The notes beneath the pieces were generated by a model. It was not told the origin of the DNA. It ran no database searches and was given only the letters and a program-made list of their open reading frames with translations. A DNA stretch of 64,000 nt from assembly GCA_002189035.1 (NCBI GenBank), contig NEEC01000002.1, forward strand, positions 4,487,001-4,551,000, in the 5' to 3' direction. Of the stretch, positions 1 through 64,000 are shown piece after piece. The translations under genes were made by a program, and so were the position numbers. How positions within the stretch are numbered: the stretch's first letter is position 1; each line of letters opens with the position of its first letter. The DNA is from Utricularia gibba (taxonomy: Eukaryota > Streptophyta > Magnoliopsida > Lamiales > Lentibulariaceae).

Positions 1-1254
1 GTATGAACTCTATGTTGCACGACATTGTAGATGCACCACTACCAAGCAATTTTAACTTCATATGTGAATCTAATGGATTGAAACCACACCAAAACATCTC
101 GAAAAGTATGCATATCATCAATAGCTTGTCAACCTACCCTTGAAAATTTGTGTAATGCAATCATGAGAAGTAGATACCATTAAAAGCAACATAACTCTCA
201 TGGAAATAAAACAAGAACAAGCAGAAGCTTCCAAGCTAATATTCAGATTTTACACATTCCATTTTCAAATTTGTAGGTTGAAGAATTAGTGAGTCATTTT
301 CAACCACATCCCATTTTTTGATTGCTCTAAGGTAAACTTTCATATGCAACACCCACAAAACATAATCAAACCCATCAAATATCCATACACCTCTGCCTCA
401 ATATTGATGTGTTCAAAATAAAGCATGGATTGTAACAAAACGAATCATGTTGTTTTGATATCAAATATAAGAACCCAAGGATATGATGGTTTCTAATGAA
501 TGCACTAGATGAATAGGAATCAAGATTCATGATACACCTTGTATTAAGACTCTTTTAATGCATGCAAGTTTGCAACAAGTAGAAAGTGCGAACGTCTCAT
601 TTTTGTGGAAATTTTTTTTTCTTTCTGATAGAATTGAGCACACAAAAGAACGATCCTTGAAAAAAACGACATAGCTAGAAGTTAAGGAAACTTAAATACA
701 TCATCAAAGAATCAAAATATCTATAAATGGATAAATGTGAATTGATTATGGCAACATGGTCTTAGTTTAGATAGTCATGTTGCAAGACTTGAGTCTTGTG
801 GCAGCATAAACATGGACCAGGTGACCCATGCAGCAATTACTAGCTGCAAATTTTAAAACATACAAATGTATACATACTCTAGTTCCCTAGCACTAAATGC
901 ATGTACAGAGTATTCAAAAACACCTTTATCATCTACTCAAGGAGAATCCCAAGAAAAACTTACGAATTCATTATAAAACAACTCATTTCTATGATGAAGA
1001 CCTACCAAGAAAGTTATAGCTAAAAGCACATGCATATGTTTTAGATTCAACCACTTCATGGTGTTGTGAGTGATCTAGACACTAATTATGAAAATTAATA
1101 AGACCTTCCACTATTATAGTAGTAAATACGGTATCCTTTAATAAGCTTGTGTCAAAAAGCATTGTCAACTAACCACTAACCACATCCTCTACCTCCACCA
1201 CAACCATATCCTCAAATTCTCAGAACTCCCATCTTGCACCTGTGATTCCACCTC
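1..1254. other. AT-rich intergenic DNA, no gene seen
   Basis: No open frame here resembles a known protein and no RNA gene was recognised. The composition is uniformly AT-rich with short homopolymer runs, as in ordinary plant intergenic DNA. The stretch ends at the inferred left target-site duplication of the hAT element (1255-1262). Confidence 0.6.
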
Positions 1255-1689
1255 CTTGTTACTAACATTGTGCATGGATCGGATATCTGATCCATTGCTC
1301 TAAAATCAAACCAATCTGCACACTACAGATCATGAGAATTGTGATTCGTAATCCAAATCGCATATATCGGATTGGATTGATTTGGAATCCACAAATTAAA
1401 CCGCATCTAAAAAATTAATAAAAAAATTGTTACTGAATATTGACAATAAACAACGTAAATGTCATAATACGTTAATTTTCAATGAAAAAACACTCGCTTA
1501 AAAGTAAATGAGTACAAAATTACAGTGTCATAAAAAAACACAACAAAATATCAATAGTCTAGACATCGATGTTGATAATGTGATGTTCTTCACTACCAAT
1601 TTTTGCAAATTAAATTTAGAAGACAAAATGAGTTTCAAATGTAAAAATTTAAAAAAAAATCACTGCATAAAAGGATGAAAATTTAATCT

Positions 1690-4600
1690 CTTTCTTTTTC
1701 TAGCTTCTCTATTTCTTCTAAATTTTTTTCATTAGTGCTATGCTCATGACCTTTTCTCATCCAATCTTGTGAACATACAAGAGTTTCTATTATCTTTGGA
1801 CTTAAAAAGTTTTAAAAAGGATCAAGGACATGTCCTCTTGTGCTAAAGGTAAATTTTGAAGCCACTATAGAGACTAGTATAGCCATCACATCTTGAGCTA
1901 TGATAGCAAGTATAGGATATCTTGAGATATATTTGATTTCCACCATTCTAATATGTTGAAATCTTTAATATTTTAATTAGCCATCACCTCTAAAAAGTAT
2001 ATGTCAAGCTTAGATTTATTTCTAATATTATCGAACTCTCCAAACTGATTGTTAAACATTCCATTCATGTAATCACCTACACCAAAACTTAAAATATCAT
2101 CACATTGAGAGATAGAATACACGATGATTGTTGGGTTTCTCATAGACATTGTATGTCACAAAAGCAGCGGAATTTTAAAAATTTTGAGAAACCTCAAGCG
2201 CGGATCTTGGAATACGGTATATATCAGACAAATGAATGTTAAAAATACCTTTCAGATGACTCCGTTGTTCACCAACCTCTAATAGTAGACGGCCTCTATG
2301 GTATCCACATGTGGAGCATTCCGTCGATAACCTTCTCAAGGCTGTTGAATGCTGGTCGAATTCCTCAGGTGCTAGTAGAGAAAAACGCCTCCTTGGATCA
2401 AGCTCAGAGAGCACGAATATAGTGGGCGCAGATATGTAGATTTAAATCTTTTTATAGATATTTGGTGACATATCAAATCATATCTCCATAAAGATCTTAT
2501 CTCGTGGAGACATGTATATGTTCCAAATCTTATCTATACAAGATGTTTTATTTTGAGTTTAATCAATATTAATATCAAAATAACTCTCTATTTAATTTAT
2601 CCACTTTACCAATTACATCTCATGTAATTGTTTCATTCTATTTTATATAAAAGATTTATTAATTAACTTTTCATTAATCAAATCCATCATTATCAATCAT
2701 GAGTGATGTCTAGCAACATATCATGATCCCCAAGATGTAAGAATAATCAGGTGAATTGATTGAGACTTTCCATGACCAGCCACCATGCAATGAATAGCCT
2801 TCATCATACTTATATCATATTCGATACAAGAACATGGGTGTGTGTCTTTCTGATGTATCGAACTTATAATTGCATTCAAGCACTAACACTCAATGACCTA
2901 CTCAAACAATTCGAATGTCATTACCCTGGGCCCAGGACTAACTGTTAGGCTTTGATGCAATCACTTGAGATATGATCTCATCGCTAACATGAGTGATGAA
3001 TCCTTTATTGATCAATCAACTATCTTCAACCTTAAGGAGTCACATTCCTACTCATCCATACTAGGCAAGCCATGGTTAGACTTCCATTAGTAATGAACGA
3101 AAATGTGAGCTTAAGATTAAGATAATTTTATTGACTTTAAGTCTAAGTTTACTTGCACGGCTGTCATATTCGAGATTTTGCTACTGACACTTGATTAGCT
3201 TCTCATAATAGCATCTCGAAAATGAGTCATCCAGTGAATCGATTTTCTAATCGACACCCACACATGGGTTCTAGTAATCTCATTACATCAATTGTAAGAA
3301 CCATTGCCTAAACAGTTTAGAGAACTCAATGTTTGCCAGCTTATCTGTATTTGTGATATCCTCATTTCACAAATACTCTAGTCAGGGAGTTTTAACTTAA
3401 TCATGAGTGCTTGAAGAATCTCACATTATGATCTCATCATAATTTCTATAGTACATAGATCAAGTAGAGGATTTTATCAATGATACAAATTTGATCACAA
3501 TTCAAAGTAAATATCAAAAGATAAGATTTTCCAATGAGTTGATTGTATGTAGAACACATACACTAACAATGATATGCTTACATAAACAAATAAAGTACCT
3601 ATTACAAAGATATTATCAACATCCATAATAGATCTTTTTTCAACTTGATTTTTTGTTTGCTAGCGATTAGAGAAAGTATTAGAACAAATATCAAATATAA
3701 TGTCCAAAAAAGAATCCACCTTTATTTTTAAATCATAACAGCCTCTTTATCATATGTTTTATCAATGACCAAGTTCACATAGATTAATTTTTATTTTGGA
3801 TCAAGGATAGTAGCAACAAAAGTTAGGATATTGATCCGATCAATGTCCTCCCAATACTTGTCATATTTCTTTTTCATTCTTGAGCCCATAGAAACAATAT
3901 CAATGTCATTATTTACACATATTTTGTAAAGAAAAAATCCAATCCTACAGACTATTTCATGTAGTCATTTATAGTGACATAAAAAGGTCTTAAAAGCTTC
4001 AAAGTAGTTTCATAAAATATTTTTAATAATAATGACAATTTATTTGCATATTTTCAATCAACTTTTGTAGGAATATCTTATATTTTGAATTTCTTTCCAA
4101 CATCAATAAACTTGTCTTGAAATTTATCACCCTTGGAAAATTCTCTGGATTCAACTCTTTCAAATACCTTTTATCAATTGTTTCCAACAATGTAAAAGCC
4201 TTCTTAAATTTCATCGATGATTCTAACATCAAGTATGTCGAGTTCCATCTAGTTTTAACATTTTAGGGTTGAATACTCCATATCAACTACTCTTACATTA
4301 AATTCTCTCTTTCTTTGTACATGACTTGAATTTCAAGGCTCATGAAGTTGATGACTTAACATACTTTATTGCACTTTTATTTCTACATATAGATTCATTC
4401 ATGTCTTTCAAGCTAGCCTTCATGATCAAGTTCAAAATACGCATAGCACATCTCATGTGCATGCAATCACCATTTAGAATAATGCTCTTCCAACTATTCA
4501 ACCTCTTTTGTAAATATGTAAAGCCACTATCATTAGCACTAGTATTATCCACAGTAATTGTAGAAACCTTACTAATTCCTCTTTTCTCTATAGACATGGC

Positions 4601-5365
4601 TATTTTTTCAACTTTATGGCCCCTAATTGGAAAAAAATTAATCATGTTTTTATGCAATATCCAATTATCATCAATATAATGTGCAGTCAAATACATATAA
4701 TATAAATTTGGAACAAAGATCTATGTATGTGTAGTAAGACAAATATGTAAAGATAACTTCTCAAAACATACCTTCAAGTTTTCTCTCAATTCCAAAAGTC
4801 ATTTATAGCAATCTTTAGCAATCACAAATTATGGTCATATTTAATAACATAACTTTTTAAACCCTTATTTTTCTACTTCTCTGATGGATAATTCATCAAG
4901 AATAATCATTCTAGCAACTGATTTCTCGCAAAACTTTTGACCAAAGTAATGTGTGGTCATCTCTTTAGAATCCTTTCCTTTTGTAATCTTGAATTCAATA
5001 GTTTTCTATTTTTTTTGAATGTGTTTCCACGATTTTTCTTGCATCTATTGTGATGGTTGATAAGACAAAAAGTACCCATTCTAGATGGACAAAGAATCAT
5101 TGTGGAACAATATACACAAGCTGCTTTTTTTCATTCTCAGATAAATCTTCAATAATATTAAAATGTTCTCAAATCCAAGATTTTTGTCTACCTTGAGTTT
5201 TTTCTTTACTCACTTCATCCAGAGAATGCTTATTTGTATTTCCATCGCTTTGACTCAAAGTAGGGGCTTCAGATGACATTGAAAAAGGTGGTGATTGTTC
5301 GGTTACTTGCTCTTCATTTTCTCCTATCATTGACATGAGCTTTAGTTGAATATTTATCAAGAGTC
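1690..5365 (-). pseudogene. hAT transposase pseudogene (BED zinc finger, RICESLEEPER-like)
   Basis: Read on minus, pieces occur in normal order. The N-terminal linker lies at 5360-5169. A decayed BED finger at about 5127-5030 keeps CVYC and the late NHHNRC motif. The RNase H-like core at 4696-4340 has HYIDDNW, the KVSTITVDNTSAND block and MRCAMRILNLI. A further core block with YWEDIDRINILTFVATILDP lies at about 3870-3780. The hAT C-terminal dimerisation block is at about 2000-1690 (RYPILAIIAQDV-like, then CSQDWMRK). Stops and frameshifts separate these blocks, and a solo LTR interrupts the gene at 2129-3568. The family cuts and pastes DNA with 8-bp duplications in the nucleus. This copy cannot make enzyme. 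It could be a domesticated hAT gene only if other copies were intact; here it is a relic. Confidence 0.88.
2129..3568 (+). mobile_element. Solo LTR of element family L (copy L1)
   Basis: The 1440-bp block starts TGTTGGGTTTC and ends CACATACACTAACA, so it has the TG...CA ends of an LTR. It is flanked on both sides by ATGAT (2124-2128 and 3569-3573), a 5-bp target-site duplication. No retroelement coding, primer-binding site or second LTR lies inside, so a solo LTR left by LTR-LTR recombination is the simplest reading. Two relatives occur at 27320-28753 and, inverted, at 52576-53725. The orientation is arbitrary. A short non-autonomous LTR element of this length is the alternative. Confidence 0.85.
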
Positions 5366-5705
5366 AAGATAAGAGAAAGAAAACTCAATGACCGAAGTTT
5401 GAATGGTCGTTCATTACATTGAAATGTGGGAGAAGAATATGTAGGGTTTGAAAATTTGGGCTTTAGGTTTGGGTTTTACATTTGTGTAAAAAAAAGAAAA
5501 AGAAAAATATCATAAATTTATAATTTACATGTTAATATATGTATCATCCGATTAGATCAGACTTTTGGTCGTAGAATCCATAAACGATCTGATCCACATT
5601 TTTCAAAAAAATCAGATAATCCATTGGATTAGATATTCTCAATTTCGGATCGGTATGCGTGGATTTCTGGTTTATGTTCGATCCATTCACAGCTGGACTT
5701 GTTAA

Positions 5706-8700
5706 CATTCCAAATCTGCAACCAAGCCAATGGAGTGATAAGGGTGGTGAAGAAATAAGGAAGGATTGGCGAGATAAGGATAAGATTGGCTCAAAGTATG
5801 AAAATAATGAGGAATGAGGTGTTCTTTGGAAACAATTGCTTAATATCTTGGTCATTGGAGGAAATTGCAATATTCTTGAACTTATTGTTCAATCTACTAG
5901 AATTAAGAACTTACTTAGATTAGTCTGATTCTCTCGTTATATTTTTCTTGCTCTTTGTAATTGCTTTGTATAGCGAAAATTCAGATGCAAAAGTTCCTTT
6001 CAATCATTTTTTCTTTCAATCCTTGTACATAAAAGCAGTATGATCTAACCTCCTATGCCCATTGCTCTCAATGAGAAGCTCTTCATTTGCTAAAATCCAC
6101 CTCTGATGTTTAAGCTGTTGAATCCTTTAGTTCCTTTCCATAGCTTGTACACCATTACTGTACAGATATTAAACAAAAATGATTGTGCTTTTAAGAGAAA
6201 AAAATTACAGCAAAACAAAATACAATCAAAACCCTTAAATAGGTATGAGTTCTACTACTGATCTGTAAAAATTATCAACATTGATGTCAACATTCAACAG
6301 TGAAGCACTTGGAATCTCACTCAACAACCTGAACAACCTAGCTTCTGAGATAACGGTGGATATGCCGTCCCTTTTTACCAGTTGAAGCTTGTGAAGTCAA
6401 TCTCTTGGAAGACGCTCAAATTTGTTGTCATCTCACTCACGGCAACACCCATAGACACTGGCTCCACAATTTGAGTGGTGGAAAATTAGTTTTGGGTCAG
6501 AAAAACTATTTCCATATAGTAAAATAAAACTTAAAATTCTAATAAAATAAAGAGTATACATGCTTGAAATGTTTTTGAAAAAAAACAATAATGATTACGT
6601 TGAATAAAGGAAAAATACATACAAAATTCAATAATTAATTTAAAAAAACAACGACTATAATTATTTATAAAAAAACATAGATATAATTCTAAATTTTATA
6701 TTAAAATTATTTATCAAAAAATATTTTTGACAAAAGCTTTGTCCCAAACTTCTGGTAGAATAAAAAATCATTCATTATGAGAATTGATTACTTTTCAAAT
6801 GTATACTCAATTTCTTTTTCACTAATTTTGATACTAGCCCCTCTTCAATTATTTGGAGTATGTGTGATTGGGCCAATGCTACTCGTTATTTTCCCACTTT
6901 AACTCAAAGAAATAATATTCTATATTTACCGATAGAATAGAATTAATTAATCATATAGTCAACAATTTTATAATTATTCACTTTTAATTACATATATTTT
7001 TTACAATATCTTAAACCCAAACTAGTTACCTTGTTTAAAAGATAATGAAGATATTTGAAACTAATCAGCAACTTTCTTAATTTACTTCTAATATGACAAC
7101 AAGAGTTTTAAATTCTTATAATTGTACATACAGATCCTAAGTTCTTAGTCTTGAAATCATCTGTCAATTCCTTTATATTTGATACAGTTACGCACATGTC
7201 ATTTAGATATGGTAGTAATAGTATGTATGTATCATAACTCCTCATGATGTAGTAACAAGTGTCAGTTTCACATCGTTTGAAATTATGGTTTATCTTGAAA
7301 TCATCAAAATTCTTGTACTTAATTTCACACCATAAGTTTGTTTGATATGTAAATATAGAAGTTTATTCATATTACTTATTTTATGCTTTTTAATATATTA
7401 TGAAATCAATCATGATTTTTATATTATAATATTAACTATTTAAAAATAAAAAAATTTAAAAAGACACCCGATTGTTGCCCTTGACAACTATATTAATGAC
7501 TAAATTCAGTGTGTTGCATGGATTCGGTCCTATTAAGCATAGCATTCTGGCTATTCATGAGGTCTAAATCATTTATCTTCGCAATTTCCTCATGTGTAAA
7601 AAGATTTGAAATGGAAAATTTGTGTGCAGCTATTGAAAATGAACTATGCCCAGATACATTAAATTCAAATCTCAAAACAAGAAACTTTCTCATCAAAAAC
7701 TTCTTTCAATAATTGCACAACATTCTTTTAGAAGGTTTCCAAGCACCACAATTTACGCGGAATACATGGATAAGGCTTCAATTTCAATCAAAATACTTTA
7801 GTAAGTTATAAATCTCCTTACTACACTTCCATGAAGAATACCTCAACGTCGGGTAGGAGAGGGAATGAAGGTTTCTGTTTATAATTTTTTTTAAAAAAAA
7901 AATCCTCTCAATGAATCTGCAATTGGAATGGGCCATAGTCAAATGAGTAGGCCATAATTGACTAAGTGCTATGATGAGGACCAAAGTGCTCAACAAACCT
8001 TATTGGCTTGCCATCATTCGTATGGCCCAACTTCAAAAATTTTGTTAATGGGCTGATATTGTTAGTCGAACCCACTAACTCATGAGTCGAATGTGTACCT
8101 GTGAAACATCGATCCAATCAGTACCGGTTTTTTATGGGTACGGGCCACAGGTTGACCTGCTGGATACTCGGAAGTACACACCTCAAAACTTAGCAACAAC
8201 GATATAGCATACTCAATATAGCATTGATTCAATACCACTTCTTATGAAATAACAGAAGATAGCAGATGTTTTCAGTTAAGTACTTGCATAGTGAAAAAAA
8301 TGTCCTCTATCGAATATATCTAATAATGCACAATAATTCAAACCAAGATATTCAAAGAGAGGGGAAAAAAGATTAAAAGAAGCTTGGTTTTGTTGTGGTG
8401 GTGCTTGAAACCAGCATCGAAATACCCGAACTTTTAGCTCCCAAAACATAGTTCCGTATGAATATTCATATCCTTCCAAGAGGGAGGATGAATGACGTTA
8501 GATCTTTTTAACTCCGAGAGGAGAGGACTGTTTTTAACACAAGAGGACGACATGTACAAAGAGAGTGAAGAAAGAAAAGAATGGAATCAAGGAAAAAGAG
8601 GAATCATGATCCATGGGAAAATATAATTGTTAGAGATAATATAAATTAGTTGTGGCGTGCTCTTCCTTCTTTTTGTGAACTGGCCATGTGAGACGATGGC

Positions 8701-8893
8701 CCCAGGAAAACTAATAAAGTGGAATCCATTAACCATTGCTTTCATCTCTTAATTACATGCAACTTCCATTACAAAGCCTCCAGCCTCCAACCAATTATTA
8801 TTGGCTTTCCCCGTGCCCTCTTTGTTTTTACGTAATACCAATTTGTGAAAATAAAACTCGTTTAAGAATATATAACAAAATAATATTCCGGGG
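5706..8893. other. AT-rich intergenic DNA
   Basis: No gene is supported here. A stretch of about 33 codons open on minus near 6470-6370 looks slightly protein-like, but I could not place it in a family and it stops. The pair of overlapping frames at 7493-7712 shows no recognisable motif. The right part (8600-8890) is the 3' flank of the PLATZ gene. Confidence 0.55.
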
Positions 8894-9880
8894 TCAGGGC
8901 CCGAACGGCGGCGCCCTCCGAGGGACGCCCTTCCTTCTTCTGGCAGTGGACCGCGACGAGGAAGAGGCGGAGCCCTCTTCATCTTGCTGTGCTTTTGGTT
9001 TTGTTCTTTGCGAGAATTCTGGTGCGGAGCTCGTGTCGGCATTTGCTTTTATTCCTGCAAACTAAAAATGTATTAAGTGGAAATGAGGGAGTTTCAGAAA
9101 ATGTGAATGAATGAATGGTTGAGAGTAGTTAAGGCAGATGATGGACAACGAAACATACTTAACATGACAAAAAATAAGACAGAGACGGGTACTGATATTC
9201 GGGTGGGTCATTTTACTCTAACGAAAATGATGGGAATTAGCAAAGAGCCTCACATCTTGAAACACATGCACTCCTCATACTTATCAATCACTCTGCACAG
9301 AGGTAGTTTTGAATTCTGAGGAAGAATTGTTGGGTTTATAGTAATAAAGTGCAATTGTGATCTAGTAGTGAATGCAATTTTTGCGAGGGTGTTTTTCTTT
9401 TACCTTGCAACCAAGAGAGCAGAAGCAGAATGTGTCGAGCAAGGTCCTTCTGCAGATCTCACAAACGTGCGAGGAAGAAGGAGTGGCCTTGGATCCTTTA
9501 GGCTGAGGTCTCTCGTTCAGGAACAAAACCCTCGCGCTGTTGATCACATACGTTTGCACGCCGCTGATGTCTAAAACCTTCTGGATCTCCGATACCCTCA
9601 CCACGTCGTGGTACGACGACCGCCTTATCTTCAACAACAACAACAACAACAACAATAACACCGACGTTTGGTGTGAAGTAAATCTTTGCACTGAATCTGA
9701 AACCTGGATGACTCGATGGTCCTTGTGGCTTGCGCTGCGGCAGTAGAAACAGAAGGAATCAGCATCACAGTCCAAGCAAAACATATTGCACTCGTTTCGG
9801 GAGGAGTTGAGGTGATCCCCGCAGACGTGGAAGAATCCGGTGGTCAGCAGCCGCTCAAGCCACGGCGGCGGCGCCACCAT
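8894..9880 (-). CDS. PLATZ-family zinc-dependent DNA-binding protein, three exons
   Basis: PLATZ proteins are plant nuclear factors that bind A/T-rich DNA, mostly as repressors. I join exons 9880-9704, 9628-9404 and 9061-8894, giving 189 residues in phase with GT-AG introns of 75 and 342 bases. Residues 1-59 carry [11 protein letters not shown] and a Cys/His cluster (C20, H23, C31, C35, C38, C44, C47, H52, H55). Residues 60-134 carry [20 protein letters not shown], the [22 protein letters not shown] core and the second cluster (C115, C118, C127, C129, C133). Exon 3 begins FAGIK, the usual continuation after CK, and ends in a Ser/Arg-rich tail. The length is slightly short for the family. The ATG at 9880 is chosen because WLE normally sits a few residues in. 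Intron 1 is open in frame, so an unspliced form with a leucine run is possible. The gene looks functional. Confidence 0.92.
9629..9703 (-). repeat. 75-nt PLATZ intron 1 ending in a (CAA)n/(TTG)n microsatellite
   Basis: The minus strand has GT at 9703-9702 and AG at 9630-9629. The plus strand reads as CAA repeats at about 9632-9655. Removing it joins VIQ to IRRSSYHD, the arrangement found across PLATZ proteins. The length is a multiple of three and has no stop, so retention would add 25 residues including a run of leucines. Confidence 0.8.
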
Positions 9881-11158
9881 TTCAGGTAAAAGGGCTCGGC
9901 TCCGCGCTACCCAGACCCTTAATAATGTGTGGTGATCCTACGCATTACCACTGGAGACGACCTGCAGAGGAAAAACAAGTGAAGAGAATCAAGGAAGGAA
10001 AAGAGTCATCATCCTTTTGGGTGTGAGGCGTTGGATCTCGGGAAAGGGAAAGGAGACAGGTGGGTTTTCGGCACTTGTGCTGTACAATAAAGGGATTAGA
10101 TTACGCGATAATTCTGATTTAATTAAATTATTGGGAAAACAAATGAGGGGCAGTTGGCGGAGTTGATAACAGAGGGGTGTGTTTTTCTTTTCTTTAGGCT
10201 CCCAAAGCAAGTACCCCCCCACGTGCTCAACACCCACGCACCCGCATATGCTCATGCTGTTCCAGCCGCTTTCCTAAACTGCCCTCCGCAGCCGTAGGGG
10301 CGTCGCGTACTTGGCAAATGCGGTGAAGGTGTTAATTTATTAGTAAATACTTTCTTAAATGGACTATGGCTGGCTGCCACCAATTTCAAATTTCATTTAT
10401 CTCATTATTTCAATGAGGAATTTTTAATTTCATTGAGATATTTACCATTCATTCCATTTCAAATAATTAATAGTACAACAATATATACGATAATTCTTTT
10501 AACTTACCGTGATATCTCTAGTACAAGAGCATATGGTCACTTTCAAATCTAATTTTAGTTTCATTCCGAATACAAATCACTATTATATTATCCTTCTAAA
10601 CGGTTCCAACTTCTTGCATTGGATCAAGGGAGGATTTATTCACAACTAATTAGGCACATGATTATGATTAGGGCATGCCGAGCCCCCCCCCCAAATCCTA
10701 GATAGAGTGACCACGCTCTCCCCTTCTGGGCGGGCTGTAAGAAGATGTGCGCACTGGCACTCCATCACTATAATGAACACCATTCAGTATATGTATGTTT
10801 GGTATTTAAATCATTTGACTAACATGGTACGGTTGTGGGAGTTATTAAATCTGAAATATGCCAACAATGTACTTCGTTAGGCTAACGTCATGTTTTGGTT
10901 AAGACTCTAAAGATTATACCACCTTTTCAACTTTTTGAAAAAAAATATAGCTTTTGTAAAGAAAACACAACAATTGTCCAAGACTGAGTTGTGTGAACAC
11001 TGGGACAACACCAGCCTGGAATTCCCCTTCAACGCTATGCCATCCTGCGAGCGATCGTCCAAATATTAATTTTGCTTCATGAATCCGCTGCTGCTGGTGC
11101 CTCACCCTCCAACGTTGCCTCAACAGTGGGACAACAGCAAGACCAGCACAACACCAAC
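9881..11158. promoter_or_regulatory. Divergent interval between PLATZ (minus) and GDSL exon 1 (plus), with a G-box
   Basis: This interval of about 1.3 kb holds the upstream regions of two genes that face away from each other. A perfect CACGTG G-box lies at 10220-10225, 340 bases upstream of the PLATZ ATG; G-boxes are bound by plant bZIP and bHLH factors. A C-run lies at about 10684-10693. No TATA box can be assigned with confidence. The in-frame region upstream of the GDSL ATG (11072-11158) is probably 5' UTR. Confidence 0.45.
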
Positions 11159-11417
11159 ATGGAAATATCCACAGCTGGTACATTCCTCGGTGCACTTGTG
11201 CTTCTTTTGATATTGATAGCGAACAACGTGTGTACCGGGGATCCCAGTGTTCCCGCCCTCTGCATTTTTGGCGAATTCGTCATGGATGTCGGAAACAACA
11301 ACATCCTTCGATCACCGGTGAAAGGTTCACGCAGCTTCCTTCCCTTCGGTAGAGACTTCATTTCACACCTCCCCATCGGACGATTCTCCAACGACAAACT
11401 GGCCACAGATTTCACTG
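11159..11417 (+). pseudogene. GDSL esterase/lipase exon 1 (separated from its exon 2)
   Basis: The 86 codons start with a signal peptide (MEISTAG then a LVLLLILIA core, residues 1-27) and run into block I of plant GDSL lipases: VPALCIFGEF, then MDVGNNN, GRDFISHLPIGRF and KLATDFT. The family normally has FGDS here; this copy reads FGEF, so the nucleophilic serine and the aspartate before it are replaced. The exon ends at ACTG followed by a GTAATT donor (11418), phase 1, where GDSL genes commonly have an intron. No exon 2 follows on this strand; copia C1 starts 350 bases on. A matching exon 2 with the right phase lies on minus at 62233. The family secretes serine hydrolases acting on lipid esters. 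This copy looks dead on two counts. Confidence 0.85.
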
Positions 11418-11767
11418 GTAATTTCAATTAAAGACAAATCTATTGGATCATATGAAGTTAGCAAGCCTCAATATCAGTGATAGATCCACTCACCCACTTT
11501 CGGGTTTCTGTTATTTTTTCTGCTGTATTTAAGTTCTATTCGTTTGTCCGTTCGTTTGTCTAAGTTTTTTTTCATGTTTTTTTGGCACAAGAATAGCTGC
11601 TGGTAATGTGCTGATATTCATCAATCGAAACTGCATTTTATCAAATCAGTGTATTGCTCTTTTGATCTGTCCAATCCTCACTAGCTGTGTAACTAGTGTG
11701 AAAATCCTGATTTCATAACAACCAGTGCATGCATTGGTAACCATCCTACCCTTTGATTCTTTCAAAA

Positions 11768-12408
11768 TCTTGTACATGAGTAAAACATAAACTACTAAAG
11801 ATTTTGAGATGATCAACCTTTTTAATATAACCATGCCATTTTTCATGGGCGGTTTTTCCACTAATCGCCCTGGAAGGAAGCAAGTTCAATAGATATACTG
11901 ATGTGGATACCGCTTCAGCCCAGAAATTTACAGGAAGATCTTTCTCAAACAATAGGCATCTTGACATATCAAGAATTGCTCGGTTTCTCCTTTCACATAT
12001 ACCATTCTATTGTGGAGAATATGGAACTGTGAATTGATGAATGATTCCCTCATTTTCACAGAACATTCTCATGCTATTATTGTAGAATTCACCTCCATTC
12101 TCTGAGCTAATCATCTTTAAGGAGCATCCACTCTGATTCTCAGTCATCACTTTGAATTTTCGAAAGATATGAGGAACTTCTGACTTGCTTTTTAACAAAG
12201 TAACCCAGCAATAATGTGAATAATCATCAATGAATGTAACAAAATATCTACTTTCCCCCCTCCCCCCAATGAACATTCCTTAAATGGTCCTAAAACATCT
12301 CTATGCACAAGTTCTAATTTCTCCTTTGCTTTTGAATCACTGGAATAGAATGACTTTCTACACTATTTACTTTGATGGCACACTTCACATATGGCATCAG
12401 CAAGCTTG
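11768..12408 (-). pseudogene. Copia C1, integrase segment (left of G1)
   Basis: On minus this reads integrase of the same copia family as C2: YFVTFIDDYSHYCWV, the NGGEFYNNSMRMF block, SRCLLFEKDLP and WHGYIKKVDHLKIF. Compared with C2 (39800-40400), it has a stop after the PYSPQ block and a C-rich tract near 12246-12270. It ends abruptly at 11768, where C2 continues with DQKRGKLEKK. At 12409-12413 it meets ATGTC, the target duplication of gypsy G1; the element resumes at 24698. Integrase inserts retroelement cDNA into the chromosome; this copy is dead. Confidence 0.88.
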
Positions 12409-12413
12409 ATGTC

Positions 12414-12730
12414 TGTTGGGGTGTAAATCGGATACAGTCAATCGGTCCCTGAAAAGGTGTTACGATGGGATGGCACAGGGCAACAAACCGAAAATTGTCA
12501 AAATCTTATAGCGGCGACCGTTTTGCACAGTCTAAAAAGTGGCCAAATTACGGTAGAACATCCGGCGATTATCTAAGAAGTGAGACCATAGTACAGGCAC
12601 AGAACCGGCATCTATGAAATTCAGGATTCGGTCAGACCAACTTCTTCTATAAATAGGAGAAGTTCTGGGGACGAAAGTGTTCGACTCTAAGCCCCCTAAC
12701 CTGTATCTTCCCCCACTCTCGTCTAGTGAA
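12414..12730 (+). repeat. G1 5' LTR, 3'-truncated, with a TATA box
   Basis: The block from TGTTGGGG to TCTAGTGAA matches the G1 3' LTR remnant over its last 100 bases, including CTATAAATAGGAGAAGTT (12650-12667), a likely LTR promoter TATA box. The U5 end, the primer-binding site and the gag start are deleted: the sequence runs from the LTR directly into gag at about 12731. Confidence 0.8.
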
Positions 12731-12736
12731 AATTAT

Positions 12737-14010
12737 ATGACCACCGACTCTGTCCTTGAAGGAAGTACCAGCATACAAGACCTCGGCCTTATGGTCATCA
12801 GTAGGGAACAATTGAAGGCCCTTTTGAAGGAAATCTTCTCTGACCTTAGGGCACCTTCAGGGTTGAACTCCGACACATAGGAGGGGACACCCGAAACCGC
12901 ATGACGAGTAGAAAAGCAACCCCTGATTCCGGAATACCCTCCGGACACGGAGACCGAATTCGAAACTGAGGAGGAGATGTTGCGAAGAAAGAGGTGCAAC
13001 CAAGTCATCTATGAGCCAGGAACGGATAGGGAGAACACGACTGGCGAAATCTTAAAAAAAGGGAAGCAGAGCTGAAAAGAGAACTAGACTAGATTTGTGA
13101 GAGAAGAAAGCTTATCAGCAGACAAGAGCCACCTGAGGAGAGAGAGAGTAGGGGTTTCAGAGATGCCTTCGACCAGAACGTGTCCACTGGGAGAGGGAAC
13201 ATCTTGGCTGATATCGATTTGGCTTTAAGAAATAGTGCTGGAGGGTCAGCAGGTACCCCGGTGTTGCGTTTCGACCCTTCTCGGATGAATTAATTAGGGA
13301 AGGACCAGAGAGGGATTTAGGGTCCTCAACGGACTACCCACATACGACGGAAAAGGGGACCCCATATCCAATGCAACCGACTTTGACATGAGGATGTCAA
13401 TGGCCCGACATTCGGAAGTCATGAAATGAAAATTGTTGGCGTGCTCGCTGCAAAAGGGAGCAAAGATTTGGTTCAAGCAGTTAGAACCGTGTAGTGTTGG
13501 GTCTTACTGGAGTTGGTGTTGCTCTTCACTACCCGATATGCTATCAACATCGAAGCTCCACCTTCAAAGGCAATGTTGTATTCTATTTGGTATGACCACC
13601 GAAAAGAGAGCTTGAGAAGATTCATCGACCAATTCAACTGCTTAGTGCAAGATGTTCAGTTGGATTTGAAGGAGAGGGTAGAAATAATGAAGCGGGCCCT
13701 AGGAACGTCAAAACAGGGGCAGAGTTTGTCTAAGTCCTAACCGAAAAATCTCAGAGAATTGCTAAAGTACATCCGGGTTGATGACGACCTCAAGGCTCAA
13801 ATGAAGAGCCGCATAGAAATCCGACCGATTTCGTAGCAAGAAGTGCAGCCCAACAGGGCCCCTTGACCGAATAAACGTTGAGAAGTGTATCAGATGGGAC
13901 CGATCAAAACGGACATCTAGTGTGAGATACACAAGACAACAGGGCATGATATTGTCGACTGTCGGGTAATGAAAAGGATGATTGAGCAATATCATGCTGT
14001 CACTGGGATG
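12737..14010 (+). pseudogene. G1 gag pseudogene
   Basis: The frame starting MTTDSVLEGSTSIQDLG is open to 12880. Frameshifted pieces then follow the Tat-type gag: LNGLPTYDGKGDP-like sequence near 13330, KLLACSLQKGAKIWFKQL (about 13430-13485), FTTRYAINIEAPPSKAMLYSI (about 13520-13590, the retrotransposon gag core) and LRRFIDQFNCLVQDVQ. A CEIHKTTGHDIVDC knuckle lies near 13930. Gag would form the particle coat. At least three frame changes make it non-functional. Confidence 0.75.
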
Positions 14011-14419
14011 AACGGTGCGACCCAAGACCCCATGCAAAGGACAGAGCGAAAGAGGGGACGTAACAAACACCTGGGGAATGAAGGAGGCCGGTACTCGAAA
14101 TTCCCCCAAAACCACTAGGAGGTGCCCCACGCGCCAACAAAGGCCTGAATTCCGAAAGGAAACAAGACAGGCCGGAAAGTTCAAGAAACGCCAAACAGGC
14201 ACAACGTAAACCCCCTGATGTTCGGGAAATCCACATGGTATTTGGGGCACCGAAGTTGACGAATCAGGAAAAGCAAGGAAAAGGTGCTTGGAAGAAATAA
14301 GGAAGGGAGAAGTATTCGAAATTGGGAAAAATCAAACTGAAAGAGCTTCTTGGGAAAAAGAAGAAATCAACTTTTTTGAAAGAGACGTTCCCGTCAACCC
14401 AGCGACATGAAATGAACCT

Positions 14420-16065
14420 TTGATGGTAGCCGGGATATGCGGGAGCACCAAGGTAAGAAGAATTCTCATCGATCATGGATCCTCCTGGAACATTATGAAG
14501 AAAGAGGTTGCCGAATTACTCGCATCATTAAAGGAGGGGGATATTCGCCCGATTCGCATGGAGCTGTTCGCCTTTGATTAGCGGGCCATACAAACAGTCG
14601 GAAAAATAACATTACTCATAACATTTGGTGCTGAAGGTCGAAATCGGATGTAAAGGCTGGACTTCTTGATACTAGATTCGGAGGTTTCATACAACATCAT
14701 TCTCGGCCAACTCGGCATCAACCAATTCCGCATGTTACTTTCAACTATGCATCTGAAGGTTAAGTTTCCAACACCAAGGGGCATCTATACATTGGATATC
14801 GACCAATGGACCGCCCGATCCTGTTATGTGTCCTCTTGTCGAGACTCTTGTGCGAAAAAACCCAGAATAATGATGGTGGAAAAGGAACCCCGGGAACCTC
14901 CCAGGCAAGCAATGGAACCGGTGGGATACAAGTCACTGCAGTTAATACTGGGAGATACACAGAAGACGACCTGCATCGACATCAAGTTAAACACTGAGTT
15001 TGAAAAAAGGTTAGCAGAACTTCTAAGAAAGAATGACGATATTTTTGCCTAGACTGCTGCAGACTTTGTAGGTATCTAATGATCTGTTGCTGAGCATCAC
15101 AGAAAAAACAAGAGAGCTCTTGGAGGCCGGGTACATGAAGGAGATCCAGTACTCCAAATGGGTAGCCAACACGGTTGTTGTCCCAAAGCCTGGGGGAAAA
15201 TGGAGAATGTGTGTGGACTTCACCGACCTCAACGGGTGTTGTGAGAGGGATCTCTACCCCTTACCAAAGATAGACAAACTAGTAGATGACATTGCCGGAT
15301 CCCAATTTCTGAGCACCATGGATGCCTATTTTGGGTATTATGTGAACCCTACCCCTAGGGCTCTATCTATCAATATCGCCCGTTGCAGCCAGCGTAGTCT
15401 TGACAACCATCTCGGGAGACAAACACCTGCCGGTATATTATGTGAGCTAGGTCCTACTCCCGGCCGAAACTCGGTACACAGTAACAGAGAAATTCATCCT
15501 GGCTTTGAAAATGGCGGCCACTAAGCTGAAATCTTATTTTCAAGATCGGCATATCGTGTTATTTACCAACCAACCATTGAAAAACATTTTATCTCGACCC
15601 GAAATCTCTAGAAGGGTAGCCAAATGGGCGGTCGAGTTAAGCACAATGGACATTGAATTCATGTCAAGAACGGTGATCAAAGCCCAACCTCTAGCCGATT
15701 TTGTGGTCGAGATGATCAGACCTATTGATCGGTTCGTGGATACCAATGATCGATGGGCCATGTATGTCAACGGTTCAACATACAACGGGGTTGGAGGAGG
15801 AATAGACATCTGAACTCGGGACGGGGAACACTTTTATATCACAGTGAAATTCTTATTCCCTGCCTCCAACAATGTAGCTGAGTTGAAGGGATGAAAATTG
15901 CCAAGGAACTCAGAGTTGTGGAACTCAACGTTTACACCGACTCACGACTAGTGCAAGGACAATATTCGGGTGAGTATGAAACCCATTACACCCTAATGGC
16001 TTTGTATTGTGCTAGGGTGAAGGAGTTGGTGAAGACTTTGAAGGAGTTTACCTTATTGCAGGTCT
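14420..16065 (+). pseudogene. G1 protease, RT fragment and two RNase H domains
   Basis: The protease spans about 14430-14850 and reads RRILIDHGSSWNIM, where the family has D(T/G)GSS, and later YNIILGQLGINQFR. The RT N-terminus (15087-15340) has VVVPKPGGKWRMCVDFTDLN and LPKIDKLVDDI, then LSTMDAYFGY. The sequence then jumps within a few codons to the RNase H region (VLLPAETRYTVTEK, KSYFQDRHIVLFTNQPLK, 15505-15710), so the RT catalytic half is deleted. A second RNase H follows (MYVNGSTYNGVGGG, 15750-15800, and ELNVYTDSRLVQGQYSGEY, 15918-15975), the dual RNase H layout of Tat elements. Stops and frameshifts are frequent. It ends at about 16065 against Athila A1. Confidence 0.82.
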
Positions 16066-16355
16066 TATTGCAATTCTGTGATATACACAGAAGACTTATT
16101 GTGCTATCTCACAAAAATAATAGAAGAGAAAACATGCTCACTGGTTCATAAATTGGCCATAACAAAACTCATGCATTTCGTGCATCATGAAAAACATCCC
16201 ATGCTTGTACAGGAATTCCTCAACCATTCACAGAATCCTCTTGACCACAATGTCGTACTACCAAATTACTCCTAACTTAGACTACTGCCATAAAGATAAA
16301 AATAAAGATAAAAATAAAAATAAAATGAAAATAAAGATGAGGCAGTGCAACGATG

Positions 16356-18311
16356 TTAATTGATCAGGGAGGAGTCCTTCACTCCCTGTTTCAGTTCCTT
16401 CACTTCCCTTAACAAATCCCCAAGCCTGTCATAAACCATGTCAATTCGCTCTTTGCAGCAGCAGCCCTTTTCTTTCGTTCGGTTTGTGAGTGTTTGAGCA
16501 GAATTTCCTCCCTTTTCCTTCAATGGGGATTCTTTCCCGCATAACCCTGCAAGAGACCTAAAGACAAGCCCACTCCCTCGTGCCTGAATTAGTCCTGAAG
16601 TCTTAAGGAAATGAGCATTTAAAGGGACACTTTTTGGTTCAACATGAAACAATGCCAATTCTGTGATCCTATCCGCACACAGCACTCTAGCTAAGAATGT
16701 TACTACATTACCGAATCTGAGCTGATTGATGGTTCTACACCTGTAGTCACGGTTCATCTGTTCTGCTAAAATTGCACCTAGGTTCAAAGATTTTTTGTGC
16801 AGAAGACACCACAAAACAAACATCTCACGCTTATACAAGGAATTGAATCCTATAACACGTCCGAACAGAACATCAGAAATTAAGAGATGAACATATCTCG
16901 TGGCAGGATCAGTGAATAAATATGCCTTGGTGCCCTTAGATTTAAACTCGATGACAAACTGATCAGTCAACAATCCATACACCTCCTCAGCATCAAACTC
17001 ATCAGGATAATCAAATAATGATGTAGCAAAAGCATGCGAGTTCACATCATGTTCTGAGCAGAATCCTAGCACAACATTCCATTCAGCAAGAGAGAACGAA
17101 AACTCTTTTCCTAGCAATCTAAATGTCCCAGCAGCAGGTGTCAAAACTGTCTCAGGTTTTTCAAATAAAAAGGTAGCAGCAAATTCATAGGTTAACTCGA
17201 CATATGCAGGGTAGTTCATGTCACACAATATTAACAGATTTGTGCCCTCCAACATAGAATAAACATTCTCAACAATTCCTAATTCAACTAAAATTTCATT
17301 ATCAATTATATGACTAGGCATTACCTTGGCTCCCTTTACCTCATTGTACCTCTCTAATTGTTCCTCGTTGGTGAAATCAAGGTACTTCAGATTCAGCATG
17401 TCTGCATGGTGTTTAAAATAGGTGATTCCCTGGCTTGTCATCTTTCTGTGTGATTTCTGTTTCTCCTCTTCTGCATGTTTTCCTGAACTTAAAAACAATG
17501 GAACAAGGTTTGGTAGATATTTCTCCCATTTTGTCTCAATTTCTGCTTCAACATCCTCTTCCTTGTCCAACTCTTCTGCCTCTGGTTCAGGTTCTATTGT
17601 TTTCTTGGTTTTACTCATCCTTCTTGCAACAAGGCCTCCATCACCATCTTCTTCAGTCATTGTTGCAACGTCTGTTGCTGCTTCTTCTCCTCCCTGTTGA
17701 ACTTGCTCTCGAGTGTTGGGTTCCACCTCTATTTCTCCAGCCACTTCTTCCATCTTTTCTGAAGTGTCCTCATCACTTGGTGTCATCATTTCCACTTCAG
17801 GATTTGTCTCCTCCACTTCGTCTACCATGATCTTTTCTGCTGTTGCCTGTTTGGTGGTTTCTGTTGGCTTCCTTTGGGCCTTTCTCCCTGTCTTTTTCTT
17901 TTGATATACAATCTTCGGTTGCTTATCTGGTGCCTCCTCCACGACCAGTTTTCCTTTTCCCTTGTAACTCTTCCTCAATGCTTGCAATTTCTATTGGAGG
18001 TCAGGACTAGCAGGAGACTTTAACCGTGGGCTTCTCCTTTCCATCACTGGAGATCTCCCTGCTTTCAGAGAGGAAGTTCCACCCGATTTTGATGCATGTT
18101 GGAGAGCTTCCACACCCTGAAATGCTTCTTTAGCTGAGGTTGCGACTCTGGTTTGTTCCTGGTTAGGAGTAATAGTGACTGCCTTTTCAGTTTTCTTGCG
18201 TTTGCTGCTTTCAACAGCGATCTTCCTGTCCGATTTTGCAGCAGCAGCACTCTGATGTTGGCATTTTGCAAGCATCTTGTGAGATAATTTTTCTGCAACC
18301 CTCAAGAACAC
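16356..18311 (-). pseudogene. Athila-type 3' ORF (plant transposon protein of unknown function), one internal stop
   Basis: About 650 codons in one frame are broken by a single TAG near 17991 (after SPASPDLQ). The first part is basic and low in complexity. Next comes a strongly acidic, Glu-rich stretch (about 17950-17540). A folded-looking domain follows from about 17450, with KMTSQGITYFKHHADML, RYNEVKGAKVMPSHIIDNE, LVELGIVENVYSMLEGTN, LLGKEFSFSLAEWNVVLGF and FGRVIGFNSLYKREM. This matches the domain often annotated as a putative plant transposon protein in Athila-like elements; it sits where Athila has its env-like frame. I see no signal peptide or clear membrane segment. A2 carries a decayed, N-terminally shortened copy (34449-35400). 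The role is unknown. Confidence 0.75.
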
Positions 18312-18619
18312 GATGAAGAGTTTTGAAACAAAGTGAACGTTACAAAGTAATTTACCCCTAAATTTTCAAAAGGGTTTGGGGGCAGTTTTGTAAAATCCTA
18401 ACAGTTAGTCGCAACCCTTGTACTTTACTTTCCTATAACCGCAATGCAACTCCCCCATTTTGCAAAAGGAACACGACACAGATTCTCCAAAATTACTCCT
18501 AGCTAAGTCTAAAAATGCAGAAGTAAAATAACAGGAAAATAAAACTAACAGAAATTAAACTTGGGTTGCCTCCCAAGAGCGTCCTTGTTTTCAGTCCTGG
18601 ACTAGACTTTCAGCAAATT
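18312..18619 (-). other. A1 spacer between pol and the 3' ORF
   Basis: About 300 bases are non-coding. They contain a conserved TTGGGAGGCAACC-type motif (on minus, near 18565-18580) that also follows the chimeric frame in A2 (34335-34350). Conservation in two separate copies suggests a function for the element, for example in processing or expression of the downstream frame. Confidence 0.45.
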
Positions 18620-21051
18620 CTACGTCGTTTCCGTGTCCCTTAGGACAAGAACTTCAACTTCTTCACCAAACCTGTTTTGAAGATTTTCATAAAAAATCTT
18701 CAACCTATGTCCATTCACAATAAAACTTGTGTTCGTCCCTCCATCATAAACCTCTACTGTTCCGTTTGGGAAAACTTCTTTCACTACAAATGGTCCAGTC
18801 CAACGAGATTTGAGTTTCCCTGGGTGTAACTTCAGTCTAGATTGAAACAGCAACACTTTTTGACCAACTTCGAAGGACCTCCTGGAAATATGCTTGTCGT
18901 GGTAACTTTTAGTCTTAGCTTTAAATAACTTTGAGCTTTCATACGCATCATTTCTCAGCTCTTCCAGTTCTGAGAGCTACAGTTTTCTTTGGCTTGCACT
19001 AAGACTTTCATCAAAGTTTAGCCTCTTCACTGCCCACCAGGCCTTGTGCTCTAATGCAGCAGGTAACCTGCAGGGTTTTCCATAAACTAGCCTGAATGAA
19101 GAGGTCCCAATTGGTGTTTTATATGCTGTTCGAATTGCCCATAAAGCATCCCTCAGTCTCAGACTCTAGTCCTTCCTGTTCGGGTTTACCACTTTCTCTA
19201 AAATCTGTTTAATCTCCCTGTTTGATACCTCCGTCTGGCCATTTGTTTGTGGATGGTATGCTGTTGATGGCTTGTACCAAACGTTGAACTGCTTCAATAC
19301 ACTTCTCAAGGCCTGATTATAAAAGTGCGTACCTCGGTCATTGATCAGCGCCTTGGGAGTCCCATATCGCACAAAAATGATATTACGCAGAAAATTTATC
19401 ACTGTCTTTGCGTCATCTGTCCTGGTAGGAATGGCTTCAATCCACTTTGAGACGTAATCAACAGCTACTAAAATATAGTTGTAGCCTGCAGAAGTGGGGA
19501 ATGGCCCCATAAAATCAATGCCCCAAACATCAAAATATTTCACATACCAGGATTCCTTGCTGAGGCATTTCGTCCCTATTGGATAAATTTCCCACTCTTT
19601 GGCATGGCTCACAACCCTTGCAATAAGCATAACAGTCTCTGAAGATGTGAGGCCAGTAGAATCCACAGTCCAAAATTTTCCTGGCTGTACGGTTTGGTCC
19701 ATGATGGCCACCAAACGGTCTTGCATGACAAGAATTGATAATTTTAGGAATTTCAAACTCATGAACACACCTTCTAATGACACCATCATTGCATCTCTTC
19801 CAAAGGTAAGGATCGTCCCAAATATAATATTTGGCGTCACTCTTCAATTTGTTCTTCATGTGATAATCAATTCCCGGCGGCATCACTCCTGCTGAAACAA
19901 AGTTAGCCAAGTCTGCAAACCACGGCTCACGAATATTAGTCCTAACTAAGAATAATTGTTCATCCGGAAATGTTTCAGTGATAGGACTATCATTCTTCAG
20001 CCCTTCCATCCTACTGAGATGGTTAGCGACCATGTTCTCTTTCCCAGGCCTGTCTTTAATTTCCACATCAAACTCCTGAACAAGGAGAACCCATCTGATC
20101 AATCGTGGTTTGGTCTCCTTCTTCTCCATCAAATGTTTTACTGCTGAATGGTCTGTGTAGACCACAATTTTGCTCCCTAGAAGATAGCAACAAAATTTCT
20201 CCAAAGCAAAAATTACAGCTAAAAATTCTCTTTCAGTCATAGTGTAATTTTTCTGAGCATCATCTAAAGTTTTGGAAGCATAAGAAATAACATGATGTTT
20301 CCCTCCAATTTTCTGTCCTAAAACCGCCCCTACAACATGACTACTAGCATCACAAATAATTTCGAAATCATACCTCCAGTTTGGTAGTTGAATCACAGGA
20401 GCAGTAGTCACAGCCTCTTTTAAGCAATTAAAAGCATTTTTGCATGAATCATCAAAAAGAAATTCCACATCATTATGCAAAAGTCTACTAAGAGGCAAGA
20501 CAATCTTAGAAAAATTCTGAATAAATCTTCTATAAAAACCAACATGTCCCAGAAATGATCTCACACCTTTAACATCAATTGGATACGGTAACTCAGTCAT
20601 AATTTCGATTTTTGCTTTGTCTACCTCAATTCCCTTCCTAGAAATAACATGGCCAAGCACAATTCCATGATCAACCATAAAATGACATTTTTCAGAATTA
20701 AGAACAAGATTTTTTTCAACACATTTTTGTAAAACCTGATCCAAATGGTCTAAACATGACTCATAATCCTCTCCATACACTGTAAAATCGTCCATAAAAA
20801 TTTCTATGAAATCCTCACCAAAGTTTGAGAAGATGCTGGTCATACACCTCTGGAAGGTAGTAGGGGCGTTGTACAACCCAAAGGGCATCCTTCTATAGGC
20901 ATAAGTCCCAAATGGACAGGTAAAAGTAGTCTTATCTTGATTCGTACCTGAAATTGCAACTTGGTTATATCCAGAATAACCATCTAAGAAACAATAAAAA
21001 GATTTTCCTGCTAATTTTTCGAGCATTTGATCAATGAAAGGTAAGGGGTAA
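18620..21051 (-). pseudogene. A1 reverse transcriptase, RNase H and integrase
   Basis: The frame at 21026-19530 is open for 498 codons. It holds RT ([27 protein letters not shown], and FMDD in place of YVDD at about 20790), RNase H ([37 protein letters not shown]) and the integrase zinc region ([10 protein letters not shown], then CEPCQR). The integrase catalytic part continues in another frame (19615-19166) with [21 protein letters not shown] and the glutamate in [10 protein letters not shown]. The C-terminal part with WTGPFVVKEVFPNG lies at 18856-18620 after stops. The N-terminal RT palm is missing: protease sequence runs from DFYMVNM directly into PLTFHDQ-like RT sequence at about 21045, with a frame change. 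These enzymes copy and insert the element; this copy cannot. Confidence 0.9.
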
Positions 21052-23188
21052 TTTTTCAGGCATATTTACCATGTAGAAATCTGCTGGAAACACTAGCTGC
21101 TCAATCTTCACAAGAACATCTTCAACCAAGCCCTTTGGAGAAATAACTCTTCCGTCAGCTAGTTCAATATGCACTCCCGAGGCTTGTAGAGGTCCTAACC
21201 GGAGAGTTTCATATACAGAAAAAGACATCACGTTTATAGAGGCTCCCAGGTCAGCCATTGCTCTCCTGATGTTCAGGTCACCTATTTTGCAAGGAATAAA
21301 AAATGTTCCAGGGTCCTTGCGTTTTTCAGGTAATTTCCAAGTCAAAAGGGCTGAACAACTCTCACTCATATTCACCTTGCCTTTTTCCTTCAATTTTGGC
21401 TTTGACATGCAGAGCTGCTTCAAGTACTTCACGCTCTTGGGCACCAAATCAATATACTCCAGCAATGTCAAATTTAATTGGGTATTTCCCAAGGCTCTCA
21501 ACATCTTTTCTTTTTCATTTTGCTCTTCTCTTGCCTTCAGCCTTCGTGGAAATGGTGGTGGGGTCACTTTTACCACGAGAGGTTCAGTAGCAATATCCAC
21601 CTCCTGTTCTTCAGCATCTTCTTCCACCTCAACTTCAGACTCTTCTACCGTCTCTAAATTACTCTTAGGTAGGACTAATTCTCTGCCAGGCTTTTCTTTC
21701 CCGCTCCTTAGTGTCATTGCGCTGATATTCTGTCCTCCCCCAGAGTTGGGATTCTGTTTGGCTTGCGACGGTAGGCTTCCTTTTTGCTTCAGCTCCCCAA
21801 CCTTTGTTGCTAGCTGAGTAACTTGAATTTCTAAATTCTTGATAGCTTGTTGGTTCTCAGCTTGGTTTTTGATTGATTGAGTCATGAAAGTCTTCAAAAT
21901 ATCCTCCAATGAAGTCCCAGAATTTCCTCCAGAATTATTCTGGTTTGGAGGCTGAAATTGCTGTTGCATCTGCTGGTTTGGCTTGCGAAATGATGGAGCT
22001 TGATAAGAACGTTGCTGCTGCTCCTAGAAATTCTGCTGAAATCCTTGCTGTCCAGCTGATGAACTCTCACCCTTGTAAGAATTATCATTGTTACTCCATC
22101 TGAAATTTGGATGATCCCTCCATCCAGGATTGTAGGTGTTCGAGTAGGGATCATATTTCTTCCTTTGTGGCTCCAAATATCCCATTGCCTTCACATGTTC
22201 TTCCTCCATCAATTCGGGACATTTATCAGCGATGTGTCCCATTCTGTGGCAGTTCCCGCAGGGATATTCTTAGCTTGGAATAAAAAGAGTTCCTTCATCA
22301 TCTCGGACATGGCTACCACATTTTTCGTCAGCTCATTTTCTGATGACTTTGGCTTGCATTCCAGCTCATATACTCTTCTATTCGAGGCCTGTTTTCTGAT
22401 TATATGCCTGGAATGCTCAGCCAACTCCTCAAGTAGCGCAAGAGCTTCTGTGGGAGTTTTTTTCCTGAAAAATCCACCTGCTGCAGAGTCCACCATGGCC
22501 CTATCTGTGCATAGAAGACCATCATAAAAATACTTGACCAATGCATTGGTCTGAAATCCGTGGTGTGGACAAGAGCCTAGCAGGTGATTAAAACGTTCCC
22601 AATATTCATGTAGAGATTCTCCACTTGTTTGCTCAATGTCACTGATCTCCTTCCTTATTCCTTCCGCTTTTGAAGCAGGGAAATATTTGCTGAGAAATAC
22701 TTTCTTCATCCCACTCCAATCTGTGATACTTCCAGGCTTCAAAGAGTTAAACCACGTTTTTGCACTCCCTTCCAGTGTAAATTGGAATGCCCTCAAACGG
22801 CATCCTCAGTCATACCAGCACTCTTAAAAGAGGTGCAAACAGCAGTCACGTTGTCAAGATGTTCATGTGGGTTCTCACCCACTTTTCCATAATACTTGGG
22901 CAGAAAATTAATCATAGCTGGCTTCAATTCATTGGCTGTGTCATCAGAGAACTTAATACACAGCCCTCTGTACGTATGGTCAGCTGCATCAAGCTCATTC
23001 AGAGTCTTCTCCTGTTCTGCCATATTGAAATTAGTTTGAGCAACAGCAGGGACTGTGCTCAACCTTGCTGCTTCTCTCACTCTTGTGCGGTTCTTGCTGA
23101 TAGTTCTCTCGATTTCTGGATGGAAAACAAGATCACCTGCACCAGAAGAACGCAAATGCATCAACCGAATCACAAAACAATTAAACAC
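21031..23188 (-). pseudogene. A1 gag and protease
   Basis: Gag runs in three frames. 23188-22793 contains TYRGLCIKFSDDTANELKP and a frame change follows. 22796-22209 holds the gag core FQFTLEGSAKTWFNSL, LHEYWERFNHLLGSCPHHG and VYELECKPK. A second change falls inside the zinc knuckle, whose end reads RMGHIADKCPE (from 22242). The rest is Gln/Asn-rich, then a coiled-coil-like stretch, then the protease with DLGASINVMSFSVYETLRLG (about 21255-21195), so the protease aspartate is kept. The frame breaks in the knuckle and core rule out a working polyprotein. Confidence 0.85.
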
Positions 23189-23191
23189 CGC

Positions 23192-23209
23192 TCCCCGGAA
23201 ACGGCGCCA
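23192..23209 (-). other. A1 primer-binding site (tRNA-Asp type)
   Basis: Two bases inside the LTR the minus strand reads TGGCGCCGTTTCCGGGGA. This is the Athila-type site complementary to the 3' end of plant tRNA-Asp, with one change from the usual TGGCGCCGTTGCCGGGGA. It fixes the orientation of A1 and the inner edge of its 5' LTR. Confidence 0.85.
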
Positions 23210-23212
23210 ATT

Positions 23213-24386
23213 TGATAAACGAAAAAATTGTACAAGTCGTTAATTGCAAATTTTCCTATCAAATAAATTTATAACCTAACCCACATTCAAGCATAAAACA
23301 ATTATGAGCATAGTGATTAGGGTCGAACACAAAGAGTAGGTGCTTGTCAAGTGATTAGCCAAAGCATGAAATTAGTGTCACGTTGGTAAAATTGGTCTTA
23401 ACTAGGACTAAATCAGGACTACAACGAAATACAGTAAAGAAAAGTAACAAGTTTGGATTCGGTAGTTTCTGAAATGGAATGGGTGATGCCTTGGGACTCC
23501 TAGGGGATGTATGCATATCACTAAACAAGCTCACATAAATAAAAAATCATTCAACTAACTCACAAGATCTAGGTGTACCCAGATTCTTGTTTTTCCCCCT
23601 AATCTTTGGTCTACCTCTAATTAGGGTTGTTAGTTGGGTTTCACTACCTCCCCCTCCTAGATCTATCCTGGTTTGCTAAAGAAGTAGTGTGACTTATGAT
23701 TTATGAAGTCTAAAGATGGATTAGCATATTTCTCCCTTCTCACCCCAAGGCATCCCCCTCTAAGTGCTTAGCTACTCATGGTAATGGAAAGTAAAACACC
23801 TTCATAGCAGATACTAAGCAACATCTTGGCTACAAATGCTAAACAAAAACGAGCAATATGAAGCAAAAGTAGGACAAACACTTCGTTCACACAGGAAATC
23901 CAAATCTAGTCTTAGCTATGAATAGTAAACATGAAGAACGAAAATAATTTCTCAAGAGAAGCTGTGTTCTTCTGGTTCGTCATCCCCTCCTTCTTCTTCC
24001 TCTAGAAAAATCTCCAGAAACTTGTCTTGAGTCTCCAAAGGGAGATCTCTTTCTCTCTCCACCTTTCCTCCCTTTTTGTCCAAAATCTTCCTTTTTTTCC
24101 TCCTTGGACTTTGTGTGTACTCTTCTTCAAACTTCTGTCACATTTCCTGCCACCACACTGTTCATACTCGGCTCCTTGGGATTTGTGTTGCGACCCATGC
24201 TGCATTGCTTGAAAGGAACTGTTAGAAGGTTTGGACTAAATCGCAGATTTAGTCCCAACTAAGACTAAAAGTGCACTCCTACAGTACTTATGTGCAAAAA
24301 TATAGAAACCGGCAATTAAGCTTAATTTTTGTAGCATAAAATGAGTAAATTCCATGCATTGAGCCACTCAAAAATATGTGTTATCA
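23213..24386 (-). repeat. A1 5' LTR
   Basis: The block is 1174 bp, with TGATAA...TTATCA ends on either strand. It is closely related along its length to the interrupted A2 3' LTR (36228-37118 plus 42493-42765). Bases 23486-23490 show the ATGCC (GGCAT) site into which copia C2 jumped in A2, still empty here. Confidence 0.88.
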
Positions 24387-24692
24387 GGTTTCGGTCAAAC
24401 CGACCTCTTCTATAAATAGGAGAAGTTCCTTGGAGGAAAGGGTTTAACTCTAAGCCCCCTAACCTGTATCTCCCCCCACTCTCGTCTAGTGAAGATATTT
24501 TCCGGCGAGCTCTAACTGCTTCGTAGTTTTTTCGTTCTCCTACGGTTTCCACATAAAAAATCTTCGTCCTTCTTTATTTTCATTAAACACATCAAGCAAA
24601 GCATAAAACCCATACTCCCGGGTTTGACGTCTATAGTGAACTCCATAACCCGAAAATCGGTTTTGACCCTAGTGCAATTTTTCCCCTTAACA
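24387..24692 (+). repeat. G1 3' LTR remnant
   Basis: This begins mid-LTR (GGTTTCGGTC) against A1, carries the TATAAATAG box at about 24413 and ends CCCCTTAACA at 24692 before the ATGTC duplication. It supplies the U5 end that the 5' LTR has lost; together they imply an LTR of about 510 bp. Confidence 0.8.
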
Positions 24693-24697
24693 ATGTC

Positions 24698-26335
24698 TTT
24701 CAATTCTAGTACTTCCTTATTCTTCTGCAATATTTTCAGATTGTTAAAGTTATAGTGCCCAAAACGTTTGTGCCAAAGGTTGCTTTGATACTGAAGTGAG
24801 AAAATACAATTTTTATGATCACTAACCAAGATTTGGTAGACGTTGTAGGTGGTCAACACAGCATGGAATTCAATTTTTGTTTTTGGATCAGCAACTTTAA
24901 CTTTTGGGGTTATACCACCAGCATTCCTTCATACGCTCAATGTCAAAACCTTGCCTACTCAATTGGCCAAAGCTCAATAGGTTCTGTTTGAGGTTTGGTG
25001 AATAATATACATCATCAACTTGAACAATTCCTTCTTTTAGCATGAGTAAAATGCTTCCTTTGCCCACAATGCCAATATTTTCACCAGTGGACGTGCTTAC
25101 CTCCTTCCCAATCTTTTCAAGCTGGAGAAATGATCTTGTATCACAACATACATGATTGGAGGTGTCAAAATCTAAATACCAGCCTTTAGCATCTGATACT
25201 ACTGTCATTAGAGCACACTCATAATCACAAGGATCTTCAAAAGATATTTCTGGCTCGTCTTTAAAGTAGGTAAAGGATGCATGTGATTTTTCATCCTTAG
25301 AAGTAGTCTTCTTGTTATGATCAACTTTGATTGGATTTGACATTCCACATATCTTGTCAAGATGGTCTCTTTGATTACATTTCGTGCACAAAGCATCAGG
25401 CTTCCACCAACAAAACTCACTCCTCTCATTCTGTTTGTTGCAATGCTTGCAAGCATTTGTGCTTAACGTCCAACAATCTTCACTCTTGTGGTTGGATTTA
25501 TCACAACGCCTGCACTTCTGATTACCCATGGTTGAAGTTGAGATTGACGTTGGTGATTGTTTGATGGCTGTTGACTTGACATCCTTGACATTGTTAGTTA
25601 CACCTGAGTTTATATTCATATTCTGCATTTTGGTGAGGAGAGCAACTTCATCATAAGTTTTCTCAACCTCATAACCATCTCTTAGTTCCAATCTCTTTTC
25701 TGTAGATTGCAACTCAATCATGAACTCTCTAAATGTTGGCTCTTGTGTAACAGGATATTCAGGATACAACTAATGAAGCTTTCCTTCAATAATGTCAAGG
25801 ATTTTTCTTTCTGTCTCAAGTGCACATAACTTTGACTCGAATCTTGCAGGTAGGCTCATGATTGCCTTGCTAATCACCTTTTAATCCTCAAGTTTTTCCC
25901 CTAATCCTCGAATCTCCTTCACAAGCTTTGTAGTACGTTCATAATAGACTTGTATGGTTTCATTGTCTAACATTTTGTTCCTCTCAAAGTCCTCCAGCTT
26001 GTTTTTGCATATTATCTCTTTGAGTTTGACATCACCGTCATAATGGGATTTGAGAGTATCCAATATTTCTTTCGCTGATTGACACTCTGCAATATCATCA
26101 AATAGATGTTTAGAAATGGCTTGATATAAGGCATCTAGTGCTTCATTTTTTCTTTGTTAAAGATACTCAGCTTCCTCTTACTGTTCTGATGTAGATTTTC
26201 TTGTTACTGTAATAGCCGGTATCTCCCTTTCAAAAACATCCCAAATCTTTCTGACTCAAAGGTAGCTAGGCATCTTTTTTACCCAACTTCCATACTCAGA
26301 ACCATCAAATATCGGAGGCCCTCTACCAAATGCCA
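24698..26335 (-). pseudogene. Copia C1, gag, zinc knuckle, protease and integrase N-terminus
   Basis: Gag begins near 26333 (FGRGPPIFDGSEYGSWVKKM) with several stops and continues with LFDDIAECQSAKEI and NKLEDFERNKMLDNETIQVYYER (25881-26063). The open frame 25769-24897 holds the zinc knuckles (CRRCDKSNHKSEDCW, CTKCNQRDHLDKIC) and the protease, where C2 has YLDSGASYHVC and C1 has the decayed YLDFDTSNHVC. The start of integrase (LWHKRFGHYNFNNL) lies at about 24780-24740. It stops at the G1 duplication and resumes at 12408. It is the more decayed relative of C2. Confidence 0.88.
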
Positions 26336-26445
26336 TCATAGTCACCGTTTGACAAGCTTTGGGTTGATACTTGGCCAACCACTAAGTGAAAAAGCCTGAA
26401 CAGTAAATAAAATACTGAAACGAACACAGGTTTGAGAACCCTACT

Positions 26446-26551
26446 GCTCTGATACTATGTTGATGCAAGAAAGATAGAGTCTTGGTAAGGAAAAAAGAGA
26501 TAATTCTTATGAGATCAACTTCAAGCTTTGGATTGAAACTGATCTCCAACA
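26446..26551 (-). repeat. C1 5' LTR with internal deletion, and primer site
   Basis: 26458-26551 starts TGTTGATGCAAGAAAG and ends GATCTCCAACA, matching both ends of the 320-bp C2 LTR with about 225 bases missing from the middle. Inside it (26446-26457) the minus strand reads TAGTATCAGAGC, an initiator-Met type primer site with one change. To the right the tandem-array unit A starts. Confidence 0.8.
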
Positions 26552-29500
26552 CAACGAAGTACCACGCGATGGTGCGGCCTTGAGGAGAGATTCATTGTTG
26601 GCGTTTTTTGCACAATATGTCTTATGCCAATAAGTTATAGACGAACTTGGGAGGCCGACGCGCAGAACAACAGCCCTTGGGAGTTGTAGTGTCTACCTCC
26701 CCTCATATTTCCATGGGTTTCCTAGTGGATTGGGTGCAACATTCAAAGAGCACGTTGCCTAGATTGGTTTCCGAAAACAATTTGACTATAATAGCTCACG
26801 TACACGCATTCAAGCGAACAAATCAACACTGAAATGGCCGAAATAGTGCTCCCCCCTTTATGGCATGAACCACAGCGCTCTTCGTACATCAACCCGTTGG
26901 ATTTAACGTGGAATCATTGTGCAGCCTAACAGAATAGTCTACATATGCATAAGAGTCTTCTCGATGTTGTTTTGTGGCTATTGGAGGTGGTCCTCATTGC
27001 TAGTTGCGCGAAGTTTTAGGTTTTGCTTAAGAATAGGGAGGGAACACATAACCGCATGTAGACCCTATTCCATATGCATAGATTGAGCTTTGGAGTGTCA
27101 TTTTGGGGATGTTGTCATTCCTACTCAGGAAGAGGGGATGGACCTTGTTCCTGTATAGGGACATTCATGACACTGAGCAAACATCTCAATAGAGGGCATA
27201 CAAACTCACCTGAGTCGACCAAGGTGATTTGAAACACAACATCCTTGACGTTTTGCAGTTAGTGAAGGTTCTTTAAATCGAGAAGGAGATATGGCCCCTG
27301 GAATGCTGATGTGAACGTGTATTGGGTTTCTCGTTGACATCGTATGTCTCAAAAGCAGCGAAATTTTATAAATTTTGAGAAACCTCAATCGCACATCTTG
27401 GAATACGGTATACATCAGACGAAGGGATGCTCAAAATACCTTTCAGATGACTCCGTTGTTCACCAACCGTCAATAGCAAACGGCCTCTATAGTATTCACA
27501 CGTGGAGCACTTCGTCGATAACGTTCTGGAGGCTCTTGAATGCTGGTCGAATTTCTCAGGTGCTAGTAAAGAAAAACGCCTTCTTATGGATCAGTCTTTG
27601 AGAGCACAAAGACCTTTGGAGTAGATCTCAAGATCTAAATCTTTTTCGATAGACATTTTGTGACATATAAACCACATCTATATGAGATCTTTTATTTTGA
27701 GTTTAATCAATATTAATCTCAAAATAGCTCTCTATTTAATTTATCCACTTTACCAATTACATCTCATTTAAATGTATCATTCTATTTTATATCGATGAGT
27801 GACTCCACTATTGTGTGTGACCCTATAGGTTTCTTCAATCAAGGCCGTAATAATGGATGTATTAATTAACTCTTAATTAATCAAATCCATCATTATCGAT
27901 CATGAGTGATGTCTAGCAACATATCATGATCCCCAAGATTAAAGAATAATCAGGTGAATTGATTGAGCCTTTCCATGACCAGCCACCATGCAATCAACAG
28001 CTTTTATCGGTACCAGAACATGGGTTTGTGTCTTTCTGATGTATCGAACTTATAAATGTATTCAAGCACTAACACTTAATGACCTACTCAAACAATTTGA
28101 GTGTCATTACCCTAGGCCCAGAACTTACTATTAGGCTTTGATGCAATTACGTGAGATTAATCTCATAGCTAACATGAGTGATAATCCTTTATTGATCAAT
28201 CAACTATCTCCAACCTTAAGAAGTCACATCCCTACTCATCCATACTAGGCAAGCCATGGTTAGGCTCCCATTAGTAATGAGCGAAAATGTGAGCTTAAGA
28301 TCAAGATAACTTTGTTGACCTCAAGTCTAAGCTTACTTGCACGGCTGTCATATTTGAGATCTTGCTACTGACACTTGGTTAGCTTCCCATAGTAGCATCT
28401 CGAAGATGAGTCATCCAGTGAATCGATTCTCTAATCGACACCCACACATAGGTTCTAGTAATCTGATTATATCAATTGTGAGAACCATTGCCTAAACAGT
28501 TTAGGGTACTCAATGTGTGCCACCTTATCCGTATTTGTGATATCCTCATTTCACAAACACTCTAGCCAGGGAGTTTTTAACTTGAACATAAATGCTTGAA
28601 GAATCTCACATTATGATCTCATCATAATTTCTATAGCATATAGATCAAGTAGAGGATTTTATCAATGATATGAATTTGATTACAATTCAAAGTAAATATC
28701 AAAAGATAAGATTTTCCAATGAGTTGATTGTCTCTAGAACACATACACTAACAACGTGCAATCTGCATACCAAGAGAGACCATTGAGAATATTTAGGACG
28801 TTGGAGAGGAGGTTGCAAAAGATGACCATCCCAATGGTAAACGTGCGATTGGAAGGGGTAAGGCTCATGGAAACTCGAAGGAGAAACTCTGCTCACTAGT
28901 CCCAACATTCCCAGAGAGTTTCTTGTTAATCCACCTAGCAATTTTGTTGCATGAATGCAATATGCACATATTTACCCACATTAAAGATGGTGAAAGGCGT
29001 GGGGGCAACTTATGCTGCGAATCCATTCGTCTACGACAATAATACAACTACAGGCACATCAACAGAATGTGAAAACAACAACAGAAGCAAGGGAACACAC
29101 CCATGACATTGACAAGAAGGGTGGCATGTGTCATTAATAGGCTAGCCCAAATGTCGACTTTCGAACGAGGTGCACATAGGGTGCAAGGATGTACCGAATA
29201 TGAAGACATGGTTGCACTTTGAGACATAATGCTGAAAGGCAATCATCGAAAAGGCACAAAATGGAACATTTATCAGTTTCCACAACACAACAACACTGTT
29301 TCAGTTTCAAGGAGGTGGTGTCGTGTTGGATGGAAGCAAGGGAGAAATTGTAGCAAGACGCTTCGTGCGGTATGAGAAACGGAAGGTCCTCCTCTTTTTG
29401 CAAAAGATGCGTGGTTTCGTGTCATAGTTTTTACCAAAAGAATGATTCGTTGGTTTCTAACGAGGAGTGTCATCTCAGGAAAGCAATGTTTCTTGTGGTT

Positions 29501-30367
29501 CATAATAAACCTATCAGGGTATGCCGTATTGCACTCATAATAGTATTCACTTTTGTTCTTCTTCAATTCCAAATAGAATTCGCCCCCTTGACATGCTCAC
29601 AACTCTTTCCAAGGAGCTTTCCACATAAATAATACTTGAACCTGTCAGTATGAAACTAGTGATGCTAAATTGACATCCACAAAGGATCGAAGTTTACTTC
29701 TTCTGTGAATCAAACCCGCACTCTTGCAAACCCACTGTCCGTACTCATACCCTTAGAACAAGAGACACGGATCATTGCCGCCACGCCCCAATGGGGCAAC
29801 AAAACTTGTCCTCCTCCCTCGGGTAACACGCATTAAGAGAAGATGAGCAAGGTTTTCCCAAGAACGGTAACAAAGCTTCTGCAGACGGGCACGAGATATA
29901 GCACCAAGGCTATCCATGACTATACTCTTGCAAAATCTCATGCTCCCGCACGTTACAAAGCACCTCTAAAAGCGGTAGCAGCCAATCTCTAACTATGCTT
30001 GATCAACTCTTTTGCAGCAACTTCAAACACAAGCACATTGTGCTCGCTCTTGCCAAAGCTCGTTTCTCGATGCACCTATCCGTCACCACCATGCATTGAG
30101 ATCAGCATCCTGTATTGTGTGTATCACCAGCTATGACAAGAGCCACGAATTGACCATGTCTCTTTTCAGCTTGGACCGTGGCAACTATACAGCATGCTTT
30201 CTGGATGAAATGCTACCTGAAAGTCTTCAAACAAAGCGAGGTGCAGGAGTAGGGCCTACTGGCAATGTCGATTTCGAAGGGGGTTCTCTATCCATCTGAC
30301 CTGAAGAACAAGATTTTAGGAGTGGCTGACCATTCAGCGTTTCATGGGTATCTAGGGAGAAATGGAG
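26552..30367. repeat. Tandem array unit A (split by solo LTR L2)
   Basis: This is the first of three direct repeats aligned on the landmark TACCACGCGATGGTGCGG (26560 here, 30368 in B, 32325 in C in diverged form). Without L2 and its duplication, the A-to-B distance is about 2.37 kb. The unit is far less AT-rich than its surroundings and has no long open frame conserved between units. Conserved short frames exist on both strands (for example around 29400-29570 minus), but I recognise no family. It may be a satellite-like repeat, a segmental duplication or part of an unknown transposon. Confidence 0.8.
27320..28753 (+). mobile_element. Solo LTR of element family L (copy L2)
   Basis: The block starts TATTGGGTTTC (the first G changed to A) and ends CACATACACTAACA. 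It is flanked by ACGTG on both sides (27315-27319 and 28754-28758). Unit B has the same flanks joined with a single ACGTG at 31125-31129, so the empty site is preserved next door. Like L1 it has no coding capacity. Confidence 0.9.
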
Positions 30368-32324
30368 TACCACGCGATGGTGCGGCCTGAAGGAGAGATT
30401 CATTGTTGGCGTTTTTTGAACAATATGTCTTATGCCAATGCGTTATAGTCGATCTTGGGAGGCCGACGCGCAGAACAACAGCCCTTGGGAGTTCTAGTGT
30501 CCACCTCCCCTCATATTTCCATGGGTTTCCTCGTGTTTTGGGTGCAACATTCAAAGAGCACGTTTCCTAGATTGGTTTCCCAAAAAAATCTGACTACAAT
30601 TGCTCACGTACATGCATTCAAGTGAAGCAATCCAACACTAAAATGGCCGAGATATAGTTCCCCCTTTATGGCATGAACCAAGGTGCTCTTCGTACATCAA
30701 CCCATCAGATTCATAGTGGAATCATTGTGCATCCTAACACAATAGTCTGCATATGCATTAGAGTCTTCTCGATGTTGTTTTGTGGCTCTTGGAGGTGCTC
30801 CCCGTTGCTGGTTGCGCGAAGTTGTAGGTTTTGCTTAAGAATAGGGAGGGAACACATAACCGCATGCAGACCCTATTCCATATGCATAGATTGAGCTTTG
30901 GAGTTTCATTTTGGGGATGTTGTCATTCCTACTCAGGAAGAGGGGATGGACCTTGTTCCTTGGTATATGGACACTCATCACATTGAGCAGACATCTCAAT
31001 AGAGGGCATACGAACTCACATGAGTCGACCAAGGAGATTGGAAACACAAAATCCTGGTCGTTTTGTAGTTAGTGAAGTGTCTTGGAATTGAGAAGGTGAG
31101 ATGGCCCCCGGAATGCTGATCTGGACGTGCAATCGGCATACCAACGGAGACCAATGAGAATATTAGGGATGCAGGAGAGGAGGTTGCAAAAGATGACCAT
31201 TCCAAATCGAAAAGGCACATAATGGAACATTTATGAGTTTCCACAAGACCACTGTTTGAGTTCTAAGAAGGAGGTGTCGTGTTGAATGGAAACAAGGGAG
31301 ACGTTGTAGGGAGAGGTTTAGTGTGGTATGAAAAACCGAAGGTCCTCCAAGGTTTTGCACAAGATGCATGGTTTTGTGTAGTAGTTTTCACAAAAAGAAT
31401 GATTGGTCGGTTTCTAATGACGAGTGTCATCTCAAGAAAGCAATGTTTCTTGTGGTTTACGACACACCTATCAGGGTATGCCGTATGGCAGTCGTAATAG
31501 GATTCACTTTTGTGCTCCTTCAATTCCAAATAGGATTCACGCTCTTGACATGTTCACATCTCTTTCCAAGGAGCTTTCCACATAAACGATACTTGAACCT
31601 GTCGGTATCAAACTAGTGATGCCAAATTGACATGCAAAAATGATCCAAGTTTACTTCTTCTATGCATCATACCCACACTCTTGCAAACCACTATCCATAC
31701 GCATACCCTTAGAACAAGAGACAGGATCATTCCTGATATGCCCCAATGGGGCAACATAACTTGTCCTACTCAATCGAATAACACGGAGGAAGAGAAGATG
31801 AGCTAGGTTTTTGCAAGAACGGTAACAAAGCTTCTGCAGACGAGCACGAGATAAGGCGCTCAGGCTATCTGTGACTGGACTCTTGCGGAAACTCATGCTC
31901 CCGTACGTTACAAAGCATCTCTATAAGCGGGAGCAGCCAATCTCCTACTATGCTTGATCAACTCATTTGCAGCAACTTTAAACACAAGCACATTGCGCTC
32001 GCTCTTACCGCAACTCGTTTCTCGTAGCACCAATCCATCACCTCAATGCGTTGAAATCAGCATCCTATATTGCGTGTGTATAACCAGCGATGACAAGAGC
32101 CACCAATCGACCATGTCTCTTTTCAGCTCAGACCGCGGCAATTGTACAGCATGGTTTCTAGAAGAAACGCTACCCCAAAGTCTTGAAAGGAAACGAGGTG
32201 TAGGAGTAGGGCCTCTGGGCAGCGTAAATATTGTGGTGGGTTCTGGATCAATCTCACCTGAAGAATGAGTTTTTAGAAGTGATTGACCATTCGGCGTTTC
32301 ATGGGTATCCAGGGAGCAACGAAA
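30368..32324. repeat. Tandem array unit B
   Basis: This is a direct repeat of unit A at 1957 bp. It lacks about 410 bases that A and C have after GATGACCAT (31193-31201), where it jumps to sequence matching A at about 29246. It carries the unoccupied L2 target site at 31125-31129. No gene family was recognised. Confidence 0.8.
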
Positions 32325-33033
32325 TACCACGTGGTGGTGCGACCTCAAAGAGAGATTCATTGTTGGCATTTCTTGCACAATGTGTGTTATCCCAATGTGT
32401 TATAGCCGAGCTTGGGAGGCTGACGTGCAGAAAAACAGCCCTTTGGAGTTCCACTGTCAACATCCCCTCACATTTCTGTGGGTTTCCTAGTGGCCTTGGT
32501 GCAGCCTTAAAAGATCACATTTCCTAGATTGGTTTCTGTAGACAAGCTGACTAGAATGACCTACATACATGGAATCAAACATAGGGATCCAAAACAGAAA
32601 TGGCAGAGATGCAGCTCCCCCTTTATGGCATGACCCAGAGCACTGTTTGTACATGAAGCCATTGGATTCACAATGGAATCATTGTGCAGCCTAAGAAAAT
32701 AGTCTACATATGCATAGGAGTCTTCCCGATTTTTGTGGCTCTTCAATGGAATCATTGTGCAAGGTGTTATGTTAAGTTGAAGAAAAGGTAGGGAACGCAT
32801 AAACGCATGCGGAGCCGGCTCCATATGCATACATTGCTACCAAGGGAGACTCATGAGAATATTAGGAGCGAAGGAGAGGAGGTTACGAAAGATAACCATG
32901 CCAATGGTGAACGTGCGATTGGAAGATGCAGAATGAGGAGTAAGGCTCATGGAAACATGAAGGAGAAACTTTGCTACACTAGTCCCAACATTCCTAGAGA
33001 TTTTCCGATTGATCCACCTAGTGTTTTCGTGAC
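32325..33033. repeat. Tandem array unit C, left part
   Basis: This is a third, more diverged direct repeat. It matches A up to the ATCCACCTAG motif (33014-33023; compare 28936 in A) and then gives way to Athila A2. The unit resumes at 42766 after A2; about 370 bases of the unit are missing across the junction, so A2's arrival or later deletion removed host sequence. Confidence 0.75.
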
Positions 33034-34294
33034 GTTGAGAGCCTTGGGTAATACCCAATTAAATTTGACATTGCTGGAGTATATTGATTTGATGCCTAAA
33101 AGCCTGAAGTACCCGAAGCAACTCTACATGTCTAAGCCAAAATTGAAGGAAAAAGGCAAGGTGAAGCTGAATGAGAGTTGTTCAGCCCTTTTGACTTGGA
33201 AGCTACCTGAAAAATGCAAGGACCTTGGAACATTTTTTATTCCTTGCAAAATAGGTGACTTGAACATCAGGAGAGCAATGGCTAACCTGGGAACCTCTAT
33301 AAACGTGATGTTATTTTCTGTATATGAGACTCTCAGGTTAGGACCTTTACAAGCCTCAGGAGTGCAAATTGAGTTTGCTGACCAAAGAATTATTTGTCCA
33401 AAAGGCTTTGTTGAAAATATTCTTGTGAAGATTGAGCAGCTAGTGTTCCCAGCAGACTTTTATGTGGTGAATATGTCTGCTGGAGGTTCAAAGGATACGG
33501 CCATCATCCTTGGAACACCCTTCTTGAGCACTTCCAACGACATAATTAATGTGAAGATGGGTACAATTGAGTTATCCTTTGATAAAGAAAAGATTACGCT
33601 GGACATGAAGGAAGTGAACAATTATCCCAGCAATTTTGAGAGTGTATGCTCAGTGGACATCATGGATAAATTAGTTGAAGAACCTATAGAGAGAGAAGAT
33701 GACAAAAAGGAAAATGGATATGAAGAAGGCTTTGTTGAAGAATCAAATGTTGAGGTGAAGATGAGGCATTTGGATGCTGTACAAGATGAACCAGGAGATG
33801 GATGCATGAATTTCAAGCCTTCTCTAACTCACACAAAACAGGTTTTGGTTGATGTTGAGAAGAAAAATTCCGGTGTTAGTCTTAGCTCGGAAAAAGATTC
33901 AACATTATTTGAAGGATTCATCCAAGATCCAAAGGAAATTTTGGATAATGTTGAAGGGGAGAATGTTTGTGTTAATTATTTCAGGAAAATTGATGGATCT
34001 AAAGACGCTTACATGATTGCAAAAACATGTCCCGATGAACAGTTACTTCTAGGTAAGACTATAACTTGGGAACGAGGTTCTACTGATATTTTTAATTTCA
34101 TTGTTGCAGGAATTGTACCAGTTGGAGACGAATGCAATGAAAAGAACATGTATTTCAACGATGAAAAATCTGACGTATGGGATAATCCATATTGGTGGAG
34201 GAGATGCAAAGATGGAGTATTCAAAATGTTGAACAAAACTTTTGAGAATGATGTTGCTGATGATATGATATTGAAAGATACAACAAAAACGTAG
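32807..34294 (+). CDS. Chimeric 495-codon frame: unit C leader fused to Athila gag-protease and a deleted pol
   Basis: The open frame starts in unit C (about 75 residues, no recognised domain), enters Athila A2 at LRALGNTQLNLTLLEYIDL and runs through the protease. The active-site motif reads NLGTSINVM, with Asn in place of the catalytic Asp, so the protease should be inactive; ILGTPFLSTSNDI (flap and end region) follows. A low-complexity acidic linker then leads to YWWRRCKDGVF, normally found between RNase H and integrase ([13 protein letters not shown] in A1). RT, RNase H and integrase are thus cut out without breaking the frame. The family role would be particle maturation. Whether this frame is expressed is unknown; fusion by chance is possible. 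Confidence 0.5.
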   Translation: MRSRLHMHTLLPRETHENIRSEGEEVTKDNHANGERAIGRCRMRSKAHGNMKEKLCYTSPNIPRDFPIDPPSVFVTLRALGNTQLNLTLLEYIDLMPKSLKYPKQLYMSKPKLKEKGKVKLNESCSALLTWKLPEKCKDLGTFFIPCKIGDLNIRRAMANLGTSINVMLFSVYETLRLGPLQASGVQIEFADQRIICPKGFVENILVKIEQLVFPADFYVVNMSAGGSKDTAIILGTPFLSTSNDIINVKMGTIELSFDKEKITLDMKEVNNYPSNFESVCSVDIMDKLVEEPIEREDDKKENGYEEGFVEESNVEVKMRHLDAVQDEPGDGCMNFKPSLTHTKQVLVDVEKKNSGVSLSSEKDSTLFEGFIQDPKEILDNVEGENVCVNYFRKIDGSKDAYMIAKTCPDEQLLLGKTITWERGSTDIFNFIVAGIVPVGDECNEKNMYFNDEKSDVWDNPYWWRRCKDGVFKMLNKTFENDVADDMILKDTTKT

Positions 34295-34448
34295 CCTCAA
34301 AGAAAATCTAGTCCAGGACTGGAAACAGGGACGCTCTTGGGAGGCAACCTAAGTTTAATTTCTGTTAGTTTTATTTTCCTAACATTTTATTTTGCACTTT
34401 TAGACCAAGCTAGGAGTTATTTTGTTTTGCTGTGTTCCTGATAAGAAG

Positions 34449-35430
34449 ATGGGGAAATCATATCGAAAAATGACCAACAAGGGCATCCCCTACTTCAAGC
34501 AACATGCAGAAATGTTCAAATCTCAAGTACCTACACTTTGATGAAGAAGAATTTACAGCTAGGTACAATGAGGTAAAAGGGGCAAGGGTGCTACCTTGTC
34601 GGGTCATAGATTTCGAAATATTGGTAGAATTGGGCATAGTTACTGGAATTCATTCAACTTTAGAGGATTATGTGCTGCTTGCTTTATGTGATTTGACCTG
34701 TCGTTCTTATGTTGAATTAATGTATGAACTTGCTTGTACCTTTTGTTATGAGAAACCAGAAACTGTGCTTGCACCATCAGCCATCACGTTTAAATTCTAG
34801 GAAAGAATTTCTCATTATCAATTGCTGAATGGAATGTAGCTTTAGGTTTTTGTACAGAACATCATGTTGAGTCCCATGAATTTGCTACCTCATTGTTTGA
34901 TTATCTTGATGATTTTGATGCTGAAGAGGTTTATGAAATTTTAACTGATCAACATGTGATAGAATTTAAATCCAAAGGGATGAAAGCTGATTTATTTACA
35001 AACCCTACTATGCGAAATGTTCACTTGGTTGTTTCTACTGTGCTGTTTGGTAGGGCCTTAGGATTCAATTCTCTGTACAAACGTAATTTGTTTGTCAAAG
35101 GTTATGCTCTGATAAAATTTCTGAGTTGGAATTCTTGCATGTAGAAACGAAATTGGCCCCTCTTGATGCTCATTTTCTTAAAACTGCTAGACTAATTCGG
35201 GCACGAGGAAGTGGATTTGTTTTTAAGTCTCTTGCAGGACTTTAAGGGGAGGCACCTCCAGTGAAAGAAAAGAGAAAAACCCCTGATCAGACAGCCATGA
35301 CCCAAAGGAATGGGAAAGTTTTCTGCTGAACTGAAAGGATTGACATGATAAATGATAGGCTTGGGAATTTGCTAAGGAAGTGAAGGAACTAAAATAGGGA
35401 GTGAAGAACTCCTCCCTAACCAAGTAACAT
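34449..35430 (+). pseudogene. A2 copy of the Athila-type 3' ORF, N-terminally shortened
   Basis: From MGKSYRKMTNKGIPYFKQHAEM (34449) the sequence follows the C-terminal domain of the A1 frame: RYNEVKGARVLPCRVIDFE, LVELGIVTGIHSTLED (34561-34670), DQHVIEFKSKGMKA (about 34948-34990) and FGRALGFNSLYKR (about 35047-35085). It ends near SLAGL at 35235 with scattered stops and frameshifts. The basic and acidic N-terminal third present in A1 is absent. Confidence 0.75.
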
Positions 35431-36227
35431 CGCTGCATTGTCTTAGTTTTATTTTTATTTTTATTTTATTTTCTAGGGCATTAGTCTAAGTTAGGAGTAA
35501 TTTAGTAGTTCGATACTAGGATCAGGAGAATTTTGCAAGCTATTTGAGGAATTTTCATATGCACGCGTGATGCTTTTCATAAAGTACAGGATGCATGAAT
35601 TTTGTTTTAACCGTTTCTTCACCTGTGAGCATGAATTTTAACCTACTTATCTTTGTGAGGTAGCAACATGTGGGATGAATTCTGATTTGTGCAATCGAGA
35701 TTTTTTTGTGCAAGCTGACATATTTGGTTCTTTCATGGATACTGGTGGTTGAAAGGCTTATAGAGAGATGAAAAAAAAAGAGGGGGTCAGAAAAGCATCA
35801 TCATAAAAAAAGCGATGAGACCCCATGTCTTGAAAAGCAACACACAATTAAAAAGCGTGTGTAGACAACAGAGTAAAGAGAGAAGGGAGGTTACGAGAAT
35901 GACTCAGAGGAGTTCAGGAGTAGGAAACCCTCAGGAGAAATAAGGAGAGGAGTGCTTGGCCCACACTCTATATACAAAGGAGGGGAGCAAAAATTGCCTG
36001 AGTTAAGCTTGGAACTTTCCCTACTCTTGATCTCTATAAAAAATGAAAAGTGACCACTAGTATCCCATTGAAAGTCTAACTATGTCATGTTAGCTTATTT
36101 AATTTTTGAAGGCACTTATTTTGATGAAATTCACATGTATGCTTGAGTGATTACCTGTCTTGCACACTGGCTCCTGTTAGTCTTAGTTAGGACTTGAGGA
36201 CAAGTCTAGTGTTGTTGTAGCATAATG
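35431..36227 (+). other. A2 3' untranslated tail
   Basis: There is no gene. A T-rich run (35448-35474) and the next 200 bases match the A1 tail at 16310-16080 in inverse orientation, which is how the left edge of A1 was traced. An A/G-rich stretch near 35765-35950 could include the polypurine priming region, but I cannot pin it. Confidence 0.5.
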
Positions 36228-37118
36228 TGATAACACATATTTTTAAGTGATTGAGTGCGTGGAAAAGATTCATATTATGCTACAAAATTAAGCTTAATTG
36301 TCTGTTTCTATATTTTTGCACATAAGTACCGTAGGAGTGCACTTTTAGTCTTAGTTGGGACTAAATCACAGATTTAGTCCCAACCTTCTAACAGTTCCCT
36401 TCGAGCAATGCAGCATAGGTCGTAACACAAACCCCAAGGAGCTGAGTATGAGCAGTGTGGTAGCAGAAAAGGTGATAAAAGTCTGAAAAAGAGTACACAC
36501 AAAGTCCAAGGAGGTGAAAAATGAAGATTTTGGACAAAAAGGAAAAAAGGTGAGGAGAGAAGGTAGATCTCCCCTTGGAGACTCACGAACACAATTTCTA
36601 GGAAGGTTTTCTGGGGAGGAAGAAGAAGGAAGACAAACAGGAACGAAGCTGAAGTTCAAGATTATTTTCTTTTTTCAAAGAACATTACTCCTAGCTAAGA
36701 GTAGCTAGTGACGTTTTTCAGTTTTTTTGTTGACACTTCACATTACTTGATTGTTTGCTTTCTGGTATTTGACTGTGAAATGAGCACACTGTGGGTGATA
36801 TTTTCTTTTCCACTGTCATTTATCTTAAGCATGAGTGGCTAAGTAGTTAGGGGGGGTGCCTTGGGGTAAAAATGGGAGAAACATGTTAATCAATCTTTAG
36901 ATCTAAACAGCCATGAGTCACGCCAATTCCTTAACAAACCAGGATAGATCCAGGAGGAGGAAGTAGTAAAACCCAACTTAACAACCCTAATTAGAGGTAG
37001 ACCAAAGATTAGGGGGAAAAATAAGAATCCGAGTAGACCTAATCTTGTGAGTTAGTTGTATGATTTGTGGTGAGTTTGTTTAGTGATTAGCATACATCCC
37101 TTAGAAGTCCCAAGGCAT

Positions 37119-37438
37119 TGTTGATGCAAGAAAAAGAGAGTCTAGGGAAGTAACAAAAAGGTAATGCTTCTGAGATCACCTTGGATGAAAAACGACTCAT
37201 GAACAATAAGAATGACCAAAACCCTCATTCACGCATTCCTAGTAGGGTTTATATATACCCAATACCTAGGTTACCCAACAGTGGGCCACAATTATTGAAA
37301 ACACACAAAAAGCCCAACAACTCGAATCCAACACTTCCATGCTCGAACTCAACACCTTTTATCTGAAATATAACATTATGACACAAGATTAGTGCTTCCA
37401 ATCACCTTCAAACTTTGGATTGAGGCTGATCTCCAACA
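37119..37438 (-). repeat. C2 3' LTR
   Basis: TGTTGATGCAAG to CTGATCTCCAACA. It differs from the right LTR by TCTAGGG/TCTTGGG, AAAAAGG/AAAAAAG and AACCCTC/AACCTTC. A TATATATACCC stretch near 37250 may be the promoter core. Confidence 0.93.
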
Positions 37439-37946
37439 CTCCCCCCAGACCGAGATCTCCCAACTTGAGAAAGTCTTCTATAGTCATGAGATTCATGTTC
37501 TTCCTTGCTAGCTCAAACTGAACTCTATTCAAACCTTTGGTGAGCCCATCAGCAAGCTGATTCCCACTCTCAACATACTGCACTTTAATCTTCTTCTCCT
37601 TGATGTAATTCCTTATGACATGATACCTGATTCTTATGTGCTTGGCTTTGCTGAAGTTCGTTGGATCTTTGGCAATGGAGATTGCAGCTCGATTATCCAT
37701 AAGCAGATGTGTAGCTTCCTTTTGTATGAATCCAAGTTCGTTTAGCATCTGCCTCAACCAAACACAATAGTTCGAAGCATATGCTGCTGAGATGTATTCT
37801 GCTTCAGCTGTTGATTGTGCTACCACTTTTTGTTTCTTCGAAAACCAGACTACAGGACTCTTATTTAAGAAGAAGAGTGCACCAGATGTGCTCTTGCTAT
37901 CTTCAGCCATACCATAATCACTATCTGAGTAGGCTCTAAGTTTCAA
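37389..37946 (-). pseudogene. C2 RNase H
   Basis: This is the terminal copia domain: LRAYSDSDYGMAEDSKSTSGAL, WFSKKQKVVAQSTAEAEYISA, LLMDNRAAISIAKDP, KHIRIRYHVIRNYIKEKKI. Residues typical of the active site (D in YSDSDYG, E in AEAEY, D in MDN) are present. It lies one frame off the upstream RT frame, which overlaps it by four bases (RT stops at 37943), so the polyprotein is broken here unless the base is a sequencing error. The stop falls inside the 3' LTR. Confidence 0.85.
37439..37449 (-). other. C2 polypurine tract
   Basis: Immediately inside the 3' LTR the minus strand reads TCTGGGGGGAG, a purine run in the place where plus-strand DNA synthesis is primed in LTR retrotransposons. Confidence 0.75.
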
Positions 37947-39450
37947 GACTGGTTTTTCACCTTCATAGGGATAAACAATCCGAAATCAGTAGTAGATTTT
38001 ATGTACCTGAAAGCTCTTTTCACAGCTGCCATGTGAGTTGTTGTTGGTTTGTTGAGGAAGCGAGATAAGACATTTACACAAAAACACAAGTCAGGCCTTG
38101 TATGCTGGAGATAAATGAGGCTTCCAATCATACTTCTATAAGTAGTGGCATCCACATTCTTTCCCTGATTGTTCTCTCCAATCACTTGTTTGTAATCCAA
38201 AGGCGTTTTTGAAGGATTGACATCTTTGAACCCAAACCTTTCAAGAAGTTCATTACAGTACTTTTTCTGAGATATGAATGTTCCAACACCTTCAAGTTGA
38301 TGAATTTCCATGCCTAGATAATAGGACATCATTCCAAGGTCAGTCATCTTGAATTCATTTTTGAGAAGGGCTTTGAATTCCTCAATCTTCCTTTCATTAT
38401 CTGAGGTAATCATAAGATCATCCACATATAAGCTAATAAATAAACGATCATCTTCTTTTCCTTTAACATGTAATGAGTAATCACTATATGTTTTTCTGAA
38501 ACCAATACCCTGGAGAAAGTTATCCATGCGTTCATTCCATGCTCTAGGAGCTTGCTTCAACCCATAGAGAGATTTCTTTAGCTTCAATACCTTGTCTTCA
38601 TGACCTGACACTTCGAAGCCCTTTGGTTGTTCAACAAAAACAACCTCCTCCAACACACCATTCAAGAACGCAGTCTTGACATTCATGTGATGCACTTTCC
38701 ATCCATGAGCAGCTGAAATGGCAAGAAGTACTTTAATCGTGTCATATCTTGCTACTGGTGCAAAAATCTCATGAAAATTTATTCCTTTGATCTGACTATA
38801 TCCTTTGGCTACTAATCTAGCCTTATATTTGTTGATAGAGCCATCTGCATTCATCTTGGTTTTGAATAACCACTTGAGGCCAATAGGTTTGAAACCCCTA
38901 TCCTTGGATTTCTCAACTAATTCCCATGTTTCATTTTCAAGTATAGAATTCATTTCTTCCTTCATGGCCTCTCTCCATTTAGGATTTTGTACAGCCACTT
39001 CAAATGATGTTGGATCTCCTGTCAATAATCCAGCCAAAATATCAGCCACAGCATCTTGGACATCATCATTCAACTTGGAGAAACTTATTGTAGGAGCCTT
39101 GTTTCTTTTGCTTCTTCTAATGTCATTAACATGACTATCTTCATTATCTATTGAATCTCTGATGTTTTTGCGTTTCCTCCTTTGCCAATCACGATCAGAT
39201 GGGTAATAATCTTCATCATCAGTATCAGGTTCCTCTCCATTAGATTCATCTGTTGATGAGTCTTCTACATTCGTGCCTTGCTCTTCTTCTGAGATTTCGA
39301 AATTCCCATCTGAAGGTTGAACATTGGCCTGATGAGATCGTCCATATAGGGGTTCAGAGTTTGATTCTGAATTCTTATTGGACGAGCCATCTTGATTTGT
39401 GACCTTCTCCTCCTCTTGAGCTGGAAAATTCTCATCTGAATGCTGATCAT
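37943..39450 (-). pseudogene. C2 reverse transcriptase with acidic leader
   Basis: The leader (39450-39080) is acidic and repetitive, with DTDDEDYYPSDRDW and SIRRSKRN-like motifs shared with C3. The RT frame (39073-37943) has WREAMKEEMNSILENETWELV, KARLVAKGYSQIKGINFHEIFAPVAR, MNVKTAFLNG, GLKQAPRAW, LYVDDLMITSDN (the catalytic YVDD), LGMMSYYLGMEI and PDLCFCVNVLSRF. The RT domain itself is open and keeps its active site. It is separated from integrase by a frame change near 39470 and from RNase H by another near 37945. Confidence 0.88.
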
Positions 39451-40305
39451 TTACTTGATTTGAATCTTCATGAACGATTCTGAAGTTTCTTGGTTTGTTG
39501 AATTGCTGGAAGAGAAGTTTTGAGGCATGTGTGTCCAGAGGTCTCCTTTCACATGGGTGCTATGTCTTTCAAGACTTTTATGAGCTTCTGCATCATTCAG
39601 AGCAATGCAATCATCAATTAAAGTATACCTTGCACCTTCATCAAAAGTGACATCATGGCTGAGGATAAATTTCTTCTGTTGAGGTAGATAAACTTTATAT
39701 CCCTTGGTAGTGTTGCTATAACCAACAAATACACCAGATACAGATTTCTTTTCAAGTTTTCCTCGTTTTTGGTCTGGTATATGAGTAAAACACAGACTAA
39801 CAAAGATTTTGAGATGATCAACCTTTTTAATATAACCATGCCATTTTTCATGGGCGGTTTTTCCACTAATCGCCCTTGAGGGAAGCAAGTTCAACAGATA
39901 TACAGATGTAGATACCGCTTCAGCCCAGAAACTTACAGGAAGACCTTTCTCAAACAATAGGCATCTTGACATATCAAGGATTGTTCTGTTTCTCCTTTCA
40001 CATATACCATTCTGTTGTGGAGAATATGGTACGGTGAATTGATGCATGATTCCCTCATTTTCACAGAACATTCTCATGCTATTATTGTAGAATTCGCCTC
40101 CATTGTCTGATCTAATCATCTTCAAAGAGCATCCACTCTGATTCTCAACCATCACTTTGAATTTTCGAAAGATATGAGGAACTTCTGACTTGCTTTTAAG
40201 AAAGTAAACCCAACAATAACGTGAATAATCATCAATGAATGTAACAAAGTATCTACTCCCCCCTAATGAACATTCCTTAAATGGTCCACAAACATCTGTA
40301 TGCAC
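39451..40305 (-). pseudogene. C2 integrase core and C-terminal region
   Basis: The open frame reads HTDVCGPFKE, YFVTFIDDYSRYCWVYFLKSK, RSDNGGEFYNNSMRMFCENEG and PQQNGICERRNRTILDMSRCLL. It therefore holds the D, D, E residues of the integrase active site. KKSVSGVFVGYSNTTKGYKVY follows. The residues DQKRGKLEKK at about 39775-39745 mark exactly where C1 stops and C3 starts. The upstream part of integrase is in another frame. Confidence 0.88.
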
Positions 40306-40367
40306 AAGCTCTAATTTCTCCTTTGCTACTGAATCACTGGAATAAAAGGCTTTCTATACTGTTTACC

Positions 40368-41570
40368 TTAATGACACACTTCACATATGGCATTAGCAAA
40401 CTTGATGTCTTTCAATTCCAGTACTTCCTTATTCTTCTGCAATATTTTCAGATTGTTGAAGCTATAGTGCCCAAAACGTTTGTGCCAAAGGCTGCTTTGA
40501 TCTTGAAGTGAGAAAATACAACTTTTATGATCACTGACCATGATTTGGTAGAGGTTGTAGGTGGTCAACACAGCATGGAATTCAATCTTCGTTTTTGGAT
40601 CAGCAACCTTAAATGTAGTGGTTATACCACCAGCATCTTTTATCAGCTCAATGTCAAAACCTTGCCTGCTCAATTGGCCAAAGCTCAACAGGTTCTGTTT
40701 GAGGTTTGGTGAATAATAAACATCATCAACTTGAACAATTCCTTCTTTTAGCAAGAGTAAAATGCTTCCTTTGCCCACAATGCCAATATTTTCACCAGTG
40801 CACGTGCTTACCTCCTTCCCAATCCTTTCAAGCTTGAGAAATGACCTTGTATCACAACATACATGATAGGAGGCGCCAGAGTCCAAGTACCAGCCTTTAG
40901 CATCTGAGGCTACTGTCATTAGAGCACACTCATACTCAAAAGGATCTTCAAAAGATATTTCTGGCTCATTTTCAAAGTAGGTAAAGGATGCATGTGATTT
41001 CTCTTCCCTGGAAGTAGCCTTCTTGTTATGCTCAACTTTTATTGGATTTGACATTCCACATACCTTGTCAAGATGGCCTCTTTGATTGCATTTCGTGCAC
41101 AAAGCATCAGGCTTCCACCAACAAAACTCACTCCCGTGATTCTGTTTGTTACAATGCTTGCAAGCATTTGTGCTTAAAGTCCAACAATCTTCACTCTTAT
41201 GGTTGGATTTGTCACAATGCCTGCACTTCTGATTGCCCATCGTTGATGTGGGGATTGACGTTGGTGATTGTTTGATGGCTGTTGATTTGACATCCTTGAT
41301 ATTGTTAATTGCACCTGAGTTTATATTCATATTCTGCATTTTGGTGAGGAGAGCAGCTTCACCATAAGTTTTCTCAACTTCATAACCATCTCTTAGCTCC
41401 AATCTCTTTTCTGTAGATTGCAACTCAATCATGAACTCTCTAAATGTTGGCTCTGGTGTAACAGGATATTCAGGATATAATTGATGGAGCTTTCCTTCAA
41501 TAATGTCAAGGATTTTTCTTTCTGTCTCAAGTGCACATAACTTTGGCTCGAATCTTGCAGGTAGGCTCAT
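40368..41570 (-). pseudogene. C2 gag C-terminus, zinc knuckles, protease, integrase N-terminus
   Basis: The 400-codon frame holds FREFMIELQSTEKRLELRDG, knuckle repeats CRHCDKSNHKSEDCW and CTKCNQRGHLDKVC, the protease site YLDSGASYHVCCD, DDVYYSPNLKQNLLSFGQL and the integrase zinc start LWHKRFGHYSFNNL. It ends at a TAA (40368) after CEVCH where C1 has CAA. A further frame change at about 40350 separates it from the integrase core. It overlaps the gag frame by four bases; C1 has one extra C at the matching point. Confidence 0.88.
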
Positions 41571-42049
41571 GATTCCTTGCTAATCACCTTTTGATCCTCA
41601 AGTTTTTCCCCCAATCCTCGAATCTCCTTCACAAGCTTCGCAGTACGTTCATAATAGACTTGTATGGTTTCATTGTCTAACATTTTGTTCCTCTCAAAGT
41701 CCTCCAGCTTGTTTTTACATAATATTTCTCTCAGTTTGGCATCACCTTCATAATGGGATTTGAGAGTATCCCATATTTCTTTTGCTGATTGACACTCTGC
41801 AATATCATCAAATAGATGTTCAGAGATGGCTTGATACAAGGCATCCATTGCTTCATCTTTTCTCTGTTGAAGATATTCAGCTTCCTCTTGCTGTTCTGAT
41901 GTGGATTTGCTTGTTATTGTAATCGTCGGAATCTCCCTTTCAACAACATCCCAAATCTTTCTGACCCGCAGGTAGCTACGCATCTTTTTGACCCAGCTTC
42001 CATACCCTGAACCATCAAATATTGGAGGTCCTCTACCAGATGCCATCAT
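41567..42049 (-). pseudogene. C2 gag N-terminal part
   Basis: It starts at the first of two adjacent ATGs (42049): MMASGRGPPIFDGSGYGSWVKKM, then WDVVEREIPTI, MDALYQAISEHLFDDIA, KNKLEDFERNKMLDNETIQVYYER. This is the usual copia gag (UBN2-type) fold. One missing C (AAGGAATC against AAGGCAATC in C1) at about 41575 shifts the frame and ends it at KES, cutting gag from the knuckles. The open frame extends upstream to 42277, but that part is LTR and leader. Confidence 0.85.
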
Positions 42050-42155
42050 AGCCACCGCTTGAAAAGCTTTGGGTTGATACTTTGTAATCCACCAAGTAAA
42101 AAACGCTGAACGGTAAATAAAATACTGAAACGAGCACTGGTTTGAGAACCTTACT

Positions 42156-42487
42156 GCTCCGATACCATGTTGATGCAAGAAAAAGAGAGTCTTGGGAAGT
42201 AACAAAAAAGTAATGCTTCTGAGATCACCTTGGATGAAAAACGACTCATGAACAATAAGAATGACCAAAACCTTCATTCACGCATTCCTAGTAGGGTTTA
42301 TATATACCCAATACCTAGGTTACCCAACAGTGGGCCACAATTATTGAAAACACACAAAAAGCCCAACAACTCGAATCCAACACTTCCATGCTCGAACTCA
42401 ACACCTTTTATCTGAAATATAACATTATGACACAAGATTAGTGCTTCCAATCACCTTCAAACTTTGGATTGAGGCTGATCTCCAACA
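42156..42487 (-). repeat. C2 5' LTR and primer-binding site
   Basis: The LTR is 42168-42487, 320 bp. Directly inside it (42156-42167) the minus strand reads TGGTATCGGAGC, the plant initiator-Met primer site (TGGTATCAGAGC) with one change. GGCAT follows on the right (42488-42492). Confidence 0.92.
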
Positions 42488-42765
42488 GGCATCACCCATT
42501 CTCTTCCAAAAAACAACCGAGCTCCAGAATTTATTACTTTTCTTTACTGTATTTCGTTTTAGTTCTGCCTTAGTCCTAGTTAAAACCAATTTTACCAACG
42601 TGACATTGATTCCTTGCATTGACCTTCACATAGCAAGCATCTAGCTACTTGTGTTCGACCCTAATCACTATCCTCATAATTGTTTTATGCTTGAAGGTGT
42701 ATTAGGTTATAAATTCATTTGATTGCAAGATTTACATTTACGACATGTGAATTTTTCGTTTATCA

Positions 42766-42928
42766 GGAGGCGGTGTCATGTTGGATGGAAACAAGGGAGA
42801 CGTTGTAGGAAGAGGTTTAGTGCGGTATGAGAAACGGAAGGTCCTCCATGTTTTTGCACAAGATGCATGGTTTTCGTGTCGTAGTTTTCATGAAAAGAAT
42901 GATTGGTCGGTTTCTAACGAGGAGTGTT
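42766..42928. repeat. Tandem array unit C, right part
   Basis: Directly after the A2 LTR, GGAGGCGGTGTCATGTTGG matches unit A at about 29310 and unit B at about 31268. The match ends at GAGGAGTGT (42928), after which unrelated sequence leads into another LTR. Confidence 0.75.
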
Positions 42929-42961
42929 AGGTTTCTGCAAGTAGAGGGTGAGTGAATTGGA

Positions 42962-43760
42962 TGATAAACGAAAATTTCTTTAAATCGTTGTAAGAATGGA
43001 AATCTTCGTATCAAATAAATTTATAAACCCTACTATTCATAACATACAAGTTCAGAGAACATATATAGTGGTTTTTGGGGTTGATCAAAGAGCAAGTGCT
43101 TAACAAGTGTTTTCTTAGATGCAAAATCTCATTGTAGATGTTACTCTTAGTCTAAGCTCAAACGAACACTAGTAGGCAAGTCCAATAAACAATATCAAAT
43201 CTCAATGCTGAAATTAGCAAATACTGTTTTTAATACAAAGTAACACTGAGATGTCTTTAGGGTATGCATGTGACATGGTGCTAAGGTTCCTAACTTAATC
43301 TTCAAAGTTTCTATACTCACAATTCCAAACAACCTAACTCTAACCAGGTCATTCATCATGTTCTCAGCTAATATAGTCCCCAATATCATCATCAGCATCA
43401 CAATTAGGTCTACTCGCATGCAAAGTATATCCAATTCTATTGGTTATACCCTTGACTAATACTTACTGTCTCTACTTTGATTTGTTACTCTATCTTTAAA
43501 TCAAGCTTTTGAGTTGTGAAGTTACTTATTCCCCCCCTTAGGTCTATCCCAAGGGATGATATAAACAAATGCTAAGAAACAATGATTAGTTATATTATAA
43601 ACCCTAGTCTCACATCACCATTCTACACCTTAAGACATCTCTAATGTTTAGCTGCAATATGTTTTAGCTGTGCAAAAGGCACTTTTCGCCGAAAGCAGCT
43701 GCCTTCTGAGCAAACAAAGTCGAGCGGGAGCAAGGAGAACTGTGTTTCTCCGGCGAATAG
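42962..43760 (-). repeat. Athila-like LTR fragment A4
   Basis: It starts TGATAAACGAAAATTTC like the A3 solo LTR (59246) and follows it with insertions through a 'TTATTCCCCCCTTAGGTCTA' type block (about 43525-43545) and a TTAAGACATCTCTAATGTTTAGCT block. Similarity fades at about 43760, without the GTTATCA end, so the fragment is truncated. Confidence 0.65.
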
Positions 43761-44788
43761 CTCTGGTCAGCCTCATATCTACGTCTCCAGACCGTGTTTT
43801 TGCCCAAAACTTCAATTTTTAGCAAATTTTAACAGAAGCAGCTTGATTCTTTTATTCGCGTTTTTTTGCACTTTCGTTGTTGTTGAACATACTACTGTTA
43901 CTTCCTACGTTTTCATACTTTCTATTACAGTCTAGTGCGTTGTTGTGAACGAGAAATCCCGTATAAAGCTTATTTCAGCCTATGAATATGTTCTTGGTTC
44001 AGCCCTTCATGTTTGGTTTTGAGTTTAACATGCTATTTATTATTTCTGCGAACCTTTGCTCCTTTATTAAGCGTTTTAAATTATTTTCAAGCTGAGTTTA
44101 AGCCTATGGGCTCTCTTGAGTGACACAAGAGCTAGATCCTGGTGTGAAACCTAAACAAAACACCTTCACTTTATATTTTCTACACATCCATGTTATTTTC
44201 TATGCTCTTTCACCATTGCAACTCATTTATTTCAGCTACTGCTATTTTACGTCTTATGCGCATTAGAGTTAAACCCCTAGAAAAACACCCTTGTTTCCAT
44301 TACATGTAGAGGACTTCAGGAAATTACAACCATTCCCTGCGGATTCGACCCTTACTTGCCACACTACATTAATTTCTGTGATTTGTGTAGTAAAATAGCT
44401 AGGTTTATAAATTTCATTTGATGCGTTGCGCGACATTTAGTGATGATCCGCAGGAAGATAATGAAGTGTATTTAAAGAATGATGAGGAGTTTGCCCAAGT
44501 GAATACATTAGAGACAAAGATTATTCCACCAGAATCAATTACTAGGAGTAAGAGCAAGATGCTTGAAGATACACTTAAGGTCCTACTCAATACTATTGGA
44601 ATCAAACATGGGCTTGAAAACATCCTATCAAAAGAGTTCACTTTCTCTGCCACTACAATGTTCATATTATCTCTTTCGGATTTGTGTTGCGACCTGTGCT
44701 GCATCGCTCGAAGGAAACTATTAGAAGGTTGGGACTAAAAAAACAAAAAAACTATTAGAAAGTTGGCCCTATCATGTGGTATCAAAGC
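43761..44788 (+). other. LTR-derived mosaic with a primer-site-like motif
   Basis: Around 44336-44420 a CCCTGCGGATTCGACCCTTAC stretch and the following ATTTGATGCGTTGCGCGACA look like the U5 end of a gypsy LTR. A short frame (44418-44640) reads PPESITRSKSKMLEDTL, similar in kind to the ITRSR peptide near the 3' end of some gypsy pol frames. 44682-44740 resembles an inner part of the Athila LTR. 44777-44788 reads TGGTATCAAAGC, initiator-Met primer site like, two bases after ATCA. I cannot resolve one element from these parts. Confidence 0.4.
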
Positions 44789-46009
44789 TAATCTTTCTGT
44801 TCTTCATTTCCTATCTAGCTATCTTGTTATTTCTATCGAAAACAAAAAAAAAAAAAAACTTGAAATGCTTGTGGAATGCAGATCTTATCTTTGTTGTTGC
44901 TGAAAGCAAAATGAAAGGGGTTCCTTATTTTGAGTTTTAGCATTTTGATCTTCTTTTTTTTTGCTGAAAAAAAAAAGGAAAAAAACATGCTGAAGGCAGA
45001 AAGAAGAAGCATGGGTCTTTTCTCTTATCATGAGCAATCTTATTTTGTATTTTTAAGGGCCATCATATTATCCATTTCAACAAGCAATCCTTTTATTTTA
45101 GTGTCATTGCTAGTTGCATCAAACCACTATTTCTATTGTGAGAAGTAACCTCTATTTTATCATTCCAAGGAGTAAGGAATTGTCTATCTTCCCTTATACT
45201 CTCTTGCAAAGAGGTACAAGAATTGCCCGATGGTGTTCCACCTTGGATGAATGGGAAGATAATAGGCACAACCGTGGTCACTCATAGAGGAAATGGAGAG
45301 TAACTAACAAAATGTAGAGGTGGGAGTCTCCCAACCCAAAAGGAAAGCTTTTTAGCTGTAACCAACCATGCGAAGCAAGCAACCAAAAGCAAGTTGAAGT
45401 TAGAGAGAAGGTAGAGAAAAATCGTAGAAAGATAAAACAAAGTCTAAAACTAAAACTAGAATGAGAAAAGTCTTCTTTTCGTCTAAACTTCATGGCCCAT
45501 TAATTTGCTATTGTCTTTGAGTGCCTGCAAGGAACCTGCTTCTCTAACACTATAGCAATCATGCTTTTTTTCTATCAACCGCAACTGTGACACACCTGTC
45601 AAGGCTCATCAATAGGCACATTCTTTCAAAAATCAAGGAGAATTTCATTTCGGAGAAGATGTCATTTGTCACCTTTTGTAGCTACCTTTCTCCATATTCT
45701 GCCACATGCACATCCATAGCCAAACGTAAACACATCAAAACTGACAAAAAGATTAGATCAAACAGAATAATTATGATAATTACCCTGATAAAAATAAAAC
45801 CTAGAACTTATATTATGGATTCCTAGTATGAGTTTAATCACATCTAGAAAAAGACGCAAAAGATGATCGTAAAATCACCCTTAACACTAGCCTTTGCAAC
45901 ACAACATTAGTGTGAGTTTTTATAGTCTCCATGACTCTCACCAGAATGCCAGCCTTCATGTGATTAGGGACCTCAATACAGCATCTTCTTGAAAACCGGT
46001 TGGGTTTTT
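44789..46009. other. Intergenic DNA, nothing recognised
   Basis: A-runs at 44840-44857 and 44970-44985 are the only notable features. No coding or repeat family was recognised in this stretch. Confidence 0.5.
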
Positions 46010-46470
46010 CGTAAATGCATTACACTCAAATAGCTAGAACCTCTTTTATAGCATATTATGATGCTAATTGGGTTGCTTGTCATTACTCAAAGATGATTGA
46101 CGGATATTGCACCTTTTTTGGATGTCAATTTCTCTCTTGGAAATCCAAGAAAGAGCCCATTTTTTTCCGTCTACTATCGAAGCCAAACATCAAAGTATGG
46201 GAAGCAACTACCACTATTGAACCCAAATAGCTTGCTTCAATACTACATGACTTTCTTTGATCTTTCCATAAATCTATTCCACTATTGTGTGATAGTAAAA
46301 TTGCTATTTATTTCACTTGGAATCTGATCTTTAGTGAAAGAAGCAAGCATCTCAATATTAAATATTTTTTTGTTAAAAGAATGCTATACCTCAAAATTCC
46401 TATTGTCAAGGCCCAATTTCATACCATCATAAATCCAAACCTTTATGCATGTTCTAAAGAAGGAATATAA
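46010..46470 (+). pseudogene. Copia RNase H fragment C6
   Basis: Two overlapping frames together follow copia RNase H: FIAYYDANWVACHYSKMIDGY, FFGCQFLSWKSKKEP, a damaged block where SRSS-AEAEY is expected, then LLCDSKIAIYFTWN, ERSKHLNIKYFFVKR. One frame change falls in the middle. No RT or LTR is attached. It is from a different copia family than C1-C3. Confidence 0.75.
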
Positions 46471-47310
46471 AGCCCTATTGTCCTACTACTAGCGAAAGGT
46501 CTTAGTAGGAACCCGAAGTCCCAAACATGAAATCAGAATCATATTAGGCCTATTTTAACAAATAACAAACTTTGTCTTTCCTTCTGAAAAATCATGCGAG
46601 ATCAAAGTAATCGCAAGAAATTTATTCAACTAACCATGCAAAGCATAGTCTAGACATCATGTTTAATCCTCCTTAAACAACTCCCTAATTAGCCACAAGG
46701 TTTTAAGGACACACAAACATAGGCTATATATATATACAAACACTAATTCAGAAACAAGCACTAGTCCAAAGGACCCATTTACAACCACGAATGAATAGCA
46801 CCAAAATGGTCGGCAATAAGACTCCTTCCACTATAACTTAGATCACAACACCTGGTTGGCCCTTTCCTTTTCATTTTCTGGAAGAATAACGATTAAGGTA
46901 TTGAATCAAGTAGAACACGTTAAAAAAGCATATAACCATTTAAAATGCAAGCTAATTTGGAAGTATAAAGAATAAGCAATAATATTTAGTATATCATGAG
47001 TCATTTAACTATATGACCATTTATGTGCACTCTGTTAACCTAGTAATTTCAATCTGAAAAACTTGGAGGCTAGGGTTAAGAGTTTTTTTTGGTTTTGATC
47101 TCATGAAATCAATAAAAAGGTGCCAACCCCTTTACCAACTCTATCTGGCTGCAGTCCATCTATCCTTTTCCTTTCAATTCCTCAACTTACAACTCTATGA
47201 GGAATTGCCTTAAGTATGCTTGTCATCCAGGAGTATGCATCCATAGCTCTTCAAAGAGTACTTTATCTCAAGCAATCTAACTACACGTCAAACTTGTAAA
47301 CACAGTATAG
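46380..47310 (-). repeat. Dispersed repeat R1, copy a (inverse of 55210-56130)
   Basis: Read on minus, this follows the sequence at 55210-56130 on plus through several blocks: AACTCC(T)CATAGAGTT, GAGGAATTGAAAGGAAAAG, GGAGTTGGTAAAGGGG, GATTTCATGAG, and GTGTGTCCTTAAAACCTT near 46700. The two copies are heavily diverged. The family is unknown; the style resembles gypsy LTRs. Confidence 0.6.
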
Positions 47311-49892
47311 CATTCGTGTACACCAGATCATATTTCATTAGACTTTTTCTAATAAAAATATCACCAAATATAATTCTTTTGAAACGTAAGGAGCAGCGCT
47401 TTTTCCAGTAAAAAGAATTTTAGAATTTGAACTCAAAAAATAATTTATGGGGGTTGAATAGTTTTGAGAGGTTTTAAAAGAAAATTTATAGCTTTCTGCT
47501 CTTAACTCCAAACCAAAGCATTCTTTTTTAAACATGACCAAAACTCAAAGAGGTACAAAAATCATGTTTGTAATAGTTCAATAAGCATAGAAATCAGCAT
47601 AGAAAAATTAAGAAACATAGAGGCAATCATATAAGCCCAGATTTGCACATGAAATACAGAGCAGAAATTCAAAATCTATGATCATACTTACCCTCATCCA
47701 AATCGGCCCCTTCCAATGCCAAACCCTTCAAATATGTCTTTTCTATACGTGTAAAAAGTTTCGTGATTTTAGCACAACTTATAGCTGTCAACAAATTAAA
47801 TTTCACAAGTGCACCAATGTTCCTATAGCTCATTGTTAGGAGATTCCCCTGCGTTTCCTCACTTTTTTCCTGCTCTAGAATGCTTTTCTTTTACATGTAT
47901 TCTATTCCTAACCTCAGCAAAAGCTTATATATAAATCATAGCAATGAAATACGTATCTTCATCTTGTTAAAGCACACGGCATTATCCAATTTGTCATTTA
48001 CCTATGCTTGTTCTTGCTCTTACAGTTGCTACCTTTTCATTTCTTCTTTGCTTTTCATTTTTTTTTTATTCTTCCAATCCAACTACTGAAAATGAGGTAT
48101 CTGGACTTGTAACATGTTATGTACCTTCAAAGTTATAGCTTGTCAATATTCTAATTAAGATGTTACCTATAGGTCAGTTTTATACTATCCTTGATCATCT
48201 TCATCTCATCAACCCTAGCTTATCTGTTCTCGATGCTTTATCGTGATGAAAATGTCATGTTTGGTATAAACATGATAAATATTTAATTACACATTAGTTT
48301 CCATAGATTAGAAGGCTAAATGTTCGTATAAATACAATAGTCTTTGTTAGTAATTAGTTAATGTAGTTTCCCAAATCATGTTGCTTTGTGATAGGCTGGG
48401 TTCGAAAGCCTACTCCACTTTTGGAATCCTACTTCTCGGCGTGCTGGCAAACGCTGCAATCTTAAATTTGCAATCCAAGTAGCTGAGATGAGAAGGATGG
48501 CTTTCAACTGGTGACCGGCTTCATCAAAACAATGCCTCCTAGATTGATTAGCTGGCGCAGGGAGGCAGGCGAGATAAATCTGGCTATCAAATCAAAACAC
48601 TCATTCGCATGACCGCCGAAAACCTTTTCTTGTTTTTTTTTTTGACCACTTGTCATATATTTCTTTATTGGGAAACCAGGACATGCTAATGGAAGTACAG
48701 GATGATACTCATGTGAGTCCATAGTTGAGCAAGGCCACATGGGCTCACTGATACTAAACAAAACAAAAGGCCTCACCCTTAGCTACCCGAACTGCATTTT
48801 CCAATCACATTCCTTCAACGTGTGCGCGCTGCTGCTTTGAGCGATTTATAGTTAGTTCTCATTAGGACCATCGTACGATTGGTTTAATTATCCCTTGCAT
48901 ATCCAGCATGGTTTTAACAAGAAGGATTCAGTCAAAATGTTGGTTTTATGTATCATTTCTTGTTAATTACTACTGTTTTGTCCATTCAATCACTCAAAAA
49001 CCAATCCCTGTGATTTGGTTGAACCAAATCAATTTTTATGGATGATGGACAATTTTTTAATGAGGAAACAAAATTGAATCAAAGCATTTACTTAGGATAC
49101 ACAAACGAGGCGCTTGCTGTGTGTTCTATGCCTTGTTATTGCTAACTTAATGCAACCTCTCTCTTCGTTTCACGGGCTGATGCTAATTATAGTCGTACTT
49201 GCGTAGCAGTAGTAATCTTTGTGCTTTTGCCTGGAAAAGATTCCTTCCAAATGGTCGTCCATTTGGAAGTGCTCCTCCAACTACAAATTTAGCCGAAAAA
49301 AAATGCTGTCAAAACTCCCTTTTATCTGAAAGCAAAGTTTTCTGTCATTCACTTGCATCGATAGGCAAATCTTTTGTGGTAACAAGTCTAAATCAAAAGT
49401 CATTCTTCTATTGTAACTTTCTTCCCTGCTTCCTGCAAACCTTAGATTCTATGCATGCAAAATTCTTGAATTTTTTAGAAAGGGAAAGAAGGCGTGAGAC
49501 ACATCGTCAGAAAGGGGGCAAGGGACCAGATTGTGACTGGTGATGGCTAGTTGGATCCTTGCCCCAACCAACACCACTTCAAAGATACAGCTTCAACTCT
49601 TACAGTTATCGGTATTATTATTGTGTTGTATTTTATCGTACGGCAGTGTCTTATATCTCACAGTCTCCTCCTCCCTCTATTTATTGCTTGCATCCAAAGT
49701 TGTGGGGTAATTGGATCTTAACAAAAATGGGTGGTTTTGAAGAAGGGAGTATTTCTTCTCCTCCTCTCTTTCTAGCTTCTAGTGGTCCTCTGTTTTCCAA
49801 CCCTCCTCCAACATAAAGTGGAATTGGTTGTGAAGTGGGAACTTGAATATACCAGGGCTTTCTTCTTGTTCTTCCTGGTTTCAGTGGCAAGC
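47311..49892. other. Intergenic DNA, including the HD-Zip upstream region
   Basis: No gene was recognised. A T-run lies at 48059-48068 and another at 48632-48642. The last 800 bases (49090-49892) are less AT-rich and should hold the promoter and 5' UTR of the HD-Zip gene; a TCTATTTATTGC stretch near 49677 is a possible TATA region but not secure. Confidence 0.5.
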
Positions 49893-50763
49893 ATGGACTG
49901 GAACAATGAGAGTTACAACAGAGTGCCGGGCTTAAGTTTCATTTCTCGGCCTGAGAACTCGCTGGGATTCCTCTACAACTGTACTTATGATCAGTTTCCT
50001 GGTAAGTAAATGCAGTACTTCTCCTGTTTTGTTCTTGCAGGTTTCATGGAATCTGCCTGCATGTTAAGACAGACATAAAAACAAAAATGCTCTGTTCTCT
50101 TAAGTTATACGAGAATAGAGCAGTGTATATCTTCTTCTTCTTCCTCTGTGAGTTCAGTCGGTCTGATTTTTTTCTGCATGCAATGAAACGGTGAAAGCAA
50201 CGAGTGATAAACCATTTTCCAAAGTAGTCACCTTTATCCGTTGCTGCTCTTGAATCACACCAGTACAGTATCACTTTTCCGTTTCGCCCCTTTCATGTTT
50301 AGAAGAAGTCAAGCAACAGCACCAGGCATCGATCTCAGCAGCAGGGCAGATGCTTCCATCGACATTTATGGGTAAAAGCAACGTTGGGTGTATCAACCTC
50401 TATGGGCAGGATCCCAAAAAGAAGCGGCTTAGCAATGAGCAATTGGAGTCCTTAGAAAACAGCTTCCAAGAAGAAATCAAACTCGATCCAGATCGCAAAA
50501 TGAAGCTCTCCAAGGATCTGGGCCTTCATCCCCGACAAATCGCTGTGTGGTTCCAGAACCGGCGTGCCCGGTGGAAGTCGAAGCAGCTGGAAAGCCTATA
50601 CGATGCACTGAAGCAGGAATTCGACGCCGTTTCAAGGGAAAAGCAGAGGCTGCAGCAGGAGGTGATGGCGCTGAGGGCGATACTGAAAGATCACATTGCC
50701 GGGAAGCAGATATCGGCGGGTACACCGACATGTCCGGCGAAGAGACGGTGGAGAGCACCTTAA
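49893..50763 (+). CDS. HD-Zip class I transcription factor (LMI1/ATHB-51/ATHB-22 type), 3' frameshift
   Basis: HD-Zip I proteins bind pseudopalindromic DNA as dimers in the nucleus; this clade acts in leaf and meristem development. Exon 1 (49893-50001) encodes [11 protein letters not shown]...NCTYDQFP, followed by a GTAAGT donor. Exon 2 starts at 50303 after TTTAG, in phase. The product is 189 residues. The homeodomain spans about residues 75-131 ([20 protein letters not shown], then [17 protein letters not shown]), with the leucine zipper directly after it ([24 protein letters not shown]). After KQISAG the frame leaves the family pattern; one frame over, [13 protein letters not shown] and an NWAALP end at 50885 continue it. 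One base appears lost between 50720 and 50721. DNA binding and dimer domains are intact, so a shortened protein could work. Confidence 0.88.
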
Positions 50764-50885
50764 TTCCGAGCTCCGGCGTACCCAATCAAGTCTCAGAATG
50801 CAACGACAACAACTTGATCAACGTGGAGGACTACTCGAACACGATGATGATCACAACTCCGTACAACTGGGCTGCACTTCCTTAG
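50721..50885 (+). pseudogene. Out-of-frame conserved C-terminus of the HD-Zip gene
   Basis: The segment [18 protein letters not shown] and the end TPYNWAALP stop (50883-50885) match what related genes have after the zipper, but it lies one frame off exon 2. It marks what the protein lost through the missing base. A sequencing or assembly error would restore it. Confidence 0.7.
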
Positions 50886-51754
50886 CTCAATTTTTTGTTG
50901 CTTATTTACTGTCGATAAAAATGTTTATTTACTGACCGTTGGATCCAAGACGGTCTCGTAGCCCCTAGCTAGCCTAGGCGAGGGTGGGCATGACTTTTTT
51001 GTTCTTTATTATTTATATTTAAAAAATGTGTAGTGTATGGTAACTAATAATATAGGTTAGCATTTTACAGCTTTCTCCTTGGGCGTACGGTGCGCCTAAT
51101 CCTGCTGGTAGCATCCCCGGATGGGGACAATAATGGAATATTATAAAGTTGAAATGAATTAGCAGCCACGTGGGCACGACGAATAGTTGAATTGTTTATT
51201 AATGTAATCAAAGATTGAATAAAAATGAACACTGAAAATGATCATGTTTTCATGAATATATTGACGAGATTTTTAAGTCACTCAGCTTGAATGAACCTCC
51301 GATTTGCACACGCAGAACACAATTCCTTAATCAATGAAAGAAGAATAGGCTTTGGTCTACATTCCAAACACAAGATGACGTAATTTTAAATCGTGAAGTC
51401 AAAAGTTTAAAGGAGTACAGTTGGATTTAATGCAAGTGTTGAGACATAAAACCATCTCCAACCATGAGATGGATGCTTTATGAAAAAATGCCTTATTTAT
51501 TGTGAAGATGAATGGAGAGCGAGATATCATGGAAGGCTAAGAAGGATGATGAGTTTGACAAGTGATAAAACCCACCCAGTCATATTTCGAAGGAAACAGC
51601 TCGCCATGTTTGTGAAAGCTTAGCTAATAGATTCCCCATCATTCGTTATGTATGCTCTTCTTTCTAAACTGCGTATATCATTAAAAATAATAGATTTTTA
51701 CTTTTCATGTTGATAATTAACACTAAATTTGTGATATTTATTATATTTTTGAAT
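50886..51754. other. 3' flank of HD-Zip and intergenic DNA
   Basis: Nothing recognisable was found beyond the likely 3' UTR (50886-51100), in which AATAAT/AATAAA-like signals are frequent but not decisive. Confidence 0.5.
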
Positions 51755-52200
51755 GGTGTGGGACAAGCCCAAAAATATTTATGTAACCATTGTGTCTGGA
51801 TGACATGGATTCATCCATTCCACCTTGAAACATGGCGGCCCATGCTATGAAAATAAATGAGAATCAAGGGATGAACATTCCTTTAGGAATTTACATTTAT
51901 GAAGTTTTATGATTATAGTACAATTATAGGTATAGATTTCAGTTCCATTCTTATATATGTATCCATTTTTGATTCAATGAATTTGTGCACATTTCATTCC
52001 CAATTCTTCCTTTCTACATGGTATCGGAGTGATTCTGAATTTTTTGTTTTCCTCATTGTTTTTTTGGACTTTTCGGGTTCTTCATTCTCTATGATCAACC
52101 GCTTGGATGAGAACAACTTTGTAGCATGATCCAAGGCTGTTCTCATTGCTTCACATAGTCATGGATGCCTTTCAGATCGATGGCTCTAAGACACCATTAG
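51755..52200 (+). mobile_element. Copia fragment C7: LTR, primer site and gag start
   Basis: 51755-52018 (TGGTGTGGGAC to TTCTACA) has TG...CA ends and is followed at once by TGGTATCGGAGTG (52019-52031), an initiator-Met type primer site. About 60 bases on, MINRLDENNFVA then SKAVLIASHSHGCLSDRW (a stop where W is expected) follows the start of copia gag. The rest is lost. The left edge is less certain than the right. Confidence 0.6.
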
Positions 52201-52575
52201 TTGTCCTGTAAATCAGACACCAAGAATGAGAAACAATCAAAACCTCAAGCATGTAACATACCTTCCTAAAATATTTCTCAATCTCCTAGGATTCAAGAAA
52301 CTCTTTGAGAACATGATGTGGGTTTTAGAAATCAGTCAAATATATATGTCTAACCCTAATGAGCTTGAGACAAAATGAGGTAAAACGTGGGCTTGGCCTG
52401 CATACACACACAAGAGGCTTATGGGGTCAGTTTTGCACCCTCCTACATGCGTAGCCTTTTCAGATTCAGAGGCCTTTGAAAACCAAATCCAATCTAACAA
52501 ATTAGAACCCTATGCACACACGAAGCCCAGCTTATTCTCAAGCCTATCAAAGTTAATGGGTTAGTATCCTATATA
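52201..52575. other. Short spacer between C7 and L3
   Basis: Continuing low similarity to copia gag may extend a little, but I cannot support it. Nothing else was recognised. Confidence 0.4.
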
Positions 52576-53725
52576 TGTTGGTGTATGTGTTCTAGATACA
52601 ATCAACTCATTGGCAAATCTTATCCTTTGATGTTTACCTTGAATTGTGATCAAGTTTACATCATTGATAAAATCCTTTACTTAATCTATGTGCTATAGAA
52701 ATTATGATGAGATCATAATGTGAGATTCTTCAAGCATTTATGTTCAAGTTAAAAACTCCCTGGCTAGAGTGTTTGTGAAATAAGGATATCACAAATACGG
52801 ATAATCTGGCACACATTGACTTCCCTAAACAGTTTAGGCAATGGTTCTCACAATTGATGTAATGAGATTACTAGAACCTATGTGTGGGTGTCGATTAGGA
52901 ATCGATTCTTTGGATTACTCATCTTTGAGATGCTATTATAGTAAGCTAACCAAGTGTCAGTAGCAAGATCTCGAATATGACAGCCGTGACTTAGCTTAGA
53001 CTTGAGGTCAACAAAGTTATCTTGATATTAAGCTCACATTTTCGCTCATTACTAATGGTAGCCTAACTATGGCTTGCCTAGTATTGATGAGTAGGGATAT
53101 AACTCCTTAAGATTGGAGATAATTGATTGATCAATAAAGGATTCATCACTCATGTTAGCTATGAGATTAATCTCACGTAATTGCATCAAAGCCTAACAGT
53201 AAGTCTTGGGACTAGGGTAATGACACTCAAATTGTTTGAGTAGGTCATTGAGTGTTAGTGCTTGAATGCAATTATAAGTTCGATACATCTGAAAGACACA
53301 CACCCATGTTCTGGTATCGAATGAGATATACGTATGATGAAAGCTGTTGATTGCATGGTGGCTGGTCATGGAAATGCTCAATCAGTTCACCTGATTATTC
53401 TTTAATCTTGGGGATCATGATATGTTACTAGACATCACTCATGATCGATAATGATAGATTTGATTAATTAAGAGTTAATTAATAAATTCATTATTACGGC
53501 CTTTATTGAGGAAGCCTATAGGGTCACATACAACATTGGAGTCACTCATCGATATAAAATAGAATGATACAATTATAGAGATGTAATTGGTAAGGTGGAT
53601 AAATTAAATAGAGAGTTATTTTGAGATTAATATTGATTAAACTCAAAATAAAAGATCTCATATAGATATATTTGATATGTCACAAAAAATCTATCGAAAA
53701 AAATTTAGATCTTGAGATCTAGGTC
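52576..53725 (-). mobile_element. Solo LTR family L, truncated copy L3
   Basis: On plus it starts TGTTGGTGTATGTG, the inverse of the L1/L2 right end, and follows the family to about 53725 (GATCTTGAGATCTAGGTCT), where about 280 bases of the other end are missing. With one end gone no target duplication can be tested. Confidence 0.82.
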
Positions 53726-54129
53726 TAGAGACAAAATGCGAAAAATGTGCAAAAAAATTGTTCCAAGTTAGTTTTAATTCACTTCTCACGTGCATTGACT
53801 TCTTCCGCTTCCCTTCCATCATTCTTTTTATCTTGTGTGTTCCAACGGTTTTCCATGCATGCAATTAAGTGCTCAATCATGTGCAAACTCTGACATGCCG
53901 TAAGTTAGGAGTTCTAACTAGTGCCAATCTTCTACCCACAGTTGACCCAAGTTGTGTACAAGGCATGAAATGTGAATGATTTTTTCCTGCAAGCCTCTTG
54001 CAAGTCTTCTGCCACTCTCCAAACCTGACTCCTTACATTTTGGGTGAAAGTGCATGAAAAAAGATAAAAAAAATATGTACAAAATGCAAAAATAGGATTT
54101 TTCTAAGAAAATAGAATACTTATCAATAA
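53726..54129. other. Intergenic DNA, nothing recognised
   Basis: No coding, LTR end or RNA gene was recognised in these 400 bases. Confidence 0.5.
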
Positions 54130-54690
54130 AACTCCTAATTTAGGCAACTTAATCCTAATTAGCACATGACTATCATATGGTAGCTTCTTGTATGCTTATA
54201 AAATAGAGCAGCCTCATTTTTGCTCTTTTTGAACTCAAAGTCTGAAAGAGCTGATTCGAGCTTGGAGTACCAAGCATTGGAGGCTTTTTTCAAGCCATAG
54301 ATTACCTTGGATAATAGCACTGCTTGGTGTTTTTGGATTTCAAAGCTGGGTGGTTGCACGGCATAGATGTTTTCTTGTAAATATCCATTCAAAAAGGTTG
54401 TCTACACATCCATTTGTAGGATCTTTCATGTTTTTTGAGCTCCAATGGATAAAATCATACATATAGTATCAAACCTAGTCACTAGAGCAAATGTGCTAAA
54501 GTAGTCCACACCATATTCTTGAGAGTAGCATTTTGCAACCATTCTAGCCTTGTGTTGTTTGATGCTACCATCAGAATTGGTTTTTGATTAGAAAATCCAT
54601 TTGAGCCATACTATGTTGATAGCATTTTGAGGTTTACTAACTATGTAAGATAGAACATAAAGACAGTCATATAGTTGCTTAATTAAATAG
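54130..54690 (-). pseudogene. Copia reverse transcriptase fragment C5
   Basis: Across frames the minus strand reads KTNSDGSIKQHKARMVAKCYSQ, VDYFSTFALVTRFDTI, then the open stretch FLNGYLQENIYAVQPPSFEI and IYGLKKASNAWYSKLESAL (54392-54159). These are the fingers and early palm of copia RT; the YVDD block and all else are missing. It may be the displaced RT of C4, which lies on the same strand 4.5 kb away, but nothing links them directly. Confidence 0.8.
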
Positions 54691-55209
54691 AAAACATTGA
54701 GAAGAATCTTAGAACCCATTATCAAGCTTACACTTGACCAAATTTGATCATTCTATAGATGAAACCTTCCACTATATCTCTACTTCACTCCTGAAAAGCG
54801 TTAGGATTTTAGGACAATCAATCAGTTCACCACAAATTTCTTCCCACAACTGCGCAGATTGCATACCCTTTTCTTCCAACTTGTTGTTCATGCGTTTTTT
54901 TTTTTTTTTTTGTTTTTAGGACTTACAAGAGCTTCAACGCCTAATTTTTATCCTTATACCACTTCAAGTGATCCTTATCCTCAATACCATGGTGTCTTAA
55001 CCCTCTTTCGCCACCTTGAGCAATATCATTGCCCCAAAAGATGGCAACCCATTGCTGCAACCATTTTTACCCATTTCAATTTCCTTGTTCTCTCATGCCT
55101 TGTCTAAATTCCAAACGAAATGTTGTGTCTCACATGATAATTTTGAATAAGTAAAAGTTCATGAAATATGACCTAGTGTTCATGTCAATCAATGTATGTC
55201 ATGAGATTA
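54691..55209. other. Intergenic DNA, nothing recognised
   Basis: A T-run lies at 54896-54911. No gene was supported. Confidence 0.45.
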
Positions 55210-56130
55210 AAGTGTAGTGTGGCTATTTGAAGCACAAGACTTGTAAGACAGCTATGAACGGACACTCCTTTATGTCAAACATGTTTGAGACAACTCCTTA
55301 TAGAGTTATAGCCAATAAATGGTAGGAGTTGAGGAATTGAAAGGAAAAGGGAAGAAGGATTGCAATCATGTGGAGTTGGTAAAGGGGATGGTACCCCTCT
55401 ACAGATTTCATGAGCCAAAGTCATGAAAACTTCTTGATATTGGTTTCTAAGGTTGGCAGGCTAAAGTTACTGAGGTTAAGAGAGTACAGCCGTGCATATA
55501 AATGATCAAATAACTAAGAGACTCTTGATATGATAAATTTTTTTTTCTTATTCTTCATGTCTACTAATGTGCTTATATTTTAAATGCTTGCATGTTTCTT
55601 TACCTGTCCTCCTTGATTATATGTTTTATATTCAGTGCCTTGACCGCTAAACCTTCTAGGAAAGAAACCGAAAAGGAAGGACTAGGTACTACGATTCAGG
55701 TCATAGGGAGGAAGTCTTACTACCAACCGTTTTCATGCTTCTCATGCTTGGTCTTAGGTTGGACTTTAGGAATGTAGCTTGTTTTGAAACTAATTCTTGT
55801 ATTTCTATATCATCTTTGTGTGTCCTTTAAACCTTATTAATCCTATGGCTATGTAGGGAGTGTAAGGAGAACTAAAATGTGTTTAATTTGCTATGTAGGG
55901 ATGTCCACATCATCCTTTGATGTGTTTATGTGAATAACTTTCTTTGTGCTATATTTGAATCTTGCATGATGTTTTGAATGAAGATAAAATCTTATGTTCA
56001 CTCAAATGTATTTAATTTGCTTATGAATTTGAGTTGATAGGGTAATAAGGTCTTATGTTGCTTAGGAACATAGCATCGAGGCCCGAATTCATGAATGTAT
56101 GAATTTGGGTATTGACAAACTGGCATGCTC
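55210..56130 (+). repeat. Dispersed repeat R1, copy b
   Basis: This is the partner of 46380-47310 in opposite orientation. It holds GAGTTGAGGAATTGAAAGG (55327-55345), GGAGTTGGTAAAGGGG and an AAACCGAAAAGGAAGGACTA block (55667-55686), and ends near GAATTTGGGTATTGACAAAC. The short frame at 55592-55777 shows no family. Confidence 0.6.
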
Positions 56131-59100
56131 TATGCCCTCTCTATCATCTCTAACTTTTCTATAATAGCCTCTTTCAAGTGAGAAACTATGAGAGCCTTGA
56201 TTATAGTAATTGGCTCCATTTCTTGTATAGCTAAGTTTGCATATTCATAATTCTTAAAGAGAAGACAAGTAAGCAAAGGTGATTCGGATGAACCAATCTA
56301 ACCTAGTGATTGTGGGTTTAGTTGCTACTTGAAGTGTGATTGAAGGAAAATTCCAAAGGTATTTATAAAATTGAGCAAGCATTTTACAGCACATTAACAA
56401 TGAAAATAATGTAGTAGGGAGAAGTCCTACGCATAAGTGGGATCAAACAGGGGATTTTTGTTCGTAAGTGGGTTTCTACTCCAAAGAAATTAGAAAAAAA
56501 TTGTAAGAAGGCTTCTACACTAAAAATAGGCTATGAAATGAGTAGATCATCATTTCTAAAAGTTTCAAAGTAACCATTACACTTGATACGAAAATTAATC
56601 ATGCTTAAAAGATAGCTTTAACATGCTACAGGTACTGTTCCAATTCACTCGTGAAAATAGTGAAGAACACCATGATGTAAAACATGCTAAGTTGCAAACA
56701 CTAAAACAAGATAAATGATCAGCAAGAATGTTATGTGAACTAGCAGGTTGCAAAAATGTTGAAATAAAAGGCAGACAATAAAAAGTTTGTTTAGTTCTCC
56801 AAATCCATTCTGGTGTGCATGTCAGTTTCTTCTTCTCCACAGTCAGGTTAAGCACCAAGAAAGGTGGGAAAAAACAAAAAAATTTCCCTTTTCATAAGCA
56901 ATGATATCTCATATCGCCAATAGCACCGAAACTACGATGCCTCTAGCTCGCACACACGAACTAGAAATAATTCCATCTAGAATAAAAGCAACAAATGCAT
57001 CACATACATTTTTCCCAAAATATTTAGACCATCTCACGATATGAACATCCATCTGATACTAATATCTAATATTAGCACCAAGACTTGATTCAACCCTTGA
57101 ATCAACATATTGGGAAAAACACAAATACATCAATACTAATATCTCATATTAGTTTTAATACTTGATTTGACTTTTGAATCAAGACATCAGGAAAACACAA
57201 TAAAGCCAATGCTAGTATCTCATATTAACAATGACTATCAATATTAAAGAAACACGGAGGATAAATGACGAAAGTCACCAAACTTAAAACTAGAGTCGAG
57301 TTTTCTTCTTCGTATCACTATTCACCAGTCTCGTTTCTTGCCAAATCCTCCTGATCGTCTTTCCTTAGAGATTGAACACCTCTTCCTTAGATGAATTCTT
57401 AGAAGAAGATCAGAAAAACTCATGGGAGTTATTCTACTGCCACATATTTATAACCAAGCATTGACATGCATTTTAATACAACACAATTTCTAATGCAAAT
57501 TTATAAATATGGGCTTGGGTCTTAGGCCAAAATCATCAGCCTACATTGTTTCAGGCCTTGGTTACCAATATGAGCCTAAGCCCATATCACCAATCTCTTT
57601 AACCAACTTATGATTCAAATTTAAAAATATGCTAGAGTCTACCGAAAATTCGAATCACAAACGTCCTGGAAAATTTCTAATTCTTTGTGTATATGACTTA
57701 CTAGGTTCATTATTAATCGGCAATAAGAAGCGAGAAATCTCATTTCTCTAACAACAACATTGTCCCAATATATCCTGTTTTTCATAAAATTCAAGGGATG
57801 ACTAGCATAACATATTGTATTTATCCAGTTAAAACTGAATACAATATTCAATGATGAACCTTAATTGCTATCTTTATGAGTATCCCTTCATCATAGACTT
57901 CAATCTGGAATGGAATCATGGATAGTCAAATTCCATTTCATCTAGATCATCAACATTATCCTGAACAAGAACCTGGAATCTCATTCCAATATCTCATGAG
58001 TAATGAAACCTATCTTGATTATTGAGAGATTTTTATACACTATCGACTTAGACCATCACTATCGCTAACTTGTATATTTCAACAAGGCTAAACATCAACA
58101 AATCTAAGACAACAATATTATAAGATACAATGAAACCTCAAGTCAAAGGATCTTTATAAAGTAATCTGAATAACACTATGTTGACGTTTGTAAAATACCA
58201 TACATATGTTATTCAGCGTCATAAGTTCGGTTAGCTCATCTCATGAGCCCCAACAAGGCTTATTCTAACACCTCATGTCAAGCAACATTCGACTTATTAC
58301 CTATTGTATCTTGATAAACACTTTATCAGCATAGTAAAATAAACAAAGGTGACAGTTAAACTCACAATGATGCCCAATCAAATTATCCAAATTGTGAACC
58401 ATTCGAAAAATACATGTTATAGGAGAAATTGTCGAATATTTTAACAACATAAAAATACATTCTCGAGAGATGTAATTTGGCCATTGCCATAAAGAGAGAA
58501 CAACAATTATGGGATGCTAGATTACATGGCTTTTGTTCTAAAACATCACTAGGAAGATTCCAGGTGCTCTACTACTGTTCTAGGCAATGGAGGTGATTGT
58601 AGTGTCACTCTGGAACTACTTCCATTGTCTTCTTCACACAGACAAATCTCTGTTCTTCAGGGCTCTAGGCACTGGAGTTGAGTTCCACTATCACGCTAGA
58701 ACTATCTCTTCTTCGTCTTCTTCCCTGAAACTGGTTTTAACTCGTCAGAAAAACCTCTTCCAATGTTTAAAATCTTCGTACTCTCTCTCTACTCAATCGT
58801 GTCTACCCCTATAGCGTGCCTTGGGGAGCCTTAGCTTCTTCTCATTCCATGTTTCCCATTGGTAGTCTTATCTCCTCGTACATGCAGATGGGTAATTCCT
58901 ATTTGGCTCCTAGACTAATGAATACTACGTAGAGTGGTCATAATACATGGCCTAGCCCAAATAGGCTGACTATTCCTAGGCCTGGATGAGCAGTTAATTC
59001 ACCTCAATAAGCAAATCAAAACAAAATAGGCCCAAAACATGTTTTTACACACACTAAATTTTGACATTTTTACCTATTTTATCTCACCAATTCCTTATCC

Positions 59101-59169
59101 GAACACTTAAAATACCACAAATATGACTAGTTTTAACTCAACATCAAAGATCGAGTTTCTTTACTTGCA
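56131..59169. other. Intergenic DNA with a short tandem repeat
   Basis: About 57054-57235 holds roughly 2.3 copies of a unit of about 75-79 bases built on TACTAATATCTCATATTAG and CTTGATT...TTGAATCAA, itself partly palindromic. A second, weaker doublet lies at 58566-58730 (CTCTACTACTGTTCTAGGCA against GGGCTCTAGGCACTGGAG). No gene and no GDSL exons 3-5 were seen, although they would be expected on minus left of 62104 if they survived. Confidence 0.5.
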
Positions 59170-61960
59170 TCATCCTCCAACTTTCCTTTGCAAGAGTTTC
59201 CTGAGGTGTAGTAGGTTCTTCTATTTTAAAGTCCTCTTCCGTCCATGATAAACGAAAATTTCTAGTGTCGTTGCAAAAATAGAAAATTCGTTATCAAATA
59301 AAATTTATAATCCCTAATCATCACAAAATACAAATTAAACTGAAAATGCACAGTGGAATTCGGGGTCGATCACAAGAAACTTGTGCTTGTCTTGTATTTC
59401 AGCAAATGCAGAATTCAAAGTAGGTAAGTCTTAGTCCAAGCTCGAAACAACAGTTGTAAACAAGTTCGGTAAACAAGGTCAGTAAGTAATATCAAGGTCT
59501 ACCTCTAAATCAAGCATCTAAGTTGTAAAGCTATTTGTTCCCCTCCTTAGGTCTACTCATGGTTTGATAAAAACAAGAGCTAAGAAACTAAGGTCAATTT
59601 TACTAAGACTCTTAGACCCACACCACCATGCTTCACCTTAAGGCACTCCTAGGGTTTAGCTACTCATGCTTTAAAGGTAAAATGTAATGCCATTAACATA
59701 AAAAAGCGAAAATGTTGAGAACATCGTGCAGAAGTTTAGTGCAGAAACTAAAGACATCAACAAACTAAAAGAAAGCAAAAAGTAATCTTGTTTCTGTCTG
59801 CTACTGTTCTGGGCTGGACCAGTAGCGCTGAACTGGCTCTTGATCTTCTTCCTTCAAGCTGGAGGTTCTTCTCCAGAAAAATCGCCTTTCTTCCCCCTTC
59901 TTCCCCGTGTTTCAGTTGGGGTGGGGGGAGAAACCCCCTCGTGTGTGCCCTCTTGAAAATTGTGGGATGATCTCCCTTTTTTTGTGATTCTCTCTCTTCA
60001 GCTTTCACTTGCCTCCCACTTTCCAAGGCAAGTACATTCTCTAACAGATCTGCTGCTCCAGGCCCTGACTTGCAGACTGTCGCCGTGACAGTGTACTCAT
60101 TGCCCTATGCACCTTGGTGACTTACACAAATCCAGATTTTTCCTTGATTCTTGTGCTGCTGCTAGACTCCAAAATCAGGTTAGACATGGGGTGGGCTAAA
60201 TCAAAGGATTTAGCCCACTAATCACACCAAAAATCATCTTTTCCCGAATCAAATAAAAATACTTAAAACTATAAAATTAACACTTAAACATAATTAAAAT
60301 CTTTGATTTTTCTTATCCTAAAACATGAAAATTTGTGTGTTATCAGTCCAATCATATAGTAAGTTGATATAAAACTCTTTAGAATTTGGTGGTGCACTAG
60401 ATGAGGTTTTTGATATTTTCAATGAAGGATTCTAGAAGTTTGGATAGTCAAAGGACCAATTCCACATATTTAATTCATTGATCATAACATTCTTGGTAAT
60501 ACAAAACTTCTTAGTTAGAGGGTTGCAAATTTTGTATCTCTTTTCAAACTTCAGAGTAGCCTATAAGGATGCCTCCTTCACCTCCTTATGTTCATGCAAG
60601 ATGGTGAGGTGCCTTTTCATTTTTCATACAGAGTGCCTCCTTTCAATTTTCTGTTGGGAAGTATATTTTACAAATAGATAGCTATTGAGACTATTGCTTC
60701 CCATAGAGTATGTGACAATCCTTTATCTAGTAGTAGGTTCCTCACCATAGTCATGATGCTTCTATTCTTTCTCTCTACTACTCCATTTTATAATCAAGAA
60801 TTCCATGATCCTAAATGTAGAGGTCAAAGAAAAAAGAGTAGAATTCTCCGCCGTTATCAATACTTAGAAATTTGATAGAGGAACCGCTTTCCTTCTTTGT
60901 TAAAGCCTTGAAGATTTGACACGTTTCTAAGGCACTATACTTGTATTTCAAGAAGTAGATCCAAAAAAAAGGGAGTTAGATCATCAATGAAGGTAACAAA
61001 ATATTTGATCCTAGTAAAAGAATTTACCTTCAATGAGCTGCAAAAATCTAAGTAAGCTAGAGCCAAATTTTCAAATGCTCTAAAGGTTCTAAGTTGAGGA
61101 AAATGTACTTGTGTTAGTTTGCTTTTGGCATAAATACTATACTAAGTTCCCTTCATTTTCTTCTAAAACTCTATTATTCCTCTGATCAGTGCTTGTTTAG
61201 ACATGTTGTATATGTCCTTAAGATTGGCATGCCTGAATAAATTATGAAAGTACTATGTAGAAGTACCAACACAAGACAAGTGATTTTGTTCCAAGTTTAA
61301 ATATTTTTCAAAGGTCACATTGGATCCTTTCTTTACTAACTAATAATGCTTAGAAGATTCATTTCTAGTTGTGGCACCCACAATACATCATCTATGTATC
61401 TTAGAAGATTCATTTCCTTTGTCTTGTGCCTTCATGATGTTACCAATGCCAATTTCAACATTAGCAAAAAAACTGGTGTCAAGAGTGTCAAAGAATTCCC
61501 TGTTGCATGTCATGTGAGATGATCACCTTGAATCTATTTGCAAGGAATTGTAAGTCATCTTGTGACTTGCTACAGAGCATGTAAAATTGAAGCGAAGACG
61601 TATTGTGTTACTAGAGAGTTTTTTGTTTTCCTATCTGGAAAAATCCTCTCAACATGGTGGTTTGCACACCTTGCAAATGATGTATGGCCTCTTCCAACAC
61701 TATTTAGCATAGTGATGTGTTTTCACAAAACAAACGAGATGGAAGCTTGTTCTCCTTTTCTTTGTTGCCATTTTGCCTAGAACTTACAATAGTGCTACAG
61801 TCCCCTTGGCATGTTGAAGGCATTTGAAATTTGAGAGCTACTAGAGGTCTTTCAAGTGCTAAGCAATCCCTTAGTATGTGATTTTCTAAAGCTTGTACTA
61901 GAGCAAATTGAGGTAGCAGGGAGTTTAGGATCTTCTCAGTAACCACAAATTGAGGTAGTT
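59170..61960 (-). pseudogene. Degenerate copia C4 (gag and integrase), split by solo LTR A3
   Basis: On minus, 61946-61704 reads like copia gag (VTEKILNSLLPQFALVQALE, then LALERPLVALKF). Integrase is recognisable at about 61000-60680 (VTFIDDLTPFFWIYFLKYK, SSIKFLSIDNGGEFYS, RNLLLDKGLSHTLWEAI). The region after integrase continues at 60560-60350 (INELNMWNWSFDYPNF) and, past A3, at 59240-59170 (EEDFKIEEPTTPQETL). RT is not attached. There are many stops and frame changes. It belongs to a different copia family from C1-C3. Confidence 0.75.
59246..60345 (-). mobile_element. Athila-like solo LTR A3
   Basis: The 1100-bp block has TGATAAACG...TGTGTGTTATCA ends and GTCCA on both sides (59241-59245 and 60346-60350). 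It resembles the A1 and A4 LTRs at the ends and in the AGGTCTACTCATGG region. No internal sequence is present, so LTR-LTR recombination removed the body. It interrupts copia C4, and is therefore younger. Confidence 0.88.
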
Positions 61961-62103
61961 CAGACTTTCAACCCATTTCTGGTGATCTGATTCTGGTCTT
62001 GTTCATTGGTTCACATTTGGAATTGCAATCGGCAATCACCGTTGCATCAGCTGCACCCAGATCAATGTGTACACTGATAATTATCTTATTCTTCAACATT
62101 ATG
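61961..62103 (-). other. Unassigned sequence between C4 and GDSL exon 2
   Basis: An open stretch on minus continues from GDSL exon 2 as IMLKNKIIISVHIDLGAADA and stops at 61968. It does not follow the family (HAIS/TQQLEYF is usual after AQLY). A foreign piece has probably replaced the exon end. Confidence 0.45.
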
Positions 62104-62233
62104 TATAGCTGTGCAGTCCCATCGTAGTAGCTGGAAGCTCCCGGCATGAAGTTGGCTCCGATCACGATGTTTCTTCCATCTGCATCCTAGTTGAGATACG
62201 TCGGTGGGTACGAGTCAAACCCCAGAAACTCCA
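62104..62233 (-). pseudogene. GDSL esterase/lipase exon 2 (partner of 11159-11417)
   Basis: On minus, after an AG acceptor at 62235-62234, the exon reads VEFLGFDSYPPTYLN, a TAG stop (62189-62187), DADGRN, then IVIGANFMPGASSYYDGTAQLY. Plant GDSL lipases have E(Y/F)LGFTSYPPAYLS and LLIGANFASAASGYYD here. The first base pair completes the phase-1 codon left by exon 1 at 11417 (G|TG), and the residues follow DFT as expected. The exon is cut at AQLY. With a stop and no later exons, it cannot make enzyme. Its separation by 50 kb and opposite strand from exon 1 is the key evidence for the inversion. Confidence 0.85.
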
Positions 62234-62284
62234 CTATCGACTTTCTGGAAAAGCAAGCGATTTTTAAAATAAACATACAATAAA

Positions 62285-63396
62285 AGACCAAAAACGAGGA
62301 AAACTTGATAAGAAATCTGTATCTAGTGTATTTGTTGGTTATAGCAACACTACCAAGGGATGTAAAGTTTATATACCTGACCAGAAGAAATTCATCTTTA
62401 ATCATGATGTCTCTTTTGATAAAGGTGCAAAGTACACTTTGATTAAAGATTGCATTTCTCTGAATGATGCAGAAGCTCATCAAAATCTTGGAGGGCATAA
62501 CACTCACGTGAAATGTGACCTTTGGACACACATGAAACTGAAGATGGAATTCAACAAACCAAGAAACTGAAGATGGAATTGAAAATATACAGGTGAATGA
62601 GAACTCAAAATCAACTTCAGAACTCTTCCATGAAGATTCAAATCAAGTAAAGGATCAGTATTCAGATGAGAATTTCCAACCTCCAGAAGAGAAGAAGGTC
62701 ACAAATGAAGACGACTTACCCAATGAGAATTCAGAATCAATCTCAGAACCCTTATATGAACAATCACATCAGGCAAATGATCAATATTGAAATGGCAATT
62801 TCGAAGTCCCAGAAGAGGAGCAAGGCACGAATGCAGAAGACTTATCAACAGATGAATTTGATGGAGAGGAACCTGATACTGATGATGAAGATTATTACCC
62901 ATCTGATCGTGATTGGCAAGGAAGAAAATGCAAAAACATCAGAGATTCAATAGATAGTGAAGATAGTCATGTTACTAGCATAAGACGAAGCAAAAGAAAC
63001 AAAGATCCTACAATAAGTTTCTCCAACTTGAATGATGATGTTCAAGATGCTGTAGCTGATATTTTGGCTGGATTATTGACAGGAGATCCAACATCATTTG
63101 AAGTGGCTGTACAAAATCCGAAATGGAGAGATTCCATGAAGGAAGAAATGAATTCTATACTTAAAAATGAAACATGGGAGTTAGTTGATAAACTGAAGGA
63201 TATGGGTTTCAAACCTATTGGTCTCAAGTGCTTATTCAAAACCAAGATGAATGCAGATGGCTCTGTTAACAAATATAAGGCTAGATTAGTAGCCAAGGGA
63301 TATAGTCAAATCAAAGTAATAAATTTTCATGAGATTTTTGCACCAGTAGCAAGATTTGGCACAATTAAGGTATTTCTTGCCATTTCAGCTGCTCAT
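62285..63396 (+). pseudogene. Copia C3: integrase C-terminus, acidic linker and RT N-terminus
   Basis: It starts at AGACCAAAAACGAGG, the DQKRGK point of integrase where C1 ends, and continues VFVGYSNTTKG, YTLIKDCISLNDAEAH, an acidic linker with NENSKSTSELFHEDSNQ and a second similar block, YYPSDRDWQGRKCKN and SIRRSKRNKDPTISF. RT (63028-63396) has WRDSMKEEMNSILKNETWELV, KARLVAKGYSQIK, FHEIFAPVAR and ends at ISAAH, where C2 goes on with GWKVHHMNVKTAFLNG. Stops occur at 62556-62590 and 62789. There is no LTR. It is about as diverged from C2 as C1 is, as one would expect if C1 and C3 are halves of one copy. Confidence 0.85.
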
Positions 63397-64000
63397 TGAT
63401 GAGATCATGGATGCTACAAATTATCCCAACGAAGATAAAGTACACAAGATCAATAATCCTCCATTGATTTCAGTTGGGCCAATCACTAGATCAAGAATAA
63501 GAAGGAATCAAGAAGTGCTTAAGAGCTTATGAGCCAATCAACTAAGCTATAAGGTGTTTGGCATGGAATTCAACATTCTCAAAGTGGATTAACTTGATTA
63601 GAAAAGGCTCATTATTACCAAATGCATTATAATGACTACTTTTCCTCCAATAAGGCTCAATCCTTCATCTATCTAAGAAGGCCTTACTCTTTTTTTGGAC
63701 AACTTTGATTGTAATCACTTTTGAGAGCTATTCTTCTTCCTTGAGTTCTTGTAGAACTTAGACTTATCAAGCCTCGCTTGTGCTGTCTAGTGTGTGGTTT
63801 ATCACTTTCAATTCCTTCCTTGATTCCGTGAGTGTGGTACCATTTCATAGTTTGGGTTGCAAGGATCTTTCCATACTTGAGGGCCAACTACTTTTTCTTG
63901 AGGGATTGCTTCTTTTCAACCAAGATCTGGTTTGCCAATCACTTGTTGATTGAAGGGTCGTATCAGGTGGTATCAGAGCCAATCTTTCTCTTCTTCATAT
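63397..64000 (+). other. Gypsy-like tail peptide, LTR end and primer site
   Basis: Directly after the RT break a frame reads INNPPLISVGPITRSRIRRNQ (about 63450-63515), the PITRSR type of peptide found at the end of some gypsy frames. Near the window end ...GGGTCGTATCA (63955-63965), two bases and TGGTATCAGAGC (63968-63979) give an LTR end and a perfect initiator-Met primer site. An element body would lie beyond the window. Compare 44771-44788. Confidence 0.55.

What the first reader, a model, noticed from the sequence alone, without database searches (positions are those of the whole stretch)
11768..62284. Both breakpoints of a ~50.5-kb inversion lie in the window, and two unrelated genes prove it
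Seen: GDSL exon 1 is on plus at 11159-11417 and its exon 2 on minus at 62233-62104. Copia C1 is on minus and stops in integrase at 11768. Copia C3 of the same family is on plus and starts at that same codon at 62285. Re-inverting the interval restores exon order, splice phase (ACTG + TGGAG) and the continuous copia in one step. Only AGA/TCT is shared at the joints. Known: simple inversions cut two places and swap the ends, and microhomology at joints is typical of end joining. Inferred: one break fell in the lipase intron and one in the copia; the HD-Zip gene and the tandem array changed orientation relative to PLATZ.
Basis: partly seen in the sequence, partly recalled or inferred. Interest (0 to 1): 0.9.

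Follow-up and report, generated by a model that had tools for sequence, protein, structure and literature searches.

The report
Old plant inversion, both breakpoints preserved
A 50-kb stretch of a small plant genome was flipped end for end, splitting a now dead lipase gene and an old retrotransposon, whose halves still fit together; the case is unusually clear but of an ordinary kind.

Summary
The finding holds. GDSL exon 1 (plus, 11159-11417) and exon 2 (minus, from 62233) belong to one gene: each of four homologous proteins tried aligns from one onto the other without a gap, and no second copy of exon 1 was found in the 100-Mb assembly. The copia pieces at 11768 and 62285 meet at the same nucleotide, sharing only AGA/TCT. 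Independent support comes from the element's far ends. Its 5' LTR (26551-26458) and 3' LTR (77888-77981, outside the window) share an internal deletion of about 226 nt; full-length matches were 2 of 40 scored, these two. Their flanks, CGTTG/CATTG, agree at 4 of 5 bases. Contig C88 carries the same right joint, so an assembly error is unlikely there.

Corrections: most of the left 'intron' is a 324-nt solo LTR (11441-11764) on the joint. The copia's 5' half is split by a 12.3-kb Athila-like element, so 50.5 kb is today's span. The lipase is a pseudogene.

Best reading: two double-strand breaks rejoined in inverted order by end joining, after the copia insertion. The genome is probably Utricularia gibba (inference). 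New member of a known kind.

The parts
9365..9937 (-). PLATZ transcription factor open frame, outside the inverted interval
   Evidence: Pfam PF04640, E 5.4e-31
11159..11417 (+). GDSL lipase pseudogene, exon 1 (86 codons + G); GEFxxD where homologues have GDSxxD
   Evidence: no Pfam family for this frame
11418..11440 (+). left half of GDSL intron 1 (23 nt), ending in the first copy of AAATC
11441..11764 (+). solo LTR of another LTR retrotransposon family, sitting on the left joint, with 5-nt duplication AAATC at 11436-11440 and 11765-11769
   Evidence: 12 other places match; ends read from the 3 of 7 aligned copies that were in the same orientation; copy L018 goes on into TTTGGTATCAGAGC, a tRNA-Met-type primer site (label recalled)
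11768..11770 (.). left joint: TCT, shared with AGA at the right joint
11768..12414 (-). copia piece C1 (integrase region), 3' end of the 5' half
   Evidence: 91% to C2 39773-40410
12415..24692 (-). nested Athila-like element inside the copia 5' half, duplication ATGTC at 12410-12414 and 24693-24697
   Evidence: Pfam ATHILA and RT/RNaseH on minus
24693..26551 (-). copia piece C4: rest of the 5' half, with its short 5' LTR at 26458-26551; target duplication CGTTG at 26552-26556
   Evidence: 92% to C2 40405-42231
37119..42487 (-). copia copy C2 of the same family, used as ruler only; 320-nt LTRs, duplication ATGCC
50254..50763 (+). HD-Zip open frame inside the inverted interval
   Evidence: Pfam PF00046 and PF02183; homologues
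62104..62233 (-). GDSL exon 2 (one in-frame TAG); its end is uncertain, similarity reaches 62094-62061 with some homologues
62234..62284 (-). right half of GDSL intron 1 (51 nt)
62285..62287 (.). right joint: AGA
   Evidence: same bases in contig C88
62285..63396 (+). copia piece C3a, start of the 3' half; goes on outside the window at 76918-77981 (C3b with short 3' LTR 77888-77981, target duplication CATTG)
   Evidence: 88% and 90% to C2
63397..64000 (+). 5' LTR and start of a nested LTR element within C3 (strand nominal), ending outside the window at 76916
   Evidence: LTR pair 94.6% identical

Best explanation
The interval 11768-62284 is a derived inversion. One break fell in intron 1 of a GDSL lipase gene or pseudogene, the other in the integrase region of an already inserted copia retrotransposon about 50 kb away (today's span). 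The four ends were rejoined in inverted order by end joining, with 0-3 nt shared or filled in and no detectable loss from the copia. Shown: reciprocal joints, exons without other copies (apart from C88), one copia split in two, the right joint in a second contig. Inferred: the double-strand-break and end-joining route, and the order of the later nested insertions. A solo LTR now sits on the left joint; most simply its parent element inserted there after the inversion. No gene product is expected from the split lipase.
For: GDSL: all 4 homologues tried (of 6 found) align to exon 1 up to their residues 83-87 and to exon 2 from their residues 81-85, with no gap between. Of 11 paralogue loci fetched (L045-L055), 9 stop matching at query residues 84-88, where the split intron would lie; L047 has a phase-1 intron of about 77 nt at that codon. 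The window's intron halves add to 74 nt once the solo LTR is left out. Exon 1 occurs once, exon 2 here and in C88 only; the other 44 of 47 matches are 28-50% identical. Copia: C1 and C3 overlap by 3 nt in C2 coordinates. The short LTR form is full length at 2 of 40 scored places, the two ends of this split element. CGTTG/CATTG flank them; the LTRs differ at 11 of 94 sites. C88 repeats the right joint.
Against: The left joint is present once only and no reads could be mapped. The two best-scoring paralogues (L045, L046) read through the splice point without an intron, so the intron is not universal in the family. Pfam's GDSL model does not reach this pseudogene. The copia target duplication matches at 4 of 5 bases (chance of 4 or more about 1.6%, my arithmetic). 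In one search, 108 of 148 candidates were not scored. C88 differs from the window by few substitutions (5 of 16,749 and 7 of 2,039 sites), so it may be a recent duplicate rather than the other haplotype. No related species' genome could be compared, so the uninverted order has not been seen anywhere.
Confidence: 0.94

Rival explanations
1. Assembly error: two false joins made around repeats in one contig.
For: The left joint is seen in one contig only, and the copia is a high-copy family (40 scored matches of 85 candidates, itself included).
Against: The right joint is also in contig C88. Both joints bring intron bases against the middle of the copia, not against a repeat end. Two independent errors would have to be complementary to the nucleotide in two unrelated features, and a solo LTR with a perfect duplication sits on the left joint.
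Confidence: 0.03
2. Inversion by ectopic recombination between inverted repeats.
For: The region is full of dispersed repeats, including inverted pairs about 50 kb apart at 2531-3568 and 52576-53668, and TE-mediated inversions are well known.
Against: No repeat is seen at both joints. The solo LTR has no second copy in the 72 kb searched. The copia pieces at the joints are complementary halves, not copies. The inverted pairs lie 8-9 kb from the joints.
Confidence: 0.02
3. The solo-LTR element made the inversion itself, by joining its two ends to two distant target sites.
For: The LTR lies within 1-5 nt of the breakpoint, which is a coincidence under independence.
Against: It has the same 5-nt duplication AAATC on both sides, and the AAA of the right copy is not copia sequence in C2 or in the 4 of 7 family loci that could be printed. 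This is the mark of ordinary one-site insertion.
Confidence: 0.02

Closest known systems
Simple two-break (cut-and-rejoin) inversions, e.g. inversion O7 of Drosophila subobscura (PMC7584159: start of abstract and search listing seen; that staggered breaks are at issue is inferred from the listing's word counts)
   Same: Two breaks, rejoined ends, at most a few shared or duplicated nucleotides (features of the kind recalled)
   Different: Very small (50 kb), in TE-rich plant DNA, and polarity is read from two features broken inside one genome rather than from relatives
Inversions by ectopic recombination between transposon copies (Galileo, PMC2775673: start of abstract and search listing seen)
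   Same: A transposable element lies at a breakpoint
   Different: Here the copia was a passive target: it was cut in two and no second copy took part
Alternative transposition in maize (PMC8225341: start of abstract and search listing seen; Ac/Ds recalled)
   Same: An inversion that disrupts a gene, with TE sequence at a joint
   Different: No DNA-transposon end was recognised at the joints by eye; the LTR at the left joint shows an ordinary insertion

Membership tests
Two-break inversion by end joining | Two reciprocal joints that together restore both broken features | tested here: met
   GDSL protein continuity; copia pieces meet with a 3-nt overlap
Two-break inversion by end joining | The two copia halves come from one element | tested here: met
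   Short LTR form at both ends, 2 of 40 scored, 108 of 148 candidates unscored; 4-of-5 target duplication
Two-break inversion by end joining | No long homology at the joints | tested here: met
   Three nucleotides TCT/AGA
Two-break inversion by end joining | Use of microhomology rather than staggered fill-in | tested here: inconclusive
   The ancestral intron is not available; three paralogue introns were looked at by eye and show no clear likeness
Two-break inversion by end joining | Uninverted order in relatives | not testable with these tools
   The tool says that G000 has no relatives here
Ectopic-recombination inversion | Inverted copies of one repeat at both joints | tested here: not met
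   Solo LTR only at the left joint; inverted pairs are 8-9 kb away
Alternative transposition (class II) | DNA-transposon ends at the joints | not tested
   No dedicated search; none was recognised by eye in the joint sequences
GDSL lipase (PF00657) | Match to the Pfam family model | tested here: not met
   None of the 60 genome matches lies here; exon 1 frame 0 families. The exon 2 frame was not scanned (one search stopped at its stop codon)
GDSL lipase (PF00657) | GDSxxD catalytic block | tested here: not met
   GEFxxD. A decayed relative by homology to named GDSL proteins, not a working enzyme

The most novel reading that the evidence does not exclude
The solo LTR and the break are not independent: a lesion tied to insertion of that LTR element, or to its collapse to a solo LTR, supplied the left double-strand break, so a retrotransposon insertion that looks ordinary nucleated an inversion at its very border.
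Probability: 0.08. Interest if true: 0.5.

Novelty: new member of a known kind. Interest (0 to 1): 0.3.

Why it matters
Inversions are commonly recognised by comparison with relatives. Here polarity, both joints and an upper time limit can be read from one genome, because a gene and a datable retrotransposon were cut at once. It gives a base-pair-level example of an end-joining inversion in what is probably the tiny Utricularia gibba genome, and a caution that a TE at a breakpoint may be a victim or a latecomer rather than the cause. Functionally it is minor: the lipase is a pseudogene and no effect on the HD-Zip gene was shown.

Tried and rejected
Rejected: misassembly (C88 carries the right joint); gene capture of the two exons (no other copies apart from C88); repeat-mediated inversion (no repeat at both joints); two-site integration by the LTR element (normal duplication). 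The inverted repeats about 50 kb apart were set aside because they lie 8-9 kb from the joints.

Led nowhere: the 865-nt sequence present in C88 but absent from the window at 61958/61959 shows no clean terminal repeats or target duplication; a note of mine gave it a 6-nt duplication and 857 nt, which I withdraw. Later GDSL exons: none convincing in the window, the 48 kb to its right, the 10 kb to its left, or C88, with four partial homologues and one paralogue locus as queries; one weak match (P0003, E 0.13, 95181-95047 in extended numbering) was taken as chance. The solved-structure search with the GDSL piece gave 0 matches. One search used the wrong locus (L027 for L026), so its 41 matches concern another sequence and were dropped. 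Dating rests on a recalled substitution rate. The listings of literature searches show no description of this inversion (of 25 and 22 papers only 12 each were listed; three papers were looked at by passages); most subscription papers are not held.
Full report
What was checked. The window is G000:C451:4487001-4551000 of a 100,091,633-base assembly in 516 contigs. C1 (11768-12414, minus) corresponds to C2 39773-40410. C3 (62285 onward, plus) begins at C2 39775 and runs the other way. The two pieces thus stop at the same place of the element, sharing TCT/AGA and nothing more. The 4 of 7 family loci that could be printed beside them read TCTGGTA there.

The lipase. Exon 1 translates to 86 residues and ends ACT G; exon 2 begins TG GAG. 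Homologues from Striga and Rhododendron are 55% and 57% identical over 98% and 87% of the joined query (6 proteins found). The 4 homologues tried align to exon 1 up to their residues 83-87 and to exon 2 from their residues 81-85. Of 11 paralogue loci (L045-L055), 9 stop matching at query residues 84-88; the two best-scoring ones, L045 and L046, read through without an intron. The paralogue in L047 has a phase-1 intron of about 77 nt at the same codon. The window's intron halves are 23 and 51 nt. No other copy of exon 1 was found (0 of the 22 other matches touch it), and exon 2 is found again only in contig C88. The gene is dead: GEFxxD stands where homologues have GDSxxD, one TAG lies in exon 2, and no convincing later exon was found with the partial homologues used. 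Pfam's GDSL model did not match here, so the label rests on the named homologues.

The left joint is not plain intron. In one search the bases from 11433 to the joint match 12 further places (11 by pieces of about 230-280 nt, one by 89 nt), with shorter side pieces at ten of them. Seven copies were aligned; four of them had been cut out in the opposite orientation, so the ends were read from L015, L016 and L018. The repeat begins TGTTGGATC and ends TTTCA; in L018 it is followed by TTTGGTATCAGAGC. It is therefore an LTR, here alone, at 11441-11764, flanked by AAATC on both sides. Leaving it out, the joint passes from intron to copia within the letters AAATCT. Either the parent element inserted at the joint after the inversion, or it was in the intron and the break fell 1-3 nt beyond its duplication; the sequence does not decide. 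Because the duplication is regular and its AAA is not copia sequence in the copies seen, the LTR did not itself join two distant sites.

One copia, split in two. The 5' half is C1 plus C4 (24693-26551), separated by a nested element at 12415-24692 with duplication ATGTC, which carries Athila-like and reverse transcriptase domains. The 3' half is C3a (62285-63396) plus C3b (76918-77981, in window numbering past its end), separated by a nested LTR element. The LTRs at the two far ends are about 94 nt long, where C2 has 320 nt. When the 95-nt stretch with the 5' LTR was searched in the whole genome, 2 of 40 scored matches covered its full length: itself and the 3' LTR of C3b. The other 38 matched only from position 29 or later (108 of 148 candidates were not scored). 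With flanking internal sequence, 1 of 40 (itself) was continuous in each (167 candidates; 153 candidates). In one search, 26 of the 39 other copies show their first 38-39 nt (one from position 4) about 200-226 nt away, that is, they have the long LTR; many of these lie in rows on a few contigs and are not independent. The remaining 13 show no such piece. A deletion shared by the two ends and by no other scored copy marks them as one element. Its flanks CGTTG and CATTG agree at 4 of 5 positions, as may be expected for an old duplication; C2, as control, has ATGCC on both sides.

Time and state. The copia's LTRs differ at 11 of 94 sites, K2P 0.127. At 1.3e-8 per site and year (recalled rate) this is about 5 million years, an upper limit for the inversion; the small number of sites makes it rough. 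Contig C88 (29,760 bases) matches 45203-61958 and 61953-73767 at 99.9% and 99.4%, differs by an 865-nt presence/absence at 61958/61959, and carries the right joint unchanged. Substitutions are few, 5 of 16,749 and 7 of 2,039 sites. C88 is most simply the other haplotype, so the inversion is probably present on both; a recent duplicate is not excluded. Copy C2 inside the interval is young (LTR K2P 0.009) and may postdate the inversion, as may the 12.3-kb element; the original inverted segment may have been shorter than 50.5 kb.

Mechanism. Shown: reciprocal joints, with no loss from the copia and little if any from the intron. Inferred: two double-strand breaks joined in inverted order by end joining. 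The three shared letters could be microhomology or a filled-in 3-nt stagger; a match of 3 or more occurs in roughly 5% of random joints (my arithmetic), so it is weak evidence. Ectopic recombination is contradicted because no repeat lies at both joints.

Organism. The best three homologues of the HD-Zip open frame by E-value are from Genlisea, Sesamum and Paulownia (120 of 647 listed, no Utricularia name among them), all Lamiales by recall; Utricularia gibba is in Lentibulariaceae, the family of Genlisea (recalled). A paper on U. gibba speaks of a 6.8-Mb Unitig_8 (PMC8333044, passages seen); C451 has 6,822,880 bases. Against this, a review gives the U. gibba genome as 82 Mb (PMC5793159, passages seen), less than the 100 Mb here; that the long-read assembly is near 100 Mb in about 500 contigs is my recall. 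I take the genome to be U. gibba, as an inference.

Verdict. A real, well-preserved, small inversion whose polarity can be read from one genome. The kind is long known, and the gene it cut is dead now. Interest is moderate to low.

Noticed in passing
window 61958/61959 against C88 16759-17623 (L023): C88 has 865 nt that the window lacks; no clear target duplication or terminal repeats, and no match in the 112 kb compared.
   Followed up: partly
window 12415-24692 against 33031-37118 and 42487-42765: Parts of a second Athila-like element lie in inverted orientation at 33-43 kb, and the young copia C2 is inserted in that copy.
   Followed up: partly
window 26553-32925: Two to three repeat copies with spacings 3808 and 1957, beginning directly at the copia's 5' end; unit not identified.
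   Followed up: no
window 2131-3569, 27322-28754, 52576-53721; also about 85602-86974 and 109088-110582 in extended numbering: A dispersed repeat of about 1.1-1.5 kb, mostly 88-95% alike over its aligned pieces, at five or more places in 112 kb, unidentified.
   Followed up: no
LTRs of the split copia (26458-26551; 77888-77981): The short LTR lacks about 226 nt, apparently between two AAGGTGAT direct repeats of the long form, and is present at both ends, so the element seems to have transposed with the shortened LTR.
   Followed up: partly
window 62596-62844: A 126-nt tandem duplication inside the copia 3' half.
   Followed up: no
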